Source: a bacterium (GTDB lineage: Bacteria; UBA9089; CG2-30-40-21; SBAY01). Taken from it: a stretch of DNA of 64,000 bases. Positions 1 through 64,000 of the stretch are shown piece by piece. The DNA lies in contig JBFLYA010000001.1 of NCBI GenBank assembly GCA_040757115.1, forward strand, positions 21,130 through 85,129, written 5' to 3'. The notes beneath the pieces were generated by a model. It saw only the letters and a list, made by a program, of their open reading frames with translations, was not told where the DNA came from and did no database searches. The translations under genes and the position numbers were made by a program. The stretch's first letter is position 1, and the number at the start of each line of letters is the position of its first letter.

Positions 1-3000
1 CCAAAACCATTACCTGTAACCGTAACTATTGTCCCTACTGTAGCTACCGCAGGAGTAACTGAAGTAATAACAGGTTTAATTCTAAATGATTCCGTAGCAA
101 AGTTAAGTGGACAGGTAGCAGTAATTAAGGTATTACCACTCTGTTGCGTATTAACCGTAAAGGTAATGGTAAATGTTCCTGAGGCATTAGCAGAAACCGT
201 AGTAATAGACCTGGTAGTTCCAAAATCAATCCGCACGGTTGTAGCAGACCCAAAACCATCACCTTCTAATGTTACTATCGTCCCCACTGTGCCTTGTTTC
301 GGTGTAGATGTATAGATTTTTGCCATCACATAGAAGATATTCGATGCCTTCTTATCATCACCTTGTGGTATCGCGTGAGTATATGAATTCCAGGCAGTAA
401 ATGTGGTAGTGCCTGCCGGTTGCTGAATTCTGAAATCATACACACTACTAAATGTTCCCGCCTCACTGGCTGTTCCATAAGCAGGCAGGAGATGATCTAC
501 CTCCCAGTCTTCATCCTTATCTGTTCCAAAATCAACATAAATTCCTTGACTTGCCGCATAGCCTGTGCCAAATAATGTAATTTGTGTTCCTACAGTTCCC
601 TTAGTCGGTGATACCCAGACTAACTCAGGAATTATCTTGAACAGGTCATCTACTCCACCCAGGTCATTATCTTCTACACCAGAAACAGTATCAGTAGCAT
701 AAATAGTCTTTGTCCCATAGAATTGAGTATCAACTGTCCATGTCCCATTAAATTCACCCGTTGGATTTGCCGTTGTAGTTGTAATCGTCCGTGTCCAGCC
801 AAATCCAATCAGCACCTCGCCACCACCGGTATAACCATTACCATAAAGTGCAACTCTCGTTCCCACCGTCCCTTTAGTCGGTGTAATACTAACAATATGT
901 GGCACTATTCGTAAGGTATTTGTAGCTTGTTCACGACCTGTAGGTTCTTTCGGACCAATACCCGTCGCTGTCGTTGTTCCAAAGACCTGAACATCAATGG
1001 TAAATGTCTTTGTCCATGTGCCTGAAGAATCTGTGCTCGCCATAGCAATCGTTTGATTATTACCAAAGGCAATGCGAATGATAGCATTTTCTGAGTAACC
1101 TTTACCTTCGATCGTAATTGTTGTTCCTACAGTGGCGGATTTCGGTGTAAGTGTTGTAATCTTCGGCAGTATAAAGAAATAATTTTGTGCAAACTGTTTG
1201 GTACTGCTACCATAAACGACAATAGTCGTTGTCCCAAATGGTTGGGGAATATCTACTATGTTTTGTAAAAATGCTACAGTAAATGTTCCTTCTGATGAAA
1301 CTCGAACTGGTTCATAAGGAGGTTCGATACCCTCTACTCCATATTCAATATGAATCAATGTCCCATAATTAATCTCTAAATATTCACCATTTCCTAATTC
1401 ATCTCGATGACCATAACCTGTTCCACACACAGTAATAATTCTTCCTACGGTTCCGGTAGTTGGAGTAACTACAGTAATTTCCGGGATAATGACAAAGTAT
1501 CTGTATTGGTCAATACATTTTTGCCAATATTCACCCCATTTATCGACTTCCGAAGTTGTAACTCCGGTAGCAACAATTGTTTTTGTTCCAAAGTATTGCG
1601 TATTTACCGTAAATGTGGTGCTAAATGTCCCTGCATAATTAGTGGTTACCGTTGTTATTGTCAATGTTGTTCCTAAATCTATTTGAACCATTTCTGTCGC
1701 ACCATAACCATCTCCAGTAATGAGAATAACATCTCCAACTTGTGCCTTCCATTTATCTGTTACCACAAAATGTGGTATCTCTGAAGTCCTACTAACTAAG
1801 GTGATATGTGAGGTTATTCTGAATTCATCGTTATCACAATGATTATCCAGATCAACTAAATCAGCCGCAGTTATGGTATGACTACCTGCTGGTTGTTCAT
1901 TCACGGTAAAGGTAACACTAAATGTCCCGCAGACATTTGTTGAGACTTGAGTGATAGTAGTTGTCCAGCCAAAATTTATCCGAACTAAAGCCAAACTCGC
2001 ATAACCATCACCAGCAACTGTAACAATTGTCCCCACTGACTGTGTCTTTGGTGTTACCATCCAGATATGTGAAATTATCTTAAAGCAATCAATATCACTA
2101 TAATCTGGTGTATCCCATAAATCTTGTAATCCTGCTGGTCGGTCACGCTGAGCAATAATTGTCGTTGACCCATAAGGTTGGTCATTAACCGTAAAGGAAA
2201 TGCTAAATGTCCCATTAATATTTGCCAACCGTTGTATCATTATTGGCACAGTGCCAAATTTTATCGTAACGGTGCCATTTCGATGATAGCCATTACCATA
2301 AACCGTAATTGGTAATCCAACCGTGCCTACCGTAGCAGTTACATAAACGATATTATGTGTAATCCTAAATTCCTTATTGAATGAAGTGTTTGATGGTGCA
2401 CCAACAGCAGTTACAGTATGTGTGCCATAACATTGTTCATCAACCGTCCATTGTGTGCTGAAATAACCTGATGCCTGTGAAGTTATAGTCGTAATTGTTC
2501 GATTTGTGCCAAATTCTATGCGGATAAGTTCACTGCTACCATATCCAGTTCCACTTATCTGGACTATTGTTCCTACTGTTCCAGTTTCTGGGGTAATGAT
2601 AATTCCAGGTGTAATGACAAAATATTGATATGCACCAGTAATCTGACCCGTTGCTTTCACCGTTGTCGTTCCCACCGGTTGAGTATCAACCGTAAATGTA
2701 GTACTAAATGTCCCATTTGGTCCTGAGGTAACCGTAGTAATCGTCAGATGCGTGCCAAAATCAATCGTGATAAGTTCTGCTGCCTTATATCCAGTTCCTT
2801 GAACCGTGACGGGTGTTGACACGGGTCCAGAAGATGGCACAACTGATGTAACTTCGGCCATAATAAAGAAATAATTATATGCTAACTCTTTAGACTTATT
2901 TGTCCCTCTACTCCTAACAGTTGTTGTTCCTGCTGGTTGAGTATTAACTACAAATGAATGGAGAAATTGTCCGTTAGAATTAGATGATTGAACCTCTGTA

Positions 3001-6000
3001 GATTCTTCATCCGTTCCAAATTTAAGGACTATATCTTCTATGGCAGAATATCCATCTCCTCTTATTGTAACAACTGTCCCTACCGTCTGACGATATGGAG
3101 TAACCTCATATATTCGCGCAATAATCTTAAATTTACCATAATCTACAACACCACTGGTTAATCCTTTTGCACTTATCGTCTTAGTTCCATAAACCTGGGT
3201 ATCAACCGTAAATGTCATTGAGAAACTACCATAAGCATCTGTTGTTGTCATCGTAATAGTGCCAGTATTACCAAATCCAATACAAATCCCCTCGGTTGCA
3301 CCATAACCATTTCCAGTTACCGTCACGATGCTATATATCTTTTCACCAGTAGTTGCCACAATAAGAGCTTCTACTACCCCAGATGTAGGTGTAATAAGTG
3401 TAATCCTTGGTAAGATAGTAAATGTGGATGTAGCAATAACATTTTCCGCTGCTGATAATGTTGATGTTCCACTTGCTTTAATTAATGTCGGTCCCTGTTG
3501 TTGAGTATCCACAGTAAAACTGATACTGAATGCCCCCAATTTATCAGTTCTGGTAATAATTCTGGGTCTTGTTGTCCCAAAATCAATTTGTATCCCTTCA
3601 CTTATCCCAAAACCATTACCGGCTACTGTCACCTCACTACCAACAGTTCCTGATTGAGGACTAACTAAAATAATATTCGGTAGTATCTTCACGGTAAATG
3701 TTGCATCTTGTGCGCCGCTATTCACACCAATAACTCTAATTGTTGTTGTGCCATAAGATTGCGTATCAATTGTAAATGAGTATTCAAATTCACCTTTATA
3801 ATCACTATTATACCAGATAGTTCTGGTTGGATTATTCCCAAACTCTACTCGTATTGGTTCCACTCGACCGAAACCGCTACCTTTTACTGTCACGGCACTA
3901 CCTACACTTCCCGCATAAGGTGCCACTGAATCAATATGTGACAAGATAGTAATAAATGTCGAAGTCCCATCTTGTGAACTCATACCGATAGCAAAAATAG
4001 TTGTTGTCCCATAAATTTGGGCATTAATCGTAAATGTCGTGCTAAATGACCCATTATTTTCTGCCTGGGCAATAGTTGCTGTATTTGTAGTCCCAAATAA
4101 TATATGGACTTGCTCATTAGAATAATAGCCATTACCTCGAACAGTAATTATTGTGCCAACTATCCCCTGGGTTGGAGTAACAAAGATAATCTCTGACCTT
4201 ATCTTGTAAATATATCTTTCATAAGACTGCCCGGTGGATGACCCTACGGCTATAATACTTGTAGTTCCATAAGATTGAGTATTAACGGTAAATATGGCGG
4301 TAAAGCTACCCGAGGCAGTGCTGGTAACCGTAGTAATAGTCCGTTCCGTCCCAAAGATAATACTAATCATTTCAGTAGCACCAAACCCATTACCCGCAAC
4401 TGTAACCCAACTACCAACAGTTCCTTCCGTAGGAACTATAGAGACAATATTAGACAGGATAACAAAAGTAGAAGTTGCTGTAGCTGGAGATGTTACTCCT
4501 GGAGTAGAATCAACATCCGTCGCTATAATCGTCGTTGTCCCATAAGGTTGAGTATTAATTGTAAATGTAACGGTAAATGACCCACCGCTTTTCATATTCA
4601 TCTGGGTAATATTAATTGTTGTTCCAAAATGAATACTGGCACCATTTGCCGGATAATTAAATCCATTACCATAAACAGTAACTACTTTTCCAACCGTTCC
4701 AGAAGTTGGGGTAACATAAACTATCTTAGGTAAGATTTCGTAACCCAGAGAAACTTGTTTAGATACACTACTTTCATCTTTTGCCCAAACCTCTCTTAGT
4801 GGATAATGCATCTGTTCTGGAACTGTAAATATGGTTGAGAAACTTCCATGTGAATAAGAAGATGTTAGAGTTATGGTTGCTAAATCAACTCCAGTTACAC
4901 CAAATAATATCGCTATCGTCTTAGAGGCATTAAACCCATTTCCTGCGATTGTTACTTTACTTCCTACTATTCCGGATTGTGGTGTAAAGACAATGATATT
5001 GGGTTCTATCTTAAATTCATGCCTGGCAATAATTCCTTTAGAATCAATAGCAGTTATCGTTGTTGAGCCATAAGGCTGGGTATCGATGGTAAAGATAACT
5101 GTGAATAAGCCATTTCCATCAGTTGATATACAAGTAATACTCAATGTCGTTCCAAAATCTACTCTTACATAATCGGTCCCTGTAAAACCATCACCGCTCA
5201 TTGTCACTATAGTTCCTACTGTGCCCTGATTAGGACTAACATCAATTATCCTTGATAATATCCTGAAGAAGACGGTAGCAGTAGTTCCTGTATTCACACC
5301 TTTAGCTATAACTGTTGTTGTTCCTACAGGTTGCCCATTAACAGTAAATGTCGTACTGAATGAACCATAGTCCCCATCAATATTAACCAGTGGAACAATA
5401 GTTACTGTCGTCCCAAATGAAATCAGGATTTTCTCATTTGGAGCACCACCAAAACCATTACCCGCAATTGTCACCGTCGTACCTACAGTTCCATCACTCG
5501 GGTTAAATACCGTAATATTAGGTCTTATCTTAAACTTATCCTCTGCAGATATATTCTGTGCATCCTTAGCTTTAATCTTACAAGCATCACCACTTGCATA
5601 GTCTCCGTATGCATCAGCCCGCTGAGTATTGACCGTAAATGTAGTTGTCCAGCTACCATACGCTGTTGAGGTAACGGTTGTAATTGACGAATGCATACCA
5701 AATTGTATGACAATAGGACTTGTGGCATTAAATCCATTCCCACTCAAAGTAACTATCGTTCCGACTGACCCTGTTTGTGGGCTGACATAGATAATCTTTG
5801 GCAGTATCTTGTAGGTATTGCTCGCAGAGCCTAAACTACCGTAGCCAGTAATCGTTGTTGTGCCGTAAGGCTGGGTATTAATGGTAAATGAAACGCTAAA
5901 TGTGCCATTGACATTAGCAGATACAGTCTGAATCGTCGGTGTCGTGCCAAAGCCAATCCACACCAACCCTTCTTTCGGATACCCATTGGCAGTAATCGTT

Positions 6001-9000
6001 ACCACACTCCCAACCGTGCCTTCACTCAACTCTACCTTCCAAATAGCAGGTAGTATGGTGAATGTCCCATAATCTGTCTCTTGTGATGATCCTGAATATC
6101 TTGCTTCTACTGTTGTTGTTCCACCTGGCTGAGCATCTACCGTAAATCTTACCGAGAATGTCCCATCTGTGCTTAGCTCTTTTTCAGCTATCCAACCTGG
6201 TCGTATTCCAAAGATTATCTTTATGAAATCACCTGGATTGTTATATGGATATCCATTCCCTTCTACGGTAACAAAACTACCTACTGTCCCGGCTGGCGGA
6301 CTAATCAATGTTATCTCTTGCGTCACCGTAAATGTAGCCTTTGCACTTGCTCCGGAGGTAGTTCCTGTCCCAACTATCCATTTCTCTCCATATTTCTGCG
6401 TATCTACGGTAAACACTGCCTGTAATACACCCAGTCTATTCACCTGACTAACTAATATCGTTGGTGTCTTACCAAATCCTATCACTACTTGCTCTGATGC
6501 CCCATATCCATTACCACACACCGTTACCATACTCCCTACGGTCCCGTATAGCGGTGAAACGGAAACAATATTGGGTATAATCCCAAACTCAGTCGAGGTC
6601 ACTCTCTGTTCCAAATCTAAAACACTTATTCCTATTATAGTCGTTGTCCCATAAGGTTGAACATCTACCGTAAAGGTAGTGGTAAATGACCCCGTTACTT
6701 CTACTATCAAAGTCTTCCTTGTTGGTGTCTCGCCAAAGGCTATCCGTATATTCTCGCTCCTCCCATACCCTGTTCCTTGAACTGTCACTACACTACCTAC
6801 CCTCCCTCTGGTCGGTGTTACTTTAAATATCTCTGGTATTATCTTAAAGAACTTATACGCACTCTGCTCTGCCTCCTGACTCAACCCAAATACCCTTATC
6901 GTCGTAGAACCATAAGGTTGTGTATTTACTACAAAATAAGTAGTAGTAATCGTAAATGTCCCATCTGCACTACTGTTACCACCTCCAGAACAACTTTGCA
7001 AACTACCAAAATCATAATATATAGGTATTCCCTGACCATAACCATTAACATCTACCCTCACTGGTGTCCCGACTGTCCCTATGGATGGTGTAACTAATAT
7101 TATCTCCGGCATTACCTTGAAATACCTTATATCCTCTTGCTCTATACTCATCCCTCTGGCGATAACTGTCTTTGTCCCGTAAATCTGTGTATCTATAGTA
7201 AATGTCGTCCCAAATGTCCCTACTCCATTTGTAGATATAGTTGTAATGGTATTCTTATTCCCAAAACTTATCCGAATCAATTCACTCGCTCCATACCCAT
7301 CTCCGGTAATCGTCACAAAACTACCTACTGTCCCTTTTGTCGGCGTGCTTGCTGTTATATTTACCTCTATCCTGAATGACCGGCTATATTGATGGTTATC
7401 TCTGTCATATAGCCCATATCCGGTAACTGTCCTTGTCCCATAAAATTGAGTATCTACGGTAAAGGTAATATTGAATGTCCCTCGTTCACTACTCCTACCC
7501 GTAGTTATCGTCTCTGTCGTCCCAAATTTTATCTGTATCTCCTCTGTTACAGCATATCCTGTCCCAATTACCGTGACTATCTTCCCTACTGACCCGGCAG
7601 TTGGACTAATCAATATCTCTGATGTAATCACAAATATTTCATCATCTGTGGGAGATGGAGTGAAATCAACTCCTTTTACTATCACACTTGTTGTCCCATA
7701 GGCTTGTGAATTTACAGTAAAGTAAACGGTAAATGTCCCATCTGTTGATGCCTCTAAATAATCATTTATTGGTTTACCTTCATATTCATAATCTGGATCT
7801 AATCCAAACTGTATCCAGATATCATCATTTGCCCTATATCCATCTCCTGATACGGTTACCCGTGTTCCTACTGTCCCTGTATCTGGTGTAATATCAAAGA
7901 TATGTGGTAATATGTTGAACTCATCTGTATCCACTGCCCCTGAATTAATTCCATATGCCCGAATAGTATGTGTCCCATATCTCTGACTATTTACTGTAAA
8001 TACAGCCGTAAATGAACCCATCGCATCTGAAGTAGCCGTAGTAATAGTTGATGTCGTCCCAAAGTCTATCTGAATTAATTCTGTGGCATTATACCCATTA
8101 CCTCTAACGGTTACTACAGTCCCTACTGTCCCTTCCTTTGGTGTAACCTCGGTTATCCCTGTCTTAATACTAAATGTCCCGGTATCTTGTGTAGTTGAAT
8201 TAATCCCATAAGCACGGATGGTGGTTATCCCTACTGGTTGGGTATTAACGGTAAATACCACACTAAATGTCCCGTTAATATTAGCACTAATGGTATTAAT
8301 CGTCAAGGTCGTGCCAAAATCTATTTGCACTAATTCTGACTGCCCAAACCCATCACCGCTTACGGTTACCTGTGAATTTACTACCCCTTCTCTCGGATAT
8401 ATGCTGGTAATATGTCCGATTATCTTAAATTGTTTATATGCTTCTTCTAATTCATTACCTTTGCTGGGTAGTTGATATTTACCATAGGCTCGCACACTCG
8501 TAGAACCATAAGGTTGTGTATTAACTACAAATGAATGGGTAAATGTTCCACCAGGTCCTTGTATGTGCATCAAACTTACTATCTGGCTACTACTACCAAA
8601 ATCTATCCAGACATACTGCTCACCACCTCCACTATATCCATCTCCTGATACCGATACTAATGTCCCTACACTGCCAATTGTCGGTGTAATCAATATCCGA
8701 GGAATAACTTTGAATTTAGTCTCTACCTGCCGCCCAGAACTCATCCCACTTATTATCACTGACTTCGTCCCATAATCCTGTATATCTACGGTAAATTTAG
8801 TTGAAAATGAACCATAGACATCGGTAGTAGTTATCGTCAGTGTCTTTGTCGTCCCAAATTCTATATGTATCGCCTCGGTCTGCCCAAATCCATTCCCGGC
8901 TATCGTTATTTCAGTTGTTACTACCCCTATAGTTGGTGTAAAGGTGATTAATTGTGAAAGTATATTAAATGTCCCTACTGATTCTTGTCCTGTATTTAAT

Positions 9001-12000
9001 CCAGCTGCCTTAACTGTCGTTATCCCATACCTCTGGGTATCTATCGTAAATGTGGTTGAAAAACTACCTCGTTCAGATGTCCTTGTCGTAATAATCGTCT
9101 TTGTCGTCCCAAAGTCTATCCTTATTTCCTCGGTTGCTCCATATCCTGTCCCTAATACCGTAACTATCGTCCCTATTACACCCTCTGTTGGTGAAATCCA
9201 CACGATGACCGATTTAATGGTAAATGTCGCATATAACTGCTCGGCTACATTCACATCGATTATTGTCATCGTTGTTGTCCCATAAACTTGCGTATCTACC
9301 GTAAATGTAGTTGAGAATGACCCATACGCCGTGCTACTTATCGTTGTTATCGTTGCCTCTAATCCAAAACTTATTCGTATCAGACTGCTCGCACTATACC
9401 CATTACCGGCTACACTTACTATCGTCCCTACTGTCCCCAAACTCGGTGTCCACTGGATAATGGCTGGCTTAATATCAAATGTCTCCGTTTGCTTACCAGC
9501 ATCTCCAGATGTTACACCTCTTATGACTATAGTGGTTGTTCCATAAGGTTGGGTATTGACGGTAAATGTAGTTGCAAATGACCCACTCTCATTTGCCCTT
9601 GTCGTGGTAATCGTATTAATCGTCCCAAATGATACCCTGATTACCTCTGAAGCTGAATAACCATTACCAGTTACCGTTACTATAGTCCCTACTATCCCTT
9701 GTTTTGGTGTAGTTATTATCTGCGTGGTAATCGTAAATGTATTTGCCGCCTCTGCCCGGGTTGTGCTTCCTATAGCTACTATCGTCGTAATTCCTATCGG
9801 CTGAGTATTTATAGTAAATGTTGTTGAGAAACTACCCTGTGCATAACTTGAAGTTGTAGTTATCGTCCTTGTCGTCCCAAAATGGATATTGACTAATTCA
9901 CTTGCCCCATATCCATTACCTGCTATGGTAACTATTGTCCCTACTGTCCCTGTCTTCGGTGTAACTAAGAATATAACTGGATTTATCTTTATTGATTGAA
10001 AAGCTGATATAGTTATTCCTAATGTCCTATATGCCTTTATCGTAGTCGAACCATACGGTTGAGTATTGATAGTAAAGGTAGTGCTAAAACTACCTTCTGC
10101 AGATGCTCCAGGACAAACGATTATACTCGTTATCCCAAAATCTACTATCACATCTTCATTCCCAAAATATCCATTTCCTGCTATCGTTATTATCGTCCCT
10201 ACTGTCCCCTCTGTTGGCGATACATACCAGATATGCGGCATTATCTTAAAGATATTATTCTTCTGTGCACTTGCACCTGCCTCAGTCTGTGACTGGGCTA
10301 TAATGGTCGTCGTCCCATAAGGTTGAGTATCTACGGTGAATGTAGTAGTGAATGAACCATACATAGTGCTGGTGACTGACTGAATTGCCCCTGCCCGTGT
10401 CCCAAATTTAATATCTATCCCACTACTGGCTGGATAACCATTACCTCGAACCGTCACTAAACTACCGATACTGCCAGAAGTAGGCGTTATCTCGATTATC
10501 TCGGAGAGGATAAATACCGTCAAATTCTCTGCTGAGCCTCTTGAAGTTATCCCTTCGGCAATAATCGTCGTTGAACCATACGGCTGTGTATCGATGGTAA
10601 AGGTAGTTGTGAAGCTTCCTTCCAGTGTCGCAAAAGTCGTAGTAATTGTCTGTGTTCTCCCAAATCCAATTCGCACTTCCTCATTGCTCAAATACCCACT
10701 ACCCTGTAATGTTACTATTGTCCCGACTGTCCCTCTATCCGGCGTTACATACACTAATTTCGGAACTATCTTGTATTCCCACTTCAAGACTGGATAGTTT
10801 GAACTCATCCCTCTAGCAATAATGGTCGTCGTGCCCAAACTCTGTGTATTGACTGTAAATCTCGTGCTGAAACTACCTATACCATCACTGCTCGTCATCG
10901 TTATCGTCCCACATGTCCCAAAAACAATATGCACTAATTCACTGGCACTATATCCATTACCTGCAACAGTAACGATACTCCCTACTGTCCCTTCTTTAGG
11001 TGATATAACGATTATCTCTGCCAGGATACTCAATGTCCCACCCGCCTGAATACTATCTCCATAAGCCGTGATACTGGTGGTGCCATAAGGTTGCGTATCT
11101 ATTGTCCAGGTAGTCGTCCAACTCCCTTCTGCGTAGGTAGAGGTTAGTTGGATAGTCCGTGTCGTGCCAAAGGCCAGCCGCACCTGCTCTGAGGCATTAA
11201 ATCCATTACCACGAATAGTGATTACCTTCCCTACTGTCCCTTCGGTTGGGCTAATCATAATGATATTTGCCAGAATCGTCAATGTCCCAAATGAACTTAT
11301 TCCCTCTGTCCCATAAACCGTAATGGTGGTCATCCCATAAGGTTGGGTGTTAATCGTAAAGGTTGTGGTAAAGCTTCCCTGAACATCGCTCGATGTCATT
11401 TGAATCGTTCTGGTCGTCCCAAAGTTGAGCCGCAATCGCTCCTGACTATGATACCCCGTGCCTCTGATGGTAATCACCTCACCTACTGTCCCGGTTGCTG
11501 GAACAACTAAGATAATGACTGGTTTGATGGTAAATGTGCCACTGGCATTCACATTATCGCTATCTGTTGCCTTCACTGTGGTTATGCCATAAGGCTGCGT
11601 ATCTACGGTAAATGTAGTGGTGAAACTCCCTTCGCCATAACTTGAGGTAATCTGAATTGTTCCTATTGTCCCAAAATCTATCCGAATCGTCTTTGATGCA
11701 CCAAATCCATTCCCTCGCACAGTTACTATCGTCCCCAGTGTCCCTTCGCCTGGTGTTATCAGAATGATATTGGGTAGAATGGTGTATGTCCCGATGGCTG
11801 ATTCATCTCCCCTTGCCTTGATAGTGGTGATACCGTAAGGTTGCGTATCGATGGTAAAGGTAGTCGTAAATGACCCTTCTGCATAAGTTGAGCTAGTTTG
11901 AATGGTTAGCGTTGTGCCAAAGTCTATCTTCACTATCTTCCCTGCTCCATAACCATTTCCTCGCACCGTCACCAGACTACCTACTGTCCCTTGTTTTGGC

Positions 12001-15000
12001 GTAATCAAGATAATATTGGGCAGGATACTTACTGTCCCTTCTGCAAATACCTCACTGCCTTCATGCCAGGCCTTAATCGTAGTTATGCCATAGGGCTGGG
12101 TATCGATAGTAAAGCTGGTGGTAAAGCTTCCTTGTGGATAACTTAAAGTCGTCTGAATTGTGCCAACTATACCAAAGTTAATGCGGATGAGTTTGGTCGC
12201 TCCATACCCATTCCCACTGACTACTATGATTGTCCCTACTGTCGCCTGTTTGGGTGAGATGTAGATAATATTTGGCTGGATAAAGACCGTTAGATTGGCA
12301 GAACTGTAGCCTGAATTTACACCTACTGCCTTAATTGTAGTTGTCCCATAAGGTTGTGTATCAATCGTCCAGGTGGTTGTCCAGCTACCTTCTTGAGCCG
12401 CTGAAACTACGGTAATTGTTTGGGTCGTGCCAAAATCTATCTGCACTAACTCCCCTGCTTTATACCCACCGCCTCGTAAGGTCACTACTGTGCCTACTGT
12501 GCCTTTGTCTGGTGTTACACTGACTAATTGCGGTCGTATCTGGTATGTGGCTGAAGCAAATTGTTGACCTGTTTGAATACCTACGGCGGTAATGGTCGTT
12601 ATGCCTAAAGATTGCGTATCAACGGTAAACACTGTCGTCCACGAACCATAAGCCTCACTCGTGGTTATACTTATCGTCCGGGTATTCCCAAAATGAATAT
12701 GTATTACCTCTGTCCTGCCATATCCATTACCACGCACCAGCACTTCACTCCCAACTGTCCCTTCTGGTGGCTGAATAAGAATGATATTTGGTGTAATGAC
12801 AACGCTCTGAGTTGCCCGCACATCCTCTGTCAGACTCACATCTACAGCCGTAATTGTCGTTGTGCCATAAGGCTGAGTAGTGATAGTAAATGAGGTAGTC
12901 CATGAGCCAAAGGCAGTCGTAGAAACGGTAACTAATGTTGGTGTCGTGCCAAAATCTATCCGCACCGAAGTGGCACTACCATACCCATTCCCACTCACCG
13001 TAACTATTGTTCCTACTGTTCCTGTTTGTGGGCTGACATAGATAATGTTGGGCAATATCTTGTAGGTATTGGTAGCAAAGCCAAGTGCGCCGTAGCCAGT
13101 AATCGTGGTTGTGCCGTAAGGCTGAGTATTGATGGTAAATGAAACACTAAATGTGCCGTTAACATTTGTTGATGTCGTCTGAATCGTCGGTGTCGTGCCA
13201 AAGCCAATCCGCACCAACCCTTCTTTCGGATACCCATCTGCCTTAATCGTTACCACACTCCCCACCGTGCCTTCAGTCAACTCTACCTTCCAGATAGCCG
13301 GCAGAATGTTGAAGCAACCAGTATCTGATTCGAGAGAAGAACTAACATTTTGTGCCTTCACCGTCCTTATCCCACCAGGTTGAGTATCTACGGTAAATGT
13401 AGTTGAAAATGTCCCATTTGTTGTAGTAACAATATCTTTCCGAACTTCTGATACTCCAAAGTATATCCTTATATCCAAAGCCACTGATGCATATCCATTA
13501 CCTTCTACAGTGACTATTGTTCCTACTGTTCCTTGAGGTGGTGAAATTACTGTAATCTTTGCGGTAATCTTAAATGTATTGGTAGCAGCGGATTCACCAC
13601 AGATAGCACCTGTGCCTACGATAAGCTTACCATCATAACTCTGGGTATCTACCGTAAATACAGCAACAAGCAATCCTACCGCATCTGTAGTAGCAATCGT
13701 AATAGTTCTTGTTTTACCAAAACCTATTAGAACCTGTTCTGATACAGAATAACCGTTACCTGTTATTGTAATTTGAGTTCCTACTGACCCACTTGTTGGA
13801 GATACACTTATAATATTAGGTTTGATTGAGAAGAAGAAAGTAGTGCTTGTTGCCCTTTGCTCAGGACGAGATATACTTATACCTATAATCGTTGTTGTGC
13901 CATAAGGTTGGGTATCTACTGTAAATGTAGTTGTGAACGAACCACTTACTTCTGAAGTAAGAATAGTAATCGTTGAATTGATACCAAATGCAATTCTTAA
14001 TGCCTCACTCTTACCAAATCCATTACCATAGACTGTAACTTGACTCCCTACTGTTCCCAAAGTAGGATAAACATTGGTAATTTTAGGCAGAATCTTAAAC
14101 CAACTAAATGCTGAATGTTGTGTTTGTTGCCCCTTTGCCTCTACAGTAGTAGAATCATACGGTTGAACATCGACATTAAACCTAGTAGTAAATGTTCCTA
14201 TTAAAGAACTCCTATCTAAGCTCTGATTAATATTAACTCCTGTGTAACCAAAGTCAATCTGTATCAATTCTGTAGCACCAAAACCATTCCCTTCCACTGT
14301 AACATTAGTCCCTACAGTGCCCAAAGATGGTGTAACCAATATAATGTTAGGTATTATCTTATAGGATTTAGTTACCTGCTGGGATGTATTTTGACCTGTC
14401 ATAGTAACTGTCTTTGTGCCATAGATTTGGGTATTAACGGTAAAGGTAGTAGCATAAGTTCCATCTACAGTAGTAGAAACAGTAGTAATACTTTCTGTAT
14501 TACCAAAATCTATTCTGACTAATTCACTGGCGCCATATCCTGTTCCTTGGATAGTAACAAAACTCCCTACTGTGCCCTCTGTAGGTGTAAATATAGGTAT
14601 ATCTACCTCTATTCTGAACCACTCATCTGCCTTATGTTTTTGCATATCATTCAATCCATAACCAGTGATTGTCTTTGTCCCATAGTATTGTGTATCTATA
14701 GTAAAGATAGTGGTAAAGGTTCCATCTTGATTGGTAGAAGTCATAGTAATAGTTGTGGTTTTACCAAAGTCAATTCGGATTTGTTCATTAGCCGCATACC
14801 CTGTCCCTTGAACAGTTACTATGCTTCCCACCGAACCATTATTTGGTGTAATTACTATCTTAGAGGTAATCACAAAAACAGTTTCATCTGCTATCATTGG
14901 AAGACTTTCTCCCTCAACTTTAACAGATGTAGAACCATAAGGTTGAGAATTAACCGTAAAGTAGATAGTAAATGTCCCATTTGGAGATGCGTTTGAATAT

Positions 15001-18000
15001 CCATCTATGGGTTGACCTTCGTATGGCCAGTTGGTTTCGTTTCCAAAATAAAGTCTAATCTGGTCTGATACTTTATATCCATCACCCATAACAGTAACTC
15101 TTGTTCCCACTGTTCCTGCAGAAGGTGTGATATAGAATAAATGTGGTAAAATCTTGCAAGAATTATAAGCCTCTACGGTTGAAGTAATCCCATAAGCCCG
15201 AATGGTATGAGTTCCCCAGCGTTGTTTATCTATGGTAAAGATAGCGGTAAATGTTCCAAAACTATCAGGTGTTGCGGTAGTAATGGTTAAAGTATTACCA
15301 AAGTCTATCTGGACTGTCTCACTGGTCTGATAACCCATACCTCTTACGGTAATGGATGTCCCCACCGTTCCTTGCTGTGGTGAAACAAAGAAGATAGTAG
15401 GTTTAACCGTAAATGTTCCGGTATTTGAAGTTTGTGAGGTAACTCCATAAGCACGAATAGTGGTTATGCCTTGCGGTTGCGTATCTACAGTAAAGATAGC
15501 AGTAAATGTGCCTTTGACATTAGCAGTTACAGTAGTAATAGTCCTGGTAGTGCCAAAGTCAATTTGCACAAGTTCACTGCTTCCAAATCCATCCGCAGTG
15601 ATAACTACTTGAGAACCTATCGTCCCAGCACTTGGCGCTACCGTAAGGATATGACCGATTATCTTAAAGTAATTGTAGGCGGTAGGTATCCCAAAAGGTT
15701 TTACAGATGCTGAGTAATAGTTTTGGGCAGTTATTGTTGTGCTACCTGCAGGATCCTGGAGAATAATAAATGTAGTAGTAAATGTCCCATATTGACCCAC
15801 ATTGTCAGAAAATTCCTTATATTGACTACCACACCAAAGTTTAATCGAATTACCTCCACCTTCATAACCATCTCCCCATACCGTTACTAAAGTACCCACA
15901 GTACCATCTTGAGGAGAAACAATAAATATCCTTGGAATTAGAGTAAATGTTCCTATTACCTCTCGGTTAGAATTACTGCCTTTAACCTTTATATCCTTTT
16001 CTCCATAATTTTGGGTATCGACCGTGAATATTGTAGAGAAGGAACCATAGGCATCTGTAGAAGTAATTGTTATAGTTTTTGTCGTTCCAAAATCTATCAC
16101 AATCTGTTCTGTCCTATCAAATCCATTACCAGTAATAGTAATAATCGTTGTGATAGGTGCTGTATTAGGACTGATAAGGGTAATATTAGAAAGTATATCA
16201 AATAATCTTATGGCAGTCTGACCTGTAGTTAGCCCTTGAGCAGTAATAGTTGTAGTCCCATATCGCTGCGTATCAATTGTAAATGTAGTTGAGAACGAAC
16301 CATAGGCATCTGTAGAGGTATATGTAATCGTTTGGGTAGTGCCAAAATGGATATGGATTGCTTCGGTTCCACCAAACCCATTACCGGCAACGGTAATAAT
16401 CTTTCCTACTGTTCCTGTAGATGGTTCTACTTGCCAGATTGCCGGCAGGATAGTAAATGTAGCTTCATCTATTACTGTAGGTTGCGTGGTATCAATTGCC
16501 TTGATAGTCGTTGTGCCATACTGTTGCGTATCAATAGTAAATGTCATTGTCCAGCTTCCTTCAGCATAAGTAGAGGTAATCTGAATAGTCTGTATTGTGC
16601 CAAAATTAATCTGGATTAATGCACTTGCCCCATATCCATTACCTCTAACAGTAACTATTGTTCCTACCGTCGCTTTATCTGGAGTAACTGATATAATATT
16701 AGGTAGAATGGTAAATGTGCCATAGGCAGGATAATCAGATATCTGTCCTGTTGCCTTGATAGTAGTTACACCATAAGGTTGAGTATCTATGGTAAATGTA
16801 GTGGTAAATGAACCTACTGGACTTGCCGTTATACTCTTGATATTAAAAGTAGTCCCAAAGTCAATGTATATATTCTCATCTGCTTTAAACCCATCACCTT
16901 CTAATCTCACAATAGTACCCACTGTGCCTGTATTCGGACTGATTGATGTAATCACCGTAACTATCTTAAACCAAGAAGTATCTGTCCCGACTGGAGAAAT
17001 AGCAAGTATGGTAGTAGAACCTATTGGTTGGGTATCTACCGTAAAACTAACCGTAAATGTCCCATAGACATCTGTAGAGGTAAGGACAATACTAACTGTG
17101 GTGCCAAAGTTAATTTGGATAGGTTGACTAGCTCCAAATCCATCACCTTTTACCGTTACAATAGTCCTCACCGGACCTTCTGAAGGAGAAACAGAGAAGA
17201 TATGTGATTGAATAAAGAAAGTATTATATGCAAAAATGTTGGGGTCGTTCTGTCCAATTGCGGTAATAGTTCTAATCCCATAAGGCTGTTTATTTATAGA
17301 GAAGACAGCGCTGAACGTCCCTGCTATCCCGTCAACCCGTGGATTAGGAACAACTATTCCCTCTTTAGTTCCAAAGTCAATCCTTACATACTCATTAGTC
17401 CGATACCCATTCCCCGCAATTGTAATCATTGTCCCCACTGTTCCTTCCGAAGGTGTTACTAACCAAACCGCCGGTTTTATCTTGAAGGTATAGGTAGCAA
17501 ATAGGGCTGGATTATATGTATCGGTTACCTTTACTGTATGCGTACCATAAGGTTGAGTATTAGCTGTAAATACGGTTGAGATGGAACCATTAACCGCACT
17601 CTGGATAGTAACACTCAAAGTCTGCCCAAATTCTATGACTATATCCTTACTTGAACTAAAGCCATTACCCATAACCGTAATCGGTGTGCCTACTGTTCCA
17701 GAGTTAGGTGTATATAAAAATACCTTATGGAGAATCTTGCACGAGATTGTAGCTGGACTGGAAGATATAAGTCCTGTTGCCATAACCGTAGTCGTGCCGT
17801 AGGCTTGCGCATCAATGGTAAAGGTAGTGCTGAATGAACCATAGGTATTGGCTGTAACTGTAGTTATCGTCTTGTTTGTGCCAAAGTCTATTCTTACCAG
17901 CTCACTGCCACTAAAACCATCAGCGGTAAGCATAACTACTGCCCCAACTGTTCCTTCGGTAGGAGTAATGCCGGTTAGTTTGGTTAATATTCGATACTCA

Positions 18001-21000
18001 AATCTTTCAGAAGAAACAAAAACATTCATCCCCACTGCCTTAATAGAGGTTGTGCCATAAGGTTGTGTATCAACGGTAAATGTTGTCGTCCAACTCCCGT
18101 GGGCATAAGTTGAAGTGGTAATAATTGTTGGTGAACTACCAAACAGAATATGGATTAAATCACTTGCCCCAAATCCATTACCTCGCACAGTCACAAAACT
18201 CCCTACTGTGCCTGAAGTTGGAGTAATGGAGATGACATACGCATTTATCGCTACCGTGCCTTTAGCGAATACCCCTGTTAATCCAAAAGCCTGAATAGTA
18301 GTAATCCCACACGGCTGAGTATCTATGGTAAAGGTGGTGCTGAAACTACCTTCGGCATAGGTTGATGTCCGTTGAATCGTTGGAGTAGTCCCAAAGGCTA
18401 TACGAACAAGTGTGCTGGCATTAAACCCATTGCCTCTGATAGTAATAATCGTCCCTACACTTCCATCGGTAGGGCTGATATAAATAATGTTTGGCAGGAT
18501 AGTAAATGTGCCCTCTTTAATTGCATAACCACTTGAAGCCTTAATGGTAGTTATTCCCCATCTTTGTGTATCTACCGTAAATGTAGTGGAGAAACTACCC
18601 TCTGCATAAGTAGATGTCAGACGAATATCCGTTTTGTTGCCAAAGTGGATACTAATAGTTGTCGAAGCCTCAAATCCATTGCCAGTAATGGTAATGGTTG
18701 TTCCCACCGTTCCTTCTGTCGGCGTAATCAAGGTAATATTAGGCAGGATAGTAAATGTGCCAGAAGCATCTTCACTACCGTGTGCCTTAATTGTCTTCAC
18801 AGAGTATGATTGAGTATCTACCGTAAATGTGGTTGTCCAGCTACCTTCGGCATAAGTAGAAGTAGATTGAATACTTGCAGTCCTTCCAAAATCTATCCAG
18901 ATAGTCTTTGATGCCCCAAAACCATTACCTCTCAAGGTAACTATTGTTCCCACTGTCCCTGTCTTTGGACTAATCTGAATAATGTTTGGCGTAATTGCAA
19001 TCGTGCCCCAATCAGACTCATCGCCATGAGCAACAACCGTAGTTATGCCAAAAGGCTGGGTATCAATGGTAAATGTGGTGGTAAAGCTACCTTCGGCATA
19101 AGCAGAGGCTAACTGAAGTGCAGGTGTAGTTCCAAAGGCAATAGTTATCGTCTTTGAAGCACCAAAACCATTACCCCTGATAGTGATAATCGTTCCTACT
19201 GTCCCTGTAGTTGGTGATAAATAAATAATCCTTGATTTAATAAAGAATGTCTTTTCTGCCTGAGTGACAGTTCCATAGCCGGTAACAGTTGTGCTACCAT
19301 AGGGCTGGGTATCAATAGTAAAGGTGGTGGTGAAACTACCCTCGATAGATGTCTGTGTAGTCTGGATAGTTGGGCTTCTACCAAATCCTATACGAATATC
19401 TTCATTTGCCTTAAACCCATCACCTCTAACCGTAACTACAAGCCCTACTGTGCCTTCAGATGGGGTAACATAAACAATATTAGGTTTAATGAATACCTCA
19501 AAGTTCTCTGCCCCGAATCCTGATGAGCACCCGGTTGCTTTGACAGTCGTCGAACCATACGGTTGGGTATCAATGGTAAATGTTATGGTAAAGCTTCCTT
19601 GTGCCACGGCAGAGACTACCGTAATCGTTTGCCTTGTGCCAAAATCTATTCTCACTAATTCATTTGCCTGATACCCACCACCGCGCAAGGTTACGATTGT
19701 CCCAACAGTGCCTTGCGTTGGAGTAACTGAAACCAATCTTGGCGTAATACGGAAGGTAACTGTAGCTACCTGTTGCCCTGTAGATATACCAACCGCAGTA
19801 ATAGTTGTTGTCCCTAAACCTTGAGTATCAACGGTAAATGTAGTGGTAAATGACCCATAGGCTTCAGTTGAAATAATGGTAATAGTCTTTGTCGTGCCAA
19901 AGTGGATGTGTATCCCTTCAGATGCCCCAAAACCATTACCTCTAACCGTAACTCTACTTCCTACCGTCCCGGATAGTGGGGTAACCAATATAATATTTGG
20001 TTTAATGGTAAATCTATTTGTCGCACTTACTAACTCACCATCTATCGTCTCAAAACCAGTGATAGTTGTAGTTCCGTAAGGTTGTGTAGTAATAGTAAAG
20101 GTGGTAGTGAAGGAACCATAGGCAGTTGTAGAAACTGTTCTCAGCCCCAGCGTTGTGCCAAAGTCAATCCGCACCGTAGTTGCACTTCCGTAACCATTAC
20201 CCCTAACCGTAACAATTGTCCCTACTATTCCTTCTGTAGGTGTAACTGAGAAGATAGCCGGCAGTATCTTGAATGTATTCGTCGCAAAATCTAATCTGCC
20301 ATAGCCGGTAATGGTAGTTGAGCCGTAAGGTTGGGTATTGATGGTAAATGTGGTGCTGAAACTACCATTGACATTGGCGGAAACCTGAGTAATAGTTGGT
20401 GTTGTGCCAAAGGCTATCCGCACCGTCTCTGATGAAGAGAATCCTGTTGCTTCTATGGTAATTACTGTGCCGACAGTCCCTATCTTTGGACTTACAAACC
20501 AGATTTGCGGGAGAATATAGAAACTACTATATGCATTTCTCTCACTATTATTTGGATATCCTCTTTCATAGGCTTGAATAGTTGTTGTCCCACCAAATTG
20601 AGTATCTACGGTAAAGTAATGTATAAATTCACCCGTTGCAGTTGTTGTCCCTTGTAAGAATGGGTCATTAATCTTCTCTGTTCTATTACCAAAGAAAACA
20701 AGGATTTGGACACTTGCGGCATAACCATTACCTTTAATAGTTATGGGGGTACCAACCGTTCCTCTATCTGGACTTACTGAATAGACATTTGGTAATATCT
20801 TAAATGAGCCTGTTCCTATCTCTTGAGAAGTAGTTCCTGTTGCAACGATAAGTTTGGTATCATAAGGTTGGGTATTCACAGTAAATGAGCCATTTAACTC
20901 ACCTCTATCTAGGCTGGCTTTAATCGTAGCAATACTCTGGGTATTGCCAAAACTAATCTGGACATTCTCTCCTCTCACATAGCCATTCCCATAAAGTGTA

Positions 21001-24000
21001 ATCTTACTTCCTACTGTTCCTTGGAAAGGAGTAACATAGACTAATTTAGCCTTAATACAGAAAGTAATGGTCGCTCGATGTAAATTCGGTGCCGCCAATC
21101 CAACACTTACTATCGTCGTTGTTCCGTAACCCTGGGTATCAACAGTAAATACTGCCTCAAATGAACCATTATCTCCTGTTGAGACAACAGTAATACTTGT
21201 ATGAAGGCCAAACTCTATTCTTACTAATTCACTTCTACCATAACCATTACCTGTTACCGTTATCTGGGAGCCAACTGTCCCTGAGATAGGGGTAACTTGA
21301 GTAAGGTTTGAGATAATATTGAATGTCCCAGTATCAGACATAGGAACATCATAACACCAGGCTACTATCGTGGTAATTCCATATGGCTGTAGATTAACAT
21401 TAAAGTAAGAGGTAAAGGTACCATTCTGGCTTGTTTGTTCATCGCCACCACCTAATAACTGAATTGTTGGCGTAGTACCAAAACTAATCTCTATATGCTT
21501 TTGACTCCCATACCCTGTTCCACTAATAGTTACCGTTATTCCTACTGACCCAGAAGTTGGTGTAATTAAGATAATATCAGGAATAATCTTGCACGAGTGA
21601 ATATACCACTTACCAGAAGATAACCCTGTTGCAATAATAGTATGCGTGCCATAAACTTGCGTGTTAATAGTAAAGGTAGTGGAAAAAGTACCGGCTATAC
21701 TGGTGCTAACTTTAGTAATCGTAGTAGTATTCCCAAAATCTATCTGCACTAACTCGTTTCCACCGTATCCAGTGCCTTCTACAGTAATCACACTACCTAC
21801 TATGCCAAATGTTGGGCTAACTGATGTAATCTGCACATCTATCCAGAAGCGCCAATCATCCCCTACTGAGCGATGTCCTAAACTATCCTCTGCCTGAATA
21901 GTCTTTGTCCCAAAGTATTGAGTATCTACCATAAATATTGTTGTAAATGTACCCATAGCATTTGTAGTTACTATGGTTATGGTTCGATTTTCACCAAATT
22001 CTATTCTTATCTGTGATGTTGCCGCATATCCATTACCGGTAATAGTCACCGGGCTACCAACTGTTCCTGAAGATGGACTAATTGAAGTAATCCTGGCAAG
22101 AATAGTAAATGTTCCATAATCAAATACCTGCTGATCAACTTTCCTCCCATCAGCACAAATTGTAGTAATTCCATAGGGTTGAATATTAACATCGAATTTA
22201 CTCTCGAATGTCCCTTTATTGGTAGAAGACCCTGTAAAGATATAATAAGTATTCCCAAAATGAATATATATATCACCACTGGCATAATATCCATTACCAT
22301 ATACAGTTACCTCACTTCCTACTGTTCCTTCAGAAGGAGTCACCAGGGTAAATCTTTGGGTTATCTTAAAGGAAGATGTTGCCGAGGCACCTGATACTAT
22401 ACCTATGGCTAAAAGTGTCTTTGAACCATAAGCCTGTATATTAACCGTAAAGGTGGTAGTAAATGAACCGTAACCATCTGCCGTAGTAGTAGTAATAGTA
22501 GTAGTATCCCCAAAGGCTATCCGAATCGACTCTGATGTTTGATAACCAACACCCCTTATAGTTACCGTACTACCTACCGTTCCGTCCGCTGGGGTTACCA
22601 AAACAATACTTGTCTTGATAAAGAATGAGTTTTGGGCAGAGGTAATTTGACCATGAACAGTAATTGTGGTTGAACCATAACCTTGGGTATCTACAGTAAA
22701 TGTGCCATTAAAGTATCCTAATCCATTTGTGGTGATAGTAGAAATCGTTCGAGTTGTACCAAATTCTATTTGGAGAGGTTCTGACTCACCAAATCCATTA
22801 CCTGTTATTGTAACCACACTACCTATTGTTCCCTCTGAAGGATTAACTGATATAACCTTCCCTATAATCCCAAATGTATTTGTGGCAAACTCACCAGATG
22901 AATCCCACTTAGACAAGGCACAAATCGTAGTTGTGCCTGCTGGTTGTAAATCAGTAATGGTAAATATGGCACTAAATGTTCCTATGTTGGCAGTGGGAAT
23001 TTGAACTGTGTCTTCTACAACACCACCCGGTTCACCATAAACGAGTGTAATCGTTCGAATTGTCCCAAAATGAATTGCTATTCTATTCGGACTAGCGTAA
23101 TAATTCGGAGCTTTATAATTGCGATATCCATCACCCCAAACAGTTACTACTGTTCCAATCGTTCCTGAAGTTGGACTCACCGTACGTATCCTCGGAATTA
23201 TCCGGAAGAACCTATTATGCTTCATCGTAGAACTACCTGGAACAATACTAATGGTATGTGTCCCATAATATTGTGTATCTACCGTAAAGGTCAATGAGAA
23301 ACTTCCTACCGCATCAGTAGTAGAGGTAGTAATCGTTCGATAGGAAACACCAAATACAATGGTAATGGTTTCACTTATCCCAAATCCATTTCCTGTAATG
23401 GTAACCTCTGTAGAAACAACTCCACCTGCAGGCGAGCAAAGGGTAATGTTAGATTCAATGAAGAAAGTTGCAGTTGCAGCCATTCCACTTGTCTTACCTG
23501 TCGCCACAAAGGTTGTGCTGCCAAAGGCTTGAGTATTTACCGTAAAGGTAATTGTAAATGAACCCGCAGGTGTTGTCTTGACTACGGCAGAGGTTGGAAC
23601 AGTCTGGGTTGTTCCAAACCTAAGATGTATCTCTTCAGAATTGCCATAACCTGTCCCAATGATAGAAATTAATGTCCCCACCGAACCTTTTGATGGGGTT
23701 AATAAATGGATATTAGGCAGAAGAGTGAATGTAGCAGAGTTCGTAATCATTGATATATCTGTCGCCTTTATGGTCTTAAGCCCATAGGTTTGGGTATCTA
23801 CCGTAAATACCGCAGTGAACGAACCTGAATTGGCAGAGGTAGTAAGAGTAATACTTGCCCTTATCCCAAAATCAATCTGGATGGAAGAACTTTGTGAGAA
23901 TCCATTCCCGGCTACCGTCACATTCATCCCTACTGTCCCTTGTGATGGTATAATCAGCCAGATATTTGGCAAAATGATAATTTTCTCAATCTGGCTCTCT

Positions 24001-27000
24001 GTACTCGTCTTAATATCTTTGACTATAATCGTGGTCGTGCCATAGGGTTGGGTATCAATAGTAAATGTTGTGGTAAATGAACCAACTGAAGAGACACTAA
24101 CAACAGTAATACTTCCCCTTGTTCCAAAATCTATCTTCACTCGCTCATTGGCTGTAAACCCTGAACCCTGGATAGTAACTATCGTCCCTACTGAACCCCT
24201 CTTTGGTGTAATATCTACGATATACGGAATTATCTTAAAGAAGATTGTCTGGGTGCCATCCTGTAATAGTCCTATAGCCAGAATAGTTTTTGTACCCAAT
24301 GGCTGGGTATCAACCGTAAATATAGCAGTTAAACTCCCTAAGTCATTTGTTGTTACCAGAGTGATACTCTGTGTGCTACCAAAATCAATCTGAATTCCTT
24401 TGCTCGCTTCATAACCATTACCCAATACCGTAATCTGGGTCCCTACCGAACCCTGCGCAGGTATAACCCAGGTATTTGGCTTGATAAAGAATGTCCCGGT
24501 AGCAATAGTATTCGTCTGCGTAGCTATAACCGTTACAGTTCCATAAGGTTGAACCTTAATTTTATCGGACCACAGGCTCCCAAATTCACCTAAATTATTC
24601 GACACGACATAATTGTCTACTCCATACGAGGTAATACCAATCGTAATATAAATATCTCCACTTCCCTTAAACCCATTCCCATTGATACTGATAGTTGTTC
24701 CAATTGTTCCCTCAGCTGGACTAATAAAGAATAGGTGTGGCAAAATGCCAAAACTACGGGTAGCATAAACATTCGGGTTTCCTGTATCTGTAGCAGTAAT
24801 GGTAAATGTCCCAAACGGCTGAATCGGTGCTGTAAATGTAGCAGAGAACGAACCATAGGCAGTTACCGAATGTGTCCCTAATTCTATAGTTTGTGGATTA
24901 TTGTTTATATCCACCCCTGCCCAGGTTAATTGCACATAACTCCCTGTCCCAAACCCATTGCCAGCAATCGTTACTATTGTCCCTACCGTGCCTTGTGCTG
25001 GAGTTATTTGATAGATATTGGGCAGGATAGTAAATGGCCTTGATGTTGAGATAGGATTGCCCTGATATGCTGTCACTGTCGTTGTCCCGTAAGGTTGGGT
25101 ATCTACGGTAAAGGTAGTCGAGAAACTACCTTCGGCATAAGTCGAGGTCAGGGTCAAAGTCGGTGTTGTGCCAAAGATAATGCGGATGGATTGACTTGCA
25201 CCATAGCCATTACCCGCAATAGTAACGATACTCCCTACTGTGCCTGATGTTGGTGTCAATACAATAATCCCCTGCAATATCCTCACCGTCAGGTTATCTG
25301 CCACCCCTTGTGAACTACAACCTGTTGCCCGAATAGTTGTCGTGCCATAAGGTTGGGTATCAATGGTAAAGGTGGTAGTCCAGCTACCTGCAGTATCTGC
25401 CGAAACCATAGTAATACTTATCGTCCTACCAAAGTCAACCCTGACTAATTCATTTTCTTTGTAACCAATACCGCGTAAAGTAACAATTGTCCCTACCGTC
25501 CCTTCGGTGGGCGTAACTGAGTCTAACTGCGGGCTAATGACAAAGTAGGTTTGGGTAGCGGCTTGCGTCTGCATACCAACCGCTAAGACAGTGGTTGTCC
25601 CGAGTGGTTGAGTATTTACCGTGAATGTGGTTGAGAACGAACCAAAGACAGTTGAGGTAACTTTTGTAATCGTCCCCGTAGTGCCAAATAGTATATGTAT
25701 TGACTCACTTGCCCCATAACCATTACCTGAAACCGTAACAGTCCGCCCTATTGTACCAGTCGATGGAATTAGAGTAAATATCTGAGGCAGTATCTTGAAG
25801 GTATTGGTAGCCGGGTCTAATCTGCCAATACCCGTAATCGTAGTTGTGCCATAAGGTTGGGTATTGATGGTAAAGGTTGTGCTGAAACTACCATTGATAT
25901 TGGCAGAAATCTGAGTAATCGTTGGTGTTGTGCCAAATGCTATGCGCACCGTCTCTGATGATGAATATCCGGTTGCCTTAATAGTAATTACCGTGCCTAC
26001 AGTTCCTTGCTGTGGACTTACAGACCAGATTTGAGGAAGGATATAGAAAGTGTTGTAGGCATCTTTCCCTTGACCTACATCTTCGTATGCCATTACTGTC
26101 GTTGTGCCTCCTGACTGGGTATCAACCGCAAACGAATAGATGAATACACCTGAGGTAGTAGTAACCGTACTTAATTGTGGTGGATTTACACCAAACCTCT
26201 TGCCAAAATTAACAATTATCCCCACAGAATTAAGGTAACCATTACCACAAACCGTGATTATTGTCCCTACTGTCCCTCTATCAGGCGTTACCAAATAAAT
26301 ATTTGGAATAATGGTAAATGTCCCTACACCTACTTGAGCAGAAATAGTTCCTGTGCCTCTAATAGATTTAGGATCCGGGTCTCGTGGTTGAGTATCTGGA
26401 GATATAGTGCCGTATAATTCACCACGATAATTGGTGGTAATTGTCCCTCTATTCTGGATTGTGCCAAAACTTATCTGAACTGCTTCTGTCTTTCTATAGC
26501 CATCTCCATAGATAGTAATCGCACATCCCACCGTGCCTTGAGTTGGTGAAATACGGTATATCCTCCCCAAGATACAGAATTTGGTATTAGTGGCGCGATG
26601 ATTTATCTCATCTTGTATCCCAATGGCTACAATTGTTGTTGAGCCATAACTCTGGATATCAACCGTGAATACGGCACTGAATACACCATTATTCCCCGCA
26701 GAGACATAAGTAATACTTGCATTAGTGCCAAAGGCTATCCTTACCGTTTCACTACTACCATATCCATCACCACTAACTGTAACCGCGCTACCTACTGTCC
26801 CAGACAATGGTGTTACCTCATAGATTCTTGAAGTAATATTAAATGTTCCCCAGTCATATTCTGGTGTCACATCACCCCTTACTTTAATTGTAGTTATTCC
26901 ATAGGGTTGCGGATTAACAGTAAAGCAGGCGGTAAATGTCCCATTAAGAGATGATAGGATAACATCTGGCTCAGTAGGAATTGTTCCTATTGTCCCAAAA

Positions 27001-30000
27001 TCAATGCGGATTATCTCCGGGGGAGAGGCTTTATAGCCAGTTCCAGAAACAGTTACCCTTGTTCCCACTACACCTGTTGTAGGCGAAATAAGAATAATAT
27101 CAGGAATAATCCTGAATTCGTCTATATCTGACCTGGCAATAGTCATACCTAACGCCTTGATAGTATGAGAACCATAGACCCGGGTATTTACGGTAAATGT
27201 GGTGCTGAATGTCCCTTTCAGACTTGCGGTAATCGTAGTAATCGTAAAGGTATTACCAAAATCAATCTGAATTAACTCACTCTCACCATAACCATCACCC
27301 GTTACTGTAACCATACTCCCTACCGTGCCAAATATGGGAGAAACTGAGGTAATATGCACCTCTATTCGGAATTTCCACTTCTCTTCAGATGTATGTCCTA
27401 TGGCATCTACCACATCTATTGTCTTTGTTCCAAAACACTGTGTATCTACAGTAAATAAGGTTGTAAATGTGCCATTTACATTTGCCGTAACCATAGTAAT
27501 AGTGCGATTCTCACCAAATTCAATCCTCACTAATTCACTTGAAGCATAACCATTACCCCAGATACTAATAATTGTTCCTACTGTCCCTGCTGATGGGGTT
27601 AAATAATTTATCTTGGAAAGAATCCTGAATTCTGTAAAGTCGCTACCTGTTGGAGAAGTTTGCCCATAAACTCTCACGGTAGTTGAACCATAAACCTGTT
27701 CATTTACCGTAAATAAAATAATAAATATCCCATCCTTATTTGCCTGTCTACCATCTGCAACCATATCCTGAACATTCCCAAATTCTAATCTCAGCGTCTC
27801 AGAGGTAATATAGCCATTCCCATATACGGTTACCTGGCTACCTACAGTTCCTGCTGTGGGTGTCAGGTAGGTAAGGTTACGGAGAATATCAAAGTAGGCT
27901 CTTGCACTTGTAGCGGATAAAATACCTGTCGCTAAAATTGTCCTGGAACCAAAAGCCTGCTCATTTATAGTAAATATAGTGGTAAATGAACCACAATTTT
28001 CAGCCGTAACGGTGGTAATAGTCTGCGTTGTTCCAAAATCTATCTGAATAAGCTCACTGCCTTGATACCCTACACCCCTTACCGTGACATAAGTCCCTAC
28101 TGTCCCTGATAATGGTGAAATTAAAATAATACTTGTCTTTATCCTGAAGTAGGTAGTGGCGGTAGTAATATTACCCCAGGCAATGATAGTTGTTGTGCCT
28201 ACAGGTTGGGTATCGACAGTAAATGTCACCTCAAAACTACCATTACCAACTGTACTTATAGTCGTAATGGTCTTTGTCGTGCCAAAATCTATCTGCAATA
28301 ACTCAGAAGCACTAAATCCGTTACCTTTAAGGGTAACTATGCTACCAACAGTCCCTTCTGTTGGTGTAATATCATAAATTCTGCCTTTAATCACAAAATT
28401 TGTTGTCGTCGCTGAAGCATAATACCAATCTGTCGTTTCAGCTATAATGGTTGTTACCCCTGCAGGTTGAGTATCTACCGTAAAGGCAATGGCGAATGTT
28501 CCATAAATAGATGCCTTCTGCCCAGAAACTATATTTGGATTTGTTCCAAATTTAACCTGTATTTGTTGCTGCTGAGCCGGGTAAGTTTGATAATAACTAT
28601 ATCCATCACCCCAGATAGTAATTACAGTTCCCACTGTTCCTACTGCAGGGCTAACCTGCCATATCCGTGCCTTAACAAAGAAGAACAATATCTGCGTTTC
28701 TGAAGAAACAGACCATTTTACCGTAATCGTCCTTGTCCCATAAATCTGCGTATCAACAGTAAAGGAAAGTGTCCAGGAACCATTCACCTCTGAAGAGGTC
28801 GTAGCAATAGTCATAGTCGTCCCAAAATCTACAAAGATAGTCTCTGACCCTCCAAAACCATTACCCCGTAAGGTAACGATAGTGCTAATTATTCCCGTTT
28901 GTGGGGTATAGAGAATAATATTAGGCTTGATAAAGAAGATTTGTGTGATTGAGCCCGCAGTATTTACTCCTCTAACTACAACCGTAGTTGAACCATATCG
29001 TTGCGTATCTACAGTAAATGTAGTGGAAAAAGAACCATTATCAGTAGTCGTGGTTATGGCTATAGTCCCTGTGTTGCCAAAGAGAATATGAATTTGCTCA
29101 CTGGCACCAAACCCTGTTCCCGTAATACTCACCCTTGTATTTACTGTTCCTACATTTGGCGTGAGAAGATGAATATTAGGTAGAATAGTAAATGTCCCTA
29201 CTGCACTTACTACACTCCCTTCATGCCAGGCACAAATAGTAGTAATACCAGAAGCCTGGGTATTAATAGTAAAGGTAGTGGTAAATGAACCTTGAGCCAC
29301 TGAACTAACTACTACAATACTTACAGTTTTACCGAAGTCAATCTGCACTAATCTACTCGCCCCAAACCCATTACCTTGAATAGTAATTACCCTGCCTACT
29401 GTTCCTTCTGAAGGTGAGATAAGAATAATATTAGGTAAAATACAGAAATCTCGATATGCACTCGAGCAAGAACTTACATCTACTGCCGTAACAGACTTTG
29501 TCCCATAGGATTGAGTATCCACAGTAAAGGAAACCGTAAATGACCCACTTTGGTCTGCTGTAATGGTAGTAATAGATGTATTTACTCCAAACTGAATCCT
29601 GACTAATCCACTACTGGTATAACCATTACCACTTAAGGTAATCTTTGTACCTACTGTCCCCCTTGTCGGTGTCATTTCAACTATCTGTGGCACAATCACA
29701 AAATAAGAGGTTGAAGGACCGGCAATCAACCCGGTAGCGGTAATAGTAATCGAGCCTAATCTCTGGAGATTAACTGTAAATGTAGCACTAAATGTCCCTA
29801 ACGAATTAGCACTAGCACAAACGATACTCATAGTCGTCCCAAAATCTATTTGAATATTATCTGTTCTACCATAGCCATCGCCAAAAACCGTTACCCGTGT
29901 TCCTACTGTCCCACTTGAAGGTGAAACTTTATAAATTTGCGGTAAGATAGTGAATGTCCCATAAGCCTTAACTGTAGCAGATTGACTTCCTATAATAGTC

Positions 30001-33000
30001 GTAGTCCCATAGGGTTGTTGTGTAACGGTAATTGTATAAGGATATTGGAATGTCCCCATTCCAGTTGCAAAAATCGTACCCTTACTTTCTATCCCAAATA
30101 TGATTTCACAATCACCCACACTAAATCCATTCCCATTAATAACTACCTCTGTTCCTACTGTGCCTGATAGCGGGGTAATCGAGAATAGATTAGGAATAAT
30201 GCCAAAACTTCTTGTAGCAAAGATATGATAGGTAGTATCTGTGGCCATAACGATATGTGGACCATATTGTTGCACCGGTGCGGTAAAGGTAGTGGAGAAT
30301 GAACCAAAGGCAGTTGCCTGAGTTGTAGTTCGAAGGTCACCACCAAACTCTATCCGAATCAAACTTCCTGTCCCAAACCCATTGCCAGCAATAGTTACTA
30401 TCGTCCCTACAGAACCCTGCGCTGGTGTTAATTCAATGAGGTTAGGCAGGATAGTAAATGTGGCTATTTGTGAGATGGGATTACCCTGATAAGCAATCAC
30501 TGTTGTCACACCATAAGGTTGTGTATCTACTGTAAATGTGGTTGAGAAACTACCTTCGGCATAGGTTGAGGTCAGGGTCAAAGTCGGTGTTGCACCAAAG
30601 ATAATGCAGATTGATTGTGTGGCACCATAACCATTACCCGCTATGGTAACTCTAGAACCTACTGTGCCTGATGTAGGTGTAAATAAAACAATGTTGGGTA
30701 GTATCCTGACCGTTAGGTTATCTGCCCAGCCATCTGAGGCAATCCCTGTTGCCTTAATCGTGGTTGTTCCATAAGCCTGGGTATCAATAGTAAAGGTAGT
30801 AGTCCAGCTACCTTCTGGACTGACTGAAACAGTAGTAATCGTTCGCGTAATTCCAAAATCTATCTGCACTAATTCTGATGCCAGATACCCAACTCCACGC
30901 AAGGTGACTACCGTTCCTACCGTTCCTTCGGTTGGAGTGATTGAGTCAAGTTGTGGTTTAATCACAAATAAGTTAGAGGCAGATGCCCCTGTCCTTGTGC
31001 CTACCGCAATAATAGTTGTCGTCCCCAAAGATTGCGTATCTACTGTAAATGTAGTTGAGAACGACCCAAAAGCAGTAGAAAGTGTTCGGGCAATAGTGGG
31101 TGTTGTCCCAAATTGAATACAAATCCACTCGGTTGCTCCGTAGCCATTACCATAAACAGTAACCACCCTGCCTACTGTTCCACTCGTTGGAATTGGATCA
31201 AATATCTGAGGCAGTATCTTGAATGTATTAGTCGCTGGCTCTAATCTGCCATAACCGGTAATCGTAGTAGAACCATACGGTTGTGTATCAACAGTAAATG
31301 AAACCGTAAATGTTCCATCAGCATAAGTTGAAATAAGAGTAATTGTTTCTGTAGTCCCGAAGGCTATCCTGACTGACTCTGTCCCTCCAAACCCATCTGC
31401 TTTAATGGTTACTACTGTCCCTACTGTTCCTGAAGTTGGACTAACAGAATAAATATGTGACAGGATATAGAATGTTGTTTCCTTCTTATTCACCTCAAGA
31501 CTTTGCTTCGCAATAATAGTAGTACTTCCTTGTGGTTGACTATCAACCGTATAATTATAGACAAAGTTACCACTCAAAGTAGTTATAGTAGCCGCATTGC
31601 CCCAATTTATCTGGACCCGACCAAAGGATATGAATATCTCAACTGAAGAATTATACCCTGTTCCAAGAATACTTATTACTGTCCCTACACTACCTCGTGT
31701 TGGCGTAACCCAGAAATTAGGCATAATCACAAATTGGGTATTGGTGGCTTGTTGATTAATATTTAAATCATTTATTGCCACAATAGTTGTCGTGCCATAA
31801 CCTTGCGTATCTACGGTAAATGTTACGGTAAATGTTCCTGAAGAAGTAGTAGTAACTTGAGCTATCGTATTGGTAGTCCCAAACGCTATCCTCACCTTAA
31901 CCGTAGCACCATAACCATTACCATATACCGTCACTATGTTACCTACTGTTCCTGTGGTAGGCGTAATTTGAGTAATATTTGAGGTGATATTGAATGTTCC
32001 GCTATGTGGTTCTTTTGAAGTATTGCCATAGGCAGTAATAGTTGTAATCCCGTAGGGTTGGGTATTAACGGTAAATGTTGTGGAAAAAGTGCCCTTACTA
32101 CTCGCAGTTGAATAAGTAATCGTGGATAATTTACCAAATAGAATTTGCACACCTTCATTCATCCCATAGCCATTACCATAGATAGTCACTATCGTTCCTA
32201 CATTACCAAATTGCGGTGTAACTTGAGAAATATTGCCAATAACCTTGAAATATGCTAATGCAGATTCATTAGGTGGATATGGATTAGATGCCGTTATAGT
32301 AGTTGTCCCATAAGGTTCTTGATTAACGAGTGCAATTTGATCGCTAAAAGTTCCATCTATTGTAGTTGTTCCACTAATTGAAATTTGATAAGTAGAACCA
32401 AAATATATACTTATATATGCTCCTCCTGAATAACCATTACCGCTTATAGTTACCGTAGTCCCAATTGAACCTGAATTTGGGGTTAACTCAATAATATTAG
32501 GAGAGATAGTAAATGTGCCTTCATCATAACTTGAGTTTCTACCAGAGGCAACAATTGTCTTTTGCCCAACACTTTGCGTATCAACTGTAAAGGTAAGGGT
32601 AAATGTCCCTTTATTACCCGCAGAGGTTGTAGTTATAGTATTTGATTTACCAAAGTCTATTTGGATATCATCCAACGAGGCATAACCCGTTCCTTTAATC
32701 GTAACTATTGTGCCGACACTACCAGTAATTGGTGATAGATAGATAATATCAGGTATTATCTTAAACTCTGCCGTGCTTGAACCATTACTGCTAATTCCTG
32801 TGGCTAAAATAGTTTTAGAACCATAAGTTTGGGTATCAATGGTAAAGGTAACATTAAACTTAGCATAGACATTATCCGTAGTAGCGGTAGTAATAGTATT
32901 TGTTACCCCAAAATCAATCCTGACCTCTTCACTGGCACCATAGCCATGCCCTTCTACCGTAACTATAAATCCAACCGTCCCATAAACAGCCGGGTTAACA

Positions 33001-36000
33001 ATAATATTTGGTTTCAAAATAAAGAATTGGCTATCGGTTACTGCTGGAGATATACCTGGATTTATAGCAGTAATCGTTACCGAACCCATAGGATAATCTA
33101 TCATAACCATATTAAGAGAAGAAATTGTAAAACTTCCTCCTCCACTACTCTCTACACTTCCTCTCCCCATCCCATCAAGCTGTCTATTACCAAAATCAAT
33201 TCTTACATTCCAGGTGGCGACAAAACCATTCCCCATAACCGTTATTTTAGTTCCTACGGTTCCAGAAGATGGTGTAACTAAGGTTATATGAGGCAAAATC
33301 TTAAAGTTACCTTCAGCGGTAGTATTAGAATTACTACCTATTGCTTGAATCTGAGTATCTCCATACGGTTGAGTATCAACACTAAATATTACCGTAAATG
33401 AACCTGAATATTCTGAAGTAGTTGTAGTAATAGTTCGATTAGTTCCAAATAAGATGGATACTACCTCCGTAGGTGCATAACCATCTCCACGCACCGTAAC
33501 AAGAGTTCCCACAGTTCCCTCTATAGGTGTAATCAAAGTAAGTTGTCCAACTATGCAGTAGAATGATATATCCGTAGCACCTGTCGATGAGCCAATAGCA
33601 GTAATGGTGACACTACCGAATGTTTGTGCGATAACTGTGAACACCCCGGTAAATTGTCCTTTGTCATTGGTAGTAGTAGTAGTTACGGTTGTATCTTTGC
33701 CAAAAATAATATTTACCTCCTCAGAACTTCCATAACCATTTCCTGTCACGGTGACTATGTTTCCTACTGAACCTTGTGATGGATTTACGGAAGTTATCTT
33801 CCCTAAAATAAAGAATGTCCATCTATTATCTTCCTTGTGATAAAATTGTCCTTCAACATAGACAGTTTTTGTTCCATAAGGTTGAGTATCAATTGCAAAT
33901 GTAGTTGAAAATGTTCCATCACCAGTTGCATTAGTAGTTATTGTCAAACCAACCCCGAAAACAATCCTTATCTGTTCACCATTTCCAAATCCATCACCTC
34001 GCACATTAACAGAACTTCCTACTATCCCTCTTGTTGGAGTTACCTCTACTACCTGCACTAATATCTTAAATTCTTTACTCGCTGATTTATTCAAATCATT
34101 AAATTGAACGCCCGTAACTGTCTTGCTCCCATAATGTTGTGTATCAACAGTAAAGGTAAGGGTAAATGTGCCATCGCTATTAGTTGATATTTGGGTAATA
34201 GTGGGTGTTTTACCAAAGGCAATCCGAATACCAGTTGTGGCATCAAATCCAGTACCAATAACGGTAATCATTGTCCCAACTGTTCCTGATATAGGTGTAA
34301 TAATAATCTCAGGACTAATCTTAAAGGAGGTTAATAAACTTGAAGTTGCTCGTTCTTGTGACATTAGACCAACAGCTATAATAGTGGTAGTGCCATAAGG
34401 TTGAGAATTTATCGTAAAGGTAACTGCAAATGTCCCTAAATCCGTAGAGGTAACAATAGCAATAGTCAATGTTGTCCCAAAATGTATATGAATACCTTCT
34501 GAGATACCAAATCCATTACCTTTTACTGTTACTGAAGAACCAACCGTTCCTGTCTGAGGATTAACATCTATAAGTTGACCTTTAATATAGAAATAATTAA
34601 CTATGGCACTCCCGCCTCCACCATTATCTGTTGCTTCAATAGTTCTACTCCCCGCCGGTTGAACATCAACAGTAAAGGTATAACTAAATGTCCCATTTAG
34701 ATTTGGGATAGGTCTTGATTCTGTCGGGTGGTCTGTAATCCCAAATTTAATATTAACTGCTAGTGAAGCACTAAAACCATTACCTTCTATTGTCACCCAG
34801 CTACCTACTGTGCCAGATGAAGGAGTAACTGAAATAACCTTTGGTAAAATCTTGAATAGTCGATATGAATATGAACCATATTCCTGACTGGAGGTAGCAC
34901 AACTTATAGCTACCTGTGATGTCTGAGTTCCTCTGGCAGTAATAGTGGTTACAAAGGTATAGGCTTGCGTATCCACTGTAAATGCTACCTGGAATTTACC
35001 CTGATAATCAGTTGAACTAAAGGCAATAGTTGGATGAGTGCCAAAATTTACCTCAATATTTTCACTCTTGCCAAAACCATTGCCATAGACTGTAATCAAA
35101 GTGCCAACACTACCTTTGTTTGGCGAAACTCGATAAATAGCCGGGACAATGGTAAATATCTCCTGGCTACTAGCTCTTGTATTTACATCTCTGGCAACAA
35201 TCGTAGTTGTCCCATAAGGTTGGGTATCTACGGTAAAGGTAACCGAGAAACTACCACCAAACTCACTGGCAGTAGTAGCCGTAATAGTCATCGTCGTGCC
35301 AAATTGTATTTCTACCCGACCATTAAGACTATAACCACTACCATTCACCGTGACCATAGTTCCAACACTGCCGGTAACGGGTGTAATTGAATCAATCACT
35401 GCTAAGACAGCAAAGTGATTGACCCCTTCTGTCCTACTTGTTTGACCAATAGCAGTAATAGTTCTCGTTCCAGACTGGGTATCAACCGTAAAGGTAGTAG
35501 TAAATGAACCATACCAATTTGAAGATGTCGTAGTAATAGTCTTTGTCGTCCCAAAATGAACATAAATTTCCTCTGAGACATAATATCCATTACCGTGAAT
35601 AGTGATGATAGTTCCTACGGTTGCCTGTTGTGGCGTGACCCACTCTACCTGCGGGTTAATTCTAAACAGGAAGAAAGAATCTACATCACCAGCACCATGC
35701 GGCGCATCTCCATATCCAGTGGTAGTTGTTGTTCCCCACGGTTGAGTATCAATTGTAATTGTCACCGAGAAGGTACCTGATAAATTAGTTGATGTAACAA
35801 TCGCGGTAGTAACTCTACCAAACTCTATCCGAATCGTCTCTGTCGCTTTATATCCTGTCCCTTTAACCGTAACAACTTTACCTACTGTCCCCTCTCCTGG
35901 CTCTACCCAGAGATTTGAAGTAATACACATCGTATTGGTAGCAGAAAGGTCTGACGATTGACCACGAACTACTATTGTTGTTGTCCCATGCGGTTGAGAA

Positions 36001-39000
36001 TTAACCTCAAAGATAAGACTAATCTGTCCATCTGAATCTGCTGAATCACCTATTATAGGAACTGTAGGTATAGTCCCAAAATTTAGGGTCAAATTTTCAT
36101 TAGATTTATAACCATTTCCATATATTGTTATAGACGCTCCTACTGTCCCACGCGAAGGTACAACATTATAAATTCTCGGTATAATAAAGAAACTCTTCCT
36201 GGCGGTAATTTGTTGTGGGTCATCAGTATAAACAACTACTGTCTTAGAACCAGCAGGTTGAACAGTTACATTGTGTGTTATGGTAAAAGAGCCCTCAGGA
36301 GAAACTGCTACTCCTTTTGCCACGCTCGCATCTTCACCAAATTTAATCCATATATTATAATTGGCGGGATAACCATTTCCATGAACAGTAAACATACTTC
36401 CTATTATCCCTTGTTGAGGTGTAACATATTCTACTTGTGGCAAAATCTTAAAGGTATGTGTTGCTCGTTCAGAAGAAATAAATCCTATAGCAATTATCGT
36501 TGTGCTACCATAAGGTTGAGTAGTAATAGTAAATGTCATAGTAAAAGAACCTTCTGCTACTGAAGTAATAGTATTAATAGTAGGATGAGTACCAAAATTG
36601 ATATAAATTAATTCTGTGGCTTTATAGCCATTTCCATATACAGTAATAATATGCCCTACAGTGCCTTGTTGTGGTGTAACAAGAAAGATATTTGCCTTTA
36701 TAGTAAATAATTCATCATCTACATTAGCTGTATTTTTATCTACCTCAGAAGCTTTAATCGTCGTTATTCCTGCTGGTTGGGTATCAATCGTAAAAGTAAT
36801 CTGAAACACTCCATTAACATCTGTCGTGGCAACAGTGATACTCCGCGTCGAACCAAAATCAATTCTAATCTCTGCTGTTGGACTATATCCAGCACCATTT
36901 ACTGTAATTATAATTCCTACTGTTCCCACCTTAGGATTAATCCACCTGATTCCTGCCTTGACATAAAACCCTATAGAAGCTACTGCCTGTGTTTGACTTC
37001 CAGTAGCGGTAATAGTTTGTGGACCAACAGGGTATCCTTCAGGAACAGTAAAAGCACTGGTAAATGTACCAAAATTTGTTGTAGTCACAATACCTGCCGT
37101 TATGACGGTAGCTCCAAAAACAATCTTTATCTGTTCAGTTACGCCATATCCAGTTCCTAATATCAATATATCCGAACCTTCTGGTTTCTCCGGAATACTA
37201 CTTAGAACCTGTTTTGTTTCTGGATCTAAATGCACAAGATGTGGCAATATCTTAAATTGATTAGTCTGTGTAGCATTAGTAATCAATCCTGCCGCCATAA
37301 TTGTTGTTGTCCCATATTTTTGGGTATTAATGGTAAATATAACTGTAAATGAGCCGTATGCAGTCGAGGTAATAAAGGCAATAGAAGAAGTTAATCCAAA
37401 ATCAATCTTTATCTTTTCTGTCGCTCCATAACCATTACCCGATACAGTAACATTACTTCCTACTGTTCCTTCAGATGGAGTAACTGAAAATACCTTAGGT
37501 AATATAGAAAACTGGGTATTGCTTGCTGATTCACCTAAATTGCCTATAGCAATGATAGTAGTTGTCCCATATTTCTGAGTATCTACGCTGAAACTAATGG
37601 TAAATGAACCATATTCAGTAGCGGTTGTAGTAATGATATTTACTGTAGTCCCAAAGTTAATCCTTACTTGTTTAGAGGCAGTAAAACCATTACCTATTAC
37701 AGTAATTTCGCTTCCTACTGTCCCGGATGTTGGTGTAACAGAGGTAATGAAAGGTAGAATAGTAAATGTTCCTTTAGGAAAGTAAGCGTCACTGATACCA
37801 CCTATTCCATGTGCTTGAATAGTAGTCACTCCATATCCCTGAGTATCAACGGTAAAGGTAGTGGTAAAAGAACCAATCTCATCTGCCGAAATAACTGTAA
37901 TAGTTCTAATAGTCCCAAAATGTATCTCTATCCCTTCTGTTACTCCATAACCATTGCCTTTAACAGTAACAATTGTTCCTACTGTTCCTTCTTTTGGAGA
38001 TATAGAGAAAATTTGAGGTCTTATCTTAATCGTCCCGTTTTTACCTGCAGAAGCTGCACCTGAATTAAAACCATAACCGTTAACTATGGTATCACCGTAA
38101 GGTTGGGTATCAACAGTAAAGGTACTCGAGAAAGAACCAAACTCACTAGATAGAATAATAGTAATTGTTCTTGAATTACCAAACTGAATTCTTACATTTT
38201 CATTGGCTCCATAACCATTACCCCTTACCTCTACTACATCTCCTACATAATTCTCAATGCCACCAAGTGTAGGATAAATTATTTTTGCTTTCATATATGT
38301 ATATGTTCCTGCATTAACACCTGTGGTTAATCCATAAACAGTAATTGTAGTTGTCCCATAGGGTTGAGTATCAATAGTAAATTGCACCGTAAATGACCCA
38401 AAGGCGGTGGTCTTACGGTCTGTACTTATAGTTATACTTCCTACTGTTCCAAAATGTATCCTTATCGTTTCAGTAGCACCAAAACCATTACCACTTATCC
38501 CCGCGCCATATCCTTCCCAACAATAATTTTGGTTCCCATAAGTTATCAAATCTGCATCAAGCCAAATAATATTTGGTTTAATCTCAAATGTAGTGGTTGC
38601 TGAGAAACCGTAGGCAACAGATGTAAGTCCAGTTGCTTTGATAGTCGTTGTGCCTGCTGGCTGAGTATTTACCTTGTAACTAACACTAAATGTGCCGTTT
38701 ATTGTCGTTGTGCCAATAGTAATGCTCTCAGTCGTCCCAAAATCTATCTGCACATATTCTGACGCCCCAAACCCATCACCAAAGACCGTAATAAGCCTCC
38801 CTACCGTCCCTACTGTCGGCGTAACATAAACCGCCGGGAGGATGGTAAAGGCCTCTACATCTATAACATTAGGAAAACCACTCGTAGTAACTGTAATACT
38901 TGTTGTACCCACAGGTTGCGTATTTACTGTAAAAGAATAAGTAAAAGTACCATTACTACCCGCAGAATACCACATTTGTTTCATCCCAAAATCAATTATT

Positions 39001-42000
39001 AATGCTTGTCCACCCACATAACCATTTCCTTCTAATGTTACCCACGAACCAACTGTCCCAGAAGAAGGTGAAACCGATGTAATATTCGCCGTTATAGTAA
39101 ATGTCCCACTTGCTGATATATTAGTAACACTACCATAAGCATTAATAGTTTTTAAACCATAGTCCTGTGTATCAATAGTAAATGTAGTTGTAAATGAACC
39201 TATATTATCTGTAGTTGTTCTTGTAATTGTAGGATGATTCCCAAATGCGATACGAATTCCCTCAACGCATCCAAAACCATTGCCTTTTAAAGTAATAATT
39301 GTCCCTACTGTTCCAGATGAAGGTGTAATTAAGATAATATTAGGACAAATCCTATAAAATTCCCACTTTATTTGCCCACCACCATACACTTTAATCGTCT
39401 TTGTTCCATAGAATTGTGTATCTACGGTAAAGGTAGTTGTAAATGAACCATTGGCATCTGAACTAACCGTTGTAATACTTCCCTTTGTTCCAAAATCAAT
39501 AAATATATCCACACTTGAATTAAATCCATCTCCTTGAACCATAACCAAACTACCGACTGTGCCACTGGTTGGTGTGATAGATATTCTACTGGTAATATTA
39601 AATGTGGCGTAAGAGAAATTGCTCGTACCGTTAGTGAAACCGTAAGCAACAATCGTAGTTATACCAATTGACTGAACATTTACTGTAAAACTAACACTAA
39701 ATGACCCGGCTGCTTTTGTCTGAACAGAAGTAATACTTGGAGTTGTCCCAAAATGTATATAAATAGTTTCCGTCGCCCCATAACCATCACCCCAAACTGT
39801 TACAATAGTTCCTACATTCCCTTCAGTAGGAGTAATCATAAGAATCTTCTGAATTATCTTAAATTCTATATAATTCTCACCTTGGGTTGACAACCCTGTA
39901 GCCTTTATAGATGTAGTCCCAAATCGTTGGGTATCAATAGTAAAGATAGCTGAAAAAGTTCCATTAGCATTACTACTGGCTATAGTTATTGTTCTATAAT
40001 TACCAAAGTTAACTCTTATTTCTTCACTTGCCCCGTATCCATCACCAGTAATAGTAATAATAGTTCCTATGGTTCCAAAAGTAGGAGTAACAGAAGTAAC
40101 CTTTGGTAAAATAGTAAAGAGTCTATCTCTTTCGAGACAAATCTTATGTCCATATACATTTGCAGTTCGTGTCCCTAATGGTTGAGAATCAATCGTAAAA
40201 CTAGTAGTAAATGTTCCTCCAAGTTTCAAACTTGAATCAGTAATTCCAGTACTCATTATAACCATAATACTTGGTGTTGACCCAAAGTTAATTCTAATGG
40301 TTTCAGTAGTATCATATCCTGTTCCTGTAATAGAAACAATACTTCCTACTGTACCTCTATCAGGTGTAATAGTAACATCAGGCATAACTTTAAACCAACT
40401 ATAGATATATTGCCCTGATGCAAAACCACGCGCAAGCAAGGTTTTAGTGCCGTATGGATACTCTTTTAATGTAAAACTTTGTTCAAAACTTCCATCATTA
40501 CCATTACTCCCAAATACTCCAGTCTGTTGTATCAACTCATCATTAATTACAAAATAAATCCGCATTCCTTCTTCCCCAGAACTAGCACCTTCATTTCCAA
40601 AACCATTACCTCTTACCAAAATAGTATCTCCTACCGTCCCAAAACTTGGAGTAACTAATGTAATATTACCTATTATTCTAAAAGAAGCAGTTCCTATTAC
40701 CTGAGATGTAACTCCCGTAGCTTTAATTTCCTTATTTCCATAAAACTGTTGATTAGATGTAAAAGTAATTGTAAAAGATCCACCAGAAATAGTTTGAGCA
40801 ATAACAATTGAAGGTCTATTACCAAAATCAATTTGAACCGACTCATTTGCTTTATATCCTGTCCCATCAATAGTTATAGTAGTGCCTACACTCCCTATTG
40901 TAGGTGTAACTCTAATTACTGGTGTAATCGTAAAAGACCCTACACATAACATACTTATCTTTCCTTCAACTTCGATAGTAGTAGTTCCATAAGGTTGAGT
41001 ATTGATAGTAAATGTAATTGAAAAAGTACCACTTGCACTTGTAGTAGTAGTCGTAATAGTTCGAGTATTACCAAAACCTATTCTAATCTCATCAGCTGCC
41101 CCATATCCATTACCTTTTAGAGTAACGCAACTCCCTACACTACCAGAAATTGGCGTTATTTCAATAATATTAGCCAGTATCTTAAAACTTTGTGTCCCAA
41201 AATGTCCAGAACTAACACCTAAAGCTAAAACAGTAGTACTCCCATAAGGTTGTGGAATATTTATAACAAATGATTTAGAAAATGTTCCATAACTATTAGA
41301 TGTAAGATCCGAAGATTGAACTACATGCGGTTCTGTCCCAAAATCAATTTGAATTCCTTCACTTTTACCAAATCCATTACCCCTAACTGTAATTGTAGTC
41401 CCTATTGTACCTAAGGTAGAAGTAATCATAATCTTCCCTATCACTATAAAAATCTCTGATGTAAATTCTGTTGGATCACTTACATTAGTCGCAGTTACCG
41501 TAGTAGTTGCAGGTTGTTCTTGAATAGTAAATGTAGTAGTAAAAGACCCCGTATTATCTGTAGTAGCCTGAGTGATTGTTCTAATATCTCCAAAATCAAC
41601 TCGAACTAATGTATTTGTCGCATATCCAATTCCATTTATTGTTACTATAGTCCCTACTGTCCCATTATTAGGTTGAAGGCTAATCCTTGGTGCAACTATA
41701 AAATAACTTTCTCCATAAATATTATTTGTAAGTCCCCAGGCAACTATCGTTTTCCTCCCTGAAAATTGTCCTAATGGCACAGTAAAGGTAGTACTAAATG
41801 TACCTCCTAAACCATCAGCAAAATCTACAATTCCACTACTTGTAACAATAGCAATAGTTGAAATATCACCAAAATGAATATGAATAACCTCTTCTAATCC
41901 ATAACCATTACCTTTTATAAGTACTCTTGTAATCCCAGGAGGACCAGATTGAGGAGATATTAAAATTATATTTGGTAGAATTGTAAAATAATTAACTGCT

Positions 42001-45000
42001 AATTTCTCACCAGGATCCCAACCTTTTACTTCAACAGTCTTTGTCCCATATGGCTGAGAATCAACAGTAAATATAATACTAAATGTACCATAAGCAGAAA
42101 TTTCTTCATTCACTGTGCTCTTGTAAAAATTGTTTCCAAAATTTAATGTCATTGAATCATTGGAAGAATACCCATCACCTTTTACAGTCACATATGTCCC
42201 TACTGTACCAGATGAAGGAGTTACTATTTTAACCCTTGGCGTAATAAAAAACCACTCCATTGTATGTGTCCCCAGCGGACCTGAAATCGCCGATGTCCCA
42301 CACTGCATCCCATAGGCATTTAGTGTAGTCAAACCATAGGGTTGGGTATCGATACTAAATTGAACTGTAAATGACCCCATGACATCGGTTGTTGTCAACG
42401 CTATCGTCTTATTTGTCCCAAAGATTATCCGAATTTGCTCATTAGCCATATAACCATTACCCTGCAAGATTACCAGTGTATCTACGGTCCCGGTAGTTGG
42501 CGTGAACGAAATTATCCGCTGACGAATATGGAAATAATAAATAGCCGATGTCCCTGTCCTTATTCCAAACCCGGTAATCGTTGTCGTGCCATAAGGTTGG
42601 GTAGTAACTGTAAATGTGGTCGTGAATGAACCAAATTTAGTCGAAGTTATTGTCGTCACGGTCTTTGAAGTCCCAAAGAGGATATGCACCATCTCCGACG
42701 CCCCATAACCATTACCAGAAACCGTCACCATACTCCCTACCGTGCCTATGGTTGGGGTAACAAAGACAATCCGTGGCTGGATGGTTAATGTCTGGGTAGC
42801 AAAGACTGTTTCCTCAGGGATATTAACATCCGTTGCCTTAATCGTAGTCGTTCCAAAAGGCTGGGTGTCAATGGTAAAGGTAGTGGTGAACGACCCTTCG
42901 GCATAGGTTGAGGTAGTCTGAATAGTAACAATTGTCCCAAAATCTATTCTTATTAAATGCGTCGCCCCAAATCCATTACCGCGTAAAGTGATTATAGTCC
43001 CTACCGTGCCATAATTCGGTGAGACAAGTATAATATTCGGCAGAATCTTTAATCTGTTACTGGCGTTGACGGTTTCATCCTGACTGTAGGCAATAATCGT
43101 AGTTGTGCCAAACGGTTGTGTATCAATAGTAAATGTGGTTGTCCATGTCCCTTCAGCATAAGTTGATGTTGTCTGAATAGTCCGCGTAGTCCCAAATTCA
43201 ATCCGCACCGTTACCGATGCCTCATACCCTGTCCCACGAATAGTAATAATAGTGCCCACCGTTCCTTGCGTGGGAGTAACATAGAATAATTCTGGTAAAA
43301 TTGTAATCGTGCCATACGCCTTTATCCCAATATCATCCTGATGAACAGTAATTGTCTTTAGACTATACGGCTGACTATCTATCGTAAATGTGGTTGTCCA
43401 TGACCCTTCTGCATAAGTCGAAGTTGTCTGAATAGTGCTATTTGTCCCAAATTCTATCCTGACCGTATTTGAAGCACTATAGCCATTGCCACTGATAGTA
43501 ATTACTGTGCCTACTGTCCCTGAAGTTGGTGAGATATAGATAATATTTGGTAAGATAGTCGTGCTACCATAAGCCACTACTACCCCCACCGCAAATTCTA
43601 TATCTTCTGCCATAATCGTTGTCGTCCCATACGGCTGGGTATCTATGGTAAATGTGGTTGTCCATGAACCTTCAGCATAAGTCGAGGTTGTCTGAATAGT
43701 CTGAGTCCTCCCAAAATCTATCCGAATCGTATGTGATGCCCCATAACCATTACCCCTAACCGTGATTATACTTCCTACCGTTGCCTGTTTAGGTGTAACT
43801 AAAATGATATTGGGCAGAATAGTAAATGTGCCATCTGATTTTATACCTATATTATCTTGATGTGCGGTGATAGTTGTAATCCCATATCTTTGTGTATCAA
43901 TGGTAAAGGTGGTAGTAAATGAGCCGTGGAGTGTGCTTGTCACCATCACGATAGTAGGTGTAGTGCCAAAGGCTATGCGTATCGATTTTGATGTGCTATA
44001 ACCATTCCCACTGACTGTAACCTTTGTTCCCACCGTTCCTTCTTGAGGGAAAATCCAGATAATATTTGGCTGGATAGAGAAGGATAGGTCATCATCCGAA
44101 ATCGTAGATTCTGTTCCGTAAGCAATGATAGTAGTCGTTCCATAAGGCTGAGTATCTACGGTAAATTTAACTGTAAACGACCCAAGCCCATTGACATGAG
44201 TGGTAGTAATCGTCCGTGTCGTTCCAAAATGTATGGCTACTGTCTCCGATGTCTTATAACCATTTCCTTTAACCGTAACCCAACTTCCTACTGTGCCTGT
44301 AGTTGGTGTAACCGAAATAATCCGTGCTATAATCGTGAAATAATCCCAGTTTAAAACACCTGTTACACTTCCCACCGCCGTAATAGTTGTTGACCCATAC
44401 ATCTGTGTATCGACGCTAAACCAGGTCGTAAATGAACCATAAGCCTCAGTAGTTGTTGTATTTATTGTCTTAGTTGTCCCAAAATGTATATAAATCTTCT
44501 CCGTCGCACCAAATCCATTACCTCTAACCGTAATCCTATCTCCCACTACACCAGTTAGAGGCGTAACCAAAATAATCCTGGGTAAAATACTCACTGTCCC
44601 TTCTGCCTGGATATGCGGGTCATATCCATGGGCAATTACCGTTGTCGTTCCATAAGGCTGGGTAGTAATGGTAAAGGTGGTGGTAAATGACCCTTCGTAG
44701 GCAGAGGTGACAAATTGGATACTGGAAGTCGTCCCAAATTCTATCATCACCGTATCTGATGCCTCATAACCATTACCAGAAATAGTAATTACTGCCCCGA
44801 CGGTGCCTGATTTGGGTGTAATCTGAATAATATTTGGTAAGATGGTATAAGTTCCAACAGCCTCTTCACTACCATGTGCCTTAATCGTAGTAATCCCCCA
44901 CGGCTGGGTATCAATGGTAAAGGTAGTAGTAAAACTACCGTATTCCTGGGTTGAGGTAAACTGAATACTTGTAGTTCTGCCAAAATCTATGGTTACGGTT

Positions 45001-48000
45001 TTTGAGGCGCCAAATCCATTACCGCTGACCGTCACTATTGAACCTACTGTGCCTGATTTAGGAGTAATCAAGATAATATTGGATTCAATACTCAATGACC
45101 CGTAACGATGTAAATCCTGGTCATCACCATGAGCACCAACCGTAGTTGTCCCATAAGGTTGCGTGTCTATTGTCCAGGTAGTGGTAAATGACCCCTCAGC
45201 ATAAGTCGAAGTTATCTGAATAGTCCTATTTGTCCCAAATTCTATCCGTATCGTCCTTGAAGCAGCATAACCATTCCCGGCAATAGTAATTATTGAACCT
45301 ACTGTTGCTGATTTAGGTGTAATCAGGATAATATTGGGTAGAACGGTTATCGTCCCTTCACAATGCAGGTTCTGGTCATCACCATGGGCTTTGACACTGG
45401 TGGTGCCATAAGGTTGGGTATCGATGGTAAATGTCGTAGTCCATGAACCCCGGGCATAGGTTGAGGTAAATTGAATAGTAGGTGTTGTCCCAAACTCTAT
45501 CCGAATCGTCCGACTTGCCCCATAACCATTACCACGAATAGTGATGATTGTTCCAACTGTGCCTTGTGTAGGTGTAATCACGATAATATTTGGCAGAATA
45601 GTTACAGTGCCCGCAGAGTTAATTATCTCTGTCCCTGTTCCTTTTCCGTAGGCAGTAAAGGTAGTAATACCATATTGTTGGGTATCTATGGTAAATGTAG
45701 TGGTGAAACTACCCTGTGCTACAGATGTAACCGTCTGAATTGTCCGACTGGTCCCAAAATCTATACGAATGCTATCCGTAGCAGAATAACCATTCCCGCT
45801 AATGGTAATCACCGTTCCTACCGAACCTTGAGTTGGAAAGATGTAAATAATATTAGGTGTGATAGTAAATGACCTGTCAAAAGCTGATTCACCAGGAATA
45901 CCTCTATCTCTACCAGTGATAGTAGTCGAGCCATAAGGTTGTGTAGTGATAGTAAAGAAAGTGGTAAATGAACCATGATGATAGGTAGAGGTAATAATTA
46001 GTGAAGGTGTAGTGCCAAAATCTATCTGAACCAGGTTGGTGGCACTATAGCCATTACCTCTAACCGTAACCAATGAACCAACACTCCCTGCCCTCGGTGT
46101 AACCAGAATAATATTTGGCTTAATGAAGAAGGTTTGAGTATATGACCCACCACTATCTATCCCGGTAGAGATAACCGTAGTTGAACCTGCTGGCTGGGTA
46201 TCGATAGTAAAGGTAGTAGTAAATGAACCGGTGTAATCAGCCGTAGTTACTGCGATAGTAAATGTCCTGCCAAAACTCACCCGAATAGTCTCACTTGCCT
46301 TGTATCCCTGTCCATTGACTGTCACCTCTTTTCCTACCGTGCCAAAAGTAGGTGTAATGGTTAATCTGCTGGTAATAGTAAATGTAGCTGAAGCATCTGG
46401 CCAGGTAAAATAGGTTCTAAGTTTATGGCCCATTGCCTTGATTGTAGTTATACCTACTGGCTGAATATTTACGGTAAACTGAGTAGTAAATGTCCCATCC
46501 TCTGTTGTAGTTATTCCCGTAGTAATACTATGGGTCGTGCCAAAATCCAGCTTAATTGTTTCGGTTGCCCCATATCCCGCACCCTCTACCGTCACTACCG
46601 TGCCTACAGAACCTGATAAGGGTGTAGTGACTAATAAACGAGGGATGATGATGAATGTGCTTGTGGCCCTAATATCAGATATTCCTATTGAATAAACGAC
46701 TACAGCAGTAGTTCCCGCCTGTTGTTGATCCACAGAAGGTATCGGTTGAATGTATGACTCACCATCTAAAGGTGCCTTGCCTCCATAGACTCCAATCTTT
46801 TTCCCAAAATCATAACGAAGATCATCATTTCGGAAATAACCATCATAATAAATTGTAATGTTAGTTCCAACAGTTCCTATTGAAGGTGACACTTCTCTAA
46901 TCCTCTGGATTATCTTAAAATCACTCTGGAGACTTCTACCACTTTGGACACCAGATACAGTAATCGTTGTGCTTCCGTAAGGTTGGGTATCTACAGTAAA
47001 GGTAGTAGCAAATGTCCCAAATCTATTAGAGGTGACTGTGGTAATCGTCCCCTTAATCCCAAATGCTACCTCTATCTTCTCTGATGCCCCATAGCCATTT
47101 CCTTGCACGGTCACAATCGTGCTTACCGTCCCAGTAACCGGTGAAACTAAAGTAAGTTTCTCTGTAATCACAAAAGTCCAGGTGCCGTGTCCCTCCCCCG
47201 TTTCCCAGTCACCATACCACGGATAGGAATTGAGCCCAATACCAACAATAGTCGTTGTTCCATAAGGTTGTTCATTTACCGTCCAACTCACTGTAAATGT
47301 CCCATCTGATGATGGAGTAGTGATTGTAATTGTTCCCGTAGTCCCAAATAATATATGCACCTGTTCATTACTCCCATAACCATTTGCCGTAATAGTAACC
47401 TTAGAACTAACGGTTCCCTCAGGAGGAGCGACATTAGTAATCTTTGGCATAATCACATATAAGAACTTCTCCGATTGACGACCAGAACCCTGACCTATAA
47501 CTACAATAGTTTTGGTCCCAAAACATTGTATATTAACATCAAAAGCAACTGTAAATGAGCCGGAAGAAGTAGCCGTAGCCCCAGTTGGATATAATTGTGC
47601 TCCAACAAATTCTGAAATACCAAATTTAACCTTTAGCGATTCTCCTCCTTGATATCCATCACCATATAATGTAACTCTACTTCCAACTGTTCCTGAGGAA
47701 GGCGTAACCTCAAAGATGCGAGGTAAGACATAAAATGTTGCCGTAGAAAAGACACCAGAAACTAAATCTATTGCCCATATAGTTGTCGTTCCTGGCTGGG
47801 TATCTACAGTAAAGGTAATCGTAATTGAACCAGAAGAAAGGGCGGTTACCGTGGTAATCGTCTCTGTTGTCCCAAACTTTATCTGCACAAGCGAACTACC
47901 ACTATAACCATTCCCATAAACGGTTACAATCGTCCCTACTGTGCCTTGGGTAGGGGTAATAGAAACGATATTAGGCAAGATAAAGAAAGAAGATGTAGCC

Positions 48001-51000
48001 GGATAATCAGAAATAAGCCCTCGGGCAATAATCGTGGTTGAACCATCGGATTGGGTATCTACCGTAAAGGTAATAGTAAATGTGCCACCATGATATGTTT
48101 CTGGATTTCTTGAGCTAGATGTTACTAAAGTAATAGTAATAACAGCACCGAATTGAATCCTTATCATTTCCCCTATCCAAAAACCGTTACCACGGATAGA
48201 TACAATACTACCAACTGTCCCTTGCATAGGTGTAGTTGAAATAATCTTAGGTAATACAAAAAATCCCCTTGTATTTCTAGCAACCACAGGACTAACATCT
48301 CTCATAATAATAGTTTTTGTCCCATATGGCCGCTCATCTATCGTAATAACTGTAGTAAAAGAACCATTTGAAGGTGAAGGATTTATTTGTATCATATACT
48401 CATTTTCATCGATTTCAATAACTACCTCCTCATTAGGATACCCTGTGCCACTGATAGTTATATTTGTTCCTACCGTTCCTCTTGTCGGCGTAAATAAGGT
48501 TATTTGCGATTTTATCATAAATGTATTAGGCGAGGTTCGAGTTGCAACCGCACCTGTATCAGACCCATAGGCCACAATATCCGTATATCCATACTTTTGC
48601 GTATCCACTGTAAATGTAGTTGTCCATGAACCGTAGTATCCAGGGCTTGTAGGGTCAGTAGAAACTAAAGTAATCGTCGCATTAGTCCCGAATTTAATCC
48701 TGACTAATTCATTTTGACCATAACCATTACCCCTTACCGTAACAACACTCCCCACCACTCCTTCTGTTGGCGTAACTAAAATAATATTTGCCGTTATACA
48801 AAAAGTGCCTTCCTCAGATAGATAAGGAGAACTATGCAACGCTTTAATAGTCTTTATTCCATAAAATTGGGTATTTACTGTAAAAGTAATTGTAAATGAA
48901 CCATAGTCAGTACTTGAACCTGTGGTAATCCCTTGCATTCCTCCCTGAGCTGGGTCACCAAAGTCAATTCTCACCGTATCACTTGCCCGATACCCATCAC
49001 CTCTTACCGTAACAATAGTCCCCACTGAACCTGAGGTAGGAGTAACAAATACAACCCTCTGTCTTATACTAAATGTCCCCCTGGCAGAAATATTATAATT
49101 TTTATCCGTATATGGGTATCCCTGGCTCTTCCATACCGCAGTTATAGAGGTTATCCCGTAAGGTTGTGTATCAACTTCAAATACTAATCTTATTAAACCC
49201 TTATTATAGTCTGATGACATACTCCTGATATGCCATTCCCACTCGTCATCAGCCCATGATGGAGATGATGCTCCTGCTGCCCCTTGCACTGTTCCAAAAT
49301 CTATCGCTATATACCCCGTAGATGGATAGCCTGTTCCTTCTACCGTTACTGAAGTCCCTACCGTCCCCGTAGTAGGTGAAACAAGAATAATATTAGGTGT
49401 AATAAAGTATGTATTCGTTGCCTGCTCATTATATCTACTACCTCTCGCCACAATAGTTGTCGTTGCATACGGTTGACTATCAACCGTAAATCTCACCGTC
49501 CATGACCCATCCACACTTGCACTTGTCAAAACTATATTTGCTATTGTCCCAAAGTTAACATTTATACTCACAGAGGTATCATATCCATTCCCATATATAG
49601 TCACATAGCTACCTACGGTCCCGCTTGTAGGCGTAACTAAAAAGATATTCGGCTGGATACGGAAGGTAGTTGTTGCGGCTGTTTCACCAAAAATCTCACC
49701 AGTTGCCCTGATAGTTGTTGTGCTAAACGGCTGAGTATCTACGGTAAATGTCAAGGTAAATGAACCATTCACCGTCGCAGAGCCTGTAGTAAATATTCCT
49801 GTAGTGCCAAACTTAAAGAGAATAGTTTCTGATAAACCATACCCATTACCAGATACTGTAACTACACTACCTACGGTTGCCGCAGTCGGTGTAACAAAGA
49901 TAATATTTGGCTGAATACTAAATATAATACTACTCGTTGCCTGCACGCTACTTCTAAGACTCTGCACGATAATAGTTGTCGTTCCATAAGGCTGGGTATT
50001 TACCGTAAAGGTAAAGGTGAAGGAACCGGTATCTGTAGTTGAACCTCTCTCTTCTATCAATATTCCTGGTGCCTGACCAAATATCAATTTGACCGTATCT
50101 GAGGCATCATACCCATTACCCGCAACAGTAACTATGCTACCTACTGTGCCTTTAGTTGGAGTAACCGTAATAATATTGGGAATAACAGTAAATGTCCCTT
50201 CATTCGTAGGTAACTCGGATACTAAACCATAAGCCCAAATAGTCTTCGTCCCATACGGTTGGGTATCCACAGTAAATTTTGTTGTAAATGTCCCACCAGA
50301 TACCTGACTGGCTGGGACGATAGTAATAGTTGTCTTATCGCCAAAAGTTATCCGCACAGACTCATTACTCTTAAACCCATCTGCCGAAACAGTAACATAA
50401 CTTCCTACACTACCTCTTGTTGGAGTAATTTGATAAATCCTTGCCTGAACCTGGAATGTAGTGGTTGCCGCCCAAATTCCATTAACATCATCATAGGCGG
50501 TAATCGTACAGGTGCCTGCCGCCTGCGTATCTACGGTAAAGGTAATCGTAAATGACCCATATTTAGTACTGCTAATGGTATTAATCGTAGGAGTCATCCC
50601 AAATCTTATCCTTATAGTCTGTGATAACCCAAATCCATTACCACTTACCGTAAGCACTGTTCCCACAGGTCCTGCTGGTTGATTCAAATAAATAATATTG
50701 GGTAATATCCTACAGGTATTAGTTGCCTGAGATTTATAGGTATTTCCTCTACCTATAATAGTTGTTATTCCATAAGGTTGTGTATCAATAGTAAAGGTAA
50801 CATTAAATGACCCTACTCCCTCAGCTACAGCAATCGTTATACTCTGTCTCGAACCAAAATCTATTCTTGTTTGCTCATTGTTGCCATAACCCCTACCCCA
50901 AATAGTTATAATTGTTCCCACAATACCCTCTGGTGGCTCAACCTTCCAGATATCAGGTAAAATAAAGAAACTTGAGTAAGCAGTAGGAGTTCCTTCACTT

Positions 51001-54000
51001 ATTGAGTCCTTGTTATGAACTGTAATGGTCGTAGTCCCATACGGCTGAGATTTATCAATCACAAAGGTAAAATAACCAGGTGTATCGGCTTTATCAACAC
51101 TCCCATCATTATTTATCCTCAGCCACACATATTTATCTATCTCATTACCAAAGTCTAAAACTGCGTTCTCATATGTGCCAGAGTGATAATAATAACCATC
51201 ACCCCACACTGTTACCGTTATGCCTACTGAACCCTGAGTTGGCGAGACCAAATAAATTCTTGGAAGTATCTTGAATGTTCGAGTGCCTATCTGTTGAGTG
51301 AGCGTCCCTTTCATTTCTACAGTCTTTGTCCCATACATTCGTCTATCTATGGTAAATGTAGTGCTAAATGACCCAAAAAGAGTAGTAGATATAGTTCCTC
51401 GTATACTGTCGGCAATTCCACCTCCACTAATTGTAATCGAAATCTCCTCACTTGCCCCATAACCATTACCTGCCACTGTAACTACTGTGGTTACAGAGCC
51501 AATGGTCGGAGTAAACAAAATTATATTTGAGTAAATCTTGAAGAAATAGTCTGATACCGTCCCATACTGTTGACTACCAAGTCCTGTAACCTTAAGTGTT
51601 GTCGTGCCATAAGGCTGGGTATTAACAGTAAATGTAGTGGAGAATGACCCTTCTGCATAGGTTGAAGTAGTTAATAAAGTAACATTAGTTCCAAAATCTA
51701 TCTGGATAAGTTCTGTGGCACCAAATCCATTCCCGGCTATGGTAACTATTGTTCCTACTGTTCCGCTTTGTGGTGAGAATAGGAATAGATTAGAGGTAAT
51801 TCCTACACTACCAATAGATTCAAAATACTCTCCATAAGTAGAACTTACTTTAACCGTATGCGTCCCAAAATGTTGGGTAGTAATAGTAAATTTAGTTGAG
51901 AAAGAACCATAAGCCGTAGAGTTAAATTCCGGAAGCGCATCTGTCCCAAAATTTATGGATATTTGTGTTGCACTACCAAATCCATTACCAGCAATAGTCA
52001 CAAAACTACCCACTGTGCCAGTTCTTGGTGACAAATAAATAATGATATTAACAATCTTGAAATAGCCGGTTGAAGTCCCTGATGCAGAAACACCCACAGC
52101 ATTAATTGTCGTTGTCCCATAAGGTTGCGTATCCGTAGTAAATGAAGTAGTAAATGTCCCACAGGCATTGGCTTGACTTACGGTTATACTCCGTTTTGTC
52201 CCAAAATCTATCCGAATAGTCTCAGAGGCACTAAAACCTTCTCCATTTATGGTTACTACTGTCCCCACTGTTCCAAAAGAAGGTGTAACAAATGTTAAAT
52301 TTGAAGTTATGGTAAGTGAAAAAGTCCCAGGAGCCTTTTGAGTGGTATCACTACCATAAGCCGTGATAGTTTTAAGACCATATCCCTGTGTATCAACCGT
52401 AAAGGTAGTTGTCCATGACCCAAAGGCTTGCGTTGAGGTCTGGGTTATGGTAGCACTTGTCCCAAAATGAATCACAATTACCTCACTTGCCCCAAATCCA
52501 TTACCCTGCACAGTAACTATTGTTCCCACTGAACCGGAAACAGGACTGACAAAAAAGATGTTAGGTAAGATGACTAACGAGGTATTTGCCTGAGTTCCTG
52601 GGCCCTTACCAGTAATTGTTGTCGTCCCATATTTTTGAGTATTAACCGTAAAATATATGACAAACCTTCCCTGCCCAAATGCACCACCACTATTACCGGT
52701 AGTTATCGTCCTGGTTGTCCCAAAATGTATAGAAATACTTTCTGCACCACCAAATCCTGTTCCTTCTACCGTTACTACCAATCCAACCGTTCCGGAAGTA
52801 GCCGTAACCCAAATATTAGGATTAATCGTAAATGATTCTGTCCCTATTCTCTTAGAATTAACCCCTGTAGCTGTTATAACTTTATCCCCTAAAGACTGTG
52901 TATTTACAGTAAAAGTCTGCGAAAATGTTCCTACATTATTCGTCGTCGCAGTAGCAATCCCTTCAGTTATTTCAAATTTAATCGGCACAGACTCCGTTGC
53001 CCCAAATCCTTCACCCTTTATGGTCACAATTGAACCTACCGTGCCTGCTCGGGGTGTAATCTCGCAAATCTTGCCTAAGACATGGAATAAGGTGGTAGCA
53101 GAAGTGCCTGTTTGTAGTCCCGTTGCCTTTACGGTTACTGTTGCCGGCTGGGTAAGGATAGTAAAGGTATAACTAAATACACCATCAATATTAGTATTGG
53201 TAGTTCCCGGGTCTGTATTCAATAAACCAAAATCTACATCCACTACCTCACTCGACCCATAGCCATTACCCTTTATCTCCACCGAAATCCCTATTGTCCC
53301 TGAAGTCGGAGTAATGGAATAAATATTAGGTCTAATGGTAATTGAACCAATTTTTTCTTCTGTTGATACATTTGTTCCTTTAACTAATATGGTTGTAGTA
53401 CCAAAAGGTTGAGTATCTATGGTAAAACTGGCAGTAAAAGTCCCATAATCAGAAATACTTGGTATCGTCAAAATCGGAGGAAAAGAAGGAGGAATTTTGG
53501 TACCAAATATTATTTGTATAGTCTCATTTCTACCATAACCATCACAAACTACAGTCACCCATGCCCCAACAGTTCCTGCATCAGGAGAGATGGAAACTAT
53601 TCTTGCTCTTATCTTAAAATAATTAATTGCCTCTCGAGCAATCTTAAAACCAGTAGTAGTAATAGTCGTTGAACCATAAGGTTGGGTATTAACTTCAAAA
53701 TTACAAGTTGATAGTAACACACCCTGTGAATTCGATAGACCCGTAGCAATAGATACTACCTCCCCAAATCCTATCTTAACATTTTCACCTGCATCATAAC
53801 CATTACCAGATATAGTAACCCTTTGCCCAATAGTTCCTTCAGATGGAGTAACATCGGTTATCTTTGGGATAATAATAAATGTTCCCTCGGTTCTTATACC
53901 AGAAGTATCTGTCCCATAAACTGTCTTTGTTCCACCTGGTTGACCAGAAGAAATAATCAGTTCCACTGTTAAAGAACCCGATGTAGCCGCCTTTTTAGTA

Positions 54001-57000
54001 TTATCAATCTGCAAACCAATAGCCAGTTGTATCACTCCAGGAGTAGGTGTAAATCCATTTCCAATAATAGTTACAACAGAACCAATAGTCCCTTGAGAGG
54101 GTGTAACTAAAATCATCTTTGGGGTTATCTTAAAGGTAGTATTCGTGGCATAAGCCCCCGCAGCTCCTGTTGCAGAGATTGTGGTCGTCCCATAAGGCTG
54201 AACATCTGTAGTAAAAACTAAACTAATGCTACCTAAATAATTGGCGGTAGTAGTGGTAATTGTCGGTGTTGACCCAAATCCAATAGCCACTAACTCTGAC
54301 GAACCATATCCATTACCAGAAACTGTAACTTGTAACCCGACTGTTCCTGATGTCGGTGTTACATCTACTATTTTTGCCAAAATAACGAAACTATTAGTTC
54401 CCCTGGTATAAATATCATTAGCTGTAATGGTATGACTCCCATAAGGTTGAACATTTACAGTCAAAGTAATACTAAAAGAACCAAATTGAGTAGAACTGCC
54501 ATAGACGGTCAATGTTGCATAGTTGCCAAAATTAATGGTTATATCCTGTGATACCCCAAATCCATTTCCAAAAAGGGTTATAGAACTACCTACGGTTCCA
54601 GATGTAGGTTCTACCTTAAAGATATTTCCACTTATGGTAAATAAACAAACATTTTCTGATGAGGGGCTACTAAGAGATACCGTAGTAGTCCCATAAGGTT
54701 GAGTATCAACGGTAAATGACTTAACAAATCCACCAGCCGCATCTGTTGAGGTAGAAGATATTGTTTTTGTCGTCCCAAAATCTATATAAACATCTACCGT
54801 TGAGGCAAAACCACTCCCCGTTACCGTAAGTATAGTTCCAACAGAACCTACAGTTGGTGAAATACTAATCTGACCCCTTATAGTATATGTCCCTTCACCA
54901 TAATGTCCTGAAGTAAGCCCATAAGCAGTAATAGTTTTGACGCCTGCATTTTGTCCTGGCACGGTCGCGGTAACACTAAATGAACCATTTGCACTACTGT
55001 ATTTTGTTGTCCAGGTGGTTGTATCACCGAAGGTTAATTTTATCAGCTCACTACTTCCAAAACCATCACCGCTCACCGTCACCTCACTCCCAACAGTCCC
55101 TATTTGAGGAGTTATCAGCCAGATTCTACCTGTAACTATAAAAGTAGTAGTTCCTATTATACCTGATGCACCTGTTGCTTTAACTGTAGTAGTAGCCGCT
55201 TGAACATCAGCGGTAAAAGTAATAGTAAAAGTTCCATAGTTATTCATTTGTGATACCGGAATATTTGCTCGTTGTATGCTTGTGCCAAAATCAATGCTTA
55301 TAGATTCGTTGTCATCGAACTTCCCAAATCCTTCGCCATCCAAACTAATAGTTGTTCCCACCGTCCCGGAAGTAGGTGTAATAATAATTTTTGGCAGTAT
55401 CTTAAAAGTAGTAGATGCAGTCGCTACATTTCCTTCTACTCTTACCTCCGTCGTAGGTGTTCCTGGTTGAGTGACAGTTGTGAAGGTAGTAGCGAAAGTC
55501 CCCTTACCACTTGTAGTAACACTTCCTACCCAAATCCCACCAAACTTAACATTTACTACCTCTGTGGCACCAAAACCATTCCCCGAAATTGCAACCTGAA
55601 TACCTATTGTTCCGGTACCAGGTTCAATAGAAAGTATATTTCCTCTAATAGTAAATGTAGAAGTAGCTATGTGTCCATCCGGAGGAGAGTTCATCCCTCG
55701 AATCTTAATTATTCTCATTCCAAATGGATATGTCAGAATTTGTTGCGTGTATCCAAATGACCCATCTGCAAGTGTATCGTATTGCCCAACTTCACTCTCC
55801 TCTTCAAACTGACTAAAATAATACTCCAAAGATTTAAGACCATTCCCGTAAACATTTACTGTAATTCCCACAGTCCCATAATTGGGTGAGACTTTATATA
55901 TATTGGCAATGATATTAAATTCCTTATTTATTGATGACACCATTGACATATTTCCAATGGCAGTAATCGTAGTTCCCTGCATTCGATTAGATGCCTGGGT
56001 ATTAACCGTAAATGATAGACAAAAAGTTCCTCCCTCACCAGTGGTAACAAAAGTAATGCTTGTATGGTTACCAAATTCTATCCGCACACTTTCTAAACCC
56101 TGAAAACCATTACCATATACAGTTACCCAACTTCCAACTGTTCCTCTTGTTGGAGTAACTAAATAAATACCGCCAATGAGACAAAAAGCTGTATTAGTAT
56201 ATGCATAGGCACCCGTAGGTCCTGTAATTTTAATCGTAGTTGTCCCATAAGGTTGAGTATCTACTGTAAATACTGCTGTGATACTTCCAGAATTAGCAGA
56301 CTGGAATGTTAACCCCATCGAATGGTCTAATTGCCCAAATTTAATTTCTATATTTGTTCTACTTGCTTCAAACCCTGTTGCCTGAACTGTGACCAGAGAA
56401 CCTATAGTTCCTCTCGAAGGAGTAACATAAGTAATATATGGTGAAATTCTGTAAGTAGTAGTAGCCGCAGTAATCCCTGAATAATCCACTACTGTAGCTG
56501 TTATAGTTGTTGTCCCATAAGGATGACTTAGATTTGTTTCTGCATTACTAAATACAATACTAAATGTTCCTGCTGAATTGGCGGATTGAGTAGCATAGGA
56601 AAGAATCGCTGTCCCAAAGGTAATTACAATCTCTCTACCAGCAATAAACCCTTCACCTTCTACGGTTAGTACACTACCTACTATACCCGAAGCAGGATTA
56701 ACATAAATAATCCGTTGATTAACCAGGAATGTCTTTTCAGGTTGAGTACCAGACTGCATCCCTCTGGCTTTAACCGTAGTAGTGGCTGGCTGTTGAACTA
56801 CTGTAAAGGTGACAGTGAATGAACCGTTAACATTTGTGGTCGTGCAGGTAATCGTCTTTACCTCACCAAAATCTATTTCTACTGATTCACTTACCTTAAA
56901 ACCATTACCATAAACAGTTATTACCTCTCCAACATAAGCACTGGTAGGAATAATCTGCCAAATATTACCTGTTATCTTAAATCGCGTGGTGTCTGTAGCA

Positions 57001-60000
57001 CTTGCATCTTTATCCCGAGCTACCACTGTCACACTACCATAAGGTTGGGTATCCACAGTAAAGGTTTTGGAAAATGTCCCATAAGCAGAGGTAGTAAATG
57101 TCGCTCTCACCGATAATAAACCACCAAAGGTGATTGTTCCCATAGTCCCTGTCCCAAAACCACTACCTGTTACACTTACCACACTCCCTACTGTTCCTTC
57201 TGCAGGTGTAATTACAACTAACGCCGATATAACACTAAATGTCCCCGATGACTCTCTGCTGGAAGTCATACCTCTTGCCACTATTGTTCTTAATCCATAA
57301 GGTTGGTCTTGCGTGGTAAAGATAAGACTAAATGTTCCTGAGACATTACTTGTTCCAGTTTTTATATTACTTATGTTACCAAAATTTACTTGAATTTGTT
57401 CACTTATCCCATATCCTTGCCCCAATATAGTAACAAGAGTCCCAATTGTTCCAGAAGTTGGTGTAACTTGATAAATCGATGTTTGAACATAAAATCCTAT
57501 CGTGTTTGTAGCCCCCGAGGTCATACCCCGAGCGGTAATAGTAGTCGTTGCTGGCTGCTGTAAGACAGTCAGTATAATTGAAAATGTTCCCGCACCATTT
57601 GTATTAGTAGTCCAAACATCTATGAACGAACCAAAATCTATCTTAATTTGTTCATTGGCTTTATAACCATCACCATATAAAGTTACAAGAGCACCTACTG
57701 TTCCCGTAGTTGGTGTTACATTTATATTACTAATAATAGCAAATGCAGTGCTGGTAGCTCGTGCCCCTGATTGCCCTACAATGACAATGGTAGTTGTTCC
57801 CATTGGTTGTCTATCAACTGTAAAGGTATGTGTAAAAGTCCCGTTTATAGATGTTGTCTTACTACCTCGCCAATTTGTTGTTGGTGTCCCAAAATAAATA
57901 TCAACTGTCTCACTACCTCCATAACCATTACCTGAAACAGTTATCACTGAAGTTACAGTACCAATAGTAGGTGTAACCTCAATTATATTAGCTAAAATAG
58001 TAATACTACCTGTTACTATTTGACCAGAACTCCCTTGCCCCTCAATTGAAACTGTTGTCGTTCCATAAGGTTGAGTATCTACTGTAAATGTCATACTAAA
58101 TGTCCCATTATTAGATGCTATAGTGTTATTCCTTGGTTGCACAGTTGTGCCCAACTTAATAACTACAGTTTCATTATCCCCACTATATCCATCCCCTTCT
58201 ACAGTAACAGTAGAACCAACTGTCCCTGATTTAGGAGTTAGTAATGTAATCTGAGCAGTAATCTTAAATTCTGTCAGCTTCTCCTGGAAGGAATTTGATA
58301 TGCCTTTGACTCTAACCGTCTTACTCCCATACGGCTCTAAGGGGATAGTGAAGGTGATGGTGAATGAACCCGCGTCATTACTCGTGACTACCGTAGTTAA
58401 TGTGCCAGTCGTCCCAAAGACTATATTTATCTGCTCATTGGCATCATATCCTGTTCCGTTTATCGTTACCAGTGTCCCGACAGAGCCTTGTGCCGGGCTA
58501 ACAGGGGTGATACTGGATTGAATAGCAAATGTAGTGGTAGCAGATTGCCCTGTAGCTACACTGGTTGCGGTTATTGTATGTGTCCCAAATCGCTGGGTAT
58601 CTATCGTAAAGGTAGTCGAGAATGTCCCGCCTGCAGTAGTTGTAACCAATTGAATCGTCTTTGTTTCGCCAAAATCTATTCTCACTTGCTCGGTAGGAGC
58701 ATAATGGTCTCCCGTTACCGTTACCACTAAACCAACTGACCCAGTTGTTGGAGTAACAGTAATTGCCCTTACTGTCTGGAAGGTAACTGTGGCTACATAC
58801 TGCGTAGTTGCAGTTAAAACCTGATAGAATATCTTTGAGGTATTGGTGATATATCCTGTTTTACTAACCCTCAGGGTCAATGTCCCGGTATCATCTAAAC
58901 TTGGGTCAATGGCTATCGTAGCAGTTCCACCAACGGTAGTTGATTTTGTAGTACTACCATAAACATCTGCCAGTGATGTTGTCGCGGTCATCACTTCTAC
59001 CTTTGCATCATCTACTGCATTACCAAATTCATCCGTAACCACTACCTTCAAGACAAACTTTAACCCATTCCCTTCACTGGCTAAGAAAGTAGGTAGTGTT
59101 TGTGTGCCACCAGTAGAAGTGCCAACCTGACTCCTGGTCGTGGTGACATAACCTTTCTTGGCGTATTGTGCCTGGAAACCAGTCCCTGTACCAACCGCTA
59201 TGTACCAGGAAGAGGTTGATGTCCCCCATCTTGGTCCTGCAATATAAGGTAATTGTGTGGTTGACCCTGGGATGAGTAATTTCACCGACTCGGTGCCAGT
59301 TGAAGGACCTTGTAAGGTCAAAATCGCCCCTAACTCATCCTGCACTGTATCTATTTTCACCGCATACTTCAAAGCACCATCCGGTCCCATAAATTTAGGT
59401 CGCATCTGTAAAGTCTTGCTCGCCGAAACCGAAGCAGTTGACATGGTCACAACATACCCATCCTTCCAATATTGTGCCCAAACTTCCGTCCCGGTAGCGG
59501 CAATATACCAATTCCCACTACTGAATGTTTGTGTCCCACCATCGAGATAAGTAACCTCTTGTGTTCCCGCTGATGTCCCAAACAACCTCACCGTATCCGT
59601 AGCCACAGGGGTTAAAGTGACATCCAATTCATCCTTAACATCACCTGTGGAAATCTTGAAAGCAAATTGGAGTTGTCCTCCTTTGTAGTCTATATCAGGA
59701 AACTTAGTAGAATTTCCTTTATAAGCAATTTTCGGTTGATAAAAATCATCTAGTGGGAATATCTCAGTTATTGTTCCTACATATCCATATTTATCTATCC
59801 TCAATTCAGACTGTGTCGTTACCGTAGCTGCAATATAACCAATTCCAGTACTGGTAATAGTAGCATCAAGAATAGCAAATCCAGTAGAAGAAAAGGAAGT
59901 ATTAGTTCCAGAAAGAGTCAGTGTCCCATCTAACTCATTTAAAGCACCAAGAACTTTTATCGCAAACTCCATACCTTTAATAGAAGTAGTCCCTACTTGA

Positions 60001-63000
60001 GAAATATAGGTAGTAGTTGCAGGATAGTTACCTAATTCAATTATTCTCTGCCCATCAGAAGAGGTAGTAATACTCCCTATACCAGTATTAGTCTCTGTTG
60101 CATTTACCCAACCTTTTCGGCAAATAGACAATCCTCCACCTGGACCTGCAGTATCATCCCAGTAAAAAACATTAGTTGTGGAAGTAGAAGGATTAATACC
60201 TCTAAAGGTAATTGTGCCATTTCCTCCACCTGTTTCAAGATTATCCCAGTTAAATCCTGCACTCTGCCCTAACTCATCACAAACGATTACCTTTAACCCA
60301 TAAGGTAATCCTGGGGCATCATATTTTGCCCCCAAATCTATAGCACCTGAATCATAATCCACAGTAGCCTGTGTACCTGCAGAAAGGGTAAGAGTTGCTC
60401 CTGTAGTCACAAATCCTGTTACTGTAAGATTTAATGTCCCATAAACAGTCGTTGTTGCCGCTATATATCCTATTCCACCTTGAATTGTCCATGTCCCAAT
60501 TACAAATCCTCCCGGAACAGCGGTATATCTAGCCAAATTAGCAGTATTATACGTTTGCATAATTGTACTTGTCCCACCTAATTCATCAGTGATACCTATG
60601 ACCTTGATATTAAATTCCATACCTTTAATGGTATAGGTGGTGGATGTTGGGATAGGATTAGTAGATAGAATAGTAGTGGTAGATGTCATATTGATCCAGA
60701 CTTGATTAGATGTGCCGGTAGTAATAGTCCCAAGATTAAAATGAGTTGCCGTAGCATTAACATATCCTGCCTTCTGGAGGGTAAATGTGCCTGCCCCTCC
60801 AGTATCTGCCCAGTATAAGGTAGTTCCAGTATAAGTAGCTGGGGGATTACCTCTAAATTTGGCTAATCCAAGGTTAGGATAATCAAACCCTGTTGTCCAA
60901 CCAAGTTCATTCCTAACTGTAACCTTCAATCCAAACTTCATTCGTGGTCCAATCTGATTAGCGGTAAGAAATTCTGTTGCTGTCCCAAAAACAACCGTCG
61001 TCTGGGTACTACCTGTAGGGGCAAAGGATACACTCGTATCTATGTACCCTGGTCTTTTTACTGTCAATGTTCCCCAGGTAGTAGGACTCCCAGCAATATA
61101 CCAGATATTATTTTGTAGAGTTATAGTAGCTATTCTAAAACCACCTTCTTGAGTATCAAACGAAATTCCCGTAGAGGTCATTGTCCTACCTAATTCATCT
61201 GTTACTCCTAAAACTTTGATATTAAATTCCAAACCTTTGATAGTATAAGTAGCTTTATCCTGCCCTGGAGATTGATAGATATTATTAGTTTGAATAGTAG
61301 TTGTATTACCAAAGTTAATGATGATTTGGGTTTCAGACCCTGTTTCAATATATTGCAATCCTGAATGTGTAGTGGTAGCATTTACATAGCCTGTCTTTTG
61401 AATCTGTAATTCCTTTAGTGTTCCCATCTCTGGATCTGCCCAATATAATATATTCGTGCCTGTGGATGCATCCATGGCTCTTCCATTAAACTTAGCCAGC
61501 AATAAAGTTGAACTCGCAAGTGGATTACCTAATTCATCTGCTACTATTACCTTCAAGCAAAATTTCAACGGAGGACCTAGAGAGTCCACCCCCTCCCATA
61601 ATGGACTATAAGCTACCTTACATATCCCTCCTAGAGCACCATAACCATCCTCTGGTGACATACTATCCGTTGTTGTTGCGCGTACATAACCAGGCATAAT
61701 AATGCTTAAGTAACCTGGAGTATAACTTCCTGCTATATAACCTATTCCATCTTTCACCGTTTGGGCAATAATCCCAAAGCCTGAAGAATTAAAGATAGTA
61801 TCTGTTGTCATCGTCATTGTCGCCAACAATTCATTCTTTATCCCAATTACATTTATATTAAATTGCATCCCTTTAATAGAATGTGTTCCTGTAGTAGAGA
61901 TTGACCCTGCTTTAGCACTAAAACTACCAAACTCAATAATTGTTTGTGCATTAGCAGATGTAGAAATTGTCCCTAAAGCATCATTTGTTTTCTCGGCTCG
62001 TATATATCCTATTTTTTGAATATTCAATACCCCAGATGTTGTAGTTTGAGTATCTAACCAATATAATATATTCCCTGAAGTAATTGTTGGAGTTCCCCCT
62101 CTAAAGGTAGCAGTTCCTAACTCAAGATAACTAAATCCAGTAGTACTTCCGAACTCATCTGCGACTATCACCTTTAATCGGAATTTTAATGGGTCAAATG
62201 TTATTATATTTGGCGAGTCCAAACTTAAACTAATTGCACCAGTAGCACTTTTTACATATCCTGGAACAGTAATAGTTAGAGTTCCTGTAGTCGTAGGACT
62301 TCCTGCAATATAACCTATACCATTTCTTACTGTTTGAGTAGCAATATCAAATCCTGAATCTGTCGCTGTCCCAAACAAAATACCTCCATCTACTAAAGTT
62401 ACAGTTCCATTTAATTCGTTCTTGACCAATTCTACCTTCATTGAGTATTTCAAACCACTGGTTAGTGCCGAACTACCAGCAGGAATCTCAGTTCCACCAA
62501 GAGTTTGTGTACCTTTCATAGTAACAACTGTTTGTGTTGCATTAGATAATTTCACAAGATTTAACGGCCCACCTGAAACTTGCACATACCCTGTCTTTGT
62601 CGCCCCCAATCCAACAGAGGTAACCGCCAGAACAAAATAATACTCATTTCTATTTATTCCTGCATTTGAATAAGTTGGATCATACCAATTAGCTCCCGAT
62701 TTCCTCCGAACAGTTACTTCTGTCAATGGATTTTCTATCTCATCGTATGTAAGTACCTTCAATATACACTCTAACCCTTTAATCGCATAAGTCCCAGGTG
62801 TAGAGATGGAGGCTGTTTGAATCGTCTTGGTCGCATTATCACCACCTAAATCTATCACAATCTGCCCTGATGATGTGCCGGTAATCCCACCGGCGGTAGT
62901 AATGTCTAATCCTGAATGTGTCTTGTTTGCATATACATAACCACTCTTTAAAATAGATAATGTTGCTGGTGTCCCCATCGTATCCGCCCAGTATAATGTG

Positions 63001-64000
63001 GTTGTACCAGCAGTAACTGTATAAGTACTCGGTTCCACTCCTCTAAATGTCTTTGGACTCAAATCAGTAGCTAACAATCCATTCCCCAACTCATCCCGGA
63101 CTATCACTTTCAAAGCAAACTTTATGCTCCCTAAATTTACCTCTTTCTGCACCGTATTATCATAGCCAAGCTCTACTGATGTCGTCTTGACATACCCATT
63201 TACTACTAAGGTAATCGTTCCAGAAGTCCCTGTAGCGGCAATGTATGCAAAACCATCACTATAAGTAGCAGGAGCAATCCATGTAAGATTAGTCAAGGTA
63301 AGTCTAGTAGTATTAGTCGCTGTCAAAGTTATCGTCCTCTCTAACTCATCCTTCGCACTTACCTTGAATCCAAACTTTATGCCATAAAAAGTGACATCAG
63401 TTCCCGCAGATACTGTCCCAGTAGTTGTTCCTACATAGCCTGCTACTGTTAAAGTAATCTGCCCTGTCCCTGTCGCCGCTACATACGCATAACCACTATC
63501 ATAAGTATCTGGCTCGGTCCGATTAAGTCCTGCACCTAAAGTAATAGTAGTAGTTGCCTCTCTTAGGTATATCCAATTACCTAATTCATCATAGGCAGAT
63601 ATCTTAAATCCACGACATATACCCACAAAATTTACTGGTGTCTGAGTAGTAGATGCATAATTTAATGATTCAGAAGTCGTTCCGCGATAGCCGCTTACTA
63701 CCAGAGTCATCGTTCCTGCAGTTCCTGTAGCGGCAACATACGCATAACCTGCACTATAAGTAGCTCCATCTATCCAATTAAGATTAGTCAAGCTAATAGT
63801 CGAAGTAGCCGCAGTTAAAGTAAGAGTATTACCCAACACATCCTTCGCACTGACCTTAAACCCATACTTTATCCCCACTAATGTCTTCTCTACCTGACTT
63901 AATGACCCATAGGTAAAGGTCGTCCCGGTAGCTATATACCCGGTCACCGTTACTGTCCCTTTATCTTCACCTGTCCCCGCAAAATATAATGCCCCTTCAC
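1..64000 (-). CDS. Internal part of a giant IPT/TIG-repeat surface protein (both ends beyond the window)
   Basis: One minus-strand frame (codons with lowest coordinate divisible by 3) is read from position 63998 to 3, about 21,332 codons, with no start or stop of its own in the window. Phase was checked at over 25 places and never changes, and no in-frame stop was met. The N-ward 5.2 kb encodes Ig-like modules with DELGN motifs. The remaining 58.8 kb encodes about 225 TIG-type Ig-like domains (SPTxGTVGTxVTV, GNGY/F, IxFGTT, TFTVDTQPYGTTTI). TIG domains are known in extracellular and surface proteins, so an exported, rod-like adhesin or fibre is inferred. There is no enzyme motif, transmembrane stretch or signal peptide in this part. 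Composition is Thr/Gly/Ser/Val/Ile-rich and cysteine-poor. The gene fills the window, so no neighbours or regulation can be seen. Function is inference; the continuous frame and repeat class are firm. Confidence 0.95.
1165..1484 (-). repeat. TIG unit with a long mid-domain insertion
   Basis: VTPTTGTVGRIITVCGTGYG is followed by HRDELGNGEYLEINYG and an acidic, proline-containing loop (EYGVEGIEPPYEPVRVSSE) before GTFTVAF. The HRDELGN stretch resembles the DELGN motif of the N-ward modules, probably by chance. The frame is open throughout. Confidence 0.6.
1485..1812 (-). repeat. TIG unit with a substituted N-terminal segment
   Basis: Starts ITLVSRTSEIPHFVVTDKWK then AQVGDVILITGDGYGATEM. The P-x-x-GTVG segment is replaced by a longer, charged stretch, though a VGD turn remains. 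The linker after DTQ-type strands is also long (TSEVDKWGEYWQKCIDQY). It is the fifth unit from the C-terminal marker of superrepeat 1. Confidence 0.62.
3122..3408 (-). repeat. TIG unit with an insertion inside the GTVG turn
   Basis: Where neighbours have PTSGTVGTIVTV this unit reads PTSGVVEALIVATTGEKIYS then IVTVTGNGYGATEGI. That adds roughly 15 residues (positions about 3,324-3,380, checked codon by codon). The following strands (GFGNTGTITM, GSFSMTFTV, DTQVYGTKTI) are normal. Confidence 0.68.
5803..13054 (-). repeat. Superrepeat 2 of 5: 28 TIG domains
   Basis: Opens with marker unit IWKVELSEG, ANGYPKEGLVWIGFGTT and GSASNTYKILP (5,803-6,055). The fifth unit upward is preceded by DRDNHQYSRSFRIEVNI (7,360-7,415). 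YEYEGKPINDY lies at 7,755-7,795, and the tenth unit has SGDGYSGGGEQYVWIDFG (8,560-8,700). STYAEG-type units crowd 11.0-12.2 kb. Protein and DNA of the marker unit are close to those at 13,055-13,310, so superrepeats 2 and 3 look like the most recent pair. Confidence 0.82.
7628..7912 (-). repeat. TIG unit with YEGKPIN loop
   Basis: SGDGYRANDDIWIQFG is followed by DPDYEYEGKPINDYLEAS and then GTFTVYFTVNSQAYGTTSV. This was checked codon by codon at 7,743-7,800. It is the counterpart of the YEGQPID unit in superrepeat 3. The counterparts in superrepeats 4 and 5 (about 22.25 and 27.77 kb) have unrelated loops (YYIFTGSSTN, QDMVADGRQAN). Confidence 0.72.
13055..20269 (-). repeat. Superrepeat 3 of 5: 28 TIG domains
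   Basis: Opens with marker unit IWKVELTEG, ADGYPKEGLVRIGFGTT and GFATNTYKILP (13,055-13,310). The fifth unit upward is preceded by KHKADEWFRIEVDI (14,595-14,642). The next unit but one carries WPYEGQPIDGY (15,000-15,050). The tenth has VWGDGYEGGGNSIKLW (about 15,840-15,940). Compared with the 21-domain blocks it carries about six extra STYAEG-type units (18.05-19.4 kb) and one extra NGYGSATTVRIDFG unit (20.0-20.27 kb). Confidence 0.82.
14868..15156 (-). repeat. TIG unit with YEGQPID loop
   Basis: After VTVMGDGYKVSDQIRLYFG the unit inserts NETNWPYEGQPIDGYSNAS and resumes GTFTIYFTVNSQPYGSTSV. The matching unit in superrepeat 2 (7,628-7,912) has DPDYEYEGKPINDYLEAS and GTFTVYFTVNSQ. The shared YEGxPI loop, about 7.25 kb apart, is strong evidence for block duplication. 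Confidence 0.72.
20270..25794 (-). repeat. Superrepeat 4 of 5: 21 TIG domains
   Basis: Opens with the marker unit IWFVSPKIG, TIEATGFSSSETVRIAFG and DFATNTFKILP (20,270-20,530). The fifth unit upward is preceded by LGHRSVGDDWRFWIDVQI (21,835-21,890). The tenth has VWGDGYRNYKAPNYYAS with a long insertion (22,863-23,198). A single STYAEGSFST unit (about 25,130) and a TLRGIGYKENE unit (about 25,460) close it. It resembles superrepeat 5 most closely in both length and marker sequence. Confidence 0.8.
22863..23198 (-). repeat. WGDGY-type TIG unit with long loops
   Basis: Reads SPTSGTIGTVVTVWGDGYR, then NYKAPNYYASPNRIAIHFG, then a loop YGEPGGVVEDTVQIPTANIG before the FSAIFTI strand. It is the tenth unit from the marker in superrepeat 4. 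Equivalent positions in the other superrepeats (about 2,950-3,115, 8,417-8,702, 15,655-15,940 and 28,388-28,670) also have (W/S/R)GDGY and a variable, aromatic or glycine-rich loop. Confidence 0.65.
25795..31220 (-). repeat. Superrepeat 5 of 5: 21 TIG domains
   Basis: Begins at its C-terminal edge with the marker unit IWSVSPQQG, TIKATGYSSSETVRIAFG and DPATNTFKILP. Counting units upward, the fifth is preceded by the linker GHTSEEKWKFRIEVHI (27,350-27,400). The tenth has VITIWGDGYSYYQTYPAQ (about 28,590-28,670). The last two units below the next marker are QLDSITPTEG (leucine-rich TLRGVGY variant) and QIFDPIPTSG. This order matches superrepeat 4 unit for unit, which supports descent from a block duplication. 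Confidence 0.8.
36960..37245 (-). repeat. TIG unit with a replaced first strand
   Basis: Starts HLVHLDPETKQVLSSIPEKP then EGSDILILGTGYGVTEQIKIVFG. The GTVG turn is gone and a charged, lysine/glutamate-containing loop takes its place. The closing hairpin is PEGYPVGPQTITATG instead of DTQPYGTTTI. Together with the two units at 38,020-38,578 it forms a local cluster of abnormal domains. Confidence 0.65.
38020..38290 (-). repeat. TIG unit with altered GTVG turn
   Basis: Reads IIYPTLGGIENYVGDVVEV and then RGNGYGANENVRIQFGNS. The P-x-x-GTVG segment is stretched by about four residues (IENYVGD), while the later strands are canonical. It directly follows, in protein order, the unit that lost GTVG altogether. 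Confidence 0.65.
38291..38578 (-). repeat. TIG unit that has lost the GTVG motif
   Basis: The N-terminal PTxGTVGT segment is replaced by LDADLITYGNQNYCWEGY followed by GAGISGNGFGATETI. I checked this codon by codon at 38,463-38,578. The rest (HFGTVGSITI, FGSFTVQFTI, DTQPYGTTTI) is normal. One cysteine and one tryptophan appear in the replaced stretch. The frame stays open, so this is a sequence change and not a break. Confidence 0.7.
42523..46377 (-). repeat. Homogeneous STYAEG-rich TIG segment, about 15 units
   Basis: About 15 units are unusually similar. Many contain RTIQTTSTYAEGSWTTTFTI followed by DTQPYGTTTI, with linkers such as KAHGDDQ, TAHQDDIG or KAHGSEE (for example near 45,450, 45,200, 43,660, 43,400, 43,150 and 42,900). 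Similar clusters occur at about 11.0-12.2 kb and 18.05-19.4 kb, and single copies near 25.13, 30.55 and 51.65 kb. The homogeneity suggests recent tandem amplification or gene conversion of one domain type. Confidence 0.8.
46643..46908 (-). repeat. Divergent TIG unit lacking the TFTVDTQPYG hairpin
   Basis: Keeps SPSIGTVGTNITIYYDGY, then reads FRNDDLRYDFGKKIGVYGGK, and ends SVDQQQAGTTAVVVY. The GSFTTTFT strand is absent or unrecognisable (DGESYIQPI instead) and the usual GNGY is YDGY. It is the most basic and aromatic unit I noted. Flanking units are ordinary. Confidence 0.6.
49065..49398 (-). repeat. TIG unit with a tryptophan-rich insertion
   Basis: Starts as a normal unit (SPTTGTVGTSVTVEGTGY, YIAIDFG) but then inserts about 30 residues including QGAAGASSPSWADDEWEWH and RSMSSDYNKG before returning to EVDTQPYGITSI. 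Three tryptophans and several acidic residues lie close together on a loop between strands. I checked the frame codon by codon here and it is open. A binding loop is possible. Confidence 0.65.
55645..55907 (-). repeat. Divergent TIG unit with acidic, aromatic core
   Basis: Keeps SPNYGTVGITVNVYGNG, but the usual ExVxIxFGTT strand is replaced by EYYFSQFEEESEVGQYD. The QPYG hairpin becomes TYPFGMRIIKIRG. It is acidic and tyrosine/phenylalanine-rich where neighbours are threonine-rich. It may be a ligand-specific unit or simply a decaying one. Confidence 0.6.
58770..59671 (-). repeat. Three transitional Ig-like units and junction to the TIG array
   Basis: Three units open with LQFAFKISTGDVKDELDV, LKYAVKIDTVQDELGA and LKFVLKVVVTDEFGN, about 300 nt apart. 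The first two carry a GxWYIA segment and an AQY-KKGYV or AQYWKDGYV strand. The last differs: it has DDAKVEVMTA, then GTATIAIDPSLDDTGTLTL and KTGYITN, like a classical Big_1 or carboxypeptidase-regulatory unit. A linker (YQVLTATTQYVATVTFQTV) leads directly into the first TIG domain at RAITVTP (58,749-58,769). This marks a clean change of repeat family inside the same frame. Confidence 0.75.
59672..63140 (-). repeat. Alternating A/B Ig-like modules, two-unit period near 630 nt
   Basis: Type A units open with IKGMEFNIKVIGITDELGG-like sequence (starts near 61,880, 61,250, 60,630 and 59,990). Type B units open with LKFxLKVIVADELGN-like sequence (near 63,135, 62,190, 61,570, 60,950 and 60,300). B units also carry KFRG or KFNG, an LYWADxxG motif (near 62,990, 62,050, 61,440, 60,815 and 60,170), a GYVNATxTHxG strand and a closing INFGNTTTI-like strand. 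Successive B motifs lie about 633, 626 and 621 nt apart, so the duplicating unit is an A+B pair of about 210 aa. Units near 62,737 (IKGLECILKV) and 62,413 (LKYSMKVELVKNELNG) are diverged variants. A structural spacer or surface role is inferred. Confidence 0.75.
63141..64000 (-). repeat. Three short Ig-like units, most N-terminal part visible
   Basis: Three consecutive units of about 250 nt (about 83 aa) begin with GIKYGFKVSAKDVLGN, GICRGFKISAYDELGN and GIKFGFKVSAKDELER (near 63,880, 63,635 and 63,390). Each continues through an ATYS-GYAY or similar segment, AATGT, then a TITLVVNGYV-type strand. The tail of an earlier unit runs off the window edge at 64,000, so the array continues upstream. 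The pattern (a strand, DELGN, a G-Y-x-Y-x-AATGT turn, then a VxGYV strand) suggests a beta-sandwich of the invasin/Big or carboxypeptidase-regulatory type. I cannot assign the exact family without a profile search. They are shorter and more alike than the units that follow. Confidence 0.75.

Follow-up and report, generated by a model that had tools for sequence, protein, structure and literature searches.

A giant TIG/IPT-repeat gene, likely encoding a secreted surface protein of about 46,000 residues, in a Desantisbacteria-related bacterium

Introduction

Giant genes are a known kind of bacterial gene. The giant protein of Chlorobium chlorochromatii has about 36,800 aa (the figure also quoted in the original prediction for this locus), that of Velamenicoccus archaeovorus has 39,678 aa (PMC10066038), and giant genes encoding up to 85,800 aa have been reported in the PVC group and related candidate phyla (PMC12057145). 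SprB of Flavobacterium johnsoniae, a gliding adhesin of 6,497 aa, is exported by the type IX secretion system (T9SS; PMC9870892). Other large adhesins include MpAFP of Marinomonas primoryensis (1.5 MDa, ~120 repeats) and the 7,651-aa adhesin of Mobiluncus mulieris (PMC4083281, PMC10619420), and TIG has been described as a stalk domain of fibrillar adhesins (PMC9210967).

Here, we analyse a 64,000-bp stretch of DNA, hereafter the window, which corresponds to positions 21,130–85,129, i.e., the last 64 kb, of contig C1 in a 4.3-Mb bin of 462 contigs (genome G000). The window was compared with G001, an independently assembled second genome from another species of the same genus. It likely represents the interior of one real, selected giant gene for a secreted surface protein of ~46,000 residues in a Desantisbacteria-related bacterium; secretion and surface role are inferred, and no transcript or protein data are available. 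The open frame, the start and stop codons, the domain array, the collinear orthologue and purifying selection are established directly. Among the papers found in a search of the Desantisbacteria literature, none describes a giant gene.

As in the giants of Omnitrophota and other candidate phyla, tens of thousands of codons are set in one frame in an uncultured bacterium, and a surface role is proposed (PMC10066038, PMC12057145). In contrast to the V. archaeovorus giant, the protein has no convincing transmembrane stretch beyond the signal peptide, consists of ~94% TIG and is collinear between species. It resembles SprB in its very large size and, by inference, in being a filamentous surface protein with SprA/PorV-type secretion and a C-terminal sorting domain, and a PorV-like gene adjoins it. 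However, it is about seven times longer than SprB, is built of a TIG array and belongs to another phylum, and neither GldM nor motility has been shown. Long rows of Ig-like domains that would act as an extender are shared with MpAFP and the M. mulieris adhesin, and the structure matches large-adhesin repeats (5irb, 6xi3). The repeats of MpAFP are identical and Ca2+-dependent, whereas those of the window are diverged, of the TIG type and low in Asp, and the domains are about four times as many. Sequence family and fold both match the TIG/IPT domain (PF01833) of cyclodextrin glucanotransferase, but the usual TIG/IPT proteins carry one or a few copies, and here ~486 copies occur in one chain. What is new is the near-pure TIG array, the probable, inferred T9SS export of so large a cargo and the strong mosaic divergence between species.

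Results

A single open frame spans the window

Read on the minus strand from window coordinate 63,998 downwards, the window holds a single frame of 21,332 complete codons (3..63998, minus strand), which contains no stop, is open at both ends and has a collinear orthologue in G001. None (0/3,274) of the forward TTA, CTA and TCA triplets falls at a coordinate divisible by 3, while ~1,428 in-frame stop triplets are expected from base composition alone. The other five frames contain 855–2,714 stops each, and no open stretch on the plus strand exceeds 177 codons. No tRNA gene was found in the window, and no Rfam family matched, so no intron or structured RNA was recognised.

The same frame occupies all 85,129 bp of contig C1, where it runs for 28,375 codons and is open at both ends. 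The giant-gene threshold, an uninterrupted frame of >20 kb, is thus exceeded both in this contig (85.1 kb) and in the joined frame of G001 (~133 kb). Thr makes up 18.5% and Cys 0.3% of the encoded residues. The original prediction, made from sequence alone, had claimed one open reading frame across all 64 kb with both ends open, a constant phase and a gene missed by gene callers that need both a start and a stop; all three claims held. Its minimum of ~21,300 residues also held but was an understatement, given the 28,375 codons on the contig and the ~45,800 residues pieced together below. It located neither end of the gene, did not describe the make-up of the protein and had no support from a second species, all of which are added here. 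The contig extension that it proposed was carried out: the frame reaches both contig ends and, as the right edge of the window coincides with the end of C1, extension on that side required another contig. The true ends were found via other contigs and the second species.

Gene ends, orthologue and full length

In G000, contig C25 ends inside a frame that opens with MDTESSRPNQHN, preceded by a ribosome-binding-like site (AGAAAGG) and followed by a hydrophobic leader. The charged leader and its hydrophobic stretch, IIKGLLSLFVIGTVVFCFN, which are conserved in G001, satisfy the requirements of a signal peptide, as judged by inspection without SignalP. The repeats that follow the leader in C25 are those found at the start of C1, and the two contigs have exact stretches of 68 and 53 bp in common. 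Scaffold C1 of G001 features the same leader (METESSKPNQHN) downstream of the same neighbouring genes as in G000, followed by a 100-N scaffold gap and a frame of 21,049 codons. Upstream of the giant gene, both species also have short and partly disrupted leader copies (G000:C25:5544-6408, locus L018, and G001:C1:69233-70569), whose first 42 residues are up to 90% identical.

An exact overlap of 127 bp connects the G001 contigs C1 and C2, and the joined frame spans 44,499 codons without a stop. Overlaps of exactly this length are typical of neighbouring contigs in an assembly graph built with k=127. Apart from one ~2,450-residue insertion, G000:C1 can be aligned in order and over its full length to positions 0–25,908 of the joined frame, and it passes without a break through the point where the G001 contigs C1 and C2 meet, at ~90% identity. 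At the other end of the gene, G000:C29 holds 8,268 codons with an open 5' end; it aligns to positions 37,158–44,499 of the joined frame and then runs on to ...VYIFRMIISNNEGKTMSKLGKIAVIR and a stop, beyond which lies a PorV-family gene. G001:C2 therefore bridges G000:C1 and G000:C29. In G001, contig C323 carries the stop and the last 665 residues (92% identity) and, behind them, the orthologue of this PorV-family gene; G000:C29 and G001:C323 thus have the same C-terminal tail and the same downstream neighbour.

The length in G001 amounts to 336 + 44,499 + ~269 missing + 665 = 45,769 residues, to which a scaffold gap of undetermined but probably small size must be added. The giant protein, pieced together from two related species, is thus very likely ~45,800 residues long (~4.9 MDa). 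In G000, the known parts sum to 463 + 28,375 + 8,268 = 37,106 residues, which is the minimum for the genome of the window itself. The length there remains uncertain, as a search with 20 kb of G001:C2 recovered no G000 counterpart at orthologous identity for the middle of the gene, which has ~11,250 residues in G001. The best G000 match to this middle, C29 at 68%, is paralogous and was rejected as the orthologous segment. If the missing middle is as long as in G001, the G000 protein could reach ~48,400 residues. Start and stop do not occur together on any one contig, and the N-terminal junction is supported by the scaffold gap and synteny. The original prediction had ranked the protein among the largest bacterial ones while noting that larger ones were reported, and this held: there is little doubt that the protein is longer than the 39,678-aa giant of Velamenicoccus and the ~36,800-aa one of Chlorobium, and shorter than the reported 85,800 aa, and hence not the record.

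Soundness of the assembly

All contigs derive from metagenome-assembled genomes, contig ends lie in repeats, no long reads are available and one link, between C1 and C29, rests on the second genome. An assembler could in principle have chained diverged repeat contigs from several smaller genes into one frame. Several observations make this very unlikely. Within the 85-kb contig, no exact internal repeat exceeds 44 bp, with just 32 repeats of ≥25 bp; Tandem Repeats Finder reported one diverged two-copy array and one 25-bp match. Repeats of 44 bp are shorter than the 127-bp contig overlap of the sister assembly, so a normal short-read assembler can get past them safely, and a repeat-collapse artefact in C1 is very unlikely. 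Breaks in the contig set do occur at near-identical repeats: C29 contains exact repeats of as much as 173 bp, and the left end of C25 is a further example. When the 3' end of C1 was compared with the ends of other G000 contigs, no overlap of assembler length was found among those compared, only chance-level matches of 14–17 bp that joined unrelated contigs.

Misjoins would be expected to break the frame in two-thirds of cases. Moreover, the order agrees between two separately assembled species across 25,900 residues, where the offset shifts only slightly except at the one ~2,450-residue insertion. Independent contig-long frames also occur in two order-mates: in G004, one contig is filled by a frame of 19,075 codons and a second by a frame of 11,115 codons, in G005 a contig is filled by a frame of 18,588 codons, and the long arrays of the two are mutually collinear. 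The concern raised in the original prediction, that the repeats might be an assembly chain, is largely removed by the repeat lengths and the second species, in the absence of long-read data.

Selection on the frame

Comparison of C1 with G001 yielded a total dN of 0.18 and dS of 0.58 over 25,497 aligned codons, and dN/dS per 300-aa block is mostly 0.1–0.5. When ~277 orthologous pairs of the 85-residue repeat were stacked, pN/pS ranged from 0.00 to 0.84 at 84/84 well-sampled positions, and the core Gly, Phe, Pro and Gln residues of the repeat had values of 0.00–0.1. Positive selection on loops, a possible sign of a recognition function, was not seen, as the top pN/pS is 0.84. Such constraint throughout the aligned length very likely reflects a protein that is translated and folded, although expression is untested.

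Alternatively, a real frame might lie in a repeat region that is decaying or not expressed, and owe its openness to chance or recent amplification. Recently amplified arrays can stay open, and there are no expression data. This reading is nevertheless very unlikely: the repeats of C1 are old and diverged (mostly 65–75% DNA identity), yet never broken, the block-wise dN/dS values are low and pN/pS at core residues is near 0 over the stacked pairs.

Repeat architecture and fold

Three kinds of repeat make up the protein. The N-proximal part of the frame (58758..63998, minus strand; residues 1–1747) is not of the TIG type and, as defined by motif spacing, contains 17 diverged repeats of ~80–117 aa that open with [GP]LKFxLKV-type motifs. 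The same repeat type is found at the left end of C25, the contig that carries the start codon. This region has no Pfam match above the cut-off, and its AlphaFold2 model was unusable (pLDDT 34), probably because only six sequences were aligned.

The rest of the window is filled by an unbroken array of 224 complete TIG/IPT Ig-like domains (60..58757, minus strand), identified with our own HMM, with a median spacing of ~85 aa and no gap >60 aa. The same HMM found 305 domains in the whole C1 frame and 486 in the G001 gene, in which the array makes up 94% of the sequence and nowhere has a gap >60 aa. Pfam TIG (PF01833) matched 18 stretches of one 5,000-aa piece (E=4.3e-72, 238.6 bits vs a cut-off of 20.9). 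Three consecutive repeats (44823..45578, minus strand; residues 6141–6392) were modelled with AlphaFold2 from an alignment of window repeats only. The model has a pLDDT of 95.5 and consists of all-beta Ig-like sandwich domains. Its structural matches are tandem Ig-like proteins, including large-adhesin repeats (5irb, 6xi3), invasin and an S-layer protein (7ptp), and a single domain matches the TIG domain of cyclodextrin glucanotransferase (1kck) at 2.6 Å over 83 residues (Z 9.2). Together, the HMM array and the model fulfil the definition of a fibrillar-adhesin stalk of tandem Ig-like domains.

Ahead of the C-terminal tail, ~1,900 residues belong to a third repeat type. A transmembrane scan of C1 revealed no convincing stretch besides the signal peptide; one 19-residue segment passes the hydrophobicity threshold (1.84 vs 1.8) and is located in a beta-strand repeat. 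In the order of its domains, the predicted protein would thus comprise the signal peptide and ~2,000 residues of diverged N-terminal repeats, ~486 tandem TIG/IPT domains of ~85 aa, the third repeat type and a putative T9SS-like C-terminal sorting domain.

Duplication and mosaic divergence

The first 2,947 nucleotides of the window (1..2947, minus strand) have a 75% identical copy outside it, at contig positions 15514–18472. In the DNA self-match and the protein self-alignment, the offset of this segmental duplication is ~1,870 aa (1,870–1,872 aa in the protein), and internal duplications of ~1,810, 1,870 and 2,410 residues are visible. Divergence between G000 and G001 varies strikingly inside the gene, from 1 to 67% per 100 four-fold sites, with a variance of 336 vs 23 expected, while dS of the flanking orthologues is mostly 0.06–0.28. 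Diverged blocks remain in register, and their best match is mostly at the orthologous position; they therefore resemble exchanged old alleles and not shuffled repeats. We propose that the array would grow and turn over by segmental duplication and block-wise recombination, and that the mosaic divergence between the species results from these processes. A contribution from mixed strains in the bins is possible.

Probable type IX secretion

The PorV-family gene adjoining the giant gene scores 131.7 bits (cut-off 90), and the C-terminal tail resembles the C-terminal domains of PorU and PorZ (PorU C-terminal domain, E=3.4e-11). Against Por_Secre_tail, the tail scores 16.1 bits (cut-off 23), and matches to FlgD_ig and CHU_C are also below cut-off. 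G000 encodes a SprA/Sov-like protein of 2,011 aa, which scores 193.3 bits against TIGR04189 (cut-off 200; E=4.5e-57) and matches the SprA structure 6h3i in the PDB (E=6e-20). Genome-wide, 19 PorV-family hits exceed the cut-off. Dozens of G000 proteins, many of them large repeat proteins, have PorU-like C-terminal tails, a much expanded set of T9SS-like cargo. No match to GldM was found in the genome, and control genomes were also silent, so this result is uninformative; the PorU equivalog gave only partial matches, none over the cut-off.

A T9SS-like route is the best inference because of the tail, the neighbouring PorV gene, the SprA/Sov-like protein, the 19 PorV-like genes and the many similar tails. 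Type IX secretion is probable, not proven, as SprA and the tail fall just under curated cut-offs; it is an inference, and export is untested. In this model, the protein would first use Sec and then a SprA/PorV-type T9SS.

Relatives and other giant repeat genes

The long arrays of G004 and G005 are not collinear with the gene of the window, and no positional orthology with them was found (6 and 4 ordered neighbours of ~90 windows). Collinear only with each other, they suggest that giant arrays are maintained or built separately in the sister family. In this family, G004:C111, G004:C222 and G005:C336 (loci L052-L059) are contigs of 33–57 kb, each formed by one TIG-repeat frame. G004 corresponds to the public isolate 'Yes70-11', with an exact match of the 14,885-bp locus L033 in its contig, and a weaker relative comes from Candidatus Desantisbacteria CG2_30_40_21. 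The description of the window's organism as Desantisbacteria-related is based on this pair.

Other large repeat genes occur in G000. A second giant ORF of 9,835 codons (G000:C17:2226-31730, plus strand, loci L072/L073) starts inside its contig, is open at the 3' end and seemingly has a repeat type other than that of the TIG giant. Large TIG-type genes run off the ends of contigs C87, C152, C122 and C177 (L016, L020, L017 and L015; 3,268, 1,791, 3,334 and 1,449 codons, respectively). A GCG-type repeat variant common to C152 and C122 hints that these two may carry the two halves of a single gene.

Discussion

The most likely role of the giant protein is that of a surface fibre, either an adhesin stalk or a cell coat, a reading that is inferred, as there are no binding data and no adhesive head was recognised. 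No adhesive domain was found among the Pfam matches of the pieces scanned, which cover part of the protein and leave the N-terminal region unresolved. Ig domains measure ~4 nm each; on this basis, a chain of ~490 domains anchored by its C-terminus would protrude as a thin string of beads ~2 micrometres long and may attach the cell to surfaces, matrix or other cells.

Two other functions may be considered. First, the product of the single gene might serve in predation or as a cell-to-cell weapon, a role suggested for the giants of Omnitrophota; giant ORFs of related candidate phyla have been linked to predation or cell attachment (PMC10066038, PMC12057145). This is unlikely: in the pieces covered by the scans, no match above cut-off pointed to an enzymatic, carbohydrate-active or transmembrane domain (the Pfam scan was partial and the N-terminus unresolved), and the array is nearly pure TIG. 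Second, cleavage of the exported chain might release many Ig-domain fragments, which would then assemble into an S-layer-like sheath. S-layer proteins contain tandem Ig-like domains, with 7ptp among the structural matches, and processing is plausible from size alone. However, neither a conserved spacer nor a repeated cleavage motif was found, and the array is gapless at the 60-aa limit throughout, which makes the sheath an improbable alternative to the surface fibre.

A bolder version of the surface-fibre reading can be put forward, which is possible but somewhat less likely than not on present evidence. In this version, the near-pure array of ~490 TIG domains would be exported whole via T9SS outside Bacteroidota, as a micrometre-long recombining fibre whose mosaic blocks pass from lineage to lineage, as would alleles of a surface involved in recognition or exposed to phages. 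To our knowledge, no larger T9SS cargo has been proposed, and the giant protein would then be by far the largest.

The giant gene is unusually clean in composition and comparative support, and its product is among the longest bacterial proteins with comparative evidence of selection over most of the length, evidence that bears on whether giant ORFs are real proteins. The block-wise divergence provides a natural record of recombination within a single gene. If the surface fibre is exported whole, the question arises of how the cell transcribes ~137 kb and translates the product; at typical textbook rates, transcription and translation of ~137 kb take ~50 minutes each. A further question is how such a chain would be kept unfolded and passed through an outer-membrane pore. 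Because the repeat is simple, the question is testable, and a single antibody or peptide set would detect the protein.
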